Positions 1-57,447 of a stretch of 57,447 bases of DNA are shown one piece after another (the stretch's first letter is position 1; every line of letters begins with the position of its first letter). This DNA comes from Kordia sp. (GTDB lineage: Bacteria > Bacteroidota > Bacteroidia > Flavobacteriales > Flavobacteriaceae): positions 1-57,447 of the forward strand of contig NZ_JAKVBC010000035.1 of NCBI RefSeq assembly GCF_022447245.1, written 5' to 3'. A model generated the notes under the pieces. The model made no database searches. It saw only the letters and a program-made list of their open reading frames with translations, and was not told the origin of the DNA. The position numbers and the translations under genes were made by a program.

Positions 1-1216
1 CACTACGTAACTTAGGTTCTATATATGTACTTTTTGGAGGCATAGTTAAACCTTCGTCAGCAATTTGTTTCATTTCGTCAACGTTCACAGGAACGAGTCC
101 AAAACCAACGGCAAATTCACCAGAATCAATTCGGTTTTTCATTTCAATGACATTGTGTTTGTCATATCCGTAATCAATTCTGCTATCATTTCGTAAGTCA
201 GTAATGCCCAAAATAGGTTTTAAGATAGTAATGAAGAGAATATGAGTGTCAAGCCTACTTAATGAATCTGTAAATTTATAATCTGTTTTTCGTAAGTATA
301 GTGAGTAAAATTCACCATCTAAATACATGCTAAAATGATGTTTTTTAGAAGGTTTATAAAGCTCATGTCCTCGGTTTTCAATACGATATACTTGATCGAG
401 TTTTAATAGAAACTGTTCTTTTGATAAACCATTCAGGTCTTTAATCAATCGGTTAAACTCATAAATACGTAATTCAGATTCAGGAATTAAGTAACTCATA
501 AATGAATTGTAGCTTTCCGTTCCTGAATGTGCATTATTTTCACTTTTAGAATCTACACTTAGTAAATATGAAGAAGCTGAACGATGATGTCCGTCCGCAA
601 TATAAATATCGCCCATGCGCGTAAATTCTTCTTGAATCACTTCAATGTCAGATGCATCATTTACCAACCACAAATAGTGTGTATCTCTATAGGTAGTAGT
701 AAATTCAAATTCGGCGCGTGTTTCTGTATATTTTTGTAAAATGGAACGAATAGTATCAGAATCTGGATAGGTTAGGAGTACAGGTTCAGCATTGAAACCT
801 ACCGTTTTTAGGTATTCTTTAAAAATTTGTTCCCTGTATTCTATTGTATCTTCATGTTTCTTGATGACATTATTTTTATAGTCTTCGGTACTGGCCGCAG
901 CCACAATTCCTGTAAATACTTGCTGCTCACGATTTACAACTCTATAAATATAGAAGCATGGTGATTCATCTTGGACAAAAATACCATCTTCTCTAAATTC
1001 CAAATAACGATTGCGCACTAAGCCATAACGCTCTTTTCCAGAAATTTCTTTGTGGTATTTGTAACCAGGATTCACAATGTGTAAAAACGAAAACGGATTG
1101 TAATCCAAACGTGCTTCGCGTTCGTCTTGTGTATAACTTTGGTACGAACGTGCCGCCACAAGACTTACTTTATCGCGTGTTGGTCGTACTGCTTTGAATG
1201 GTTGTATTTTTGCCAC
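1..1216 (-). CDS. DUF1015 family protein (3' end outside window)
   Basis: About 405 codons are visible and the frame stays open to the left edge. The N-terminus reads VAKIQPFKAVRPTRDKVSLV, the usual start of flavobacterial DUF1015 proteins; it also contains IADGHHRSAS, the conserved HHR motif of the family. The biochemical role of the family is not established. The likely start is a GTG at 1216, one base after the stop of the peptidase gene upstream, so it is probably translated as the last visible gene of the run that begins with the oxidoreductase at 4829. No ATG in a better position is seen. Confidence 0.85.
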   Translation of the reverse strand, partial: MAKIQPFKAVRPTRDKVSLVAARSYQSYTQDEREARLDYNPFSFLHIVNPGYKYHKEISGKERYGLVRNRYLEFREDGIFVQDESPCFYIYRVVNREQQVFTGIVAAASTEDYKNNVIKKHEDTIEYREQIFKEYLKTVGFNAEPVLLTYPDSDTIRSILQKYTETRAEFEFTTTYRDTHYLWLVNDASDIEVIQEEFTRMGDIYIADGHHRSASSYLLSVDSKSENNAHSGTESYNSFMSYLIPESELRIYEFNRLIKDLNGLSKEQFLLKLDQVYRIENRGHELYKPSKKHHFSMYLDGEFYSLYLRKTDYKFTDSLSRLDTHILFITILKPILGITDLRNDSRIDYGYDKHNVIEMKNRIDSGEFAVGFGLVPVNVDEMKQIADEGLTMPPKSTYIEPKLRS

Positions 1217-1217
1217 G

Positions 1218-1833
1218 TTACTTTCTGTTAGATTTGATAAATTTAGTAGGATCTAGAAACCCTTTCGTATTCTTACTATATCCGCCTCCGATTTCCATAA
1301 AAATATCATCGCGAATTTCTAAGTGTAAATGCGCATAATAGACGCCATCGGCATTACCGATAGTTCCAATTTGCATACCTTTTGTCACAAAGCTACCTTT
1401 TTTTACAGAAATTTTGTCACAATGCGCATATAAGGATTCGTAATAATTGCCCTTGTATTTGTGAACCACACGAATCACATTTCCCCAACCACCGCCATAG
1501 TCTTCAGCAAAAGTTACATATCCATTTCCAATTACGTAAATAGGATCTCCTAAAATCGGAATTTCCGCCACCTGTTCCGTTCCAATCGTCTCCTAAATGA
1601 TTGTTTACCGTAAATTTTTGCGCATTGTAATAGCCTTTTGCATCTGGTTTCCCAACTGGAAAGTCAAAACCTTTGACAATATAGTTAGGATTTTTTTTGA
1701 ATAGGGAATCAAAAAAGACAAACGAATCTTTCGATACATTTGTCTTTTCTTTGTGATTTTTGGACACGCTTTTTTGCTCAGTTTGTTTACAACCAAGCAA
1801 ACATAAACATAGTATTAGTATAAGTTGCTTCAA
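1218..1833 (-). pseudogene. M23-family peptidase lipoprotein, frameshifted
   Basis: Two overlapping frames together give one protein of about 205 residues. The first part starts at a TTG (1833) that overlaps the stop of the upstream gene and has a lipoprotein signal ending in LLGC, then FDFPVGKPDAKGYYNAQKF and NNHLGDDWNG, which supplies the first zinc-ligand region of LytM/M23 peptidases. The second frame carries the rest of the fold: YVTFAEDYGGGWGN, YAHCD and YYAHLHLEIRD, with the HLH pair expected at the active site. The frames join at an A-run at 1552-1555 (T-run on the coding strand), where one extra base explains the shift. This could be a real mutation or a homopolymer error. If real, the peptidase would be truncated after its first metal ligand. 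Confidence 0.85.
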
Positions 1834-2270
1834 GCGTTTATATACGTTTTGAATTTTTTGAAATCGTCTTCCGAATAAAAAATATTATGAGGAATATATG
1901 TGTATTTTATTTTTGTCACATATACCAACCAATAATCTTCTTTGATAATTACATTCTTTAGTTCGCCCATTCTCCAAGAGGAACTTTTACCATTGCTAGT
2001 AAGTTGTAATGTTTCGTCATTAAACTGTACTTGTGTTTCTGAAAAAAACGGTTCTAAGTTTTTTACAAACGTTAGAATTAAATAACTAAAACCAAGTATA
2101 ACAAGTGCAATCAAGCTATATAAAGCTATCAAACGCCCAAGTTGCCAACCTAATAATAAGGTCCACACAATTAAAAATGGTGATAGTTGTAATAAGCTTC
2201 TTCCAAAAATAAAAAAGAAGATTTTTCGATACTTTTTACTCGTCAGTTGATACGTTTTGGTATCAATCAT
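1830..2270 (-). CDS. YcxB-like small membrane protein
   Basis: 146 residues with two predicted membrane segments (about residues 22-42 and 48-70), followed by a soluble C-terminal domain with alternating strands: TQVQFNDETLQLTSN, then SSWRMGELKNVIIKEDYWLV and YIPHNIF. This resembles the YcxB-like C-terminal domain, whose members look like PH-domain folds at the membrane. The match is by pattern only. It overlaps the stop of the dehydrogenase gene by one base (TAATG) and its own stop overlaps the next start, so translation is probably coupled. Function unknown. Confidence 0.7.
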   Translation of the reverse strand: MIDTKTYQLTSKKYRKIFFFIFGRSLLQLSPFLIVWTLLLGWQLGRLIALYSLIALVILGFSYLILTFVKNLEPFFSETQVQFNDETLQLTSNGKSSSWRMGELKNVIIKEDYWLVYVTKIKYTYIPHNIFYSEDDFKKFKTYINA

Positions 2271-3157
2271 TAGCTAAACATTTTTGCGACTTTCTCCGCT
2301 TTTCTACTTTCTGCATAATCATAAAATCCTTCTCCAGATTTTACTCCCAATTTACCTGCCATTACCATATTTACTAATAATGGACACGGTGCATATTTTG
2401 GATTTTTGAAACCTTCGTACATTACATTTAAGATAGATAAACATACATCTAATCCGATGAAATCTGCCAATTGTAAAGGTCCCATTGGATGTGCCATTCC
2501 TAATTTCATTACGGTATCAATTTCTTGAACACCAGCAACGCCATTGTAAAGAGTTTCAATAGATTCGTTGATCATTGGCATTAAAATACGGTTTGCCACA
2601 AATCCTGGATAATCATTTACTTCTGTTGGTACTTTATTCAATTGCTTTGAAAGTTCCATGATCGTATTTGTTACTTCATCAGAAGTATTGTAACCACGAA
2701 TAATTTCAACTAATTTCATGATCGGTACAGGATTCATAAAGTGCATTCCAATCACCATCTCAGGGCGAGAAGTCACGGCAGCAATTTGTGTAATAGAGAT
2801 CGAAGAAGTATTGGTTGCCAAAATGGTGTCCTCTGGACATAATTCGTCTAAGTCTCTAAAAATTTTCAGTTTTAAATCTACATTTTCCGTAGCAGCTTCT
2901 ACGACCAAACCTGCATATTCTACACCATCTTTTAAACTTGTAAATGTGGTAATATTGCTTAATGTATTTTGTTTGTCTTCTTCGGAAATTTTTTCTTTAG
3001 CGACCATACGATCTAAGTTTTTCGTAATGGTTGCTATTCCTTTGTCTAAAGAAGATTGAGAGATATCTATTAGTTGAACTTTAAAGCCAAATTGAGCGAA
3101 TGTATGCGCAATTCCATTGCCCATAGTTCCAGCTCCGATAACAGCTACATTTTTCAT
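2270..3157 (-). CDS. 3-hydroxybutyryl-CoA (3-hydroxyacyl-CoA) dehydrogenase
   Basis: 295 residues, full length for the short NAD-dependent 3-hydroxyacyl-CoA dehydrogenases. The N-terminal Rossmann motif is GAGTMGNGIAHTFAQFGF. The middle contains VEAATEN and NTSSISITQIA, then GMHFMNPVPIMKLVEIIRG, which holds the catalytic His of the HFFNP-like motif. The C-terminal domain has GFVANRILMPMINE and the LG-KSGEGFYDY ending. It would interconvert acetoacetyl-CoA and 3-hydroxybutyryl-CoA in fatty acid or butyrate metabolism. Neighbours do not form a complete acyl-CoA pathway, so the exact substrate is not settled. Confidence 0.93.
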   Translation of the reverse strand: MKNVAVIGAGTMGNGIAHTFAQFGFKVQLIDISQSSLDKGIATITKNLDRMVAKEKISEEDKQNTLSNITTFTSLKDGVEYAGLVVEAATENVDLKLKIFRDLDELCPEDTILATNTSSISITQIAAVTSRPEMVIGMHFMNPVPIMKLVEIIRGYNTSDEVTNTIMELSKQLNKVPTEVNDYPGFVANRILMPMINESIETLYNGVAGVQEIDTVMKLGMAHPMGPLQLADFIGLDVCLSILNVMYEGFKNPKYAPCPLLVNMVMAGKLGVKSGEGFYDYAESRKAEKVAKMFS

Positions 3158-3167
3158 ATTTTATAGT

Positions 3168-3857
3168 TTATTTAGTCTGTAATTTTAGTTTTTTACCATC
3201 TGTTGGACAGTAATTCCAGGTCCCGTTGTATAGTTTTTTGTCTTTAGGACATATTTTCTTTTCTACCATTGAACTTAAAGGAAGCGGAAAATCAAATTCT
3301 TCTGTATTTAGGATTACGGTAAATTTTCCTCTACTTAAGGGATTGGCAATCAGTGAGCCGTCTTTAGCTTTTTTGGGAAAAACATGAAATTCCATTTGTT
3401 CTCCAAATTGTCCAAACATGTCAGCCATCATTGGTTTCATCATTGATAATACAGCTCCATATTCTTCGGGTATAAGACTTTCATCAACAGTGTTATACGT
3501 GTTTCCGTTATTATCTTTGATTTGAATTTTAGATGTTTTCCTAGCCTCAAAACCTCCGAATGGAAGCATTTCAGTATTGATAATACAGACTAAGGTAAAA
3601 GCTTCAAAAGTGGCAATCATCTCATCAGCGTAACTAGAGTTTGCCATGCTACTATTTTCTAGTGAGAGCTTCCAATATTCGGTAGGAATCCACCAAATTA
3701 TTTTAAAAGTTTCTTTATCCTTTTTAATGATCTGTACATTTTTTATCAGTGCAGATAAATTTACTTTTTCAGCAGGAACTATTTTTTCTTCCTGAGAAAA
3801 CGCAAACGTTATCGTAAATAGACAAAGACACAGGAATGTATTTTTTAGTGTTGTCAT
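3168..3857 (-). CDS. secreted protein of unknown function
   Basis: 229 residues with a signal peptide (TTLKNTFLCLCLFTITFAFS, likely cleaved before QEEK). The mature part shows IIWWIPTEYW and a stretch of small hydrophobic strands, and ends with ICPKDKKLYNGTWNYCPTDG, a Cys-Pro repeat that looks like half of a zinc-ribbon, although only two Cys are seen. It lies 6 bases from the oxidoreductase upstream and 10 bases before the dehydrogenase start, so it sits in the same transcription unit. I do not recognise a family. Confidence 0.75.
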   Translation of the reverse strand: MTTLKNTFLCLCLFTITFAFSQEEKIVPAEKVNLSALIKNVQIIKKDKETFKIIWWIPTEYWKLSLENSSMANSSYADEMIATFEAFTLVCIINTEMLPFGGFEARKTSKIQIKDNNGNTYNTVDESLIPEEYGAVLSMMKPMMADMFGQFGEQMEFHVFPKKAKDGSLIANPLSRGKFTVILNTEEFDFPLPLSSMVEKKICPKDKKLYNGTWNYCPTDGKKLKLQTK

Positions 3858-3863
3858 TGCAAA

Positions 3864-4829
3864 TTATTTCTTGAATGTATCTATAATTTGAATTGCAACA
3901 CGTAAGGCTTCTGTTCCTTGTTCTAAAGAAACAATTGGTGAAGTATCATTATGAATGGCGTCAGCAAATGTTTCCAATTCGTCTAAAATGGCGTTGTTGC
4001 TATCAATATCAGGGTTTTCAAAATAGATTTGCTTTTTAACACCTTCTGCATTTTGAAGAATCAATGCAAATTCATCTGCTTCTTTTGGCGCATCTTTCAT
4101 TTTTACAACTTCAACTTTCTTCTCTAAGAAATCTACTGAAATGTATGCATCACGTTGAAAGAAACGACTTTTTCGCATGTTTTTCATGGATATTCGACTT
4201 GACGTCAAATTGGCAACACAGCCATTTTCAAATTCCAAACGCGCATTGGCAATGTCAGGTGAGTTGCTAATCACAGAAACACCACTAGCATTGATTTGTT
4301 TCACTTTAGAATCTACCACGCTTAATATGGCATCAATATCATGAATCATTAAATCTAAAACCACAGGAACATCTGTACCACGCGGATTAAATTCAGCTAA
4401 ACGATGCGTTTCAATAAACATAGGCGAGTTGATCTTATCTTTTACCGCCGTAAATGCAGGATTGAAACGTTCTACATGTCCTACTTGCCCTTTTACATTG
4501 TATTTTTTTGATAATACAATTAACTCTTCAGCTTCAGCAACTGTGTTGGTAATTGGTTTTTCAATAAAAACATGTTTCCCTTTCGTAATGGCTTTTTTTG
4601 CACATTCGTGATGCGAAAGCGTAGGAGTTACAATATCAATTACATCTACAGCATCAATTAAGGCATCAATAGTTTCAAAATAGGTATATCCAAATTCGGC
4701 AGCAATTTGCTTTGCATATTCAGGATTTGCATCATAAAAACCGACTAGTTCGTATTTGGAAGATTGTTGTAATAAACGAAGATGAATTTTCCCTAAGTGT
4801 CCAGCACCTAAAACTCCAGCTTTAAGCAT
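3864..4829 (-). CDS. Gfo/Idh/MocA family NAD(P)-dependent oxidoreductase
   Basis: About 321 residues from ATG 4829. It begins MLKAGVLGAGHLGKIHLRLL, the Rossmann dinucleotide-binding loop, and carries HVFIEKPITNTVAEAEEL with the EKP motif (catalytic Lys) typical of Gfo/Idh/MocA enzymes. The C-terminal alpha/beta domain includes DLMIHDIDAILSV, where His-Asp lies in the substrate site. Substrates in this family are usually sugars or inositols and cannot be told here. A longer reading from 4847 would begin inside the promoter -7 element, so 4829 is preferred. First gene of the run going down to position 1. Confidence 0.9.
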   Translation of the reverse strand: MLKAGVLGAGHLGKIHLRLLQQSSKYELVGFYDANPEYAKQIAAEFGYTYFETIDALIDAVDVIDIVTPTLSHHECAKKAITKGKHVFIEKPITNTVAEAEELIVLSKKYNVKGQVGHVERFNPAFTAVKDKINSPMFIETHRLAEFNPRGTDVPVVLDLMIHDIDAILSVVDSKVKQINASGVSVISNSPDIANARLEFENGCVANLTSSRISMKNMRKSRFFQRDAYISVDFLEKKVEVVKMKDAPKEADEFALILQNAEGVKKQIYFENPDIDSNNAILDELETFADAIHNDTSPIVSLEQGTEALRVAIQIIDTFKK

Positions 4830-4846
4830 AAAAAAAGTGTTTTGCA

Positions 4847-4854
4847 CAAAAATA
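4847..4854 (-). promoter_or_regulatory. candidate -7 element for the 4829 operon
   Basis: The coding strand reads TATTTTTG, matching the Bacteroidota -7 consensus TAnnTTTG, 17 bases before ATG 4829. No TTG is found at the usual 17-23 base spacing upstream, so the -33 half is weak. Confidence 0.45.
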
Positions 4855-4997
4855 ATTTATTTTTCTAAAACGCTTAGATTTATGACAAACAAATCTGTTG
4901 GAATATTGCTTTTTTTAGTAAAAACGTCTGTGATTTTTTATTTTGACTAAAAAGGTATTCGTAATCAATTAGTTGTATTTTTAGTGAATTATTTGTG

Positions 4998-5026
4998 TTG
5001 ATAGATAAAAAATACTGTTATTTTTG
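4998..5026 (+). promoter_or_regulatory. promoter of pcm
   Basis: TTG at 4998-5000, then 18 bases, then TATTTTTG at 5019-5026. This fits the Bacteroidota sigma consensus TTG-N17-23-TAnnTTTG. The ATG at 5034 follows 7 bases after, so the mRNA leader would be very short, and the longer reading from 4995 can be excluded. Confidence 0.65.
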
Positions 5027-5033
5027 CGACAAG

Positions 5034-5679
5034 ATGAAGGATACGTTTAAACATAAAGGCATGCGAAATCAGTTAGCACAAGTGGTTGCTAACAAAGGAA
5101 TTACTGATGAGAAAGTATTGAATGGAATTCGAAATATTCCACGTCATTTGTTTATGGATTCAAGTTTTGAAGATCATGCGTATCAGGATAAAGCTTTTCC
5201 AATTGGTGCCGATCAAACCATTTCACAACCGTATACAGTAGCTTTTCAAACACAATTGCTAAATAGAAAAAGGTGCAAAAATTTTGGAAATTGGTACAGG
5301 AAGTGGTTATCAAACAGCTATGTTACTCGAATTAGGTGCAAAAGTCTACAGTATTGAGCGCCAAAAAGAACTGTTTAAACGTACCAGCTTATTTTTACCA
5401 AAATTAGGATATAGAGCGAAACGACTCATTTTTGGAGATGGTTATAAAGGATTGCCAGAAGAAGTGCCTTTTGATGGCATTGTGGTCACCGCTGGCGCGC
5501 CATTTGTTCCAAAACCTTTATTAGCACAGTTGAAAGTAGGAGGAAAGCTTGTGATTCCTGTTGGTGAAAACAATAAGGTACAAATCATGACTTTATTCAT
5601 TAGAACTTCAGAAAAGTCATTTACCAAAAAAGAATTTGGAGAGTTTCGTTTTGTGCCGATGTTAGAAGATAAAAACTAA
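5034..5679 (+). pseudogene. pcm: protein-L-isoaspartate O-methyltransferase, frameshifted
   Basis: The two halves make a normal-length PCMT (about 214 residues). The first frame runs from MKDTFKHKGMRNQLAQVV through IPRHLFMD, AYQDKAFPIGADQTISQPY and FQTQLLN. The second frame carries EIGTGSGYQTAMLLELGAKV, the SAM-binding motif I, then RLIFGDGYKGLPEE and DGIVVTAGAPFVPKPLL. The join is at 5262-5266: the sequence AATAGAA would restore the frame if an AT were added (AATATAGAA, Asn-Ile-Glu), so a 2-bp deletion is the simplest explanation. The enzyme repairs isoaspartyl residues in aged proteins and is normally dispensable. A sequence error is possible but a 2-bp loss is less usual for one. Confidence 0.88.
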
Positions 5680-5738
5680 AATCTATTGTGTATTTTTGAA
5701 GTATGCATGACAAAACTGATATACCATACTTCAACGCC

Positions 5739-6935
5739 ATGACTATAACAAAGCAAAAGCAACGATTATTTTTTTATTTTTTTCTACTGTGTGTAAGTCA
5801 AGTTTTTGCGCAAACTCATAGAGCTAGAGATTTAGGAATTCCTTTTGATGGAACTCCAGGAGCTTACAATGCTATTACAGATGTTAAGGGTGTTTTGGTA
5901 GGGCATTCTACGATTATATCTGGAAAAGGAAAAATTAGCTTAGGCAACGGTCCTGTAAGAACTGGTGTTACAGCAATTTTTCCTGCTGGAAAGAAAAAAA
6001 AGCCTGTATATGCTAATTGGTATGCGCTCAATGGGAATGGAGAAATGACAGGAACTACGTGGTTGACAGAATCTGGTTTTTTGGAAACTCCAATTATGTT
6101 AACCAATACATTTAGTGTAGGAACAGTGCAAAAAGCAACTTTGCAATGGATGGTAGATTCCTCGTGGAGTTCAGAGGATTGGTGGTGGGCATTTCCTGTG
6201 GTAGCCGAAACTTATGATGGATTCTTAAATGATATTTATGGATTTCAGGTAAAAGATACACATGTATTAGAAGCAATTAAAAATGCTTCTTCAGGTGTTA
6301 TTGCTGAAGGAAATGTTGGTGGCGGTACAGGAATGATGAGTTTTGATTTTAAAAGCGGAATTGGGACTTCGTCAAGAATATTAAAATTTCCAGATACTAC
6401 TTATACTGTTGGAGTTTTGGTTCAGTCAAATTTTGGACATAGACCACGATTTAAAATCGCGGGTGTTCCAGTTGGAGAAGAATTAAAAGATACATTACGT
6501 GTAGACTATAAAGCTCCGCCACAATTTAGAAGACAGAGCGGCGATGGTTCTATTATTGTTGTTGTAGCTACAGATGCTCCCTTGTTACCACATCAGTTAA
6601 AAAGAGTTGCACAACGAGTTCCACTTGGAATTGGACGTTTAGGAGGAATAGGTGCAAATGGTTCTGGAGATATCTTTATCGCGTTTTCTACAGCAAATCA
6701 AAATGCGTATATACGAAAAGGAAAAACAGAAGTAGAAGTTCTTTCAAACGATTGGATGAATGATATTTTTGATGCAACAATTCAAGCTGTTGAAGAAGCT
6801 GTAATTAATTCAATGATTGCAGCTGAAACAATGGAAGGAGTGAATGGAAATAAAGTGTATAAACTACCGCACGAGGAAGTCATTAAGATATTAAAGAAGT
6901 ACAATCGTTTACAGATTGAATCAAAAAAGAATTAA
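5739..6935 (+). CDS. P1 family peptidase (DmpA-like), exported
   Basis: 398 residues from ATG 5739; an earlier ATG at 5703 would place 12 polar residues before the signal peptide, so 5739 is preferred. The signal ([16 protein letters not shown]) precedes a mature start [20 protein letters not shown], typical of the L-aminopeptidase/D-esterase family. [20 protein letters not shown] precedes the self-cleavage region, where a nucleophilic Ser/Thr begins the beta-subunit: [10 protein letters not shown] is the expected strand after cleavage. Near the end [16 protein letters not shown] is also conserved. It is predicted to trim N-terminal residues from peptides in the periplasm. TATTTTTG at 5691-5698 may be its -7 element. 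Confidence 0.88.
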
Positions 6936-7390
6936 TTAAAACTCTTTTTAATACGCTCTAAGTTACGCTTGTTATCTCTATCCTTGATCGTTTCACGTTT
7001 GTCATGAACCTTTTTACCTTTAGCTAAAGCAATGGATAGTTTTGCCAAGCCTTTTTCGTTTAAAAATAAACGCAACGGAACTATGGTTAGTCCTGCATTT
7101 TTGACACTTTTGTGCAGACTTCTCAATTCTTTTTTATTCAAGAGAAGTTTACGAGTGCTTCTTGGCTTGTGATTGTAGTGTGTACCAAAAGCATATTCTT
7201 CAATATACATATTTACCACAAAAAGTTCGCCGCGCTCATTGAATTCACAGAAACTTTCGGCAATAGAAGCTTTACTCAATCGAATGGATTTAATTTCCGT
7301 TCCTGTGAGTACAATTCCAGCCGTATACTTATCTATGATTTCGTATTGAAAACGCGCTTTTTTGTTTTGTATGTTGATGTTTTTTTGCAT
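6932..7390 (-). CDS. smpB: SsrA-binding protein SmpB
   Basis: 152 residues, full length. The beta-barrel OB fold is shown by [20 protein letters not shown] and [20 protein letters not shown], followed by the conserved [15 protein letters not shown] and [15 protein letters not shown]. The basic C-terminal tail that folds as a helix in the ribosome is [16 protein letters not shown]. It binds tmRNA and brings it to stalled ribosomes. It is convergent with the P1 peptidase gene and overlaps its 3' end by 4 bases. Confidence 0.97.
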
Positions 7391-7397
7391 GAATTGC

Positions 7398-7427
7398 CAA
7401 AGTTACTAACATTTCTTAGAATCACAA
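7398..7427 (-). promoter_or_regulatory. promoter of smpB
   Basis: On the minus strand TTG (7427-7425), 19 bases, then TAACTTTG (7405-7398), matching TTG-N19-TAnnTTTG. The smpB ATG at 7390 follows 7 bases later, as with pcm. Confidence 0.65.
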
Positions 7428-7549
7428 GTATATCTATAGCTAAGCTTTAGCAATTCCAAAAAATATCTTTCAATATACTATGACTTTTGTCATTTTTATC
7501 CGAGAAAGTCGCACATACATTTGTACTATAATTATTAAATAATAGACTT

Positions 7550-8191
7550 ATGAAAAAAGCAGTATTCGGTGTTTTTTTATTGTTAGGAATTGTTCAACTA
7601 ACAGCACAGGAAGATGTTCAACCACAAGATAAAAATACGTTTAAAAAATGGCAAGTGCGCGCACGTGTGATTTCTATCATACCAAATGAAAGTGCTTCTA
7701 TAGAAGCTATTGGAGGCGATGTTTCTATTTCTACTGCCTATGTTCCTGAATTGGATTTTACTTATTTCTTTACGGAAAATTGGGCGGCTGAATTAATCTT
7801 AGGAACGGCAAATCATGATGTTGAAGCTATCAATACTGCTGGAGGGACAATTGATTTGGGTGATGTTTGGTTATTACCTCCAACTTTAACGTTTCAATAT
7901 CATTATCCGATAGGCGATTTTAAGCCTTACGTAGGAGCTGGGGTGAACTATACCATTTTTTATGGTGCTTATGAAGGTCCTATATTAGATAATATTGATT
8001 ATGATAATAGTTTCGGATTCGCTTTTCAAGCAGGATTTGATTATGCACTAAATGATACATGGTTTTTAAATTTAGATATGAAAAAGATATTCATTCAAAC
8101 AGATGCTACTGTTAATCCAAATGCAGCACTAGGAGCAGATATCGATATCAATCCTTTGGTCATAGGATTCGGTATTGGAATGAAATTTTAA
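7550..8191 (+). CDS. OmpW-like outer-membrane beta-barrel protein
   Basis: 213 residues with a signal peptide (MKKAVFGVFLLLGIVQLTAQ). The mature part has the alternating beta-strand pattern of an 8-stranded barrel: WQVRARVISIIPNES, FTYFFTENWAAELILGTANH, LPPTLTFQYHYPIGDFKPYV GAG and a terminal strand NPLVIGFGIGMKF ending in Phe, as BAM substrates do. The order strongly resembles OmpW, a small-molecule channel or porin. TACATTTG at 7516-7523 is a good -7 element; a TTG at 7487-7489 is 26 bases upstream, a little far. A rho-independent terminator follows. Confidence 0.85.
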   Translation: MKKAVFGVFLLLGIVQLTAQEDVQPQDKNTFKKWQVRARVISIIPNESASIEAIGGDVSISTAYVPELDFTYFFTENWAAELILGTANHDVEAINTAGGTIDLGDVWLLPPTLTFQYHYPIGDFKPYVGAGVNYTIFYGAYEGPILDNIDYDNSFGFAFQAGFDYALNDTWFLNLDMKKIFIQTDATVNPNAALGADIDINPLVIGFGIGMKF

Positions 8192-8216
8192 TTGTTTGCA
8201 CATAGTTTGGGAAATG

Positions 8217-8244
8217 AAAACGCCGCTTTATAGCGGCGTTTTTT
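8217..8244 (+). terminator. rho-independent terminator after OmpW-like gene
   Basis: CGCCGC and GCGGCG pair around a TTTATA loop (8221-8238), with an A-run before and six T after. It can work in both directions, so it may also end the minus-strand histidine phosphatase transcript. Confidence 0.9.
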
Positions 8245-8267
8245 ATAGTAGTTTTTAAAGACAAGGA

Positions 8268-8795
8268 TTAATTTACTGTCAATAATTGTACTGTTTTTGA
8301 ATCTCCAGAAATGGTAACTATGTACAAATTACCGTTGTTATCATCTTTAATAGGTTCATAATTTTCTCGTTGAATCAAGCGATTTACAAAGTTTGGTGTT
8401 GTATTGCTATGTCCAACAATTAGCACGGTTTGTCCTTTGGTTTCTTTTAAAAAGTCATCCATTTTTATTCCAAAAGGATTATACGTTTTTATTTCTAACT
8501 CGTGTGCTTTTGCTGTTGGTTTTGCCGTTTGTTTTGTTCTATTATAATTTGTAGAATACACAGCATCAAAAGGTACTTTTTTAAAGACAGAAGCCCAATA
8601 TTCAGCTCTGTTGTGTCCTTGTTTTGTTAAATCAGGATTTTTATTGCTTTTATCAGAACGATCTTTCTCTGCATGGCGAATTAGATAGTATACGGAAGTT
8701 CCCGTTTCTCTCTCTTTTTTACTTTCTTTTCCTTCTTGAGCAAAACAGTTTACTACTAAGAATAAACTCAGTACAAATAGAATATTTTTTTTCAT
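8268..8795 (-). CDS. exported histidine phosphatase family protein
   Basis: 175 residues with a signal peptide (KNILFVLSLFLVVNCFAQ). The RHG-like catalytic motif is YYLIRHAEKDRS, with the His that takes the phosphate. YSTNYNRTKQTAKPTA carries the Arg-Thr of the second motif and LIVGHSNTTPNFVNRL the second catalytic His. This is the phosphoglycerate mutase/SixA superfamily and the signal peptide makes it a periplasmic phosphatase. The substrate is unknown. It is 20 bases downstream of deoD on the same strand, so it is likely cotranscribed with the deoxynucleoside genes, though a metabolic link is only suggestive. Confidence 0.86.
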   Translation of the reverse strand: MKKNILFVLSLFLVVNCFAQEGKESKKERETGTSVYYLIRHAEKDRSDKSNKNPDLTKQGHNRAEYWASVFKKVPFDAVYSTNYNRTKQTAKPTAKAHELEIKTYNPFGIKMDDFLKETKGQTVLIVGHSNTTPNFVNRLIQRENYEPIKDDNNGNLYIVTISGDSKTVQLLTVN

Positions 8796-8815
8796 TAGGT
8801 ATTTGTGTTTTTTGA

Positions 8816-9514
8816 TTAACTAATAGCAAGCGCAATTTCGATCATTTCTTTGAACGTTTGCGCTCGTTCATCTGAAGTTGTGGTTTCATGTGTTACCAAA
8901 CTGTCAGATATTGTGAGTAAAGATAATGCTTTTACTTGAAAACGCGCTGCTATGGTATATAAAGCTGAAGTTTCCATTTCTACACATAAAACGCCATATT
9001 TTGCCCATTTTTTATAATAGTCAGGATCTTCTTGATAAAAAATATCACTTGTTAAAATATTTCCAGCTTTTACAGGAATGTTTTTGTCTTTTGCAGTAGC
9101 AATGGCATCTAAGAACAATTCGACATTTGCAGTAGGAGCAAAATTTTCACCTTGAAACGGTAAATGGTTGGTGCAACTATTGGAAGAAGCAGACATTGCC
9201 ACAATAATATCACGAATTTCTACATCTTTTTGATACGAACCAGCACTTCCTACACGAATGAGTTTTTGAACATCATATTCGTTGATAAGTTCATGTACAT
9301 AGATAGAAATTGATGGCGCTCCCATTCCTGTTCCTTGTACAGAAACCGGTTTCCCTTGAAAAGTTCCTGTATATCCAAACATACCGCGAACGTCATTGTA
9401 TAAAACTGGATTTTCTAAAAATGTTTCTGCAATCCACTTGGCACGAACTGGATCTCCTGGAAGTAAAACTGTTGGCGCAATATCGCCTTTTTTTGCATTG
9501 ATATGTATGCTCAT
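8816..9514 (-). CDS. deoD: purine-nucleoside phosphorylase, DeoD type
   Basis: 232 residues, full length for the hexameric bacterial PNP. It starts [20 protein letters not shown] with DPVRAK (phosphate-binding loop), then [20 protein letters not shown] and [33 protein letters not shown] binds the ribose and [19 protein letters not shown] carries the catalytic Asp. It splits purine (deoxy)nucleosides to base and (deoxy)ribose-1-phosphate. Only two bases separate it from the end of deoC. Confidence 0.95.
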
Positions 9515-9516
9515 AA

Positions 9517-10182
9517 TTAGTAGCTGTTTTGTGATGGAGTTCTTGTAACAATAGCAATTCCATTGGAAGTTCCAATACGAGAAACGCCTGCATTAATATA
9601 TTTTTGAGCTGTTTCATAATCGCGAATACCGCCAGAAGCTTTGAGTTTTGCTTTTCCGTTTACGGTATCTTTCATAAGCTTGATAGCTTCTAAAGTAGCA
9701 CCGCCCGTTCCAAAACCAGTAGATGTTTTTACAAAATCGGCTCCTGCATTTACGGCAAGTTTAGATGCTTTTACAATTTCTTCATCCGATAGGTAGCAGG
9801 TTTCTATAATCACTTTTAAAGTCAAATTTCCAGCAGCTTTTTTTAGTTGTCTGATTTCGTCTTCGACTAAATTTTCTTTCCCAGATTTTAGCCAGCCCAA
9901 ATTGATCACCATATCAAACTCGTCAGCCCCATCGTGTTTGGCTTGTTGTAATTCAGCTATTTTGGCTTCAGTACTCATCGCACCAAGCGGAAAACCTATT
10001 ACGCTACATACGCTTACGGTATCACTTTTGGATAGAAAATCTTTTACCAATGCTACATGACAACTATTTACACAAACAGAAAAAAAGTTATGTTCCAACG
10101 CTTCTTCACAGAGTTTTTCTATATCAGGAATTGTTGCAGTTGGTTTTAACAATGTATGATCTATGTGACGGCTAATGTTCAT
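9517..10182 (-). CDS. deoC: deoxyribose-phosphate aldolase
   Basis: 221 residues. The TIM-barrel aldolase signatures are all seen: [11 protein letters not shown] at the start, [32 protein letters not shown], then the Schiff-base lysine in [14 protein letters not shown] (Lys152) and the second conserved lysine in [14 protein letters not shown]. It converts 2-deoxyribose-5-phosphate to glyceraldehyde-3-phosphate and acetaldehyde. With deoD, separated by two bases, it forms a deoxynucleoside catabolic pair. Confidence 0.95.
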
Positions 10183-10239
10183 GAACTTTCAATTTTAGGT
10201 AAAGATACTTAAAAAGCAAACTTTGAAAACTGATAATTA

Positions 10240-10728
10240 TCAAGAAATACTCACCATTCGTAAACTTTTTACACGTTCGTCAAAATGCGACTCTGTTACA
10301 GGAAGTTGTACTTGTTCAAATAAAGATAAAAACTGTTCATTGTGTTCATGCGCTTTTCCTTTTAATACATTAAAATGCACAAAAGAACTCCACATAACAG
10401 CTTTCAATTCAGTTTTGGCTTCACTATACATACGAATTTCTACCAATAGTTGTTTCTTTCCGTATTGCAATAATTGTGATTCAATAGTTACAGTTTCCAT
10501 CACATTGGCAGGACGTATATAAGCAATTTGATGCGAACCAACTACCCATGTTGTACCTGTTTTTTTAGCATTTTCGAAGATATTTAAATTGTAATGTTCT
10601 ATTAATTGATCTTCTCTTGCGTTAATCAAGTAATCTAAATATTTACTATTGTTAAGGTGATTTAACGGATCACAATCTTGGAATCTGATTTTGGTTTTGC
10701 TGGTTAAAATTTTTGGTAATTCGGTCAT
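10240..10728 (-). CDS. acyl-CoA thioesterase (4HBT hotdog fold)
   Basis: 162 residues with the hotdog-fold start KTKIRFQDCDPLNHLNNSKY, where Asp in the D-x-x-x-H-x-N-N signature is catalytic in 4-hydroxybenzoyl-CoA thioesterase relatives. IAYIRPANVMETVTIES and LVEIRMYSEAKTELKAVMWS give the central strands. It probably hydrolyses an acyl-CoA; chain length is unknown. The operator at 10747-10766, between this gene and the TetR gene upstream, suggests that the TetR protein represses it. Confidence 0.82.
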   Translation of the reverse strand: MTELPKILTSKTKIRFQDCDPLNHLNNSKYLDYLINAREDQLIEHYNLNIFENAKKTGTTWVVGSHQIAYIRPANVMETVTIESQLLQYGKKQLLVEIRMYSEAKTELKAVMWSSFVHFNVLKGKAHEHNEQFLSLFEQVQLPVTESHFDERVKSLRMVSIS

Positions 10729-10746
10729 AATTCATGTTGTTTTTAA

Positions 10747-10766
10747 AATATACCAATCGGTATATT
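10747..10766. promoter_or_regulatory. TetR operator upstream of the thioesterase
   Basis: AATATACC-AATC-GGTATATT, an inverted repeat with 8-bp perfect arms. The arms match the site upstream of tetR (11405-11420), so both are likely bound by the protein encoded between them. Confidence 0.8.
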
Positions 10767-10785
10767 TATAGTTAAAAAAATAGTT

Positions 10786-11382
10786 TTATGCTCTTAGTTC
10801 TTTTTCAATCATGTTATCAATTTGATCCATGGTGTCTTTAATATAAAAATCATCATCCATGGTATATGCCATAAAAATGGCGCCTTGAATCATTGTTTCC
10901 ATACGTTTTGCCGTATGCATAGCATTCACTTTAGTACTGATTTCTCCGAGTTCTATTCCTTCTTCTATAATTGTAGCTAATTGATCTTGAATGCGTTGAA
11001 TAATGGTTCGTACCTTCTGTAATAGTAACGTATTTTGGTTATTCGCGTCCACGCCTACATTTAAAATTGGACAACCACCCATTTTGTTCGTGTATAAGTA
11101 ATAGTTGCGATAAAAATCGGTCATTAAAAATAATTTTCTAATAGGAGAATCACTTTTGTCCATGTGCTTTACAATTTCTTTCAATAAAAGCTTTACCATA
11201 AACTTAAACGAAGCAATTGCGAGTTCTTCTTTATTTTTAAAATTCCCGTAAATCGCACCTTTTGTCAAACCAGTGGCTTTGGTAATATCAGAAATGCTTG
11301 TTGCAGCATATCCATTTTGATTAAAAATAGGTGCAACAGTTTCTATAATAAAAGCGGCGGTTTTTTCAGCTTTTGTGATCAT
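10786..11382 (-). CDS. TetR/AcrR family transcriptional regulator
   Basis: 198 residues. The N-terminal helix-turn-helix reads FNQNGYAATSISDITKATGL followed by TKGAIYGNFKNKEELA, the canonical TetR signature. The ligand domain has KMGGCPILNVGVDANNQN, a pattern common in YcdC/fatty-acid-type TetR proteins. Matching 16-20 bp palindromes lie just upstream of its start and between it and the thioesterase gene, so autorepression and repression of the thioesterase are inferred. An acyl-CoA ligand would make sense but is not shown. Confidence 0.92.
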   Translation of the reverse strand: MITKAEKTAAFIIETVAPIFNQNGYAATSISDITKATGLTKGAIYGNFKNKEELAIASFKFMVKLLLKEIVKHMDKSDSPIRKLFLMTDFYRNYYLYTNKMGGCPILNVGVDANNQNTLLLQKVRTIIQRIQDQLATIIEEGIELGEISTKVNAMHTAKRMETMIQGAIFMAYTMDDDFYIKDTMDQIDNMIEKELRA

Positions 11383-11404
11383 ACTTCAAAGGTATATAAA
11401 AAAA

Positions 11405-11420
11405 TATACCGATCGGTATA
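11405..11420. promoter_or_regulatory. TetR operator upstream of tetR
   Basis: TATACCGATCGGTATA is a perfect 16-bp palindrome 22 bases before the tetR ATG. A further half site GGTATATA lies at 11391-11398. Arms are identical to those of the site at 10747-10766. Confidence 0.85.
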
Positions 11421-11524
11421 AAATATGTTTTTATTGTAAAAACGTAGCCGAAGTGTAGTTTCTGTGTGTAGGTAAGTGTTTGGTTTTTAGCGGGTTTATA
11501 TGTAATTAACTTAAGTTATATATC

Positions 11525-11725
11525 ATGAGAAAAAGAAATTTAACAAATAGATTGGAGTTAAAAAAGAAAGTAATTGCTGCTTTAGATGCTACAAAACTCA
11601 CAGGAGGCTTAGTGAATGTGAATACAGAGGAACCAGATCCATTAACACATAACAGTTTGTGCCCAATTTAAACATGTTCGTGTACAGATCCAAAATTTGA
11701 TAATTGTAAGCCTGTAAGTGTTTAA
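11525..11725 (+). pseudogene. lanthipeptide-like precursor 1, interrupted by a stop codon
   Basis: The leader is MRKRNLTNRLELKKKVIAAL then DATKLTGG, like Bacteroidota class I lanthipeptide leaders that end in Gly-Gly. The frame closes after LCPI at a TAA (11669-11671), giving 48 residues with one Cys. The same frame continues after the stop as TCSCTDPKFDNCKPVSV and closes at 11725. The downstream part is Cys/Thr/Ser-rich as expected for a core, so a CAA to TAA change is likely. A 48-residue peptide could still be made. First of three tandem precursors. Confidence 0.6.
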
Positions 11726-11758
11726 CGTATTTCATTGTTAAATGCTAAATCTATCAAT

Positions 11759-12021
11759 ATCAAAAAAAAGAATTTACATGTAAAGTTGCGTTTTAAAAAG
11801 CATAAGATTACTTCATTTAACTCCAAAACAGTCATAGAGGAATAGCCTATATTCCACCAATCACAGTAGAGAAGGATGTTTGCCAACCTTCGGATATATG
11901 TTCTGATAAAGAAACCTGTCCTTATCATTGTATCATTATGCGAGAAGATGCTTGCTATACATATCCGATTATAAGTTGTACTCCTGATGGTTGTGGATCG
12001 ATGGTTAATTGTCAAATCTAA
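11759..12021 (+). pseudogene. lanthipeptide-like precursor 2, start lost and frameshifted
   Basis: A leader-like stretch KKKNLHVKLRFKKHKITSFN then SKTVI begins with ATC (11759-11761) where ATG would be expected. The Gly-Gly site reads GAGGA rather than GGAGGA, and the core then continues one frame away as GIAYIPPITVEKDVCQPSDI, followed by a Cys-rich part that ends SCTPDGCGSMVNCQI. The end resembles precursor 3 (SCTPRGCGNTLFNC), so they are paralogs. With no start codon and a 1-bp deletion at the cleavage motif it is probably not expressed. Confidence 0.65.
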
Positions 12022-12032
12022 AAAAGGACACC

Positions 12033-12284
12033 ATGAAGAAAAAGAATTTTGATACAAAGTTGTATTTGGGAAAGCGTAATGTTGCTTCTTTTTATAGGAA
12101 AACATTAAAAGGAGGAACTGCAAACGCAGCAGATTGTGCGCCACCTTCCCATCAATGTGGAACAAATAATTGCGGATCAAATAATTGCGATACTAATAGT
12201 TGTCCAACCGTAGCAACTTGTTTTGCAGATGCCGCTTTGAGTTGTACGCCGAGAGGTTGTGGAAACACACTTTTTAATTGTTAA
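12033..12284 (+). CDS. class I lanthipeptide-like precursor 3, intact
   Basis: 83 residues from ATG 12033, with an AAAAAGGAC stretch just upstream. Leader: MKKKNFDTKLYLGKRNVASF then YRKTLKGG. Core of about 55 residues with nine Cys and many Thr/Ser/Asn, including the near-repeats QCGTNNCGSNNC and DTNSC, and ending SCTPRGCGNTLFNC. It fits the Bacteroidota class I lanthipeptide precursor pattern. A longer reading from 12009 exists but adds a non-leader prefix. No lanthionine synthase is in this window, so modification is not shown. Followed by a terminator. Confidence 0.7.
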   Translation: MKKKNFDTKLYLGKRNVASFYRKTLKGGTANAADCAPPSHQCGTNNCGSNNCDTNSCPTVATCFADAALSCTPRGCGNTLFNC

Positions 12285-12334
12285 AACTGAATTATATCCT
12301 ACTATAATTAAATATTTTGAGTTAGTTAAGGAAG

Positions 12335-12373
12335 AGATAGAAGTATGTATTAGTTCATGCTTCTATCTTTTTT
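12335..12373 (+). terminator. terminator after precursor 3
   Basis: AGATAGAAG (12335-12343) pairs with CTTCTATCT (12360-12368), extended by TATG/CATG, with a T-run to 12373. Confidence 0.75.
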
Positions 12374-12411
12374 GCTTTATTATTGATACATTCAAATTTG
12401 CAAAACACACT

Positions 12412-12915
12412 TTATTTAAGCTTCCATTCTACAAGTACTAATGATAATATAACATCATTCCAAAATTCAAAACTAGCAAGCCTTGGTCTTACAGGAATAA
12501 TACTTGTTGGAATCCATTCAGATCCTCCGTTTATGTTTATTAAAGCCTCATAGGTTAATTGCTTCTCAAAAGGATTTTTTACCGTCAACATCATATTAGT
12601 ATGTTTTTTGCCTTCAACGTTTTGGATAAATTCTAGTGTAATTGTTTTTTCAGGGTTAACATTCTCTGTAACTACTTTCATAGTGTGAATAGAATCTCCC
12701 TTAATTTCTGTTTCAATAAAAAGCTTTTCAGAAGGATATATTTGAAGGATTTTATCTCTGACAAAGTATGGAGACTTTGGTACTTCTTGTTGATAGAAAT
12801 TTATAGTATCTATGGCTACTTTTAAAGTGAAAGCTTCTCTATCTGGCTTTTCGTTTTGAGCTTTTGCGAATACGCTGAAAATTAGAAATAGACTGAAAAT
12901 TATTTTTTGCTGCAT
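12412..12915 (-). CDS. secreted protein of unknown function
   Basis: 167 residues, signal peptide MQQKIIFSLFLIFSVFAKAQ. The mature part begins NEKPDREAFTLKVAIDTIN and is rich in beta-strand patterns (TITLEFIQNVEGKKHTNMML, YEALININGGSEWIPTSIIP). No family recognised. It stands alone on the minus strand, convergent with precursor 3. Confidence 0.65.
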   Translation of the reverse strand: MQQKIIFSLFLIFSVFAKAQNEKPDREAFTLKVAIDTINFYQQEVPKSPYFVRDKILQIYPSEKLFIETEIKGDSIHTMKVVTENVNPEKTITLEFIQNVEGKKHTNMMLTVKNPFEKQLTYEALININGGSEWIPTSIIPVRPRLASFEFWNDVILSLVLVEWKLK

Positions 12916-13066
12916 GGTTTGGTTATTAATGTTTAGTAATAAACTTCTTAAAGTTATGGTTATTGTTGTAGATAGAAAAATTACTCTTAATCAAAATAGC
13001 TTATAAAAATGTAGGTTTTTTTATGCTCTTTGTCATGCCATATATAGCATTCACTGTAAGTATGGT

Positions 13067-13452
13067 TTAGGAATTTAATTTGGAATACATAGTTTGTATG
13101 TTGTTAGAAGGCTTTTTAAACCAACTAGGAGTACCGAACATTTCCTTAATAGATTTTATACCATAATAAAATTGGTTGTTTTCTTTTCTGATTGATTTTA
13201 ATAGGGAATCTTTAGCAATTATTTTATTTAAAAAGTGTTGATCACTTTCACACATCATTCATAAGCTTTCGGTATAAAATATTGCTTTTTTTTTTGCATT
13301 TTTAATTGAATCTGGAGGAATGAATCCAAAAAAATATTCAAAATTAGAAACGAATTGTTTCTTGTCTTCAGGATTATAAGAGTAAAGCAACTAGAGAGTG
13401 TTGCTGTTAAACAAATTACAAAGATATTTAATAGTATTTTAAATCTTTTCAT
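13067..13452 (-). pseudogene. decayed lipoprotein gene
   Basis: The start MKRFKILLNIFVICLTATLS ending in SC is a clear lipoprotein signal. Directly after it the sensible reading moves to another frame (LYSYNPEDKKQFVSNFEYFF, then GFIPPDSIKNAKKKAIFYTE), reaches a TGA after ESL, and continues in the same frame as MMCESDQHFLNKIIAKDSLL to the TAA at 13067. So it has one frameshift and one in-frame stop. The protein would be about 128 residues. Family unknown. The region between 13456 and 13737 has no gene, only the hairpin listed next. Confidence 0.6.
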
Positions 13453-13672
13453 CACATTAATTTATTAAAAAATAATATAAACGATAAATAGAATTAATGA
13501 AGAAACTTTTTTAACAAAAAAAAAAGAACGGATACGATTTTAGCACTAATACTGAACAATTTCTTTTACAAATTTTAACTTTTTCCATTAAAATAAAGCC
13601 TTTCCTACGACGTTTTAGTATTGAATCTTGTAGTTCAGGAGATATGAATATTTCCTGTCTTTGTCAGTAAAC

Positions 13673-13706
13673 ATCAAGAGCAGCTTTTTTGCGAGCTGCT
13701 CTTGAT
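13673..13706. terminator. strong hairpin downstream of clpB
   Basis: ATCAAGAGCAGC (13673-13684) and GCTGCTCTTGAT (13695-13706) form a perfect 12-bp stem with a 10-base loop. No T-run follows on either strand, so it may be an mRNA 3' end stabiliser rather than a classic terminator. Confidence 0.6.
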
Positions 13707-13737
13707 TACTTTAATTGAATTTTATGTAAACTTCTTA

Positions 13738-16338
13738 TTAGTTTTCAATCAAATTAGTCTGATTTCTAAATACCAACTCATCGTTGAATTCATCTAGTAA
13801 AATGATACTCTCAGCAGACACTTTTCCACTTAGAATTTCTTTAGATAATTCATTCAACACTTTTCTTTGAATGACACGTTTTACAGGTCTAGCTCCAAAT
13901 TGTGGGTCAAATCCTTGTTGTGCTAAGTATTGAATGGCTTCTTCAGTAGCATCTAAAGTAATTTGCTGTTTAGAAAGTCTTTTTGTCACGCTTTTTAATT
14001 GCAAACGCACAATTTCTTTGATGTCGCTTTGCGTTAATGGTGTAAACATGACCATATCATCAATACGATTAAGAAACTCTGGTCGTATTGTTTTTTTTAA
14101 TAAGCCTAAGACTTCTACCTTGGCAGCTTCTGTAGCACTAAACATGTCTTGCATTGCCTTGAATTTTTCTTCGATGATATGACTTCCCATGTTAGATGTC
14201 ATAATAATGATTGCATTCTTAAAATCGGCAACTCTTCCTTTGTTATCTGTCAAACGACCTTCATCTAATACTTGTAATAGAATATTGAAGGTATCTGGAT
14301 GTGCTTTTTCTATTTCGTCAAGTAAAACAACCGAATATGGTCTGCGTCGGACAGCTTCCGTCAGTTGTCCACCTTCATCATATCCCACATATCCTGGAGG
14401 CGCACCAACTAGTCTGCTTACAGAATGTGATTCTTGATATTCGCTCATGTCAATTCGTGTCATGGCGTTTTCATCATCAAACAAATAAGAGGCAAGAGCT
14501 TTTGCCAATTCCGTTTTTCCAACACCTGTCATTCCTAAGAAAAGGAACGAACCAATTGGACGATTGACATCTTGCAATCCTGCACGACTTCTACGAACTG
14601 CATCAGAAACTGCAATAATGGCTTCTTCTTGCCCAACTACACGTTTGTGTAATTCTTTTTCGAGTTGCAATAGTTTTTCGCGTTCACTTTGCAACATTTT
14701 AGTTACTGGAATTCCTGTCCATTTGGCTACAACTTCAGCAATATCTTCGTTGGTTACTTCTTCTTTAATGAGTGCGTTTTCTTCTTGTGTTTCTAATTCT
14801 TTTTGCAACACATCTAATTGTTGTTGCGCTTCTTTAATTTTCCCATAACGCAATTCTGCTACTTTTCCATAGTTTCCTTCGCGTTCGGCACGTTCGGCTT
14901 CTGCACGATAATTTTCTATGGCTTCTTTCGTTGCTTGTACTTGATCTACTACATCTTTTTCAGATTGCCATTTGGAGAAAATTTCATCGCGTTCCTCTTT
15001 CAAATTTGCCAATTCTGCATTTAATGATTTCAATTTTGCCTCATCGTTTTCACGTTTGATCGCTTCAATCTCAATTTCTAACTGCATGATACGTCTGTCT
15101 AACACGTCCAATTCTTCAGGTTTTGAATTGATTTCCATACGTAATTTAGAAGCAGCTTCATCGATCAAGTCAATGGCTTTATCTGGTAAAAATCTATTGG
15201 TAATATAACGTTGCGACAACTCAACGGCTGCTATAATTGCTTCGTCTTTGATACGTACTTTATGATGTGTTTCGTATTTTTCTTTGATTCCTCTCAGAAT
15301 AGAAATTGCACTTTCCGTATCTGGTTCGCTTACGGTAATTTTTTGGAAACGACGCTCTAAGGCTTTGTCTTGTTCAAAGTATTTTTGATATTCATCCAAT
15401 GTAGTTGCTCCAATGGCTCTTAGTTCTCCACGAGCTAAGGCAGGTTTTAAGATGTTTGCTGCATCCATAGCACCTTGTCCGCCGCCAGCACCAACTAGTG
15501 TGTGTATTTCATCAATAAATAAGACAATATCACCATCTGCCGAAGTTACTTCTTTAATCACTGCTTTTAAGCGTTCTTCAAATTCACCTTTAAATTTGGC
15601 TCCAGCGATTAATGCTCCCATGTCAAGCGAATAAATTTGTTTGTCTTTTAAGTTTTCAGGGACGTCGCCTTGTATGATTCTATGTGCCATTCCTTCCGCA
15701 ATAGCTGTTTTACCAACACCAGGTTCACCAACCAAGATCGGATTGTTTTTCGTTCTACGCGAAAGAATTTGTAAAACTCTGCGGATTTCTTCATCTCTAC
15801 CAATCACTGGATCGAGTTTTCCGTCGTTTGCCAATTGGTTCAAGTTATTGGCGTATTTATTCAGCGAGTTATAGGTGTCTTCCGCCGTAGCAGAAGTTAC
15901 ACGTTCACCTTTGCGAAGCTCTTGAATGGCAGTTTTTAATGCTTTTTCAGTAACACCTTGATCTTTTAAAATCTGTGCTATTTTACTATTCGATTTAAAA
16001 AGAGCTAATACCAAATGCGAAGTTGATACAAATTCGTCATTCATTTCTTTGGCAACAATACTAGCATCTGTCAAGGTTTTTCCAGTAGCAGGAGATAGCA
16101 TAATATTTCCGCCACTGACTTTTGAAAAACTATTGAGTGTACTTTCTAATATTTGAGAAAGTAGTGTAACATTTACATTGAGTTTCTTTAATAAAAAAGG
16201 CAATACATTATCATCAACATCCATGATGGCTTTGAAAAGATGTTCATTTTCAATTTGTTGATGACCGTATGTTTGCGTAATAAGCTGTGCTTGTTGTACA
16301 GCTTCTTGTGATTTTAAAGTATAATTGTTAAAATTCAT
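13738..16338 (-). CDS. clpB: ATP-dependent chaperone ClpB
   Basis: 866 residues from ATG 16338; the open frame begins 12 codons earlier but [20 protein letters not shown] is the normal ClpB start. Order: Clp-N repeats; first AAA domain with [18 protein letters not shown] (Walker A) and [16 protein letters not shown] (Walker B); a coiled-coil M-domain ([40 protein letters not shown]); second AAA domain with [20 protein letters not shown] and [19 protein letters not shown]-terminal [16 protein letters not shown]. It disaggregates proteins with DnaK. It is intact in a damaged neighbourhood. Confidence 0.98.
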
Positions 16339-16497
16339 AGCGTTCGGTTCTGTAATTTTATAGTAATTTTGCAATTGTTATTCCAATTGAGAATACAAGA
16401 CAAAATGGCGGTTAATGCTAGTATTTGTAAGACATTTTGACATTTTTGCAAGTTTTAATAAAAGCATACGACCGATACTTTAAATTTACAGATACTT

Positions 16498-16893
16498 ATG
16501 GGAATATTCAATAAATTATTTGGTAGTTCTAAACCTTCAGAAGCTCAAGAACCTTCAAAACTACAATGGGCACGATTGACAGATATGTCACAGTTAGACA
16601 CTATTGTTGAGGAATCGAAAACAATGCCAGTTGCTATTTTTAAGCATAGTACACGTTGTGGAATTAGTAGAATGGTGATTAATCAGTTTCAAAGTACTTA
16701 TGATTTAGAAGAAAATCAAATGAAAGTATATTATTTGGATTTATTGAGTTTCCGTCCAATTTCACAAGAGATTGCAGCGCGTTTCCAAGTATGGCATGAG
16801 AGTCCACAATTAATTGTAATAAAAAATGGAATTACGGTAGCACATGCTTCTCACAGTCAAATTAACGCAATTCCACTAGAGCAATTTGTGTGA
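16498..16893 (+). CDS. ytxJ: bacillithiol system redox-active protein YtxJ
   Basis: 131 residues. Pattern: LQWARLTDMSQLDTIVEESK then PVAIFKHSTRCGISRMVINQ, with a single redox Cys in the T-R-C-G-I-S motif, and HESPQLIVIKNGITVAHASH with the cis-Pro of the thioredoxin fold. It matches YtxJ, proposed to act in bacillithiol-linked thiol exchange. A longer N-terminus with MGIFNKLFGSS is typical of flavobacterial members. Divergent from clpB. Confidence 0.88.
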   Translation: MGIFNKLFGSSKPSEAQEPSKLQWARLTDMSQLDTIVEESKTMPVAIFKHSTRCGISRMVINQFQSTYDLEENQMKVYYLDLLSFRPISQEIAARFQVWHESPQLIVIKNGITVAHASHSQINAIPLEQFV

Positions 16894-17017
16894 TTTTTCT
16901 TTTTTAACTTTTTAAAATTAAGAATTAAGAGTTTTTAAGACAGATTTTAGGGGCTGTTTTGTGCATTTAATTTACATCATTCAATCAATCAAAATTCGTT
17001 CTTAAAAATTACTGCCG

Positions 17018-17914
17018 ATGGAAACTACCATTAATATAAGGATAATGCTTTTTTTTGGCATTTGCCATACAAGCCTTTGCACTCGGAATTTTATTTTTCT
17101 TAAAGCGTAAAGGTGATCGCGTTGCCAATAGTATATTTGGCGTTTTTTCGTTACTATTTTCTTATAATCAGTTTTTTAACTGTCCATTTTGGTCTGCTTA
17201 CGACGGTTATTATATAGGGACATGTCGTTTACCAATTTTATTACTTGGGTTTGTTATGGTCCTTTGATGTATATATATTTAAAACGAGTACTTAATAAAA
17301 GCCCGTTTACTAGGCGTGATTTATGGCATGTAATTCCTTTAGTTTGGATCTTTTTTGTCTTTGGAAGCTATTATTTTTACTGATAGAATTGAAACATGAA
17401 ATTGATAGTGCAAATTCACATGCAGATTATGTGAATTGGTGGCTAATTCCGAGACGATATTTGGTAGATGTTTTCACACTTTTAATGCTGGTATATGCAG
17501 CCAAGTATTTTTTCTGGAACTTTAAAGATTCCTTTTATAAAGTATCAAAATAACGGTTTGTCTTCTTCGATTGCTGCAGAAATGAAAGAAAAGTTGATTT
17601 CTTTAATGGAATCTGATAAATTATTTTTTGACAGTTTGCTTATGCTGGATGTATTATCGTCACATTTGAATTTGTCACGACATCATACGTCACGATTGAT
17701 TAACGAACATTTTCAGGTAAACTTCTTTGGGTTTGTCAATAATTGTCGGATTGATGAAGCAATTCGACTTTTGCAGGATAAACAAAACGATTTGAATATC
17801 AACGAAATCATCTATGCCACCGGATTTAACAATCGGACTTTGTTTTATAACGCATTCCGAAAGAAAACGAGCATTTCACCTAAATCGTATTGGAGTCAGA
17901 ATAGGCTAGCCTAG
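17018..17914 (+). pseudogene. membrane-anchored AraC-type regulator, several frameshifts
   Basis: Five fragments in different frames run in the right order. First METTINIRIMLF, then AFAIQAFALGILFFLKRK with membrane segments, then YGPLMYIYLKRVLNKS and DLWHVIPLVWIFFVFGSYYF, then IELKHEIDSANSHADYVNWW and the last membrane segment, and finally the DNA-binding part: DVLSSHLNLSRHHTSRLINE, HFQVNFFGFVNNCRIDEAIR and GFNNRTLFYNAFRKKTSISP, a standard AraC HTH pair. Four shifts are needed, some in homopolymers (the T-run near 17049-17056). The family is the 6-7 TM AraC regulators common in Flavobacteriia. Too many lesions for one sequencing error. Confidence 0.85.
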
Positions 17915-17944
17915 ATTGTTTTTTTACACAGTATTTAACTATAA

Positions 17945-17986
17945 AAACACAGATACAAACTATTGATAGAGTTTGTATCTGTGTTT
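17945..17986. terminator. 17-bp perfect hairpin between convergent pseudogenes
   Basis: AAACACAGATACAAACT (17945-17961) and its exact inverse (17970-17986) around an 8-base loop. It can terminate both the AraC-type gene and the minus-strand secreted gene. Confidence 0.75.
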
Positions 17987-17991
17987 CTACT

Positions 17992-18831
17992 TTAATGACA
18001 ATCACATTTTACTTTGATGACAGCAGCGGCACATTTCCATTCGGGATAGCCAGAACAAACTTTGATATAATAACACCTTGGATTATTGTTGCTTGGTAGA
18101 TTTACTCCATTTAGAATTTCTCCTTGCCTTGTTTGATCAGTTCCTAAAAAGTCATTTCCATAACTGTAAGTTGCCGAAAGTTGTTGGAGATTTAATTCCT
18201 GTGGCGCTTCTACTTGAAACCATTTTCCTCATTCATATTTTTGAGGTCTATCCCAATTAGTGTAATCAAATTCCTAAACATCCATATAATAATTTTCTTC
18301 ACACGAAGTATCACTTGGGTTTATAAGTATTTTTGCTGGACAAACTTCTGTAGGAATTTCAGGATTAGGGATAATTCCGTTAATTGTAAAAGAAGGTGTA
18401 GCCTCTTGTCTGGTGACATTTATAATACCAGCATTTTCAGAAGCTTGAATACTCCAACTCCAAAAGAAGCCTCTTACATCAAGTTGTATATGTGCTCTGT
18501 AAACTACTGATGATACTTGAAAATTATCATAAAATTTATTGAACCAACAACTACTAGAAGTGAATCTTCTTGTAGAGATTACATTATTGTCTTTGAATAT
18601 TTTCACAGTCCATCGATATCGATTTCTTCCCCAACTTCTTTATGGACAATTGGGATCATTATTTCATGATACTCCAAGTCTTACAGTTCTGCTGGCTCCA
18701 CAAACATCTATATTTGCGTTGCTAAAAGAATTTGTGCCAGGTTCGGACCAATTAAAACTAAGGTTTTGTGCATGTGAAGTAGTTGTAATCGAAAAAAGTA
18801 ATGCTATTGTTATAAGTTGTATATATCTCAT
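17992..18831 (-). pseudogene. secreted protein with four in-frame stop codons
   Basis: The reading frame from ATG 18831 to the TAA at 17992 is exactly 280 codons with no frameshift. It has a signal peptide (LITIALLFSITTTSHAQ), then NLSFNWSEPGTNSFSNANID and VCGASRTVRLGVS, TGA, NNDPNCP, TAA, RSWGRNRYRWTVKIFKDNN, a long open stretch, DV, TAG, EFDYTNWDRPQKYE, TGA, GKWFQVEAPQELNLQQLSAT and a Cys-rich end KCAAAVIKVKCDCH. Each stop is explained by one substitution (for example TGG to TGA, CAA to TAA, CAG to TAG). The family is not recognised. Confidence 0.8.
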
Positions 18832-19027
18832 AATTGATTATTTAAAAGTTATTATTTAAAACTGAATTTTCAATTTGCATGCTTGTTAAGTGTAAAATTC
18901 TGATTCAAATATATTTGAGATATATAGCCAACATAAGAGTGACTTGATTCTGCGTTGACTTCAATTGATGAACGGTTGAATAAAGGAATGAAAGCAAGTT
19001 TTATAGAATGATGTGTGAACTAAAAAA

Positions 19028-19065
19028 GGCAAAAGTGAGTAAAACATACTCACTTTTGCCTTTTT
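19028..19065. terminator. terminator for the 19087-20280 gene
   Basis: GGCAAAAGTGAGTA (19028-19041) pairs with TACTCACTTTTGCC (19047-19060), with T-runs on both sides. Confidence 0.85.
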
Positions 19066-19086
19066 GGTTGAAGTTAAAATATATGG

Positions 19087-20280
19087 TTAACGCCTAAATT
19101 TATTCCGTGTAAGAATTGCTTTGAGTCTTGCTTTTATATCTTCTCCAGAATCATAAATCATTTGCTCATTGCTTGGAAATGGTACAGCTCTCACAGAAAT
19201 TAAATCGCGATAACTATCATCTAAAGCCCTTCTATCTCCGTCAAAATCTGCATAAGCATGTTCAAAAATAAACTCTGTACTAATAGGAAAGGCTTCAATT
19301 AATTGTTTTGTTCTGTAATCAACATAACGAACTTGTCCATTGACTTGTGCAGCTTTGAATTGTGTAAACTCATAGAGTTCGCAACGAATGGTTTTGAATT
19401 TATCAACTTTGATATCATTTCCAAGACTATCTTTTCGCACATTTCCATTAGCATCAAGTGCATATTTCCAACCATCTTTGATTTCTTTTTCTTTGATGAT
19501 TTGTTTTTCTCTGATTTGCTCAGGTGATACTTGAATGTCTCTAAAATCAAGTATCAATCCAAAATCATAGCTGATTTTTGCAATTTCTGTTCCATGATAT
19601 ACCGTCCACAGATCATTCAAACCATACGTATTAAAGTTCAATAAATCATCTTCTAAACGTCTAGGAATTACTTTATCAGTTGCATTATTGAGTGTTACGA
19701 GTACAAAATCGGTTCCTTTTGCATGCGCTTCTTGTATGAGTTGGCGCACATTTTTATAGTTTGGTGAAATTTCATCAATATATTGCAAATCTTCAAAAGC
19801 TTTGCGGTATGCAAATTTGTTACTTCCGCTTTCAAACATTAATGAAGAAACTTTGTTGTATAAGTGTTCAGCCAGTTTGTTTTTGGTGCTGATGATTTCT
19901 TTAGAATAATTGTTCATTTTAAAACGAGCATTTCTTCCTTCTTCCAAAATAGGTAGTGGAAGTAATGGTTTTATCAATTCTTGTCTGTTATCCAACCCGA
20001 TATAAATGTTATAGAGGATTTCTAATTTTTCTGGATTTCCTTCTTTTTCTAAGAATTTGATTTCCTCCAAATCGCGGGCCACAGCTTTTGAATATGCCGT
20101 TTCTAATAAATGCACAAATTGCTGTTTACGCTTTCGCGTTTTATTCTTCTTAAGCTGATTGATAGCATTATTGATTACTAAGTCATAATTCCCGGTATTT
20201 AATGCTTCCTGTGTTTTTTTTACACCGCCTCAGGCGATTAGCAATAAGGCGATACAAGTGGTAAGTAGTAATTTTTTCAT
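19087..20280 (-). pseudogene. lipoprotein gene with TGA in place of the lipobox cysteine
   Basis: A single open frame of 398 codons from ATG 20280, interrupted only once. The signal reads MKKLLLTTCIALLLIA, then TGA (20232-20230), then GGVKKTQEALNTGNYDLVIN. The stop falls exactly where LIAC-GG would put the lipidated cysteine, so TGC or TGT changed to TGA. The rest is intact to the TAA at 19087: NAINQLKKNKTRKRKQQFVH, ALDANGNVRKDSLGND, KFKTIRCELYEFTQFKAAQV. Repeat-like helical N-terminal half, beta-rich C-terminal half; no family recognised. A downstream start (GTG for VHLLE near 20115) could give a cytoplasmic protein of about 342 residues. Confidence 0.75.
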
Positions 20281-20561
20281 ACGCTATATGTTAGGTTTTA
20301 TAGGTATATACAATATGAATACCAAACTCTCAAAAATACATTGATTTTTTAAAAAATAACTATATAACGTATAAAACCCACGGTATAAAACAAATAGAAA
20401 AAATACAGAAAAAAGACCGAATATAAATTTGTCAACCTTTATCGGTTGGGATGTTTTTACAGACTTTTATGATTTGCTTTATGAAAGAAATAAACGGCCA
20501 TTTATATCGAATAGGGGAAGCTGAAAAACTAATAGGGTATTCATTATTAAAGTATTACATC

Positions 20562-20762
20562 ATGAAAAAACAAGAGTTTAAGTCAAATTTTACTTTAAAT
20601 AAGTCTGTGATTTCAAATTTCGAAACTTCGCAAGTAAAAGGAAGAACTATAGGAATTGAATCTGTTGACAGATTGAATTGTGAAACAGAAGATTGTGTGA
20701 CGCAGGATTGTATTACCATTTTACAAACCAATTATTATCAATGTCCAAAAACAACATGTTAA
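20562..20762 (+). CDS. lanthipeptide-like precursor, intact
   Basis: 66 residues from ATG 20562 (the open frame extends upstream to 20451, but MKKQEFKSNFTLNKSVISNF is the normal leader). The leader ends TSQVKGRTIG, with one Gly where Gly-Gly is usual. The core has five Cys and several Thr: NCETEDCVTQDC in repeated C-x-T/Q units, and it ends QCPKTTC. Leader and core fit the Bacteroidota class I lanthipeptide pattern. First of a second precursor cluster. Confidence 0.65.
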   Translation: MKKQEFKSNFTLNKSVISNFETSQVKGRTIGIESVDRLNCETEDCVTQDCITILQTNYYQCPKTTC

Positions 20763-20803
20763 CATAAAAAATATCAAGTAAATAAATTTTAAAGCTAACC
20801 ATC

Positions 20804-20997
20804 ATCAAGAAAAAAAGATAGAAAAAACGTTAAAGATTAATAAATCTAATATTACAAGTTTATCAGACAAAAAAATGGATATGTTAAAAGGAGCATCTGC
20901 AGTACCACAATTGTGTCCAACATTCATCCCACACCTTTATTTAATTACCTATCGTTCTTGCACCTATTCGGAAACGTATCGTACGTGTCCAGCATAA
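20804..20997 (+). pseudogene. lanthipeptide-like precursor without a start codon
   Basis: The leader EKKIEKTLKINKSNITSLSD then KKMDMLKGAS and the core VPQLCPTFIPHLYLITYRSC are in one open frame to the TAA at 20997, ending TYRTCPA. No ATG, GTG or TTG opens it. The expected start region reads ATCAAGAAAAAAAG (20804 on), which would need ATC to be ATG and one more A. The end resembles the next peptide (TIRTCPA), so they are paralogs. Possibly silent. Confidence 0.55.
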
Positions 20998-21033
20998 AAA
21001 AAGTAATTTAAAAATCATTATAACCGAAACATT

Positions 21034-21285
21034 ATGAAAAAACAAATCAGAAAATCGTCATTGCAAATAAATAAATCAACTGTAGCTCATTTAATACAAG
21101 GTCAACTTCGAGTAGGAGGAACATATACTTGTCACGGGCATTCATGTTGTCCAGAACCAACACAGGATCCGACATATGCTAATACTTGTGCAAATACCTG
21201 TGCATACACTTGCGGATTTGTATGTGGTGAAGAAACTATAGATCCAAGAAGATGTCTTGAGACTATTAGAACTTGTCCAGCATAA
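21034..21285 (+). CDS. lanthipeptide-like precursor with TC repeats, intact
   Basis: 83 residues from ATG 21034. Leader MKKQIRKSSLQINKSTVAHL then IQGQLRVGG, with the typical Gly-Gly. The core has ten Cys with short repeats: YTCHGHSCC, then ANTCANTCAYTCGFVC, and ends CLETIRTCPA. Thr-Cys pairs are natural substrates for lanthionine or methyllanthionine formation, but thiol-rich metal binding cannot be excluded from sequence. Confidence 0.7.
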   Translation: MKKQIRKSSLQINKSTVAHLIQGQLRVGGTYTCHGHSCCPEPTQDPTYANTCANTCAYTCGFVCGEETIDPRRCLETIRTCPA

Positions 21286-21354
21286 TGAAATGTTTGTTCC
21301 GCCATAGTTAAGTATTAGATTCATAACATTATAGAAGAAAATTACTAAACTCAT

Positions 21355-21516
21355 CATGGTAAATTAAGAAAGCTGTGATAGTCAAACTATACTAAGAAGC
21401 TAGTAGATTCATACAAAGGCGAATCTACATTTTCCACCTCAGTATTGGCAGGATTGTATGCTACTATTAATCCCTCAGAGTATACGACGAATGCTTTATT
21501 ACATGTATTATTTTAA
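21355..21516 (+). pseudogene. decayed leader-peptide remnant
   Basis: Fragments of a leader in two frames (KKAVIVKLY, then KKLVDSYKGES) followed by STFSTSVLAGLYATINPSEY and TTNALLHVLF. It has no good start and a shift around 21390. The core resembles the locus at 23152 (STVLTSVLVAACGTINPLNC), which supports common origin, but here it has lost its Cys. Confidence 0.4.
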
Positions 21517-21534
21517 TTAATTTAACTATAGTTG

Positions 21535-21567
21535 AACAGCATCAGGCTTCGGTCTGGAGCTGTTTTT
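21535..21567 (+). terminator. terminator after the 20.5-21.5 kb peptide cluster
   Basis: AACAGC and GCTGTT (21535-21564) flank an inner CAG/CTG stem with a TTCG-type loop, then a T-run. Confidence 0.8.
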
Positions 21568-21626
21568 TGTTACAATATTATTCGAAACTAAACTTTTAGA
21601 GTAAATTGCAGTCAAATTTTTATTGC

Positions 21627-22376
21627 ATGTGTGATCCACTTATTTATGTACTTCTTGGTTTAGTTGTTGGTTATATTGGAGGTTTTGCAGGAATTGGCGG
21701 TGGTCCGTTTTTGGTATCTTTTTTAGTTTTATACTGTGGAATGTCACAATTAGCGGCGCAAGGTAATGTACTTACGATGATGTTGGGACCTATGAGTTTA
21801 TTAGGTGTGATGTCACTGTATGGATATGTAAAACAACAATGGCTCAATATTGCTATCGGCGTTATTTCCTATTGTGTATTCTCGTATTTTGGAGCGGTGT
21901 TCGCCTTTTATATTGGGGAAACGGACTTAAAATATTACTTCACAGTATTATTAATTTTTATCGCATTATTGCAATTTAGATCTTACTTAAAGAAAAATTC
22001 TAAAGCAGCACATAAAGATCATATTTCTGTTTATTGGATTGCGCTTTTAGCAGCTATTACAGGAATTTTAGGAGGCATGTTTGGTATTGGAGCAGGTGTA
22101 CTGATGGTGCCAATTTTGATAGGAGTTTTTAAATTTAAAAAAGAATATGCACGTGCTTTGAGTTTGGCAATTTTGATTCCACCTGTGAGCTATGGAGCAT
22201 TTTTAAAATATAATTTTGAAAATCCTGTAGATTGGCAATTGGTAGGTATTCTTTTTGGAACCTATTTTATTGCTAATTTTTTTGGAGCCAAAATGGGAAG
22301 CAAGATTTCAGGAAAAGCTTTTACACTTATTTATGGCATTATTTTACTTTCGATAGCTATCATTTATTTGGTATAA
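21627..22376 (+). CDS. sulfite exporter TauE/SafE family protein
   Basis: 249 residues from ATG 21627. Seven or eight membrane segments in two similar halves, with the repeated family motifs GYIGGFAGIGGGPFLVSFL and GILGGMFGIGAGVLMVPILI, plus AQGNVLTMMLGPMSLLGVMS. Members move sulfur-containing or other small anions. It directly follows a peptide cluster and ends 130 bases before an AraC remnant, but no functional link is visible. An earlier TTG at 21606 adds only 7 residues. Confidence 0.85.
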   Translation: MCDPLIYVLLGLVVGYIGGFAGIGGGPFLVSFLVLYCGMSQLAAQGNVLTMMLGPMSLLGVMSLYGYVKQQWLNIAIGVISYCVFSYFGAVFAFYIGETDLKYYFTVLLIFIALLQFRSYLKKNSKAAHKDHISVYWIALLAAITGILGGMFGIGAGVLMVPILIGVFKFKKEYARALSLAILIPPVSYGAFLKYNFENPVDWQLVGILFGTYFIANFFGAKMGSKISGKAFTLIYGIILLSIAIIYLV

Positions 22377-22505
22377 TTACTGCTATGAATAAATTTTACG
22401 GATCTCAATACTATAAATAGTTTTAACTACTATAAAAAACAGCAGTTTTTTCTGATAATTACTATTTTTTTTCACACATGGTTTTGAATTATTTTAGATT
22501 GATGA

Positions 22506-22993
22506 CCATTACTTGCGATTATATTATTGGTTATTGTATTGCTTGTTGGTGTTGTTACATGTTTTAGTTTTATGCAACCAGATATTTTTTCAGGAAAAAA
22601 ATCATTCCGTATTTTAAATACCGCAAAAATGGAATGTTAGAATCTTTTACACTTGAAATGAAACAACAGCTAGAAAGTTTAATGGAAACTGAAAAGGTAT
22701 ATCTAGATCATACACTTGCACTTAATACACTTGCAGATTTGCTGTACCTTTCCAAGCATCACACTTCGCAAATTATCAATAAATATTTTCAATCAAATTT
22801 CTTCGAATTTATTAATAATTATAGTAAGAAAGAAGCTATTGCATTAATTTCTGATACTGCGAATAACATGAATATTAATGAAATTATTGATGCAACAGCA
22901 TTTAACAATTATTCTTAATTTTATAAAGCTTTCAAAAAGAAATCTGGCATGACTCCAACTTCATACGTAAAAAAGATTTCCGAAGATTTATAG
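22506..22993 (+). pseudogene. second AraC-type regulator, truncated and interrupted
   Basis: A remnant of the same family as 17018-17914. A last membrane segment (LLAIILLVIVLLVGVVTC) leads to FMQPDIFSGKK, then a frame shift to IIPYFKYRKNGM, then LESFTLEMKQQLESLMETEK, LADLLYLSKHHTSQIINKYF and the second HTH, where AFNNYS is followed by TAA and then FYKAFKKKSGMTPTSYVKKI in the same frame to 22993. The 5' membrane part is missing. About half the size of its intact relatives. Confidence 0.75.
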
Positions 22994-23151
22994 TATTTTT
23001 TTAAACGCTTTGTCAATCCTTGTCGGCTCATGTGTCATTTCTTAGACTTTTAACTTCCTTTGATCGGCATTTGTTAATGGACAAAAACATTCGCAATAGC
23101 GGAACCCGAAAAGCTGATCGAGTAGGGAATTTACTTTAATCTTTTATTATT

Positions 23152-23330
23152 ATGAAAAAAAAAGTATCTCAAACAATTTAGCATTTAATAAATCAGTAAT
23201 AGCTGAATTAAGCGATAAGACACAGTAAAAAATTGTAGGAGGATCAACAGTTTTAACTTCAGTTTTAGTCGCAGCTTGTGGAACTATCAATCCATTAAAT
23301 TGTAAAATGAGCGCATATTGTGCTCACTAG
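23152..23330 (+). pseudogene. lanthipeptide-like precursor with frameshift and stop
   Basis: ATG at 23152 opens only 9 codons. One more A in the A-run would put it in frame with SISNNLAFNKSVIAELSDKT, then Q, TAA, KIVGG, and the core STVLTSVLVAACGTINPLNC, ending KMSAYCAH at 23330. The leader's Gly-Gly is intact. At least two lesions. Confidence 0.6.
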
Positions 23331-23355
23331 TTTTAATTATTTTAATTACTATGTA

Positions 23356-23388
23356 AACGATTCTAAACTGTAGTTTGGAGTTGTTTTT
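23356..23388 (+). terminator. weak terminator after the 23152 peptide
   Basis: AAACT/AGTTT inner stem with G-T pairs outside and seven T afterwards; same layout as the terminator at 21535. Confidence 0.5.
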
Positions 23389-23474
23389 TTAGTAAAATTC
23401 ATTATCAAAAAATCGCAAGAAATAAGAAAGCAAATTCTTTAAAAGAAATTATTTAATTTTAAAAACAAACCATT

Positions 23475-23629
23475 ATGAAAACTCAAAAATCATTCAAATC
23501 ATTAGGACTTAAAAAATCACAAGTAGCAACCTTAAATGCAAAAGCTGTAAATGAGGAAGAACAATTCCACATTCATCTAGAGGTTCATTAAATCCCTTAA
23601 ACTATACAAATAGTGCATTTTGTTATTAA
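23475..23629 (+). pseudogene. lanthipeptide-like precursor, frameshifted at the GG motif
   Basis: ATG 23475 opens MKTQKSFKSLGLKKSQVATL then NAKAVN, a standard leader. The next bases are GAGGA where GGAGGA would give Gly-Gly. In the actual frame it runs EEEQFHIHLEVH to a TAA at 23591. One frame away the core reads GRTIPHSSRGSLNPLNYTNS then AFCY to a TAA at 23629, which resembles the core of the 23152 locus (TINPLNCKMSAYC). A single missing G explains it. Confidence 0.6.
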
Positions 23630-23667
23630 ATAATTATGATTAAATAGATATATAATTTAATTATAAA

Positions 23668-23705
23668 AAAGGTTGTCTAAAAACAATAATTAGACAACCT
23701 TATTT
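23668..23705. terminator. bidirectional terminator next to fahA
   Basis: GGTTGTCTAA (23671-23680) pairs with TTAGACAACC (23690-23699), with a T-run on the minus-strand side, as expected for the end of the fumarylacetoacetase transcript. Confidence 0.85.
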
Positions 23706-23724
23706 ATGTAGTAATAGTTTTTTG

Positions 23725-25014
23725 TTACTTTTTCTTTGGTTCAAAAACGGGTAGTAATTTTGAGCTTACTTCTCCAAAACCAATACGAACATGATCATTT
23801 TTACAATGCCCACGCATAGTTACCGTATCGCCATCGTTAATAAATGTGCGTTCAGAACCATCATTTAATTTCAAAGGATTTTTTCCAGCCCAAGTCAATT
23901 CTAGCATAGAACCATAAGAATCTGGTGTTTTACCAGAAAGTGTTCCACTTCCCATCATATCTCCAGAATTTACAGGACAACCGTTTACCGTATGATGTGT
24001 TAACTGTTGTGCCATGTTCCAGTACATATATTTAAAATTAGAACGAGAAACAATCGTTTCTTCACCGTTTTCAGGTGTAATTCCAACTTCTAAATGTACA
24101 TCATAACTTTTCTTTCCTGTGTACTGTAAATATTCTAATTGTGGTTTTAATGGCTTTGGTGTTTCTACTCTAAATGGTTCTAATGCGTCCATGGTTACAA
24201 TCCAAGGAGAGATTGACGAAGCAAAACTCTTTCCTAGGAAAGGTCCTAATGGTACATATTCCCATTTCTGAATATCACGTGCACTCCAATCGTTGAATAG
24301 TACGACACCAAAAATATAATCTTCTGCTTCTTCAATAGGAATTGGTTCTCCCAAATGATTAGCATCTGTTGTGATGAACGCCATTTCCAATTCGAAATCT
24401 ACACGCTTTGAAGGTCCAAATACTGGTGTATCTGCTCCAGCAGGTAATGTTTGTCCTTGTGGACGGTGAATTGGAATTCCAGAAGGAATAATAGATGAGC
24501 TTCTTCCGTGATATCCAACAGGCACATGAAGCCAGTTTGGCATCAATGCGTTTTCTTTTCCTCTAAACATTACACCAACATTTGTTGCATGTTCTATACT
24601 TGAATAAAAATCTGTGTAATCACCAATTTGTACAGGCAATTGCATTTCTATTTCATCTAAAGTGAAAATAACGGTGTTTCTATGTTCTGCATTGTCGCGT
24701 AAACTTGCATTGTCTGCATCAAAAATGTCTCCAATACGGTTACGTACCAAACGCCATGTTTTCTTTCCGTCAGAGATAAAATCATTTAAACTATCTTGAA
24801 GGAAAATATCATCAGTTAAGGGAATTCCATCAAAATATCCTAATTGATGTAATGCGCCTAAATCAATGGCGAAGTCTCCAATTCTAGTTCCAATCGTAAT
24901 TACGTCATCTCTTGTAAGAAAAACTCCAAAAGGTATATTTTGAACAGGGAAATCACTATTCTCAGGAACTTCTAGCCAAGTTCTTCGGTTGGGATTATTG
25001 GTTGTATCTGGCAT
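23725..25014 (-). CDS. fahA: fumarylacetoacetase
   Basis: 429 residues, normal length. The N-terminal SH3-like domain begins RTWLEVPENSDFPVQNIPFG. The catalytic domain has YTDFYSSIEHATNVGVMFRG (Asp and Glu metal ligands, His), PVGYHGRSSSIIPSG, DFELEMAFIT and FNDWSARDIQKWEYVPLGPF then LGKSFASSISPWIV. The C-terminal part has NSGDMMGSGTLSGKTPDSYG. It cleaves fumarylacetoacetate to fumarate and acetoacetate, the last step of tyrosine breakdown. No other tyrosine pathway gene is in the window. TATATTTG upstream (about 25065) could be its -7 element. Confidence 0.95.
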   Translation of the reverse strand: MPDTTNNPNRRTWLEVPENSDFPVQNIPFGVFLTRDDVITIGTRIGDFAIDLGALHQLGYFDGIPLTDDIFLQDSLNDFISDGKKTWRLVRNRIGDIFDADNASLRDNAEHRNTVIFTLDEIEMQLPVQIGDYTDFYSSIEHATNVGVMFRGKENALMPNWLHVPVGYHGRSSSIIPSGIPIHRPQGQTLPAGADTPVFGPSKRVDFELEMAFITTDANHLGEPIPIEEAEDYIFGVVLFNDWSARDIQKWEYVPLGPFLGKSFASSISPWIVTMDALEPFRVETPKPLKPQLEYLQYTGKKSYDVHLEVGITPENGEETIVSRSNFKYMYWNMAQQLTHHTVNGCPVNSGDMMGSGTLSGKTPDSYGSMLELTWAGKNPLKLNDGSERTFINDGDTVTMRGHCKNDHVRIGFGEVSSKLLPVFEPKKK

Positions 25015-25137
25015 AGTTGTGTGGAATATTTATAATTTTAAGGTTTTTTGTTATTTCTAGTCAAATATATGAGTTTTCTATATGAGTTATGGAATCTAAA
25101 TCATATTTTTGGTTTTTATTAACATAGAGTCAAAACA

Positions 25138-26412
25138 ATGCAACGCGACGAACAAATTTTTGAATTAATTCAAGCAGAAAAAGAAAGACAAATTGAAGGG
25201 TTAGAGTTAATCGCTTCTGAGAATTTTACAAGTGAGCAAGTAATGGAAGCAGTAGGTTCTGTATTAACAAATAAGTATGCAGAAGGGTATCCAGGAAAGC
25301 GTTATTATGGTGGCTGTGAAGTCGTTGATGAGGTAGAAACTATTGCTATTGAACGTGCGAAAGCATTGTTTGGAGCTGCTTATGCAAATGTACAACCACA
25401 TAGTGGAAGTCAAGCAAATACCGCAGTTTTTGCAGCATGTTTAAAACCTGGAGATAAAATTTTAGGATTCGATTTGTCGCACGGAGGTCACTTAACACAT
25501 GGTTCTCCTGTGAACTTTTCAGGAAAATTATATACGCCAGTATTTTATGGAGTAGAAAAGGAGACAGGTGTATTGAATTATGATAAAATTCAAGAAATTG
25601 CAACCAAAGAGCAACCAAAAATGATCATTGCTGGTGCTTCTGCATATTCAAGAGATATTGACTTTAAACGTTTCCGTGAAATTGCAGATAGTGTTGATGC
25701 ATTATTATTAGCTGATATTTCGCATCCTTCAGGATTGATAGCAAAAGGAATTTTAAATGATCCTATTCCACACTGTCATATTGTTACGACAACTACACAT
25801 AAAACCTTACGTGGACCACGTGGAGGATTGATCTTAATGGGGAAAGATTTTCCAAATCCTCTCGGAATTACCTTAAAGAATGGAAAATTGCGTAAAATGT
25901 CTTCATTATTAGATGGAGCTGTATTCCCAGGAAACCAAGGTGGACCATTAGAACACGTTATTGCAGGAAAAGCAATTGCTTTTGGAGAAGCACTAACAGA
26001 CGAGTTCATGCACTATATTTTACAAGTACAGAAAAATGCACAAGCTATGGCAGCTGCTTTTGTTGCAAAAGGATATAATATCATTTCTGGAGGAACGGAC
26101 AATCATATGATGTTGATTGACCTTAGAAATAAGAACATTACAGGAAAAGAAGCTGAAAAAGCTTTAGGTGTAGCTGATATTACAGTGAATAAAAACATGG
26201 TTCCTTTTGATGATAAGAGTCCATTTGTAACTTCTGGAATTCGTGTCGGAACTGCCGCAGTTACTACAAGAGGATTAAAAGAAGACGATATGGCATTGAT
26301 CGTAGAATATATAGACGAAGCCATTACTAATTTTGAAGATGAAGGAAAATTAGAAAACATTGCATTCAAAGTAAATACAATGATGTCTGATAAACCTTTA
26401 TTTCAAGCTTAA
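25138..26412 (+). CDS. glyA: serine hydroxymethyltransferase
   Basis: 424 residues. Signatures: [55 protein letters not shown], then the PLP-binding Lys222 in [20 protein letters not shown], and [19 protein letters not shown] near the end. It makes glycine and 5,10-methylene-THF from serine and THF. Start chosen at ATG 25138 ([18 protein letters not shown]). TATTTTTG at 25104-25111 is a candidate -7 element. Divergent from fahA. Confidence 0.97.
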
Positions 26413-26554
26413 ATTATAAAATACTTACAACCGTGTGATTTTTTAACATAAAATTAAGATTTATTATATTTGTTTCTATCAAAAGCTGCAGATATGAAAC
26501 GAGCCATATTTGGCGGTTTCCATCAGAATTCAATACTTATTAAAAAATTGGCAG

Positions 26555-28267
26555 ATGAAAAATTACACGATTGTACTCTTATATTTTCTATATTTCCCAT
26601 TAGTACAAGCGCAAATACTCTTTGAAGAAAAAGCGGTTGAGTTGGGAATAAATATTACTGGAAACTTTAGTGCACAACTTGGAGGTGTTAGTTTTTACGA
26701 CTACGATAATGATGGTTGGGACGATATTACTTTTGCCAGTAAAGGAGATTTTCCAGTTCGATTTTTTAAAAATAATGCAGGAACTTTTGTTGAAGAAGCC
26801 TTCAATATGACTGTGACTGGACATTCCAAACAAGTCTTATGGGTTGATTACGATAATGATGGTGATAATGATTTGTTTGTAGCACGTGAAGATGCAGCAA
26901 ACAAATTGTACAATAATGACGGAAACTTTAACTTTACGGATGTTTCAACGATTGCGGGAATTCCAGATACTGTTTTAATCACTTTTGGAGCTTCTTTTGG
27001 AGATTATGACAACGATGGTGATTTGGATTTGTTTTTGAGTAATAAAGACGATGCTAAAATTATTCCGAATAAGTTATACAGAAATAACGGCGATGGCACT
27101 TTTACTGATGTTTCACTCACAGCAGGAATCAGTAATGTAGGTCATTTATCCTTCTGTTCTTCCTTTTTTGATTATAATAATGATGGCCATTTAGATATTT
27201 ACATTTCTAATGACCGATTTTTAAACACCAATATTCTTTATAAAAATAACGGAGATGGCACGTTTACAGATGTAAGCTTATCTTCTGGAGCAGGTGTTGC
27301 TGCAAATGCAATGTCTACCACAATTGACGATTATAATTATGACGGATATTTAGATATTTATGTGACCAATACGGTAGAAGGAAATCATTTATTAAAAAAC
27401 AATGGTGACGGTACTTTTACAGATATTGCCACAAGTTCCGGTACTATTTTTAATAGCATCGGTTGGGGCGCAAATTTCTTTGATGCTGATAATGATACCG
27501 ATATGGATTTGTATGTATGTAGTATGGTGAACAATACTGCTTCTGGATTGTTGACTTCTGGTTTTTATGAATGTGATACTGGATTTAATTATACCGTTCC
27601 AACAACAGCAGGTTTTACCAACGATACATATACAAGTTTTTCTAATGCGATTGGTGATATTAACAATGATGGTTACCAAGATTTTGTAGTGGTAAATCAA
27701 GCACCAGAAAACCATACTCTGTGGAGAAATACTGGTGGTTCTAATAATTGGTTAAAAGTAAAACTAGAAGGAACTGTAAGTAATAGAAACGGAATAGGTT
27801 CTTGGATAGCAGTAACTATTAATGGGCAAACAATGTACCGTTATACTTTGTGTGGCGAAGCATTCTTGGGACAAAATTCTGCAACGGAAATTTTTGGAGT
27901 TGGAACAGAAACTAACATTGATGATTTGACTATTTTTTGGCCAAGCGGATTGGTTGATAATATAAGTAATGTAACCGCAAATCAAGTAATGAATGTAGTG
28001 GAAGGAAGTACGTTGAGTATAAACGAAGAAAACGCCGATACATTCAGCGTTTACCCAAATCCGGCATCGGATTATATGATGATTGCTACCACGATTTCTG
28101 AACCGTATACAATTTCAATTTTTGATAGCTTGGGAAGAGAAGTATTTGTTCAAAAGGAACAAAATAAACTCGCTAGAATGGATGTTTCTTCACTTGCTAG
28201 TGGACTTTTCTTTGTAGAGATTCGCACCGAAACTACCAAAACTGTTCAAAAAGTGGTCATTCAATAA
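26555..28267 (+). CDS. FG-GAP/VCBS repeat protein with UnbV-ASPIC domain and T9SS tail
   Basis: About 570 residues from ATG 26555, which begins the signal peptide (KNYTIVLLYFLYFPLVQAQ). Then come repeated Ca-binding blades: YDYDNDGWDDITFASKG, VDYDNDGDNDLFVAR, GDYDNDGDLDLFLSN, DYNNDGHLDIYIS and similar, each linked to NNGDGTFTDVS. The UnbV/ASPIC domain is at 400-480 (NNWLKVKLEGTVSNRNGIGS, LTIFWPSGLVDNISNV). The end (FSVYPNPASDYMMIATTISE, LASGLFFVEIRTE) is a type IX secretion C-terminal sorting domain. A cell-surface adhesion or enzyme-scaffold role is inferred. Confidence 0.92.
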   Translation: MKNYTIVLLYFLYFPLVQAQILFEEKAVELGINITGNFSAQLGGVSFYDYDNDGWDDITFASKGDFPVRFFKNNAGTFVEEAFNMTVTGHSKQVLWVDYDNDGDNDLFVAREDAANKLYNNDGNFNFTDVSTIAGIPDTVLITFGASFGDYDNDGDLDLFLSNKDDAKIIPNKLYRNNGDGTFTDVSLTAGISNVGHLSFCSSFFDYNNDGHLDIYISNDRFLNTNILYKNNGDGTFTDVSLSSGAGVAANAMSTTIDDYNYDGYLDIYVTNTVEGNHLLKNNGDGTFTDIATSSGTIFNSIGWGANFFDADNDTDMDLYVCSMVNNTASGLLTSGFYECDTGFNYTVPTTAGFTNDTYTSFSNAIGDINNDGYQDFVVVNQAPENHTLWRNTGGSNNWLKVKLEGTVSNRNGIGSWIAVTINGQTMYRYTLCGEAFLGQNSATEIFGVGTETNIDDLTIFWPSGLVDNISNVTANQVMNVVEGSTLSINEENADTFSVYPNPASDYMMIATTISEPYTISIFDSLGREVFVQKEQNKLARMDVSSLASGLFFVEIRTETTKTVQKVVIQ

Positions 28268-28274
28268 TTTTATC

Positions 28275-28667
28275 TTATCCTAGTGGATGAATATAAATAA
28301 AGCGTAATACCGATAATACAAGTAATCCCACTCCGAATATCACTTTAAAGGGCATTAGTTTTTTAGAAATACTTACAAGTGAATCACCAACTTTTGGAAC
28401 TTGACTTAATACATGAGTTAGTAAAAGCAATCCAGAAACCATAGCAGCTAAGTCATAAATAAAATGTCTATCATTAAAGCCAAATATTCCTAAAAGTTCA
28501 AAAAGTCCCAAAGCTAGAACAGCTCCACCAATAAGTGTTGAAAACGGCATCAGTTTTTTGGCAATATCGTTGAAGAAATTGCTTTCTCCATCCAATTTAT
28601 CTAATGCCGTAATTCCAAGTAGAATTCCAGCACCTATTCCTGCGATTTTGATTAATAGTAACATCAT
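28275..28667 (-). CDS. four-TM protein with an internal repeat
   Basis: 130 residues, four hydrophobic segments and no signal. Two halves are alike: DIAKKLMPFSTLIGGAVLAL GLFE in the first and SISKKLMPFKVIFGVGLLVL S in the second, both following a polar loop, so the gene looks like an internal duplication of a two-helix unit. No known family recognised. Convergent with the T9SS cargo gene. Confidence 0.7.
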   Translation of the reverse strand: MMLLLIKIAGIGAGILLGITALDKLDGESNFFNDIAKKLMPFSTLIGGAVLALGLFELLGIFGFNDRHFIYDLAAMVSGLLLLTHVLSQVPKVGDSLVSISKKLMPFKVIFGVGLLVLSVLRFIYIHPLG

Positions 28668-28733
28668 GTCGTTAATTTTTTTGTTTAATTGTTTTTTGTA
28701 TGTTAATAAGTTCTCCTAAATATACGTATAAAA

Positions 28734-28772
28734 AAAGAATCATAAAATAGCGAACTAGTTTTATGATTCTTT
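28734..28772. terminator. bidirectional terminator
   Basis: AAAGAATCATAAAA (28734-28747) and TTTTATGATTCTTT (28759-28772) pair perfectly around an 11-base loop. It ends the minus-strand lipoprotein transcript. Confidence 0.85.
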
Positions 28773-28804
28773 TCGGTGTATTGTATATTTTTTAGCTGAA
28801 TGTA

Positions 28805-30373
28805 CTAATCATCATCAAAAGTAACATTGTTATAGGCACCGACGTCAGAAGGATTTGTTCTAGGATTTCCTAGAATATCATTTTGAACTTCAGGAGCACT
28901 TGAGGTATTTCCAATACCAATGGCAGCAGAGTTTTCTCCTATGTTGAATTCGTTATTGTCTATGTTTTTATATTCTACAGTATTTGAGTTTAATAGTAAC
29001 GTAACAGCATCAAAAATGGTATCGTTTGAAAAATTGTATAATGGATCATTTGTAAAACGATTTTGAAAATCGTCAAACTTAATCAAGCAGTTTGCAAAGT
29101 TATATTCCAACAAGACCATGGAATCATTTGGTGCTTGATCAAACAACAATTCAATACTATTACTTCCATCGATAATACAGTTAGAAAAATTAGCTTGTTC
29201 TAAATCCGCAGTAAATATAGTTCCATTACCAACATCCAAATAGTTGTCTATTAAAATTGTTGGAAGTGTTCTAAAGCTATTAGTCCAATAGTTGGCAAAT
29301 GTACAATGTCTAAAGGTATATTTTCCTCCTAAGTTCAAATACATAGAGGATTGCCCTGCACTTCCAATGACAGAATTGTTTGCTTCTATATGCCCTGTAC
29401 GTGCTAATAAGCCAACAGTAGCACTGTTATGAATTTGAGAATTATTTAACGTCAAGGTTGGACTATCGGTGCCATCGTTATTGTCTGATAATATTCCAAC
29501 TGATGCATTTTTTATGGTTGCGTAATCCATTTTGTTGTTGGTGCTTCCATCAGTAAACCAAATGGTTCCCCATTGTCCTGGGATATTGGCAAAATTGGGT
29601 TCTAGACGATCACCTTCAAAAATAACTTGGTTTTCAAGATCTTCCGTTGTACTTAACGCTCCGTTTACTTGCAAAGAGCCCATGTTTCCAACAATCAGAC
29701 CAGAATCTGCATGAAAATGCACACGTGCACCAGCTTCGATATTGAGTACTTGATTTTGTCCAACGGCGGCATATCCATAGATGACATACGGTTTTTCGTT
29801 GGTCCAATTTAATTCAGAATCTTCCAAAAAGAATCCTTCTACACGGGTTTCATTACCTTCATCGTCTACGCTGAGTAATAAGGTTTCAATTGTACCATCA
29901 TCAAATTGTTGTGGATAGAGGAAAATAGCATCTTGTACCAAAGTAACCAATTCTACTTTTTGTTGATTGTTTCCAGTGTCAAATTCAATAGCATCAGTGT
30001 ATAGAAACTGATCGCCACTTGAAAAATCGTTGATGTCTAAAGTAGTTTCAACGAAGACAAACATACTATCATTTGCTAATAATTCTACATCTTGAAATAC
30101 TTTTCCAGCAATTCCATCTACATTTAAGCGATATCTTGAATTTTCACCTTCTCCCAATTGAATGGTCGGAATACGAATATCGTCGTCACTTCGGTTGTAT
30201 ACTTTTAAATTGTATGTGCTAGAACCAATATTGGTAAATACAGTATCTAAATACACTGTGTCTTTTGAAAATTGAAGTTGTCCAGAACTCGGAACTGTTA
30301 CAAAGTCCTTTCGGCAAGAGCTCCAAAGTATTATAGTGGTAAGAATTAAAAACGAGTATAAAAGTTTCTTCAT
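28805..30373 (-). CDS. parallel beta-helix lipoprotein
   Basis: 522 residues. Lipoprotein signal KKLLYSFLILTTIILWSSC. Residues 20-140 form an Ig-like region with DTVYLDTVFTNIGSSTYNLK. From about 190 on it shows right-handed beta-helix repeats: LNIEAGARVHFHADSGLIVG, WGTIWFTDGSTNNKMDYATI, DSPTLTLNNSQIHNSATVGL and so on, ending GNPRTNPSDVGAYNNVTF, a motif found at the end of many Bacteroidota surface beta-helix proteins. Probably at the cell surface; substrate unknown. Confidence 0.8.
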   Translation of the reverse strand: MKKLLYSFLILTTIILWSSCRKDFVTVPSSGQLQFSKDTVYLDTVFTNIGSSTYNLKVYNRSDDDIRIPTIQLGEGENSRYRLNVDGIAGKVFQDVELLANDSMFVFVETTLDINDFSSGDQFLYTDAIEFDTGNNQQKVELVTLVQDAIFLYPQQFDDGTIETLLLSVDDEGNETRVEGFFLEDSELNWTNEKPYVIYGYAAVGQNQVLNIEAGARVHFHADSGLIVGNMGSLQVNGALSTTEDLENQVIFEGDRLEPNFANIPGQWGTIWFTDGSTNNKMDYATIKNASVGILSDNNDGTDSPTLTLNNSQIHNSATVGLLARTGHIEANNSVIGSAGQSSMYLNLGGKYTFRHCTFANYWTNSFRTLPTILIDNYLDVGNGTIFTADLEQANFSNCIIDGSNSIELLFDQAPNDSMVLLEYNFANCLIKFDDFQNRFTNDPLYNFSNDTIFDAVTLLLNSNTVEYKNIDNNEFNIGENSAAIGIGNTSSAPEVQNDILGNPRTNPSDVGAYNNVTFDDD

Positions 30374-30604
30374 TGTACAATTTTAGTTGTCAGATATCGT
30401 TTGTAGATATATGGTGTGGTAAAAATATAACTTTTTGAAGTTCTTATTATTGTTTCAGAGGATTAATTTTCTTTGAGATTTATAAAAGATTAGGAAATCA
30501 CATTTTTTTTTGAAGGTTCCGGAAATCGGAATTTCAATATCTTGATGTATGTATAAAACCGTTCCGCTAATAGACTTTATTTTATTTTTATTGACAATAT
30601 TCAG

Positions 30605-30907
30605 TTAGTCGTGTTTTTCCATAAACTTCTCAGCCACAAGTGCTTTTTCTATGAGTGGACGCTCATCTTCGGCTTTTATAGGTCTTGGAATGAGTTGGTA
30701 CAACAGATCGATTTCTGTCACTCTTGCTTTTCCAATTCGATAAGGGGCTTTGCTTTTTTCTGCAAAGTTGATTTCCTGCTTATTATAATTTAAAGCTTTT
30801 CCATGTTCTTTGCGATTTCTGTACAATATAGTAATTCGGCTAAGCTTTTCCCTAACTCAGACATAATTGTCAGTGTGTTTAATTTGGTCAAGAATTTCAT
30901 CATATTG
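30605..30907 (-). pseudogene. remnant of a TPR-type protein
   Basis: One frame runs QYDEILDQIKHTDNYV, TGA, VREKLSRITILYRNRKEHGK, ALNYNKQEINFAEKSKAPYR and ends EKFMEKHD. The pairing of helices with ALxYxxQEIxxAE resembles tetratricopeptide repeats in flavobacterial sensor proteins. It has no start and has an in-frame TGA at 30859-30857. Confidence 0.5.
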
Positions 30908-31200
30908 TATAAAGAATACTATTAGTACTTACATTTTTTTGTTGTGTTAAAAAAATAACACAGCTTAATTTGTTGGTGATATAACCTTCGTTTGAGTTTG
31001 GTACCTTTACTGTTTTAGCTAAGAAAATAAATTTTTAAATAATTTTGAAACAAGTAGTGTACTTGGTAACACTTTCATGATGAATGAGAGCATATATAAT
31101 TTTTATAAAGAGCGCAGGATTTTTTGTGCGGAAAGGGTATTTTTATTGTAGAATACGCATATTTTTGCTGTGTTCTAAAATCCTTGATAGGGTCCGAATT

Positions 31201-31353
31201 TTAGGAAAGATTGAAGTACTCTTGACTTTGAACGGAATCCTTATTGGTTTCACGAATTTTTTGAACTGAAGAATTAATATCTGATGTTGCTTGTATTTGA
31301 CACGGTGCAGACTGCATAAGAAGTAGAACTACAAAAAGAATACTTTTTTTCAC
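31201..31353 (-). pseudogene. N-terminal fragment with signal peptide
   Basis: From GTG 31353 there is a signal peptide (VKKSILFVVLLLMQSAPCQI) and QATSDINSSVQKIRETNKDS, then a stop after 50 residues. Flavobacterial TPR sensor proteins often start this way, so this may be the 5' end of the gene whose 3' remnant is at 30605-30907, with the middle (31200-30908) eroded. I see no gene in the roughly 290 bases between. Confidence 0.45.
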
Positions 31354-31433
31354 TGATAATAATATGGTTGGTGTCGTATAAAAGTATCGAAACTTATACA
31401 GAAACATAGATTTTTACATACAATCAAAGTAAC

Positions 31434-32258
31434 TTATTCTTTCTTCTTTTTGGTCTTTTTTTTAAATTTTTTTAGACTTTCCTTTAAAGCATGAATTATA
31501 GTTTTATTATCTTCCTCAGTAATAGTGGCGATATCGTCTCCATGTACAGCAATTGCGGCTCCTCCGAGATGTTTTCGTTCTACGGCATATCCTGCAACAA
31601 CTAAGACTTCTTCTAGAGGTTCTCCAGGTTTTAGTGTGATTTTATAAGTTGTTTTGTTAGCTGAAATTTTGACGTCTTGACTTTCATATCCAACATAAGA
31701 AACGATGAGAGTATCTTTTACTCTTACTCTTAATGAAAAGTTTCCATCAAAATCAGTACTTTTTTCCGTTGAAGAGTTTTTTATTTTGATAGTTGTACCT
31801 GGAAGAGGTAAATTCATTTCATCTAAAATTAAACCTGATATGTGTACGCTATCTTTTTGAATCTTGTTTTTTTCTTTTCTATGAAGCGAACCAATATGCA
31901 ATCGGGTAAAGTTATAGGTATCTAGTTGTTTCGTTTTAGAAATTTTTTCAGTCATTTTGGGTTTGCTTTGTGAAAAAGCCGTCATTGGTAACAAGAGTGT
32001 TACAACATACGATAACCAATGGTTTCGCTTTTTTCTATCGACGATAAGTTTTCTATTGATTTGTGAAACATGAAAACGTCCACATAAATTCCCCTGAGTG
32101 CTAAAGTGTTTTATAATTTCTCCATCGGAACTTGCTGTAAAATCAACTACTTCTTTGGAACATACCTTGCAAAACTAACCTTTTTCAGTCGGAGTCATTT
32201 TGTTCCAGTCTTCATGATAAGGTTCTGGAATTTGTATCTGTATTTTTGGATGTTTCAT
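31434..32258 (-). pseudogene. Cys-motif/CarboxypepD protein 3, stopped at codon 28
   Basis: The frame is in phase for 275 codons from ATG 32258 with a single TAG (32177-32175). Before it: HPKIQIQIPEPYHEDWNKMT then PTEKG. After it: FCKVCSKEVVDFTASSDGEI, NLCGRFHVSQINRKL, a hydrophobic stretch (WLSYVVTLLLPMTAFS), DEMNLPLPGTTIKIKNSSTE and FDGNFSLRVRVKDTLIVSYV. The intact paralogs have Lys at the stop position (PTEKGKFC), so AAG to TAG is likely. The paralog PCH cysteine is Tyr here. Confidence 0.8.
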
Positions 32259-32265
32259 ATGTACA

Positions 32266-33132
32266 TTAGTTGTTTTTAGCTTGCCTCGCGGCTTTTCTAG
32301 CGGCACGTTCTTTTCGACGTTTAGCACGTTTTTCTTTCCATTTTTTTCTTTGAAATTCGAAATAGTTCTTTGTACGTTGTTTTAATGCCTTGGTTTCTTC
32401 CGTTTCAATATGAGTGGAATGATACCCATTACTATCGCAAGAATGATATCCACCAACGACAACGACTTCTTCAAATTCACCACTTGGATTTAGTTGAATT
32501 TTATAATTAGACGTATCTTCTTTTATGCGAATCTCCTGATTTTTATAACCAACGTAACTAATAACCAGCGTGTTTTTTACATTAGCTGGGATAAAAAAGT
32601 TTCCATCAAAATCGGTTGTTTTTCCTGTAGTGGTACCTTTTATTAGCACAGTTGCTCCAGGCAGTGGCATGCCTGTATCATCCGTTACAGTGCCATATAT
32701 AATTCTGGAGTTTGAAGACTGCTGCTGTTTTAGAGTTACGCGGTTTACTTTTGCATTAAGAGCATATATGTCGAGTCTTTTAAACTTTAAGGAATCTACT
32801 TGTGTTGTCTTTGCAGCTTTTTTCTCATTAGATTGAGTTTGTTGTGAAAATAACGTCATTGGCAATAAAAAAGTGGCTGCATACGATAACCGATGATTCC
32901 GTTTTTTTCTGTTTGCAATCAGCTTTCTATTCAGTTGTGAAGCATAAAAACGTCCACAAGCATTTCCATGATTATTGACATGTTTTATAATTTCCTCATC
33001 ACTTTTGCTTGTAAAATCGACAACTTCTTTTTTACAAGCTCGGCAAAACTTACCTTTTTCAGTAGGAGACATGTTGTTCCAGTTTTCATGACATGGTTCA
33101 GAAATTTGTAGTTGTAGCTTAGAATGTTTCAT
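32266..33132 (-). CDS. Cys-motif/CarboxypepD-reg protein 2
   Basis: 288 residues. N-terminal module: EPCHENWNNMSPTEKGKFCR, then ACKKEVVDFTSKSDEEI and GNACGRFYASQLNRKLIANR, giving four Cys (C, C-x-x-C, C) that may bind zinc. A hydrophobic segment follows (LSYAATFLLPMTLFS), then a carboxypeptidase-regulatory-like beta sandwich: DDTGMPLPGATVLIKGTTTG then KTTDFDGNFFIPANVKN and LVISYVGYKNQEI. The C-terminus is very basic (RAKRRKERAARKAARQ). The 'plug-like' domain is known from TonB-dependent receptors. The small Cys module plus one membrane span suggests a cytoplasm-to-periplasm linker; this is inference. Confidence 0.75.
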   Translation of the reverse strand: MKHSKLQLQISEPCHENWNNMSPTEKGKFCRACKKEVVDFTSKSDEEIIKHVNNHGNACGRFYASQLNRKLIANRKKRNHRLSYAATFLLPMTLFSQQTQSNEKKAAKTTQVDSLKFKRLDIYALNAKVNRVTLKQQQSSNSRIIYGTVTDDTGMPLPGATVLIKGTTTGKTTDFDGNFFIPANVKNTLVISYVGYKNQEIRIKEDTSNYKIQLNPSGEFEEVVVVGGYHSCDSNGYHSTHIETEETKALKQRTKNYFEFQRKKWKEKRAKRRKERAARKAARQAKNN

Positions 33133-33138
33133 ACCAAA

Positions 33139-33978
33139 TTATTTTTTCGTTTGTTTTGCTGCTTTTCTTGCGGCACGTTTCTCTAACCACTTTTTTCGTT
33201 GAAAAGCAAAATAGTTTTGTGTGATTTTTTCACGTTTAGTAATTTGCTTCTCAGTTGATTTTGATACTTTCTTTGTGAATTTACTTCTGTATCGATCTTT
33301 TGGGCTTGTCGTAACTACTTCACCAAGAAAATCGCATACTTCAACGTTTAAAATTACATAATTAGTAACCTGAGTTACTTTGACAGTTTTTGATCTGAAT
33401 CCAACATAGGCAAAAACTAAATGATCACCTTTTTTAACTTTAATCTTGTAGTTTCCATCCCAATCAGCGATTGTTCCTTGGTTAGTCCCCTTTATGTAAA
33501 TAGAAGCTCCTGGAAGTGGCATTCCACTATCATCCATAACCGTTCCTTTTACATTAATGCTATCATTTTGCATATTAGCATCTAATTGTGCTTTTCTTTT
33601 AAGCGAACCTATGTTTAGTGATTTATATTGAGGAGGAGTAGTTAATTGTTCTGTTAAGGTTGTTTCATGCTTAGAAGATGTACTTCCTTGTGAAAATAAT
33701 ATCATTGGCAATAGGAGTGAAGCTGCATACGATAACCAATGATTACGCTTTTTTCGATCTGCGATTAAGGTTCTATTGAGTTGCGAACCATGGAAACGCC
33801 CACAAATATTTCCGTTGTTAGATAAGTAGCGCAATACTTCTTCGTCAGATTTTGCAGTAAAGTCTACCACTTCTTTAGTACAGACTTTACAAAATTTTCC
33901 TTTTTCTGTTGGAGACATTTTGTTCCAATCTTCATGACAAGGTTTCGTAATTTGTACAGTGATTTCAGGATATTTCAT
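33139..33978 (-). CDS. Cys-motif/CarboxypepD-reg protein 1
   Basis: 279 residues, same architecture: TKPCHEDWNKMSPTEKGKFC, KVCTKEVVDFTAKSDEEVL, GNICGRFHGSQLNRTLIADR, the span WLSYAASLLLPMILFSQG, then DDSGMPLPGASIYIKGTNQG, IADWDGNYKIKVKKGDHLVF, and a basic end (RKKWLEKRAARKAAKQTKK). Six bases upstream of paralog 2, which is itself 7 bases upstream of paralog 3, so the three are one operon. The family occurs in Flavobacteriia but its role is not known to me. Confidence 0.75.
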   Translation of the reverse strand: MKYPEITVQITKPCHEDWNKMSPTEKGKFCKVCTKEVVDFTAKSDEEVLRYLSNNGNICGRFHGSQLNRTLIADRKKRNHWLSYAASLLLPMILFSQGSTSSKHETTLTEQLTTPPQYKSLNIGSLKRKAQLDANMQNDSINVKGTVMDDSGMPLPGASIYIKGTNQGTIADWDGNYKIKVKKGDHLVFAYVGFRSKTVKVTQVTNYVILNVEVCDFLGEVVTTSPKDRYRSKFTKKVSKSTEKQITKREKITQNYFAFQRKKWLEKRAARKAAKQTKK

Positions 33979-34082
33979 GATGGTTTACGCTTTTAATTAC
34001 AATTCAAAAAAAGCACATATCTTATAATAGAGAAACCAGCAATGAGTAAATGATCGTTTTGGATGAGTTAACTTTCATGCAT

Positions 34083-34120
34083 AAAAAAACTCCTTTACTT
34101 CAATTACAATAAAGGAGTTT
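34083..34120 (-). terminator. terminator for the 34140 gene
   Basis: AACTCCTTTA (34088-34097) pairs with TAAAGGAGTT (34110-34119); the minus strand has a T-run after the stem. Confidence 0.8.
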
Positions 34121-34139
34121 GAAAAATGTATTTATTCGA

Positions 34140-34421
34140 TTATAAATCTTTTTCAATAAAGCTAGAACCACTAGTAGCTGGTGTTAATTCGCCTCTTGCG
34201 TCTTGAAATACTTGTAGCGTAAAACCATTTGTATACGTAGGTAACATATACGTTAATACTGGAATTTGTTGTGTAGGAGATACTACTACAGCGGCTCCTG
34301 CATTTACATTTCCGTTATAATCTACGGTGTATTTCTGTTGCCCAGAATCGTATTTATATGAAAAATTTCCGTTACTTGTTGATTGACTACTTGAAGTGAT
34401 AGTTCCACAAAATGCTGACAT
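34140..34421 (-). CDS. small protein of unknown function
   Basis: 93 residues without a signal peptide: MSAFCGTITSSSQSTSNGNF, YKYDSGQQKYTVDYNG, PTQQIPVLTYMLPTYTNGFT and TPATSGSSFIEKDL. Rich in Ser, Thr and Tyr with alternating polar and hydrophobic residues, like a small beta protein. A terminator follows. No family recognised. The 287 bases between 34422 and 34708 hold nothing I can identify. Confidence 0.6.
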   Translation of the reverse strand: MSAFCGTITSSSQSTSNGNFSYKYDSGQQKYTVDYNGNVNAGAAVVVSPTQQIPVLTYMLPTYTNGFTLQVFQDARGELTPATSGSSFIEKDL

Positions 34422-34708
34422 AATGATGAGGTTTTAAATGATTAATATTAGTTAAGGTTTATGGCTCAATTTTTCCTGACGTCATAATGAACAAATTGAT
34501 ACAGTTTAAAATTAGGATGCATGCTGTTACTATAAAAGATAGCTTTTACCTGAATTACAATAGGTGTTTACTGTATACCAAATACCTAGAAACACGTGTG
34601 GTTAGATGTTTAATTTACAGTACTTTAGTGTAAGTCTTAAAACTATTAATTATGACTTCATAACCAATTGATAATTTTGAGCTAATAAGTACTACTTGAG
34701 TATCTGTA

Positions 34709-35179
34709 TTGACAGAAAATTGGCAAAAAGAGAATTTTATAAAAGCATTTTTGTTTCATAAAAATGATATAGCATGTTTGGCACAACATAGGGATGTTGT
34801 CTGTGTGCGTTTTTATATTGGTATTATTAAAAATGAAGATGGAAGTGACGAACCAGATATGATTGTTGTTGGCGTAAACAGCGATAACGAAGATATCATT
34901 TATGATGATACCGTAACTAAAAATGAGCTTGTTATCAGCGGTATTTATGACTTTGAATTACCTTGTCCAAAACTTTGTGATCCAAAGCGTACTTTATTTA
35001 ATTCAAATAGTGACACAGCACCAGCCAATGCTAGAGGAACAATGAAAACAATACAACATTCTACAGAAGATGATTTCGTTATTAATTTAGCAATAATCAT
35101 TGAAATTGCACGGTTATCTCTACTACTGCCTTTTTTGGCGGTAGTATTTCGGTTTAAACGTTTTACCAAACTATTTTGA
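34709..35179 (+). CDS. hypothetical protein with lost or unusual start
   Basis: 156 residues in the open frame, which begins just after a TGA and has only a TTG at 34709. The text runs ENWQKENFIKAFLFHKNDIA, RDVVCVRFYIGIIKNEDGSD, DMIVVGVNSDNEDIIYDDTV and FELPCPKLCDPKRTLFN, then a hydrophobic end. I recognise a pattern like other flavobacterial small hypotheticals that start about 15 residues earlier, so the 5' end may be lost. It precedes the decayed histidine kinase module. Confidence 0.5.
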   Translation: MTENWQKENFIKAFLFHKNDIACLAQHRDVVCVRFYIGIIKNEDGSDEPDMIVVGVNSDNEDIIYDDTVTKNELVISGIYDFELPCPKLCDPKRTLFNSNSDTAPANARGTMKTIQHSTEDDFVINLAIIIEIARLSLLLPFLAVVFRFKRFTKLF

Positions 35180-35185
35180 ACCTAG

Positions 35186-35730
35186 TGTATACTACTCATT
35201 CTTGCTGCCATAGTCTCTTATAGTCCTTATGTATTATATCAAAATCGGTTGAATAATATATATCTACTGCATACATATACTGTTTTAGAATATACAGGTT
35301 GGAGTCTATTTTTTTATCAATTATTTCAAAAACCAATCGTAAAAAAATAATATTAGGTTCACTTATAGTATTTGTCATTTTCTCAGTATTAAATACAATG
35401 TATTGGCAACCTTTGGAAATGTATAATTCCTGTGGTAGGTCTATAGAAGGAGCATTTTTGTTATGTATGACAATTGCTTGATTTTATAAAGTTTTTGTGA
35501 ATCGTAGAATTATACAATTGGAATCACATCCTATTTTTTGGATTCACGCGGGTGTTTTAGTGTATTTTTTAGGCTCATTTTTATTATTCATTTCCAATAA
35601 CTTTTTATTAGAATCAACCATACAAGAGTTTTTTGAAGCTTGGGCATTACATGGACTATTCTTAATAATTCACTATCTTTTCATAGCGATAGGAATATGG
35701 TTGATAAAGTACAAGAAGGAACTTCTCTAA
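35186..35730 (+). pseudogene. multi-TM protein of a sensor module, frameshift and stop
   Basis: The first frame reads ILLILAAIVSYSPYVLYQNR through GWSLFFYQLFQKPIVKK, then shifts to IILGSLIVFVIFSVLNTMYW, reaches TGA (35479-35481) after MTIA, and continues in frame as FYKVFVNRRIIQLESHPIFW to LFIAIGIWLIKYKKELL. Five to six membrane segments. The usual start is missing. It matches membrane proteins often encoded before flavobacterial HK/RR pairs, though not a well-defined family. Confidence 0.6.
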
Positions 35731-36490
35731 TTTTATATGTGGGCATGCTATGAATGTTTTTTTAGCTATTGCTATTGTTGGCTTTGTTCTTATTTACAAA
35801 AGACGTTTGCTAAAACAGCAAATGAAGTTACAAGAACAAAAAATCATACATCAACAACAACTATTGCAAAGTGCCATCAAAATCCAACATGAAGAACGAA
35901 AACATTTTGCAGCAGATTTACACGATGAAATTGGTGGTGGAATTTCTAACATTTTATTGAGCGTAGAAAGCATTAAAAAAGAACAAGCAGCGCCACCAGA
36001 AATTATTTCAAAATCACAACATATACGTGATCAACTGAATCATTTGTTGCAAAAAGTCCGCGAAATATCATATAACATTATGCCGCCAACTTAGGAAGAT
36101 TTTGGATTGCATAAAGCCATTAGCGATTTGTGTTATTCCATATCAGAATCTAGTAGTTTGAAGATAAATTATGAGTGGAATGGCGATGCACAACGACTGG
36201 ATTTTTCTCAAGAATTAGCTCTTTATCGTATCATCAAAGAAATATTGGTAAATGCAGTAAAACATGCAGAAGCTACCACAATTACAATCAATATAGAGAA
36301 TACTACAGATACTTTTAAATTATTCGTAAAAGATGATGGAAAAGGATTTGATGTGGAAACAACTCAAAAAGATGCAGGACTGCGAAATATTAAAGATCGC
36401 ACATTAATTTTAGGAGGAAAAGTATACATATCTTCAGAAATGCATTCTGGTACAACCATACAAATAGATTTTAATAAGCAAAACTCATGA
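35697..36490 (+). pseudogene. sensor histidine kinase (NarL-type pair), frameshift and TAG
   Basis: Likely ATG 35697 (MVDKVQEGTSLILYVGML), then a frame change to NVFLAIAIVGFVLIYKRRLL. The DHp/HisKA_3 region is EERKHFAADLHDEIGGGISN with the phospho-accepting His. An in-frame TAG (36092-36094) follows SYNIMPPT and the reading continues as EDFGLHKAISDLCYSI. The HATPase part has YRIIKEILVNAVKHAEATTI (N-box), LFVKDDGKGFDVETT and LRNIKDRTLILGGKV. It is the HPK7-type kinase that pairs with LuxR-like regulators. Broken at two points. Overlaps the response regulator by 4 bases. Confidence 0.8.
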
Positions 36491-36979
36491 TAAACATAGC
36501 AATAGTGAACGATTACAAACTCTTAAGAGAAGGTCTGAGAGTCATTTTAGATGAAAAAAACAATATAAAAATCATCATGGAGTCTTCTAATAGGCAAGAA
36601 TTTTTGGAAGCGCTGCGCAATACTATTGTAAAACCTGATATTGTACTATTAGATATTCGTATGCCAGTTCTGGATGGTTATGTAACAACAAAATTTATTT
36701 CAGAAAAGTATCCTGAGATGAAAATTATTGTCTTAACAATGCATTGAAAATGTAATGGAATATGACTACTCTTTCAACAATAAAATTACCAAAATTATGC
36801 GTAAAGTGATGATGTATAAAGGAAGAGGAGTTTTAAAAAGTGTTTCATACGATCTTACAGAACGAGAAATAGGAGAGAATTGATTCATCAGCTATCGTAC
36901 CGTAGAAGGACATCGCAAAAAACTATTAGCAAAACTTAATGTCCGAAACACCGCAGGTTTGGTGGTATTTGCATTATAG
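36487..36979 (+). pseudogene. LuxR/NarL-type response regulator with internal deletions
   Basis: MINIAIVNDYKLLREGLRVI and DIVLLDIRMPVLDGYVTTKF give the receiver domain with the phospho-acceptor Asp. After VLTMH a TGA ends the frame; the linker continues one frame away (CIENVMEYDYSFNNKITKIM). The HTH should be about 60 residues, but LTEREIGEN is followed by TGA and FISYRTVEGHRKKLLAKLNV RNTAGLVVFAL. Roughly 30 residues of the receiver and about 15 of the HTH appear to be missing compared with normal NarL-type proteins. Clearly a pseudogene. Confidence 0.8.
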
Positions 36980-37090
36980 AATGAAATTGTGAAGATTTAG
37001 GTCATGCAATAATGGCTTTTGAGTCATTTTAAACTCATTTATTCTAGTGTTATTACTGATACTCTTTTGAGTGTAAAGAAAAGATGAAAC

Positions 37091-37132
37091 CAAGATTTTT
37101 ATAATTATTTTTCAATGACTACAAAAATCTTG
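37091..37132. terminator. hairpin between the HK/RR module and the 37166 peptide
   Basis: CAAGATTTTT (37091-37100) pairs with AAAAATCTTG (37123-37132); both genes end here and it can stop either. Confidence 0.6.
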
Positions 37133-37165
37133 TATTGTGAGTTATTTAGTATAAGCTATCTCCAT

Positions 37166-37379
37166 TTAGTTGCATAAAAATACAGTATAATCAAACCAGT
37201 CACAATACTTACCGTAAGAATACTCTTTTTGAAGTTCACAAGGAATACCAGTTTCACAAAAGCCTGTTCCTCCTTCACATGGAGATTCACAGGTTTCTCC
37301 ACCAACTATTTTTCTAGCATCAAAATTTGAAATTGCTTGTTTGTTTAATTTTAATCCATTTAATTTTTTTGTGTTTCAC
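37166..37379 (-). pseudogene. lanthipeptide-like precursor, frameshifted near the start
   Basis: From the expected GTG (37379) the frame runs VKHKKIKWIKIKQTSNFKF and ends. One frame over it reads TKKLNGLKLNKQAISNFDAR then KIVGG, with a clean Gly-Gly leader, followed by a core of about 40 residues with eight Cys: ETCESPCEGGTGFCETGIPC, ELQKEYSYGKYCDWF and the end VFLCN at 37168. One extra A after the start would restore the frame. Confidence 0.6.
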
Positions 37380-37577
37380 AATAAATAAAGTTTTAATGAA
37401 TTTGAGGTTGATAAATCTAATAAAAAGATAAGGTTGAAGAAATTTTATTTGTGTAAGATTTATAAATTTCAAATCATTTTTTGGAAAATAAAATGGCGCA
37501 AAAAAAGTCATTATTGTATTCGTAAAACTTGAAGTTTCGCAGTATTTTCGATCACAAATTTATAAAAGTTTCACAGC

Positions 37578-38465
37578 GTGTTTCAAATACAAGAAAAAAA
37601 TAACATCATAGAAATTTTAAGCGATCATATGAAAGCATCTGCTTCTATTAACTTGGATGAAGGTGCACGCTTGTTTGATCTTAGATTAAACGATCGAACT
37701 ATCATTTCTGAATATGAGAATTTCCCATACAATCATTCTTCCGCATCGGCAATTTTATTTCCCTTTGCCAACAGAATTGAAGACGGAACCTATACCTTTG
37801 AAGGCGAAACCTATCAAATTCCATGTAATGAACCCGAAAAAAATAATGCTATTCATGGATTGTTATATACAAGAACGTTTGAAGTATATGAACAAAAAAT
37901 CTTTTCAAGTGCTACCATCATAACACTTCGCTATCAACATGATGGGACTTCACAAGGATTTCCTTTTCCATTTGATTTTTATATAACCTATACATTTGCA
38001 GAAACAGAGTTAAATGTAAAAATGAAAGTTGTCAATACAGGTACAAAAACATTTCCGTTTACCATTGGTTGGCATCCGTACTTTAATTCAGAAAACTTAT
38101 ATGAAAGCACGATCGATTTTAATGGTGAAGAAGAATATACCACAACCGACGATCGAAGTCTCACTAATGGTACAAAACCACATGAGCTGCGCATGCCTTT
38201 TCAATTAAAAAATCATCCGTTTGATACGGCATATAAAATGCTTGATGATACGATTGGATTCAAAACACCAACGTATAAGCTAAAAATTACAGGCAACGCC
38301 AAAAAGAATTATGTACAATTTTACACACCAAAAGATAAAAGTATCATTGCCATAGAACCTACTGTTGGACTTTCCAATAGTTTTAACAATGGCATTGGTT
38401 TACAAACTTTAGCTCCAAACAAAACCTATGAAATTGCTTGGAATGTCGTGGTTGAGAAATTATAA
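37578..38465 (+). CDS. aldose 1-epimerase family protein
   Basis: 295 residues from GTG 37578. GalM-type beta-sandwich: ASASINLDEGARLFDLRLND at the start, then FPYNHSSASAILFPFANRIE (the Asn-Arg pair of the sugar site), then EKNNAIHGLLYTRTFEV with the catalytic His, and PFTIGWHPYFNSENL with the second His. The general acid Glu is plausible in IAIEPTVGLSNSFNNG. It likely interconverts anomers of a hexose or related sugar. Members of this group vary in substrate. Confidence 0.88.
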   Translation: MFQIQEKNNIIEILSDHMKASASINLDEGARLFDLRLNDRTIISEYENFPYNHSSASAILFPFANRIEDGTYTFEGETYQIPCNEPEKNNAIHGLLYTRTFEVYEQKIFSSATIITLRYQHDGTSQGFPFPFDFYITYTFAETELNVKMKVVNTGTKTFPFTIGWHPYFNSENLYESTIDFNGEEEYTTTDDRSLTNGTKPHELRMPFQLKNHPFDTAYKMLDDTIGFKTPTYKLKITGNAKKNYVQFYTPKDKSIIAIEPTVGLSNSFNNGIGLQTLAPNKTYEIAWNVVVEKL

Positions 38466-38484
38466 ATATAAACTGAAAAGCATT

Positions 38485-38510
38485 ACACTAAGCGGAGTCG
38501 AAGTGCTACT
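38485..38510. repeat. intergenic repeat, CGGAGTCGAAGTG core
   Basis: ACACTAAGCGGAGTCGAAGT (38485-38504) resembles 53471-53500 and the short repeats often found in flavobacterial intergenic DNA. It overlaps the 3' end of the glutaminyl cyclotransferase gene slightly. Confidence 0.5.
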
Positions 38511-39570
38511 TCTCCATAATCTCAACCTCAAACATTTTATCCCAGTATTTACCAGTAACAAAGTAAGTTTTTGTTTTTGAATTATACGCAATCCCATTAA
38601 ATACATCTGTAGTTGGTAACACTGTTGTTTTTTCTTTTAAACCTCTAAAATCAACAATTCCTTCCAAAGCACCATTCTTAGGATTAATGATCATTATACT
38701 TGGGTTTTGATAGCTGTTTGCATAAATCTTCCCGTTGATGTATTCCAATTCGTTAGATTTTACATAGGTACGCTTATTATCACATACTTGAATAGCGTAT
38801 TCTTCTCGTAATGTTTTCGGGTTTAAAATCCAGATTTTCTCTGTACCATCACTTTTATAGAACTTTTCTCCATCGGTACATAATCCCCAACCTTGTCTGC
38901 TTTTTTGATATGAAAAAGTTCGGATTTGCTTTAAATTATCAGGATTAAACACAAAACCTGTATTCGCTTGCCAAGTAAGCATATATAAAGTATCGTTCAA
39001 AACAGTAATACCTTCACCAAAATAGCGACGATCTAAATCAACTTTTTGATACACTTCACCAGTTGTATAATTCACTTTACGTAAAGAAGACTGACCACGT
39101 TGTCCAGTGCTTTCAAACAAAGTATCTCTAAAAAATTCTAACCCTTGTGTATATGCTCCAGTATCGTGTGGATACGTGTTGACAATTTTATAAGTATAAA
39201 TTTTAGGCTTGCTATTCGATAAAACGGTAATATTCTTTACTACTGGAGCAATTTTTCCGCCGCCATACGTAACTGTAGCTTTTAATAATTGCTTTCCTAA
39301 TAACATGTCTGTAGGAACTGACGTTTCTAAAACAGAAGGATCTGAACTCGAATTTTCCAATTTTTGATCGTTCAAAGTATACTCAACGGATTCAACAGGA
39401 CCATTATTTACATTAATTAACGTTGCTTTTAAAGCAGCATTTAATTGGAATTTGTCCTTTTTACCATCAATTTTTAAAGAAAATTTAGAAGGTGTTGGTT
39501 TTTTTTCGCTTCCGCAAGAAAAAATAGTCAAACTTAAAAATGTGATTATGAATAGCTTATAAAACTTCAT
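38506..39570 (-). CDS. glutaminyl-peptide cyclotransferase, lipoprotein
   Basis: 354 residues. Lipoprotein signal KFYKLFIITFLSLTIFSCGS. An Ig-like region (30-125) precedes the plant/bacterial-type QC beta-propeller: VNTYPHDTGAYTQGLEFFRD, STGQRGQSSLRKVNYTTGEV, YFGEGITVLNDTLYMLTWQA and GLCTDGEKFYKSDGTEKIWI, then NELEYINGKIYANSY. It cyclises N-terminal Gln to pyroglutamate, probably on exported proteins. The N-terminal extra domain is unusual compared with single-domain bacterial QCs but common in this phylum. Confidence 0.87.
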   Translation of the reverse strand: MKFYKLFIITFLSLTIFSCGSEKKPTPSKFSLKIDGKKDKFQLNAALKATLINVNNGPVESVEYTLNDQKLENSSSDPSVLETSVPTDMLLGKQLLKATVTYGGGKIAPVVKNITVLSNSKPKIYTYKIVNTYPHDTGAYTQGLEFFRDTLFESTGQRGQSSLRKVNYTTGEVYQKVDLDRRYFGEGITVLNDTLYMLTWQANTGFVFNPDNLKQIRTFSYQKSRQGWGLCTDGEKFYKSDGTEKIWILNPKTLREEYAIQVCDNKRTYVKSNELEYINGKIYANSYQNPSIMIINPKNGALEGIVDFRGLKEKTTVLPTTDVFNGIAYNSKTKTYFVTGKYWDKMFEVEIMEK

Positions 39571-39623
39571 TAGACTGCATTATTTTTATTGAGCTAAAGT
39601 ATTAAAATCAGTTTAAAAAATCA

Positions 39624-39653
39624 TTGCTTAAATGTAAAAACATTTTATCTTTG
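39624..39653 (+). promoter_or_regulatory. promoter of the SRP RNA
   Basis: TTG (39624-39626), 19 bases, TATCTTTG (39646-39653), an exact Bacteroidota promoter 5 bases before the RNA's 5' stem. Confidence 0.8.
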
Positions 39654-39657
39654 CAGC

Positions 39658-39751
39658 GGCAAGTCCTACACAACCAGCTCCTGTTGAATCCTCCAGGGCG
39701 GGAACGCAGCAAAGGTAAACGGTCGTAGCGGTGTGATGTAGGTAGCTTGCC
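39658..39751 (+). ncRNA. ffs: signal recognition particle 4.5S RNA
   Basis: The ends GGCAAG and CTTGCC close the hairpin, with a T-run after. The conserved SRP loop region is seen as TTGAATCCTCCAGGGCGGGA (39684-39703) followed by ACGCAGCAAAGGTAAAC: the GGGAACGCAGCA part is the Ffh-binding symmetric/asymmetric loop pair. Length about 94 nt, as for small bacterial SRP RNA. It brings Ffh and ribosomes to FtsY for membrane insertion of proteins. Confidence 0.93.
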
Positions 39752-39926
39752 TTTTTTTATGCGCTAAAGTCAAAGATCATAAATTAATTCCATAGACTAT
39801 TCATAAGAAGTTCAAATTTGAGTAATGAGACGAGCTTCTGTATATTACCTCTCTATTATCAAGTCAAGTCTTTATTTCTCCTTTTTTTTAAGCATATTTG
39901 TAAAAAATTAACCAAAACCAAAACGA

Positions 39927-40733
39927 ATGTCAAAAGTTGTATTGATTACTGGTGGTTCATCAGGAATAGGAAAATCTATTGGAATCTTATTAGCAGAGAA
40001 AGGTCATACTGTATATGGAACTAGCAGGAATCCAGCTAAGTTTAAAGATTTTACAGCTTTTAAATTAATCGCCTTGGATGTGCGTGATACAGAAACGATT
40101 CAAAAAGCGGTTTCTACAATTATTGAAGCTGAAGGACGTTTGGATGTATTGATTAATAATGCAGGTGTTGGAATTACGGGTCCGATTGAAGAAACACCAG
40201 ACGAAGAAATCCACAAAGCTTTTCAAACCAATTTGTACGGGCCAATTGCTGTTATGAAAGCAGTATTGCCACAAATGCGCAAACAAAAAAGAGGTCATAT
40301 TGTAAACGTGACTTCCATTGCTGGATATATGGGATTGCCCTACAGAGGAATTTATTCAGCAACCAAAGGTGCTTTAGAACTAGTGACAGAAGCCATGCGA
40401 ATGGAAGTGAAAATGTTTGGAATTGAAATCGCGAATGTTGCACCTGGAGATTTTGCAACCAATATTGCTGCTGGACGTTATCATACACCAGTTTATGAAA
40501 ATTCACCATACAAAGAGGTTTATGGAAATATGCTCAAAGAAATGGACGCACATGTTGATGGTGGTTCGGACCCAAAAATAATGGCAGAAGCGGTTTTAAA
40601 AATTATTGAAACTAAAAAGCCTAAAATTCACTACAAAGTTGGTGCATTTATGCAGAAGTTCTCTATTGTATTGAAACGTGCGTTGCCAGATAAAGTATAT
40701 GAGAAAATGTTGATGAACCATTATAAGCTGTAA
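39927..40733 (+). CDS. SDR family NAD(P)-dependent oxidoreductase
   Basis: 268 residues. VVLITGGSSGIGKSIGILLA (Rossmann Gly-rich loop), DVLINNAGVGITGPIEETPD (NNAG), HIVNVTSIAGYMGLPYRGIY followed by SATKGALELV with catalytic Tyr143 and Lys147. Classical SDR; substrate unknown. The C-terminal extension (about 40 residues with KVGAFMQKFSIVLKRALPD) is like DltE/short-chain alcohol enzymes. Promoter not clear. Nothing about its neighbours suggests a pathway. Confidence 0.9.
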   Translation: MSKVVLITGGSSGIGKSIGILLAEKGHTVYGTSRNPAKFKDFTAFKLIALDVRDTETIQKAVSTIIEAEGRLDVLINNAGVGITGPIEETPDEEIHKAFQTNLYGPIAVMKAVLPQMRKQKRGHIVNVTSIAGYMGLPYRGIYSATKGALELVTEAMRMEVKMFGIEIANVAPGDFATNIAAGRYHTPVYENSPYKEVYGNMLKEMDAHVDGGSDPKIMAEAVLKIIETKKPKIHYKVGAFMQKFSIVLKRALPDKVYEKMLMNHYKL

Positions 40734-40784
40734 CACTTACAGTTGTATATGTAAAGATAGTATTGTGTTACAAACTTTAATTAT

Positions 40785-41345
40785 ATGCAGCAAAATTCAA
40801 ATACTTTTTTACTAGAATCAAAATTAAAACGATTAAAAATTTCATTTTCAAAACAAAATGGAAAGCTAATTATTGCCCAAGCTAAAAGAGATTATACCGT
40901 TTTAATAGCGTTGATATTTTTTCCACTCTTTTTAGGCACAAGTATTTTATTGTTTTTAATTTTTAGTGATGAAGAAACACGCCAATTATATACCACCAAA
41001 GTATACTTAGGAGTTTTATTTTTATTTTCTGTGGCAGTTGGAAGTTTTGTCCGTATGCGTATCAAACAAAAACAAAATAAAGCGATAAAAATCTTAGGTT
41101 ACAAGGAAATTATCATCAAGACGAAAGAACATTCACACCGTTTTGATGCCAATACGATTGAAAAGTTTGAATATTCTATAAAAAAGGCAGAAGAAGAAGT
41201 CTATTACGGTACACTTTTTTCAGTTGACACAACAGAACAAAAACATGCATTATTAGGACTTGAGGCAGAAACTGAGCAATATTTACTAGATGATATGCAT
41301 TGGTTTATAAACTATTTTACAGAACATGTACAATTAAACGTATAA
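40785..41345 (+). CDS. membrane protein of unknown function
   Basis: 186 residues with two membrane segments (TVLIALIFFPLFLGTSILLF and VYLGVLFLFSVAVGSFVRM) between an N-terminal soluble stretch and a C-terminal domain with IKTKEHSHRFDANTIEKFEY. The C-terminal half looks like a PH-type beta domain, as in 1830-2270, but the match is weak. It ends in TAAATG, directly joined to the hydrolase gene. Confidence 0.65.
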   Translation: MQQNSNTFLLESKLKRLKISFSKQNGKLIIAQAKRDYTVLIALIFFPLFLGTSILLFLIFSDEETRQLYTTKVYLGVLFLFSVAVGSFVRMRIKQKQNKAIKILGYKEIIIKTKEHSHRFDANTIEKFEYSIKKAEEEVYYGTLFSVDTTEQKHALLGLEAETEQYLLDDMHWFINYFTEHVQLNV

Positions 41346-42404
41346 ATGCTTACGATGCTTGCAAAAAAAATATTTCCAATACTATTCCGCACGTTGTTGC
41401 TGGTTGTATTTTTGGTGCAAGTATCTTGTTCTCCAGACATCAATTCGATTCCTCCGCAACATCTAAAAAACGGTTTGCAAGCTACAACATTACCATTTTC
41501 GACCTCGTTACATACTACTAGTTTTCACGCAAATATTGTATATGGTGATGACGCACGCAATGGGTATGACTTTTTTAAACCGAATCAAAAAGAACCTTCT
41601 TCCTTATTAATAATGGTTCATGGTGGCGGATTTGTCAACGGAGATAAATCTAAATATTACGATTCGTATAGCTATCGAGGATTCATCAATAGATTACTCG
41701 AAAAAAATATAGCAGTTGCAACAATCAATTACAGATTTGTTGATCCGCTTGAAGATAAAGGAATTCTGAATAGTTTACATGATGTAAAACGCGCATTACA
41801 ACACATGCGTTTTTATGCAGACAGCTTACATTTTAACAAAAAAAAGGTAATGCTATATGGAAGTTCAGCAGGATCTGCAGCAGCTATGTGGATAGGCTTT
41901 GGAGACGATAGAGCTATTGAAACTTCAAAAGATTTAATAGAAAGAGAATCTACGCGAATACAAGGATTAGTTGGAATTTCTACACAAGCCAATTATGACA
42001 TCGCTGAGTGGCATAAAACCGTATTTTCATACTTTCAAAAAGAAGGATTTACGGCTGAATCTTTGGAAGAATTGATAAAAGAGTATCGTATATTATTGTA
42101 TTATGGCATTCAAAATAAAGCTGATTTAGCTTCAGAAGCCACAAAACTATACCTTCAACAAACCGATATGTTAAGAATGTTATCAAAAGATGATCCAGCA
42201 TTTTATTTGCAAACAGATCAGTTTTCAGGTGCTGTTCCAACCAATATGAGCGAAGTTTTCCATCATCCATTACATGTAAAAACAATTCAGCAACAAGCTG
42301 AAAAAGAAGGAGTTGAGGGAATGTATAATGCACCACAAATAAATTTGGATACTACGGGAGGTGAAACTTATGAAGCATTCATTATTCGTACGATTGGAAA
42401 TTAA
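41346..42404 (+). CDS. alpha/beta hydrolase lipoprotein
   Basis: 352 residues. Lipoprotein signal with LLLVVFLVQVSCSPD; an ATG three codons in could also be used. The hydrolase core has IMVHGGGFVNGDKSKYYD (oxyanion HGGG), VATINYRFVDPLEDK, VMLYGSSAGSAAAMWIGFG (nucleophile elbow GSSAGS) and LHVKTIQQQAEKEGVEG near the end, where the catalytic His may lie. It is of the BD-FAE/carboxylesterase type, probably on an outer-membrane or periplasmic face. The start overlaps the preceding stop. Confidence 0.8.
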   Translation: MLTMLAKKIFPILFRTLLLVVFLVQVSCSPDINSIPPQHLKNGLQATTLPFSTSLHTTSFHANIVYGDDARNGYDFFKPNQKEPSSLLIMVHGGGFVNGDKSKYYDSYSYRGFINRLLEKNIAVATINYRFVDPLEDKGILNSLHDVKRALQHMRFYADSLHFNKKKVMLYGSSAGSAAAMWIGFGDDRAIETSKDLIERESTRIQGLVGISTQANYDIAEWHKTVFSYFQKEGFTAESLEELIKEYRILLYYGIQNKADLASEATKLYLQQTDMLRMLSKDDPAFYLQTDQFSGAVPTNMSEVFHHPLHVKTIQQQAEKEGVEGMYNAPQINLDTTGGETYEAFIIRTIGN

Positions 42405-42421
42405 TTTCATACATTGCAGGC

Positions 42422-42817
42422 ATGCGCATTCATATTATATCCTTTCTGTTTTTCATCATTTCTTCAATAGCTATACAAACTAGTGTAGAGAAAGAGATTC
42501 TTGGGAAGTGGCAATTTGTCCAAGCATCTGAAATTATGCAAAAGAATGGACAAGAAGTATCTAAAAATATAGAAGTTAAAAACCTCGACGATCCATTCAT
42601 AAAAAAAGATGTCATCCTTTCTTTTCAAGCTGATAATTTTATAGGTTTTGAAATAGGAGATTTTATAATGTATGCGAAGTATACAATTAAAGATTCAGTA
42701 CTTACTATCGGAAAATATAAATATGGGATCTTAAAAGTTACGGAGGATAGGCTGCTTTTAAAAACAACTACGGACTCTTCACAACGCATCTTTCAATATA
42801 AAAAACGAAACTTATAG
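42422..42817 (+). CDS. small exported lipocalin-like protein
   Basis: 131 residues with a signal (RIHIISFLFFIISSIAIQTS). EILGKWQFVQASEIMQKNGQ and the strands VILSFQADNFIGFEIGDFIM, YAKYTIKDSVLTIGKYKY fit the small lipocalin-like/DUF proteins of Bacteroidota in which 'GKWxF' opens the barrel. Ligand unknown. Only 18 bases after the hydrolase gene. Confidence 0.6.
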   Translation: MRIHIISFLFFIISSIAIQTSVEKEILGKWQFVQASEIMQKNGQEVSKNIEVKNLDDPFIKKDVILSFQADNFIGFEIGDFIMYAKYTIKDSVLTIGKYKYGILKVTEDRLLLKTTTDSSQRIFQYKKRNL

Positions 42818-42891
42818 GTGTAAAAATATGCTCAAACTATAATGTAACGTTCCCTATTTTTTCAATACATATTTTCTATAAACCTTTATGT

Positions 42892-43527
42892 ATGAAATAC
42901 TTCATTGCAATATTAATTATTACTATTTCCATATTATCCGGAATGTTCTTTGAATTACCACTTTGGAGTTATATTGGACTTACTATATTATTGTTTGTGT
43001 TATTCCTAATTTGGGAATTCACTGTTTTGAAACAGCATTTTAGTGGAGGTTTTCAAATGAAGAGCCATAAAAAAACTATTGGACTTATGAAGTATCTTGG
43101 AATGATTCCGTTTATGACTTCTGTTTTTTTTGAAGATAATTATAGGAGTAATATGGATAGTTTTCAGTATGGTCTTTTATTCTTTGTGATTACATTCGTA
43201 AGCATTGATATTATAGTATATATACTTTATAAATTTAGAAAACCTGTAACAATTCATATAGATAAAGATGTATTGGTATTCAATAATCGCTGGCCAGAAA
43301 AGCGTGATTTAAAAAAGCTTAATTATATTGGAATACCTTCTTTTACTGGAGAATTAGAATTAGGTTTTATCAAAAAATCAGATGTTAGATTACCATTTAA
43401 AGAATACAAGCCTGACGAATTTAGACGTTTTTTAGAAATACTTGTTGAAAAATCTGAACACAATGTATATCTAACCGAAGATGTAGAGAAAAAGTTTCCA
43501 GCTTCCTTGTTGAAGCTTCCAAATTAA
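42892..43527 (+). CDS. four-TM protein of unknown function
   Basis: 211 residues. Hydrophobic segments at about 1-45 (two), 62-80 and 90-112; then a soluble part TIHIDKDVLVFNNRWPEKRD, LNYIGIPSFTGELELGFIKK, LPFKEYKPDEFRRFLEILVE. No recognised family. Followed by 320 bases with no gene. Confidence 0.65.
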   Translation: MKYFIAILIITISILSGMFFELPLWSYIGLTILLFVLFLIWEFTVLKQHFSGGFQMKSHKKTIGLMKYLGMIPFMTSVFFEDNYRSNMDSFQYGLLFFVITFVSIDIIVYILYKFRKPVTIHIDKDVLVFNNRWPEKRDLKKLNYIGIPSFTGELELGFIKKSDVRLPFKEYKPDEFRRFLEILVEKSEHNVYLTEDVEKKFPASLLKLPN

Positions 43528-43848
43528 TGTAAACATCGTAAGTTACCATTACTACACTAGAACGTGACATCTATACATGTTTTGGTAAAATTCTCACAAG
43601 TTTTCGCGTACTTTGATATAACAAAGAATCATTGTGTATAACAATTACATCATACTACTGTCTTTACTATCATAAAAACAGTAGCATACTTTGAAATTTG
43701 TATTGGGAAAGCCTGCGTTATGCAGGCTTTTTTTGTGAAACTAAATCTTGGTGAAATTAGTCAAGTGAGTTGAAATTCTTCTTTATAAAATATCATACAT
43801 AAAATTATTTTTTACTTTAGAAGCCAATGAAAAAGGGACTTCTCATTT
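43528..43848. other. intergenic region with two hairpins
   Basis: No gene is seen. CTACTGT and ACAGTAG pair in 43654-43688, and a strong terminator follows at 43708-43734. The TACTTTG near 43611 is one T short of a -7 element. It could hold a small transcript, but this is open. Confidence 0.35.
43708..43734 (+). terminator. rho-independent terminator in the 43.5-43.8 kb gap
   Basis: GCCTGC (43711-43716) and GCAGGC (43722-43727) with A-run before and T-run after. Confidence 0.85.
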
Positions 43849-44694
43849 ATGAGTACAACACAAAACGACAAAAATGTAGTTAGTACATTGATTCATAATT
43901 CAATACGAAAAATTTCGTGGCGCGGGCTACAAAAAGTGAGTATACTGATTCTATTTTCTTTAGTTGTAAATCATTTAATAACCCGCGAAAGTTTCCCTGG
44001 AAATGATGAGTATACTTTCCCTATGGAAGGTTTTTTATCATCCATTGGTTTAGGAGCTATCATAGGATTGATAGCTCATTTTAATTTTAAATTTCACAAG
44101 AAAAAATACTCTTCCAAAAAGATAGAAGTCGCTACAATTGCACGTTTTTTAATATCTACTTTAGGATATATCATTTTAGTTTACATTCCTACATATATAA
44201 TATTAACACTATTGACTGGTGGAGATCTTGTTTTCTATTATTTCTTAACAGGCTTACTACTTACATTATTAATAAGTGCAATTGGAGTTAGTGTATATTA
44301 TGCCTATGATATTTACGATTTGTACAAATTGTCTATCAAAGATGGCGAAATAGCTATAGAACATGGCGCCAAAACAACATTGCTCACCTATGAAAATATT
44401 GCATGCTTTTTTAGTGCAAACAAAATTGTATATGCCGTGCAAAATGATGGTAAAACCATTGCGACAGATTTTACACTAAATGCTTTAGAAGAAAAAGTAA
44501 ATGATCAATTATTTTTTAGAGCAAATCGACAACTTATTGTGCATCTAAATTCCATAGATCAAATTGAAAAAATTGAGAACGGAAAGCTACGTGTTCGATT
44601 AAAATCATCAATCCAAAGTACAGAAATTGGAGAAATTACGATTAGTCGTTACAAGCGAAAATTATTCATGGATTGGTTTGAACAAAAAACCTAA
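43849..44694 (+). CDS. LytTR family regulator with four TM segments
   Basis: 281 residues. N-terminal soluble start (DKNVVSTLIHNSIRKISWRG), four membrane segments between 25 and 150, then a LytTR domain: IKDGEIAIEHGAKTTLLTYE, IATDFTLNALEEKVNDQLFF RANRQLIVHLNSI, and ISRYKRKLFMDWF. In LytTR proteins the beta-rich domain binds DNA; here it is fused to a membrane domain with no receiver, so the signal could be sensed in the membrane. It precedes the CPBP gene by 117 bases; their link is not shown. Confidence 0.85.
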   Translation: MSTTQNDKNVVSTLIHNSIRKISWRGLQKVSILILFSLVVNHLITRESFPGNDEYTFPMEGFLSSIGLGAIIGLIAHFNFKFHKKKYSSKKIEVATIARFLISTLGYIILVYIPTYIILTLLTGGDLVFYYFLTGLLLTLLISAIGVSVYYAYDIYDLYKLSIKDGEIAIEHGAKTTLLTYENIACFFSANKIVYAVQNDGKTIATDFTLNALEEKVNDQLFFRANRQLIVHLNSIDQIEKIENGKLRVRLKSSIQSTEIGEITISRYKRKLFMDWFEQKT

Positions 44695-44811
44695 AAAAAC
44701 AAACGACTATTCAGTAGTAAATTTGTTACCATTCAGTAAAAGTAGTAGTATTTATAGGGTTTTTCAGGGATAAAGTTCATTACTTCGCTTTGAAATTAAA
44801 ATCGAAAAACA

Positions 44812-45474
44812 ATGAATACACAGACTTTTAAAAACCCACTTTTCCCTTTTATTACAACTATTTCTGCCTGCTTTATTTGGTATGGACCTTTACGATTAGG
44901 CTATTTTACAATGATCGTTGCAGCCTTAGTTATTGTACTTGGAAGTTATGTCCAATACAAAGGAAAACTATTTTCTTCTTTAGGGTTTCAACGAGAAAAA
45001 TTCACCTCAAAAAACATAGTGCTTTTTGCACTTTTAGTAGCACTCATACTTTTCCTATTTTATACTTTTATCTTAGTTCCTGGTGTTGAAAAAATAATGG
45101 GTGTTCCAATTGATTATTCAGGTTTTGAAGAGTTTAAATGGAATCTTCCGGCGTGCTTAATTGCCTTACCTTATATTTGGGTTACAGCAGGATTTGGAGA
45201 AGAAATTGTCTTTAGAGGTTATTTTATGAGGCAATTTACAAGGCTTTTTGGAGAAAGTAAGCTTAGTATCATCATAAATATCATTGTATTTGCCTGTTTT
45301 TTTGGCTTCTTACATGCATATCAAGGAATTACTGGACAAATTGTTACGGGAGTAATTGGTGCTTTGTTAGCAACCATATTTTACCTTCGTAAATATGATT
45401 TATGGTTTGTAATTGCAGTACACGGTTTCTTTGATACAATTGCACTGATTTGTGTCTATTTTGATTTATTATAG
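44812..45474 (+). CDS. CPBP family intramembrane metalloprotease
   Basis: 220 residues with about six membrane segments. Abi/CPBP motif 1 is AGFGEEIVFRGYFMRQF (EExxxR), motif 2 is FFGFLHAYQGITGQIV (His), and motif 3 IAVHGFFDTIALI. These are the three Glu/His/His sites of Rce1-like proteases. Related proteins act in bacteriocin immunity or protein processing; whether this serves leader peptides here is unknown. No obvious partner gene. Confidence 0.88.
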   Translation: MNTQTFKNPLFPFITTISACFIWYGPLRLGYFTMIVAALVIVLGSYVQYKGKLFSSLGFQREKFTSKNIVLFALLVALILFLFYTFILVPGVEKIMGVPIDYSGFEEFKWNLPACLIALPYIWVTAGFGEEIVFRGYFMRQFTRLFGESKLSIIINIIVFACFFGFLHAYQGITGQIVTGVIGALLATIFYLRKYDLWFVIAVHGFFDTIALICVYFDLL

Positions 45475-45647
45475 GATAGGAGAAAACAGTGTAATTTTTT
45501 ATTTAAATGTTAATAACTCGCGTACTATTCTCTCAAACAATTTCTTTTTCACATCTGATAATGTTGTAATTTTACCCCAAATTGCGTTCAAACTGAAAAC
45601 GCTACAAAACAGAAAACACAACTTTCAAATATTAAAATAGATAACAA

Positions 45648-46301
45648 ATGAAATTTTTTATTGACACGGCTAACTTAGATCAAATTCGTGAAGCACAAGC
45701 ATTAGGTATTTTAGATGGTGTAACTACAAACCCTTCATTAATGGCAAAAGAAGGTATTATTGGTGCCGAAAATATCTTAAATCATTACAAAGCTATTTGT
45801 GAGATTGTTGACGGACATGTTTCTGCGGAAGTAATTTCAACAGATTTTGAAGGTATGGTAAGAGAAGGAGAAGCTTTGGCTGCTTTAAATCCTCAAATCG
45901 TAGTAAAATTACCAATGATTGCTGACGGTGTAAAAGCGTGTAAATATTTTTCGGATAAAGGAATCAAAACGAATGTAACTTTAGTGTTTTCTGCAGGGCA
46001 AGCTTTGTTAGCAGCAAAAGCAGGAGCAACGTATGTATCGCCATTTATTGGTCGTTTAGATGATATTTCTACAGATGGTTTAAACCTAATCGCAGAAATT
46101 AGAATGATTTATGATAACTATGCTTTTGAAACGGAAATTTTAGCAGCTTCTGTATGTCATACGATGCACGTAATTGACTGTGCTAAGATTGGTGCAGATG
46201 TAATGACAGGACCATTAAAGTCAATTGTTGGCTTATTGAAGCATCCATTAACGGATATCGGTTTAGAAAAATTCTTGGCAGATTATAAAAAAGGAAACTA
46301 A
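45648..46301 (+). CDS. fsa: fructose-6-phosphate aldolase (transaldolase family)
   Basis: 217 residues. [20 protein letters not shown] and [16 protein letters not shown] open the small transaldolase type; the Schiff-base Lys87 lies in [32 protein letters not shown] is also standard. It is annotated either as transaldolase or as F6P aldolase, and the short group cannot be separated from sequence reading alone. Terminator after. Confidence 0.93.
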
Positions 46302-46327
46302 AGAAAACTTTCAACACTAATATATAG

Positions 46328-46361
46328 AAGCGTTATGGACATTTCCAAGACGCTTTTTTTT
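46328..46361 (+). terminator. terminator after fsa
   Basis: AAGCGT (46328-46333) pairs with ACGCTT (46350-46355), with an inner GGA/TCC pair and an eight-base T-run. Confidence 0.8.
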
Positions 46362-46491
46362 ATGATCTTTATTTTTTGACAATTTATGATTAAGTTTAGT
46401 CATAATCGTACATTTCTTCTCCATAGATTTTTCTTATAATTGCTCTATAATACAACTAACTTACTCTTAGCCAAACCCTAAACCTTTTACC

Positions 46492-48696
46492 ATGAATAAG
46501 TTCTGTACAATATATCTTTCTGCTTGCCTGTTTGTTTTTATAACTGCTTGCTCAGAAAAAACGAATATTCAAACAAATAGAATAATGAATCCAGTCAAGA
46601 AGCCTAAATTTGAAACACCTATATCTACAGAAGTTGCACAAAAGAAAGCAGATTCTATTGTTGTATTAATGTCACTTGATGAAAAACTTGATTTGATAAA
46701 AGGACATAATAGCTTTTTTATTAAAGGTTATGAAAAATATGGAATTCCAAAAGTTTATTTATCAGATGCTTCACAAGGAGTACACATTCGTGAATCTTTT
46801 CTAGGGTTAGATTTATCAGATTACGCATTGCCAAAATCTGTGGCATTCCCAAATACTTTATGTTTAACAGCGACTTGGAACCCTAATTTAGCTCACGATT
46901 ATGCAAAGAGTATTGGAGAGGAATGCAGAGCAGGAGGAATTGGAGTACTACTAGGTCCAGGAATGAATATGTATAGAAATTCACAAAACGGACGAAATTT
47001 TGAGTACATGGGAGAAGATCCATATTTAGCAGCACGTGTAGTTGAACAATATGTAGTTGGTGTTCAAAATACTGGTGTTATTGCAACATTAAAACATTTT
47101 ATTGCAAATAATACAGATTATAGGCGTAGAGCTTCAAACTCAGTAGTAGATGAGAGAGCATTACACGAAATTTATATGCCAGCATTTAAATCGGGCGTAG
47201 ATGCTGGAGCGCAGGCTGTGATGACTTCTTACAACTTAATTAATGGAGAATGGGCTGGACAAAGTGATTTTGTAATCAATCATTTATTACGTGACGAACT
47301 CGGTTTTTCGAATCTAGTAATGTCAGATTGGTGGAGTATTAATGATTGTAAAGCTTTGATAAATTCTGGTCAGGATTTAGAAATGCCAGGAGGAGAATCC
47401 ATGACAAACTTAAAATCCTATGTTGAAAATGGAGAAGTAGCTATTGAGAAAATAGACTTGATGTGTATTAGAATCATTAAAACTCTTGCGCAGATGAATT
47501 TTTTGGATGCGCCAATTAAAGACAATTCTTATTTTGAAAAATTTGATCAACATGAACAAGTTGCATTACAAACGGCTCGTGAGGGAATTGTATTATTACG
47601 AAATGAAAATAATGTATTGCCAATTACTAAAGATAGCGACAAAAAGATACTATTGACAGGAATTTATATAGATGAAATCATTTATGGAGGTGGATCTGGT
47701 GAAGTAAAAGGATATAATAAAGTAACGATGTTAGATGCTTTACAAAAAGTATATCCAAATCTTACTTACAAATCTGAAGCAACAGATGAAGATTTAAAAG
47801 GTGCAGATGTAGTTATTGTAAGTGTTGGGACGTGGGATTGGGAAGGTTGTGACCGAAGATTTGCACTGACAACTGAACAAGAAGCATTGGTTCAAAAAGC
47901 TTCAACATTAAATAACAATACAATAGTTATCGTGAATTCTGGAGGAGGAATTCGAATGAACGATTGGAATCATGTCAAAGCAATTGTATACAATTGGTAT
48001 CCTGGGCAAATAGGGAATGTAGCACTTGCAGAAGTATTGACAGGAGTTACTAATCCAAGTGGAAAATTACCAATGACCATAGAAAAAGAATTCAGTGATT
48101 CTCCAGCATACGGATATGTATCAGAAGAAACCTCTTTTTTAAGTGATCATAAAAAATACTTAGATACAAGTATTCCTGAATCAGAATTGAATCGTTGGAG
48201 TTTTGATACAAGTATTGATGAAGCAAAAGATCTTTTATACGATGTAGAATATAAAGAAGGTGTATTGGTAGGTTATCGTTGGTACGACACTAAAAATATA
48301 ACGCCGTTGTTTCCATTTGGTCATGGTTTATCCTTTACAACATTCAAATTAGACGATGTACAACTTTCTTCTAACGAAATTGCAAAAAGCGAAACTCTAA
48401 AAGTTACGGTTGAAGTAGAAAATACTGGAAAAGTAAATGGAGCAACAACAATACAGCTTTATGTAGGTGAAGAAAAAGCAACGATTATACGTCCTGTAAA
48501 AGAATTGAAAGCCTTTAAAAAAGTATGGTTAAAAGCAGGAGAGAAGAAGTCGATAGATTTATATCTAGAACAAGACGCTTTTTCATATTGGAGTCCACAC
48601 ACAAAGAAATGGGAAACAAACGCTGGGAAATTTAATATATACATTGGGCAATCATCTGCAGCTATTGAGGCAGAAACTAAAGTAACAGTGCGTTAG
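46492..48696 (+). CDS. glycoside hydrolase family 3 lipoprotein (beta-glucosidase type)
   Basis: 734 residues. Lipoprotein signal (LSACLFVFITACSEK). GH3 N-terminal barrel: IPKVYLSDASQGVHI, LGPGMNMYRNSQNGRNFEYM and EDPYLAARVVEQYVVGVQNT, then TLKHFIANNTDYRRRASNSV; the nucleophile is Asp279 in LVMSDWWSIN. The C-terminal domain has REGIVLLRNENNVLPI, IIYGGGSGEVKG and YNWYPGQIGNVALAEVL; fibronectin-like end at 640-730 (FPFGHGLSFTTFKL). It would cut beta-glucosides in the periplasm or at the surface. Terminator follows. Confidence 0.93.
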   Translation: MNKFCTIYLSACLFVFITACSEKTNIQTNRIMNPVKKPKFETPISTEVAQKKADSIVVLMSLDEKLDLIKGHNSFFIKGYEKYGIPKVYLSDASQGVHIRESFLGLDLSDYALPKSVAFPNTLCLTATWNPNLAHDYAKSIGEECRAGGIGVLLGPGMNMYRNSQNGRNFEYMGEDPYLAARVVEQYVVGVQNTGVIATLKHFIANNTDYRRRASNSVVDERALHEIYMPAFKSGVDAGAQAVMTSYNLINGEWAGQSDFVINHLLRDELGFSNLVMSDWWSINDCKALINSGQDLEMPGGESMTNLKSYVENGEVAIEKIDLMCIRIIKTLAQMNFLDAPIKDNSYFEKFDQHEQVALQTAREGIVLLRNENNVLPITKDSDKKILLTGIYIDEIIYGGGSGEVKGYNKVTMLDALQKVYPNLTYKSEATDEDLKGADVVIVSVGTWDWEGCDRRFALTTEQEALVQKASTLNNNTIVIVNSGGGIRMNDWNHVKAIVYNWYPGQIGNVALAEVLTGVTNPSGKLPMTIEKEFSDSPAYGYVSEETSFLSDHKKYLDTSIPESELNRWSFDTSIDEAKDLLYDVEYKEGVLVGYRWYDTKNITPLFPFGHGLSFTTFKLDDVQLSSNEIAKSETLKVTVEVENTGKVNGATTIQLYVGEEKATIIRPVKELKAFKKVWLKAGEKKSIDLYLEQDAFSYWSPHTKKWETNAGKFNIYIGQSSAAIEAETKVTVR

Positions 48697-48725
48697 TAAT
48701 TACAGAAAAATAAATACATAGATTT

Positions 48726-48756
48726 AGGAATAGTGTAGCAGCTATTCCTTTTTTTA
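48726..48756 (+). terminator. terminator after GH3
   Basis: AGGAATAG (48726-48733) pairs with CTATTCCT (48742-48749), then T-run. Confidence 0.8.
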
Positions 48757-48887
48757 TAGATAATGCACAAGTAAGAATCCTTAAAATCCAAAGATTGAGG
48801 TTCTCTAACCTAAATTGGACATGCAAATGATACTACCAAATAAAAATAAAAAATGTGTGTATCAAAGTATAATGGAGAAATGTACAA

Positions 48888-50306
48888 TTACTTTAATTGA
48901 TCTTCTAAATTAGTGTCGTATATATTAGCAAAAGCATCTACAATATTACCACTGCGATCTGTGATAATAAGTTTATTGATGCTAATTAATGCAAAATCAC
49001 GAAGTACGTTCTCTCTTTTGCCTACACGGTATTGCCCACTTTCTGGAAATTCAAATTCTTTTACTTCTTTCTTCCAACGTTTATGATTTTCGTCTAAGCT
49101 GATACCTACAATATTCAAATTAGGATACTGTTTGTCAAGTGCTTTGATTTTTTTAGTAATCAAATACTTATGGCGTTTTTGAGACGAAGTCCAAAAGTAA
49201 AACAACGTTTTTCCACGTTTGGAATTCAAACGATTTACAGGAATGCGTGCATGTTTGTCATCATACACAAAGATTTGATTTGAAAAATTATTCCCAGATT
49301 GTAAACTCTTAATTCCATTGTGAAGACTGGTAATTTCTTCTTTTGATTTACTATCGGTTGCTACAGTTTGATACATTTTAAAGAACTCATTATTCTTTAT
49401 AATATCTTCTGTATTATTCCTAAAATACGAATACGCAGTATAACGAAGCAGTTCGTTTCGCAAATACGGATACGTTACTAAACTGTCAATAAGTTTCAAT
49501 TTATTTTTATTATACGTCAAAGAAGTATTCAAAGGTTTATTACCTTTCCAAGACTTCTGCAAGCATTCGCTGTACGAATAATTGTTGATATATTGCATAA
49601 TATATCGTGCATACGGACGATAATAACTCATCGTAGAATCGTTCATATCTACCTTTGACTTATACTTGTAAAAATTATCTGCAATTTTGAGAGTAGAATC
49701 TTCTTTCTTACGTCTGTAAAAGCTATTTTGATAGGTTTCACGATATCTAAAGTTTCGATATTGAATTGCTTTATCCGTAAATGTTTTAAAAGCTTTGGAA
49801 ATATTTGGATTCGCTGCCAAAAATTTACGCTGTTTTTCTAGTTTAATACCTTGAAGCGAATCTATTTTATTGAGAAATTGTTCACTATCTAATCTTGTAT
49901 ATTGATAAATTGGACGTTCATGACTGGCATTCAACAAATACAATTCAACATAAAAATTGTTTTTTTCAGCACCTTTTCCAGTAAAAACTAGCGATTCATC
50001 AAATTTAAAAGTATTCAAACGCAACAATAAACTGTCACCTTTTTCTAAATAGATATATTGATATTCTGGATAGTGATAAAATTTATACAATCCGTCTTTA
50101 TGGTTTTTCAATTTTGCCATAAAACGGTTGTTATCATCTAGCTTTAAGGAATCTACGAATTCGCCTTGGTGATAAAGAACCACATATTCATCACCTGGGT
50201 TTATAATTTCTCCACCAAAATAAACGACATCTTCTGCGCTTGTTTTCTTCGAGTCACTACAACCAAAGCAAATTAATATGAGTAATAATTGGGTAAAATA
50301 TTTCAT
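48888..50306 (-). CDS. thioredoxin-fold lipoprotein without CxxC
   Basis: 472 residues from ATG 50306; the open frame extends 11 codons upstream but MKYFTQLLLILICFGCSDSK is the lipoprotein signal. An Ig-like domain (DVVYFGGEIINPGDEYVVLY) is followed by a helical region, then a TlpA-like domain near the end: GKTLFYFWTSSQKRHKYLIT, NLNIVGISLDENHKRWKKEV and LRDFALISINKLIITDRSGN. The redox pair is replaced by SSQK. The architecture matches Bacteroidota TlpA-like proteins with DUF4369-type N-termini. Without cysteines it cannot be a classical disulfide reductase. Confidence 0.82.
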   Translation of the reverse strand: MKYFTQLLLILICFGCSDSKKTSAEDVVYFGGEIINPGDEYVVLYHQGEFVDSLKLDDNNRFMAKLKNHKDGLYKFYHYPEYQYIYLEKGDSLLLRLNTFKFDESLVFTGKGAEKNNFYVELYLLNASHERPIYQYTRLDSEQFLNKIDSLQGIKLEKQRKFLAANPNISKAFKTFTDKAIQYRNFRYRETYQNSFYRRKKEDSTLKIADNFYKYKSKVDMNDSTMSYYRPYARYIMQYINNYSYSECLQKSWKGNKPLNTSLTYNKNKLKLIDSLVTYPYLRNELLRYTAYSYFRNNTEDIIKNNEFFKMYQTVATDSKSKEEITSLHNGIKSLQSGNNFSNQIFVYDDKHARIPVNRLNSKRGKTLFYFWTSSQKRHKYLITKKIKALDKQYPNLNIVGISLDENHKRWKKEVKEFEFPESGQYRVGKRENVLRDFALISINKLIITDRSGNIVDAFANIYDTNLEDQLK

Positions 50307-50498
50307 AGCAATTTGGTCTCCACATTCCGATTTTAACAAAACTAACCATCACAAATGCAATACGGTGTTAATAGGCTGTTAAAAATATCTGTTAAAACGT
50401 TAAGACTAACCTAAGTAAAATTCGTTGTAAATCTTAGTAATATTCAATCTAATTCTTACTTTTGCGCAATATATAAAAAAGTTTAAAAAACGAAAAGA

Positions 50499-52130
50499 AT
50501 GTTATCTGTATCTAATCTATCAGTGCAATTTGGTAAACGTATCTTATTTGATGAAGTAAATACAACGTTTACAACAGGAAATTGCTATGGTGTTATCGGA
50601 GCTAATGGCGCTGGTAAATCCACTTTTTTAAAAATATTATCTGGAAAGATGGAACCTACTTCTGGGCACGTACATTTAGAGCCTGGCAAACGTATGTCTG
50701 TTTTAGAACAAGATCACTTTGCGTATGACGATCTTCCTGTATTAGAAACTGTAATTATGGGGAACAAACCTTTGTTTGCTATAAAAAAGGAGATGGATGA
50801 AATTTATGCAAAAGTAGATTTTTCAGATAAAGATGGAGAACGCGTTGGAGAGTTGCAAATTGAATTTGAAGAAATGAATGGATGGAATGCCGACTCTGAT
50901 GCAGCAGCTTTGTTATCAAACTTAGGAATTTCAGAAGCCAATCATTATTCGTTGATGAACGAATTGGATGGTAAACAAAAAGTACGTGTGTTATTGGCAC
51001 AAGCACTTTTTGGAAATCCTGATGTGTTGATTATGGATGAGCCTACGAACGACTTAGACTTTGAAACAATTGCTTGGTTAGAAAATTTCTTAGCAAACTA
51101 TGACAATTGTGTTATTGTGGTTTCGCATGATAGACACTTTTTAGATGCAGTTTGTACACATATTTCAGATATTGATTTCGCAAAAATAAATCACTACAGT
51201 GGTAATTATACATTTTGGTACGAAAGTAGCCAGCTAGCGGCAAGACAACGTGCGCAACAAAACAAAAAGGCAGAAGAGAAAGCAAAAGAATTGCAAGAAT
51301 TCATTCAACGATTTAGTGCGAATGTGGCAAAATCCAAGCAGGCGACTTCTCGTAAAAAAATGTTAGAGCGATTGAAAGTAGAAGATATCAAGCCTTCTAG
51401 CCGTCGTTATCCTGCAATTATATTTGATAGAGATCGTGAAGCTGGAGATCAAATTTTAAATGTAGAAGGCTTAAAAGCTAGTGTTGATGGCGAAATATTA
51501 TTTCAAAACATTGATATCAACTTGGCAAAAGGAGATAAAGTTGCGGTTATATCTAAAAACTCACGTGCTACTACTGCTTTCTATCAAGCTATTAACGGTA
51601 AAATTGAAGCTGACGCAGGAACGTACAAATGGGGAATTACCACATCGCAATCGTATTTACCAGTTGATAACTCAGAATATTTTGACAACGACTTAACATT
51701 GGTTGATTGGTTACGTCAATGGGCAACAACCGAAGAAGAAAGAGAAGAAGTATACGTTCGTGGATTCTTAGGAAAAATGATTTTCAGTGGAGAAGAAGCG
51801 TTAAAAACAGCACGTGTACTTTCTGGAGGAGAAAAAGTTCGTTGTATGTTATCGCGCATGATGATGATGAGAGCAAACGTTTTAATGCTTGATGAACCAA
51901 CAAACCACTTGGACTTAGAAAGTATTACAGCATTCAACAACTCTTTAAAAAACTTCAAAGGAACAGTGTTATTTACAACGCACGATCATGAGTTTGCACA
52001 AACTGTTGCCAACAGAATCATTGAATTGACGCCAACAGGAGTTATCGACAGATATTTAACGTTTGATGATTATATGAACGATAAAAAAATCAAAGAGCAA
52101 CGTGAAAAAATGTACAGCGTAGGTGTATAA
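50499..52130 (+). CDS. ABC-F family ATPase (YbiT/Ettl type)
   Basis: 543 residues, two ATPase domains without membrane segments. Domain 1: YGVIGANGAGKSTFLKILSG, LDGKQKVRVLLAQALFGNPD and VLIMDEPTNDLDFETIAWL. Linker: KAEEKAKELQEFIQRFSANV, KQATSRKKMLERLKVE. Domain 2: KVAVISKNSRATTAFYQAIN, where the P-loop lysine is absent, then LSGGEKVRCMLSRMM and LMLDEPTNHLDLES. ABC-F proteins bind ribosomes at the E site. This group is of the YbiT kind, not an antibiotic-resistance type as far as seen. TACTTTTG at 50457-50464 is a candidate -7. Confidence 0.93.
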   Translation: MLSVSNLSVQFGKRILFDEVNTTFTTGNCYGVIGANGAGKSTFLKILSGKMEPTSGHVHLEPGKRMSVLEQDHFAYDDLPVLETVIMGNKPLFAIKKEMDEIYAKVDFSDKDGERVGELQIEFEEMNGWNADSDAAALLSNLGISEANHYSLMNELDGKQKVRVLLAQALFGNPDVLIMDEPTNDLDFETIAWLENFLANYDNCVIVVSHDRHFLDAVCTHISDIDFAKINHYSGNYTFWYESSQLAARQRAQQNKKAEEKAKELQEFIQRFSANVAKSKQATSRKKMLERLKVEDIKPSSRRYPAIIFDRDREAGDQILNVEGLKASVDGEILFQNIDINLAKGDKVAVISKNSRATTAFYQAINGKIEADAGTYKWGITTSQSYLPVDNSEYFDNDLTLVDWLRQWATTEEEREEVYVRGFLGKMIFSGEEALKTARVLSGGEKVRCMLSRMMMMRANVLMLDEPTNHLDLESITAFNNSLKNFKGTVLFTTHDHEFAQTVANRIIELTPTGVIDRYLTFDDYMNDKKIKEQREKMYSVGV

Positions 52131-52150
52131 TTCACAAAAACTATATCATT

Positions 52151-52187
52151 AAAAAGTCCCTTGAAATTGTTTCAAGGGACTTTTTTT
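52151..52187 (+). terminator. terminator after ABC-F gene
   Basis: AAAGTCCCTTGAAA and TTTCAAGGGACTTT pair perfectly around TTG, then T-run. Confidence 0.9.
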
Positions 52188-52204
52188 GTTTCTAACTTCT
52201 TAGT

Positions 52205-52399
52205 TTACAGGAATAAATAGAAACTATTGTTTGTATAGTCACAAGTGTGTGTTTCTGGTGGAGGCGGACATTGTAACGTACAAAATACTGAACATAAATT
52301 GGATGTTCTACTAGTTTCACCTTTTAATTCCTCAGCTCCTAAATTTGAAACTGCCTTTTTGGAAAGCTGTAATGATTTTACATTTCTTTTTGTTGTTAT
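52205..52399 (-). pseudogene. lanthipeptide-like precursor with ATA in place of ATG
   Basis: The natural start would be at 52399, but the codon is ATA. From there the frame runs TTKRNVKSLQLSKKAVSNLG, AEELKG, then a core ETSRTSNLCSVFCTLQCPPP, PETHTCDYTNNSFYLFL to the TAA at 52205. The leader is regular (KSLQLSKKAVSNL), ending in KG. The core has four Cys and several Ser/Thr. No ATG, GTG or TTG opens it upstream in frame. One G-to-A change could have inactivated it, or ATA could be used weakly. Confidence 0.55.
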
Positions 52400-52648
52400 T
52401 AAAAGATTTATGGTTTTTAACTTTCTTTAGATTAAGTAGTTAAAAGATAAAAAAAAGAAATATAAGTTACATTTTATAGATTTCGATATGTATGTAGTAT
52501 TGGTGTGTCAAATAAATATTGACAAAAGCACACATATATCTATAGAAAATTCACTGTAACAAGTAAGGATAGTGTGTATGAAGTTTGTTAAAGTGATGGA
52601 TTGACTTCAACTTTAAAATATAAAAATATATTTTTTCAGATAGTGATT

Positions 52649-52801
52649 TTAAGGAAGTCTACAAATTCCACTATAACACTTATAAGGATAGTCACAAGGC
52701 TTATCATCTGTGCAGAAGCGCGGCAAACCTCCAACAATGTTTCGTTGTCCTTTTTTATTAATAAAACTAAATCCGTCAAGATTTGAAATTTTATCTAACA
52801 T
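52649..52801 (-). CDS. 50-residue Gly-Gly leader peptide with four-Cys core
   Basis: From ATG 52801: MLDKISNLDGFSFINKKGQR, NIVGG, then a 25-residue core LPRFCTDDKPCDYPYKCYSG ICRLP. The Gly-Gly site is at residues 24-25. The core has Cys spacing C-x5-C-x5-C-x4-C, a disulfide-type pattern as in small knottin-like toxins, so it is more like a class II bacteriocin/defensin-like peptide than a lanthipeptide, though Thr/Ser are also present. It is intact, too short for most gene finders, and no transporter is close. Confidence 0.6.
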   Translation of the reverse strand: MLDKISNLDGFSFINKKGQRNIVGGLPRFCTDDKPCDYPYKCYSGICRLP

Positions 52802-52873
52802 AACTTACTTTTTTTCATGAGGTTTAAAAGTACAAAAAAAATATGTATAAAAAAGTAAGTTTATTCTTTATTC

Positions 52874-53239
52874 TTATCTGTATGCTTGTAGTTTTAAAAT
52901 GCCTGAATTTGCGTAAAGTATTTTATGTCGAATGTAGTATTGCTCGCCATCTAAAATTAATATTGTGTCATCTCCAATAGTCTCAATACTCCAAATGTCT
53001 TTTTCAATCTATCTTTTCTCGTTCCCACATCGTGTATGTCTTGGAAGTGGTAAGCTAAATGATTGATTGCAGTTGAGTTTAAATTGAAAATTACCTTTTT
53101 TATATCTTTTAATATAGGAAAAGATAATATGATTATCAGAGCTAGAAGTTTTATACCAAGTGTAATCTACTAATTTTTCTGTGTTGATTTGACCAAAAGC
53201 AAAAGTGCTGAAAAATAGTAAAATATAATGTAATTTCAT
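52874..53239 (-). pseudogene. small secreted protein, two frameshifts
   Basis: The start has a signal (KLHYILLFFSTFAFGQ), then INTEKLVDYTWYKTSSSDNH and FQFKLNCNQSFSLPLP; the reading shifts to YTMWEREKI and again to EKDIWSIETIGDDTILILDG then EQYYIRHKILYANSG, ending KLQAYR at 52876. About 120 residues. No family recognised, though GDDTILILDGEQYY is like small lipocalin-type proteins. Confidence 0.55.
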
Positions 53240-53372
53240 GGACTATCTGAACACAAAAATAACACCAAGAATTATCAAATAACTCATATAGAAAAGTAAA
53301 TTATGATTTGTCACTATGAGGAGTTTACGACGCGTTAGTCTGTTTCCAATAAAAATCGTATTTTCTTGGAAT

Positions 53373-53400
53373 AAGATTGCTTCACTACGTTTTCAATGAC
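53373..53400. repeat. intergenic repeat (AAGATTGCTTC family)
   Basis: AAGATTGCTTCACTACGTTT then TCAATGAC. Same family as 56071-56143. Common in intergenic DNA of this order; function unknown. Confidence 0.55.
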
Positions 53401-53423
53401 GAATCAAAAATAATTCAATTAAA

Positions 53424-53456
53424 AAAACGCTTCCTACAATGACAAGAAGCGTTTTA
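53424..53456 (-). terminator. terminator of pheT
   Basis: On the minus strand AAAACGCTTC (53455-53446) pairs with GAAGCGTTTT (53433-53424), with a T-run after. Confidence 0.8.
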
Positions 53457-53470
53457 AATATTATATTTTG

Positions 53471-53500
53471 AGTACAGTGAACGGAGTCGAAGTGTACAGT
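53471..53500. repeat. intergenic repeat (CGGAGTCGAAGTG core)
   Basis: AGTACAGTGAACGGAGTCGA then AGTGTACAGT. Same core as 38485-38510, directly before the pheT stop. Confidence 0.5.
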
Positions 53501-53506
53501 AAAAAG

Positions 53507-55939
53507 TTATCTCAATTCAGCACCTAATTGTTTCTCAAAGCTTTGCTGTAACTTGTTCATGATCTTGTCAATTTGTTTGTCTGTCAAGGTTTTATGTTCG
53601 TCTTGAAGTGTAAAACTTACAGCATAACTCTTCTTTCCTTGCGGTAAATTATCACCTTGATATACATCAAACAAGTTTACTTCTTTCAATAAATTGCGTT
53701 CACTTTGTTTGGCAATATTATGAATTTCAGCAAAGGTTGTTTTTTCATCAATTAATAAAGCGAAATCTCTACGAACTTTAGGAAATTTAGGAATGTCCTT
53801 GAATTTTATTTTTCTATTTTTTACAACCTGAATTACATTGTCCCAGTTAAAGTCAGCGTAAATTACTTGTTGTTTGATATCGAAAGATTTGGCAACTTTA
53901 CGTTTTACAATCCCGAAGTCAACCAATTTAATTTTTCCTAAACTCAAGCTAATTCCTTCCGAAAATAAATCGTTCTTCACGGGAGCAACTTTTAGTGAGT
54001 TGATACCCAAACGCGATAAAATAGTCATTACAATTCCTTTAGCGTAGAAAAAGTTCGTGACAACAGGTTTGTTTTGCGTCCAAGTTTCTGCATTCGTGTT
54101 TCCTGTGATGAATATAGACAAATGCTTATGTTCTTCACGGTTTTCTTCACTGTATGCATGATAGGTTTTTCCAAATTCGAATAATTTTAAATCACCATTT
54201 TTTCGGTTGATATTATGCGAAATTGATTCCAATCCAGAGAATAATAATGATTGTCGCATTACGGATAAATCGTTACTCAACGGATTCAACATCGTAACAT
54301 TATGTTCTGCTTTTAACTGTTCTGAAAGTTCAATGTAAGAAGCATTTGTCAATGAGTTTGACATCATTTCATAGAATCCTTGAGATACTAGTTGATTTGC
54401 CACTACATTTTGCAACTTATAATCTTCAAATCGTGATGTGTTTGAAATAGAAGTATGCCACTTTTCATCAAATTTGATATTGTTGTAGCCATACACACGT
54501 AATATTTCTTCAATTACATCAGCTTCACGTTGTACATCAACTCTGTAAGCAGGAATCGTCAATCCTAATCCAGCATCTGTTACTGAGTTAATTTTAATCT
54601 CTAATGATGATAAAATATTTTTGATTGTTTCTCTCGGTAATTCTTCTCCAATTATTTTGGTGATGTTTTCAAAAGAAACACGTACTTGAAAATCTTCAAT
54701 TTTAGTTGGGTAACTATCAGAAACATCACTTGTAATTTCTCCACCAGCCAATTCTTGAATCAATAGTGCAGCTCTTTTTAATGCATATTTTGTAATGTTT
54801 GGATCAATTCCACGCTCAAAACGGAATGAAGCATCTGTATTCAATGCGTGACGTTTCGCTGTTTTACGCACAGAAATAGGATTGAAATATGCACTTTCTA
54901 AGAAAACATTTGTAGTATTTTCAGTAACACCAGATTTTAATCCACCAAAAACACCTGCAATACATAACGGTTTTTCAGCATCACAAATCATTAAATCATC
55001 CTCATGTAATTCACGTTCAACTTCATCTAAAGTTGTGAATTTTGTTCCAGCTTCTAATGTTTTTACAATGATTTTGTTTCCAGAAATAAAATTCGCATCA
55101 AAGGCGTGTAATGGTTGTCCTAATTCGTGTAAGACATAATTAGTGACATCAACCACATTGTTTTTTGGAGTCAACCCTATCGCTTTCAAACGATGTTGCA
55201 ACCATTCAGGAGAAGGTTTTACTTGAACTCTAGAGATTGTCACACCACAATAACGAGGCGCTAAGGTTTTATCTTCAACCTCTACATCGATTTTTAAAGT
55301 TCTGTTATCGACTCTAAAACTACTTGTAGAAGGTGTAATCAATTCTAAGTTGGTATCTTGTTGCAATAAACCAGCTTTTAGATCTCTAGCAACTCCGTGA
55401 TGACTCATCGCATCAGCTCTGTTTGGCGTCAATCCAATTTCAAACACCATATCATTTTCAATATCAAATACTTCACTTGCTGGTGTTCCAGGAACGAGTT
55501 CTTCATCTAAAATCATAATTCCATCATGACTTTCTCCTAAGCCAAGTTCATCTTCAGCACAGATCATTCCGTTAGAAACTTCGCCACGAATTTTCCCTTT
55601 CTTGATTTTAAAGCCTTTTCCTTCAGCATCATATAAAGTGGTTCCTACTGTGGCAACGGGTACTTTTTGTCCTGCAGCAACATTTGGTGCGCCACAAACA
55701 ATTTGTACAGGTTCTCCATTTCCTAAATCAACGGTAGTTACTTTTAAGCGATCTGCGTTTGGATGTTGTACACAGGTTAAGACATGTCCAATAACGATGC
55801 CTTCCAATCCACCTTGTACAGATTCGTATTTTTCGATGCCTTCAACTTCTAACCCTAAATCCGTTAAAAGATCACCTGTTTTTTCTGCTTCCCAATCAAG
55901 TTGAATAAATTGCTTTACCCAATTGTATGATATTTTCAT
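53507..55939 (-). CDS. pheT: phenylalanine--tRNA ligase beta subunit
   Basis: 810 residues, full length. Order: B1 (MKISYNWVKQFIQLDWEAEK), EMAP/OB-fold (IVIGHVLTCVQHPNADRLKV), B3/B4 with CGAPNVAAGQKVPVATVG, NGMICAEDELGLGESHDGIM, GLTPNRADAMSHHGVARDLK, B5 VDVTNYVLHELGQPLHAFDA, the FIRST-like region LESAYFNPISVRKTAKRHAL and NTDASFRFERGID, and the C-terminal anticodon-like domain (FPKVRRDFALLIDE, FTLQDEHKTLTDKQIDKIM). It makes the alpha2beta2 enzyme with PheS, which is not in this window. Its promoter lies at 55963-55992. Confidence 0.98.
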   Translation of the reverse strand: MKISYNWVKQFIQLDWEAEKTGDLLTDLGLEVEGIEKYESVQGGLEGIVIGHVLTCVQHPNADRLKVTTVDLGNGEPVQIVCGAPNVAAGQKVPVATVGTTLYDAEGKGFKIKKGKIRGEVSNGMICAEDELGLGESHDGIMILDEELVPGTPASEVFDIENDMVFEIGLTPNRADAMSHHGVARDLKAGLLQQDTNLELITPSTSSFRVDNRTLKIDVEVEDKTLAPRYCGVTISRVQVKPSPEWLQHRLKAIGLTPKNNVVDVTNYVLHELGQPLHAFDANFISGNKIIVKTLEAGTKFTTLDEVERELHEDDLMICDAEKPLCIAGVFGGLKSGVTENTTNVFLESAYFNPISVRKTAKRHALNTDASFRFERGIDPNITKYALKRAALLIQELAGGEITSDVSDSYPTKIEDFQVRVSFENITKIIGEELPRETIKNILSSLEIKINSVTDAGLGLTIPAYRVDVQREADVIEEILRVYGYNNIKFDEKWHTSISNTSRFEDYKLQNVVANQLVSQGFYEMMSNSLTNASYIELSEQLKAEHNVTMLNPLSNDLSVMRQSLLFSGLESISHNINRKNGDLKLFEFGKTYHAYSEENREEHKHLSIFITGNTNAETWTQNKPVVTNFFYAKGIVMTILSRLGINSLKVAPVKNDLFSEGISLSLGKIKLVDFGIVKRKVAKSFDIKQQVIYADFNWDNVIQVVKNRKIKFKDIPKFPKVRRDFALLIDEKTTFAEIHNIAKQSERNLLKEVNLFDVYQGDNLPQGKKSYAVSFTLQDEHKTLTDKQIDKIMNKLQQSFEKQLGAELR

Positions 55940-55962
55940 TCGTATAAGTATTGAATAGTCCG

Positions 55963-55992
55963 CAAAGATAAAATAATGCGGTAAGCTGACAA
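55963..55992 (-). promoter_or_regulatory. promoter of pheT
   Basis: Minus strand TTG (55992-55990), 19 bases, TATCTTTG (55970-55963); ATG at 55939 follows 23 bases later. Confidence 0.75.
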
Positions 55993-56070
55993 ATAACTTT
56001 GTATGAAAGATGGGTTAAATTTAGATATGCTTTTCTTCTGGATTTTTAGACCGCTCTCGCTGTTAGAACC

Positions 56071-56143
56071 AAGATTGCTTCGCTGCTAGATTTTAGACAT
56101 ATTTGATACGTTCATTGCGAGAAGCCTAGTGACGCGGCAATCT
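56071..56143. repeat. intergenic repeat element (AAGATTGCTTC...GGCAATCT)
   Basis: AAGATTGCTTCGCTGCTAGA begins it and TTCATTGCGAGAAGCCTAGT then GACGCGGCAATCT ends it; ATTGC and GCAAT are inverted (56114-56141). Typical flavobacterial dispersed repeat, here in a 255-base gap without a gene. Confidence 0.6.
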
Positions 56144-56194
56144 ACTTCTTTGTGAACCAGATTTTTGTATGGAATATTTCCTAATTAAAATTTA

Positions 56195-56830
56195 TTATTT
56201 CTTTTTTATAATCCCAAAGCCATAAGTTCTATCAGATAGATTGGCGTAGTAAAAATAACTTCCATCATCAAGAATATCTAAAATCTTCACTTCCATTTTC
56301 TGACCTATAAGATATTGAGATTCAGGTTCTGTTAATTTCATATGTGTAAGTGTGTAGGATGAAGAAGAAGTCCATTCAATCTTATAAACAGATCTAGAAG
56401 TTTTATCTTTTTCAATCTGTTTTCTCTTCCTTCTTATTATTTTAACATCCTTTGCAGTTTCGGGAGATATGTAGATGAATTTACCTCTTTCAAACTTTTC
56501 TTTACAGTTAATATGAGTTGCTTTTAATGATTCGTATTTCGAATTTACTAGTTTAAAGCTATATTCAAAACATTGATTTACAAATTTGCTTTCAGGATAA
56601 AAATCAAATTGTTTTCTGTATTCGATAATATAGTTGATATTTTCTTTGTTTTTGTAGGTGGATTTTTCAGGGATTTCAGTAACTGAAGTAGTTTTTCCAT
56701 CTTCTCCTATACATATTTCAACATATAAGTATTCTACATAATCTACATCATCTACAAAAAAATATTGCTGAATTTGAGAGAAAGCAAAACATGATGTTAG
56801 TAAAAAAAATAAAAATAATGTTCTTCGCAT
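56195..56830 (-). CDS. secreted protein of unknown function
   Basis: 211 residues, signal peptide (RRTLFLFFLLTSCFAFSQ). Then IQQYFFVDDVDYVEYLYVEI, EDGKTTSVTEIPEKSTYKNK, CKEKFERGKFIYISPETAKD and SYFYYANLSDRTYGFGIIKK. No family recognised. Alone on the minus strand near a repeat. Confidence 0.65.
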   Translation of the reverse strand: MRRTLFLFFLLTSCFAFSQIQQYFFVDDVDYVEYLYVEICIGEDGKTTSVTEIPEKSTYKNKENINYIIEYRKQFDFYPESKFVNQCFEYSFKLVNSKYESLKATHINCKEKFERGKFIYISPETAKDVKIIRRKRKQIEKDKTSRSVYKIEWTSSSSYTLTHMKLTEPESQYLIGQKMEVKILDILDDGSYFYYANLSDRTYGFGIIKKK

Positions 56831-56925
56831 GAATTAAATGATTAATGAAAACAATTTAAGTAAAAAAAATAAAGGCGAAGCATTTCTAATTTGTCTAAAA
56901 ATCCAAAAAAAACAAAGTAGTTTAA

Positions 56926-56948
56926 GAGATTCCTGTCTCCGCAGGAAC
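56926..56948. repeat. intergenic palindromic repeat
   Basis: TTCCTG-TCTCCG-CAGGAA (56930-56947), the inverted core of a repeat frequent in flavobacterial genomes. Confidence 0.45.
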
Positions 56949-57033
56949 AAGTCTAAAAGTTAAGCAGCCTAAAATATCTAAGAGTAAAATGAGATAAACA
57001 AAAATATAAACTTAGATAGTTTTATTATTAGAA

Positions 57034-57250
57034 TTAATCTTCTTCTAAATGCCATTTATCAATATCTAATGATAAGATATATCTAGCGCTATTTGACAAT
57101 TCGTTATGATACATTGTACTCAATGCAATAATTCGTTTTCTAACCTCTTTATCAAACCATTTTTGATTAAACCCATCAATCTTTCATTTTTTGAATGTTA
57201 TTGTTTAGTTTTTTGAATTCACTTTTTTTGAAGTTTTTTTCATATTTCAT
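57034..57250 (-). pseudogene. frameshifted small ORF next to a transposase
   Basis: ATG 57250 opens MKYEKNFKKSEFKKLNNNIQ then KMKD and a TGA. One base over it continues IDGFNQKWFDKEVRKRIIAL, STMYHNELSNSARYILSLDI and ends DKWHLEED. About 72 residues in all. No family recognised. Lies between a repeat and the IS3-type transposase, so may be a remnant of disrupted DNA. Confidence 0.4.
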
Positions 57251-57312
57251 TTTTTTGAGATACTTATGAAGACTTACCCTTTTTCGGACAATTCTAAATT
57301 AAACAAAATAGA

Positions 57313-57447
57313 TTACAAAGGGGCTAGCCCCTTTGTAAATTCTCTTAAAACTTCATTAGGGCTTTTTCTGCCTAATGATTTATGCGGATGATATTCATTA
57401 TAATCTTCTCTAAAGGTTTTATTAAATCGCTCTACATATCCATTCTG
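57313..57447 (-). mobile_element. IS3-family transposase C-terminus, likely with an internal deletion
   Basis: The last 44 codons are visible: QNGYVERFNKTFREDYNEYH, PHKSLGRKSPNEVLREF, TKGLAPL. The rve_3 integrase end is clear (NGYVERFNKTFRE, YNEYHPHKSLG). In normal IS3 members about 25-30 residues lie between these two motifs, so a deletion joining two RED-type stretches is likely. The rest lies beyond the right edge. The stop TAA is at 57315-57313. Confidence 0.7.
57315..57336. repeat. 22-bp perfect palindrome at the transposase 3' end
   Basis: ACAAAGGGGC-TAGCCCCTTTGT, spanning the last codons and part of the stop. It may be a terminator stem or an end signal of the element. Confidence 0.6.

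What the first reader, a model, noticed from the sequence alone, without database searches (positions are those of the whole stretch)
11525..52801. A dispersed set of at least ten Gly-Gly leader peptides with no synthetase in the window
Loci at 11525, 11759, 12033, 20562, 20804, 21034, 23152, 23475, 37166, 52205 and 52649 share a K-rich leader with an L-x-K-x-x-I/V-x-x-L core, usually ending in GG or KG, followed by a Cys/Thr/Ser-rich core. No LanB, LanC, LanM, radical SAM, PCAT exporter or C39 peptidase gene is seen in 57 kb. Modification enzymes in trans, shared by many scattered precursors, would be an unusual arrangement.
Basis: partly seen in the sequence, partly recalled or inferred. Interest (0 to 1): 0.8.

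Follow-up and report, generated by a model that had tools for sequence, protein, structure and literature searches.

The report
One enzyme set, hundred scattered lanthipeptides
A marine Kordia bacterium carries roughly a hundred small peptide genes scattered over its chromosome that share one recognition tag, and it has a single matching set of modifying enzymes far away, so one factory probably makes a large, conserved repertoire of ring-containing peptides.

Summary
Ten of the 11 loci carry one leader family (Bacteroidota class I lanthipeptide, NF038153-like); 52649 is another GG peptide. Only three of the ten are intact here (12033, 20562, 21034). The host is a Kordia. Its genome holds 114 such loci at 78 sites (88 with an open frame by a simple length rule) but one LanB, in a LanC/LanB/elimination-domain/C39-exporter cluster on another contig. 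All 11 Kordia genomes examined have one LanB and 45-98 leader matches each. Window precursors have orthologues with the same cores at the same places in relatives; cores are under purifying selection, and five of the seven broken copies have intact orthologues. Dispersed leaders match precursors within 10 kb of LanB in 19 of 20 other LanB loci. So: a class I counterpart of prochlorosins with a conserved repertoire, modified in trans (inferred, not shown chemically). High RiPP counts in Kordia were already in print; the one-LanB layout I did not find. New lead: membrane TPR-AraC regulators sit mostly 73-172 nt upstream of Cys-poor family members, suggesting receptor-peptide pairs.

The parts
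11525..11725 (+). L1a-leader precursor, broken (in-frame stop in the core at 11669); orthologues at the TetR neighbour in 10 of 10 other Kordia genomes
11759..12021 (+). L1a-leader precursor relic (no start, stop after leader, core in another frame); intact orthologues in 4 of 10 relatives
12033..12284 (+). intact L1a precursor, 83 aa, ...LKGG + Cys-rich core; core resembles LanB-adjacent Kordia precursors
20562..20762 (+). intact precursor, 66 aa (KG where relatives have GG); orthologues in 9 of 10 relatives, one of them truncated
20804..20997 (+). precursor relic without a start in frame; orthologues in 7 of 10 relatives
21034..21285 (+). intact precursor, 83 aa; orthologues in 3 of 10 relatives
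22634..22918 (+). remnant of an AraC-type (HTH_18) regulator upstream of precursor 23152; several relatives have a longer AraC-type gene there
   Evidence: 22 bits, below Pfam cut-off 33.6
23096..23128 (+). DUF805b RNA element directly upstream of precursor 23152
23152..23331 (+). frameshifted precursor with a stop; intact orthologues in 8 of 10 relatives
23475..23629 (+). precursor frameshifted after the leader; one intact orthologue seen (L167)
37166..37372 (-). precursor without a start codon in frame; leader, GG and Cys-rich core readable
52205..52399 (-). precursor without a start codon in frame; leader and Cys-containing core readable
52649..52801 (-). GG-leader Cys-containing peptide of a different type, not of the L1a family

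Best explanation
The loci are class I lanthipeptide precursor genes of the Bacteroidota type (leader with an LxLxKx5L-like motif and usually GG, then a Ser/Thr/Cys-rich core). In Kordia about a hundred of them are scattered over the chromosome and served in trans by one enzyme set: LanB adds and a separate elimination domain removes glutamate to dehydrate Ser/Thr, LanC closes the thioether rings, and a C39 ABC exporter cuts after GG and exports. Sites keep their own cores by purifying selection, with gain and decay of members between species. Shown here: leader family, one LanB per genome, orthology and selection at window loci. Inferred: the chemistry, in-trans recognition, export, and the biological role (antagonism or signalling at sea).
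For: Window leaders far above chance. 117 NF038153 matches at E<=10 in the genome, 114 kept, of which 85 open with ATG (45 aa or more) and 3 with a start just upstream; 78 sites, 35 contigs. One LanB in a complete cluster with LanC, elimination domain and C39 exporter. 11 of 11 Kordia genomes: one LanB each, 45-98 matches at E<=0.1. In a single-contig Kordia genome 92 of 97 matches were kept and lie at 64 sites all round the chromosome, one within 10 kb of LanB. A leader HMM made only from dispersed precursors finds precursors in 19 of 20 LanB loci from Kordia, Lacinutrix, Leptobacterium, Psychroserpens, Aquimarina and others. The core of one dispersed precursor (C1:107621) matches LanB-adjacent Aquimarina cores, 81% over 16 aa, E 1e-9. 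78 cores: 11.4% Cys, 19.9% Ser+Thr. Syntenic orthologues with conserved cores; dN/dS of cores 0.07-0.24 in six sets. Outside Kordia, 12 of 15 family genomes with a leader match also have a LanB. Of 30 neighbour proteins at 20 sites, 26 have a Pfam family and none is a lanthipeptide enzyme or C39 exporter.
Against: No product is known. 97 of 117 matches score below the curated NF038153 cut-off. 11 of 78 cores have 0-2 Cys, so not every member can form several rings. A class V-like LanC cluster exists too, and five other C39-domain matches, one with a stop. Co-occurrence is not perfect: among 29 non-Kordia relatives one has a LanB and no leader match, and three have a single weak match and no LanB. 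dS is near saturation and the orthologue sets were picked by eye. Only 3 of 10 window copies are intact.
Confidence: 0.8

Rival explanations
1. The dispersed peptides are exported by C39 transporters but never get lanthionines; their Cys form disulfides, and LanB serves only the three precursors beside it.
For: Another GG peptide type without this leader exists in the window (52649) and in the genome; six C39-domain matches in the genome.
Against: The dispersed leaders are the same family as leaders near LanB in 19 of 20 loci; Ser/Thr are abundant together with Cys; a dispersed core is homologous to LanB-adjacent Aquimarina cores; sets of more than 14 matches were seen only in Kordia, which has LanB in 11 of 11 genomes.
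Confidence: 0.1
2. The set is a graveyard: spreading but non-functional duplicates of a few lanthipeptide genes.
For: Seven of ten window copies are broken, and 26 of 114 genome-wide by the rule, which counts the truncated 11525 as open.
Against: 88 of 114 keep an open frame; the same cores persist at the same sites in up to 10 of 10 other Kordia genomes, with dN/dS well under 1 in six sets.
Confidence: 0.05
3. The dispersed precursors are modified by another enzyme, such as the class V-like LanC/kinase/HopA1 cluster on C14.
For: That cluster exists; PMC11118758 mentions a LanC with a nucleotidyltransferase around Kordia precursors (passages).
Against: No NF038153 match lies in the C14:6000-24000 stretch (nearest on that contig 50934) and a rough leader-pattern scan found none there either; it has its own long repetitive Cys-rich frame; LanB loci carry the L1a leader in 19 of 20 cases.
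Confidence: 0.04

Closest known systems
Class I lanthipeptide precursors of Bacteroidetes with LxLxKx5L leader and GG (Walker et al. 2020, PMC7268733, passages read)
   Same: Leader motif, GG site, C39 protease often in the cluster, LanB/LanC chemistry expected
   Different: Described there inside gene clusters; here nearly all are away from the enzymes
Prochlorosins/synechococsins (ProcM, SyncM; PMC10783134, passages read)
   Same: One enzyme, many scattered precursors with a common leader and different cores; 29 and 79 precursors for one enzyme, 143 putative ones in a strain with two ProcM-like enzymes
   Different: Class II LanM with a CCG motif and Nif11-family precursors in picocyanobacteria; here class I LanB plus LanC with the usual Cys / Cys-His pattern, in Bacteroidota. 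Cores here are conserved at fixed sites; whether prochlorosin cores are was not checked
RiPP-rich Kordia in ocean mining (PMC11118758, section 7 and passages read)
   Same: Kordia named as an example of RiPP-rich Flavobacteriaceae; up to 176 precursors in a Bacteroidota genome
   Different: In what I read, no statement on one LanB serving dispersed precursors, orthologous cores, or paired regulators
RRNPP receptor-peptide pairs of Gram-positives (recalled, nothing read)
   Same: TPR receptor gene directly followed by a small exported-peptide gene
   Different: Here a likely membrane protein with TPR part and an AraC-type DNA-binding end, and a GG-leader peptide of the lanthipeptide family

Membership tests
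Class I lanthipeptide precursor (NF038153, lant_leader_L1a) | leader match over the curated cut-off (22 bits) | tested here: inconclusive
   20 of 117 genome matches pass; in the window only the broken 23152 locus does (29.3 bits); 5 of 6 window peptides scanned match at 12.7-19.3 bits
Class I lanthipeptide precursor (NF038153, lant_leader_L1a) | same leader family as precursors near LanB | tested here: met
   dispersed-only HMM finds them in 19 of 20 LanB loci
Class I lanthipeptide precursor (NF038153, lant_leader_L1a) | Ser/Thr/Cys-rich core after GG | tested here: met
   78 cores: 12.6% Thr, 7.3% Ser, 11.4% Cys, mean 5.2 Cys; 7 of 85 open precursors lack GG in the searched span
Class I lanthipeptide precursor (NF038153, lant_leader_L1a) | LanB and LanC in the genome | tested here: met
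Class I lanthipeptide precursor (NF038153, lant_leader_L1a) | encoded next to LanB | tested here: not met
   window loci are on another contig; met only for the few cluster-linked precursors
Class I lanthipeptide precursor (NF038153, lant_leader_L1a) | lanthionine rings in the product | not testable with these tools
   needs mass spectrometry
Prochlorosin system | many scattered precursors, one synthetase | tested here: met
Prochlorosin system | class II LanM with CCG motif | tested here: not met
   enzyme is LanB (PF04738) plus LanC with WCYG and CHG aligned to the solved LanC-like chain 8byk; CCG described in PMC10783134 (passages)
Prochlorosin system | Nif11-type leader | tested here: not met
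   no Pfam family for the three intact window precursors; leader is L1a-like. That Nif11 is a Pfam family is recalled
RRNPP quorum sensing (features recalled) | TPR receptor gene with peptide gene directly downstream | tested here: met
   22 of 27 regulators in LanB loci, same strand, 73-417 nt, 20 of them 73-172 nt
RRNPP quorum sensing (features recalled) | receptor binds the peptide | not testable with these tools
   structure prediction could not be started, machine busy
RRNPP quorum sensing (features recalled) | cytoplasmic receptor | tested here: inconclusive
   by eye a signal-peptide-like N-terminus and a hydrophobic stretch between TPR and HTH_18, which speaks against; no topology program was run

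The most novel reading that the evidence does not exclude
Kordia runs a one-synthetase, hundred-product class I lanthipeptide system whose cores are kept species after species, and part of the family is not ammunition but signal: Cys-poor members sit directly downstream of dedicated membrane regulators (TPR sensor outside, AraC-type DNA-binding end inside), forming receptor-peptide pairs, a Gram-negative analogue of TPR-based peptide quorum sensing built on the lanthipeptide export route, and perhaps controlling the scattered arsenal.
Probability: 0.3. Interest if true: 0.82.

Novelty: new variant of a known kind. Interest (0 to 1): 0.66.

Why it matters
One-to-many lanthipeptide synthesis is, as far as I read and recall, known mainly from class II ProcM-type enzymes. 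A class I counterpart in a culturable genus, with about a hundred natural substrates, would give a large natural test set for leader-guided class I modification, and the conserved cores imply that the individual products matter. Genome mining that looks only beside enzymes would miss almost all of these genes. If the TPR-AraC pairs are receptors, each such peptide comes with its own reporter.

Tried and rejected
A common promoter motif upstream of 84 precursors: an EM search gave AT-rich motifs of low information that scored better than shuffles, but the shuffles got fewer starts and iterations, so I draw nothing from it (k-mer counts). DUF805b RNA as a lanthipeptide-specific switch: rejected, since of 20 inspected hits in this genome 13 lie 17-24 nt before other genes. 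Class V-like cluster as the enzyme for the set: disfavoured. Phase variation at the A-run after ATG: 6 of 117 have the ATG out of frame before an A-run, but decay or sequencing error explains it as well, and nothing here tests it. Limits of counts: one search scored 150 of 193 first-look candidates, at most 148 per genome, at most 25 per genome, so those counts are lower bounds; 11759 and 23475 are not among the 117. Rows dropped: 3 of 117 in this genome, judged by eye not to be precursors; 5 partial matches of 97 in G009. The leader alignment holds 77 of 85 open leaders: the 7 without GG and one more were left out. Orthologue sets were picked by eye, leaving out divergent or truncated copies (three for the 12033 type, one each for the 20562 and 20804 types); one of seven sets got no ratio because no GG column was found. 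30 of 47 listed neighbour frames were scanned. The regulator HMM was built from five regulators chosen because they lie beside precursors, and the regulators of related genomes are not independent. The partial LanC on C5 was only listed as ORFs.
Full report
OBSERVATION. The named loci were translated in the window and read in their DNA. Ten of 11 have a K-rich leader of one family; 52649 does not belong. A leader HMM trained on 73 leaders from elsewhere in the same genome gives 11 window hits of at least 12 bits, the ten loci and a doubtful one at 56064 (-), against one hit (12.8 bits) in 30 shuffled windows taken together; 11759 and 20804 score no higher than that one. Three of the ten are intact (12033, 20562, 21034); the other seven lack a start in frame, carry a stop, or change frame.

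GENOME. The window is all of contig C29 of a 5.24 Mb, 82-contig genome. Its LanB is 88-97% identical (best segment) to those of eight Kordia records in the named collection, so the host is a Kordia. NF038153 finds 117 places at E<=10, 20 over the cut-off; five of 14 control genomes ring at that loose limit, none over the cut-off. After dropping three that are not precursors, 114 remain: 85 open with ATG (45 aa or more; the truncated 11525 counts among them), 3 with a start codon just upstream, 26 broken, at 78 sites on 35 contigs, 52 of them single. Cores after GG (78 of 85 open ones) hold 11.4% Cys, 12.6% Thr and 7.3% Ser; only 36 pairs of cores resemble each other at E<=1e-3. The consensus of 77 leaders with GG is MKKxxxKxLxLxKxxISxL...GG.

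ENZYMES. LanB occurs once, on C1, in a cluster with sigma-factor-like and TPR genes, LanC, LanB, a separate Lant_dehydr_C protein, a TPR-AraC regulator, three leader-type precursors, HlyD and an ABC exporter with a C39 domain. LanB resembles the solved chains 9g04, 4wd9 (NisB) and 5ehk; LanC keeps the WCYG and CHG motifs. A second LanC on C14 lies with a LxmK-like kinase (62 bits, cut-off 315) and a HopA1 protein, so it is class V-like, and has its own repetitive Cys-rich frame. A third, partial LanC with a stop is on C5. Five more C39-domain matches exist, one with a stop.

GENUS. Of 40 genomes searched, the 11 of the same genus, this one included, have one LanB each and 45-98 leader matches at E<=0.1. 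The other 29 have 0-2 matches (5 of 29 have any) and 3 of 29 have a LanB; one of these three has no leader match, and three genomes have a single weak match without LanB. In 299 family genomes, 17 have a match at E<=0.01; the highest outside the genus are 14, of which 12 on one contig, and 10, spread over five contigs, so dispersal is not confined to Kordia but the scale is largest there (counts are lower bounds). Of the 15 with matches outside the genus, 12 have LanB. In the single-contig genome G009, whose length equals that of the K. algicida OT-1 record, 92 of 97 matches were kept: 64 sites, all tenths of the chromosome, one match within 10 kb of LanB; my own leader HMM finds three near the LanB of the OT-1 record (L108).

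SYNTENY AND SELECTION. Two single-copy neighbours led to the same places in ten other Kordia genomes. Precursors with the same cores sit there: the 11525 type in 10 of 10, the 20562 type in 9 (one truncated), the 23152 type in 8, the 20804 type in 7, the 11759 type in 4, the 21034 type in 3 and the 23475 type in 1. So five broken window copies (11525, 11759, 20804, 23152, 23475) have intact orthologues; 37166 and 52205 were not traced. dN/dS, leader/core, by simple counting: 0.34/0.23 (11525 type), 0.08/0.19 (11759), 0.21/0.24 (12033), 0.09/0.07 (20804), 0.25/0.12 (21034) and 0.24/0.10 (23152), in six of seven sets, with dS near saturation; the core is the more constrained part in four of six. 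These are not a random library: at these sites the product is kept.

LINK TO LANB. The dispersed-only leader HMM finds precursors within 10 kb of LanB in 19 of 20 loci (none in L126, an 8 kb contig of another phylum). The core of dispersed C1:107621 matches Aquimarina precursors near LanB (81% over 16 aa, E 1.3e-9), and the 12033 core matches LanB-linked Kordia cores (49% over 35 aa, E 6e-10, though Cys- and Asn-rich and searched without a complexity filter). Of 30 proteins next to precursors at 20 sites (30 of 47 listed frames), 26 have a Pfam family; none is a lanthipeptide enzyme or C39 exporter; four are TPR plus HTH_18 regulators.

REGULATORS. The LanB cluster and several dispersed sites have a TPR plus HTH_18 protein just upstream of a precursor. 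In the LanB loci, which were fetched without regard to this, 22 of 27 such regulators have a precursor within 450 nt downstream on the same strand, 20 of them at 73-172 nt; random placement gives 2.2 on average and at most 9 in 2000 trials. The paired cores hold 1.9 Cys on average against 4.3 in the others, p 7e-5. The regulators of related genomes are not independent, and the regulator HMM came from five paired examples. In this genome 12 of 13 regulators scoring 60 bits or more, the LanB cluster's among them, have a precursor within 600 nt downstream, but all those loci except the C1 and C14 clusters were fetched because of a precursor, and some of these cores are Cys-rich. The regulators begin with a signal-peptide-like stretch and have a hydrophobic stretch before the HTH end, by eye. 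Solved TPR proteins of many kinds match, Rap phosphatases among them, which is not specific. I propose receptor-peptide pairs; binding is untested.

LITERATURE. Walker et al. (PMC7268733, passages) describe the LxLxKx5L-GG leaders and C39 proteases of Bacteroidetes class I clusters. PMC11118758 (section 7 and passages) names Kordia as an example of RiPP-rich Flavobacteriaceae and gives up to 176 precursors in a Bacteroidota genome, so high counts are known. PMC10734526 and PMC7477175 (passages) mention Kordia clusters; PMC10783134 (passages) gives 29, 79 and 143 precursors for the cyanobacterial system, the last with two enzymes; PMC12328550 and PMC9993889 were read in passages. In the listings and the passages read I saw no report of one LanB serving about a hundred dispersed precursors; the library holds open-licence papers only and no supplements were read.

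VERDICT. A real, genus-wide class I analogue of the prochlorosin arrangement with a conserved repertoire; modification in trans is the best inference (0.8) but unproven.

Noticed in passing
window 23096-23128; L158-L169: DUF805b RNA (RF02914): 11 of 11 gathering hits in the syntenic loci end about 19-27 nt before an L1a precursor start. In this genome 35 hits at E<=1, 15 over the cut-off (150 of 3293 candidates scored; all 14 control genomes also ring at E<=1, none over the cut-off). Of 20 inspected, 13 lie 17-24 nt before an ATG of another gene, two of them GG-type peptides, so it looks like a general 5' element or promoter.
   Followed up: partly
L041:14386-16080, L021, L052, L119-L127 and others: TPR-HTH_18 regulators directly upstream of L1a peptides, 22 of 27 in LanB loci.
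   Followed up: partly
L043:8284-13131: Class V-like lanthipeptide cluster (LanC, LxmK-like kinase, HopA1) with a frame of 282 aa made of repeated Cys-rich units such as GPTGTQGCT and a separate leader-like gene.
   Followed up: no
window 17495-17914: AraC-type HTH_18 frame of 139 aa, shorter than the 370-aa AraC-type genes seen before precursors in relatives.
   Followed up: no
G000 C29:23157, C13:25316, C11:7130, C78:73736, C45:800, C23:16474: Six precursors have the ATG out of frame right before an A-run; decay, assembly error or slippage could explain it.
   Followed up: no
G312 (unnamed family member): A second genus with a smaller dispersed set (10 matches on five contigs) and one LanB.
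   Followed up: no
window 39650-39756: Bacteroidales small SRP RNA (RF04183), ordinary.
   Followed up: no
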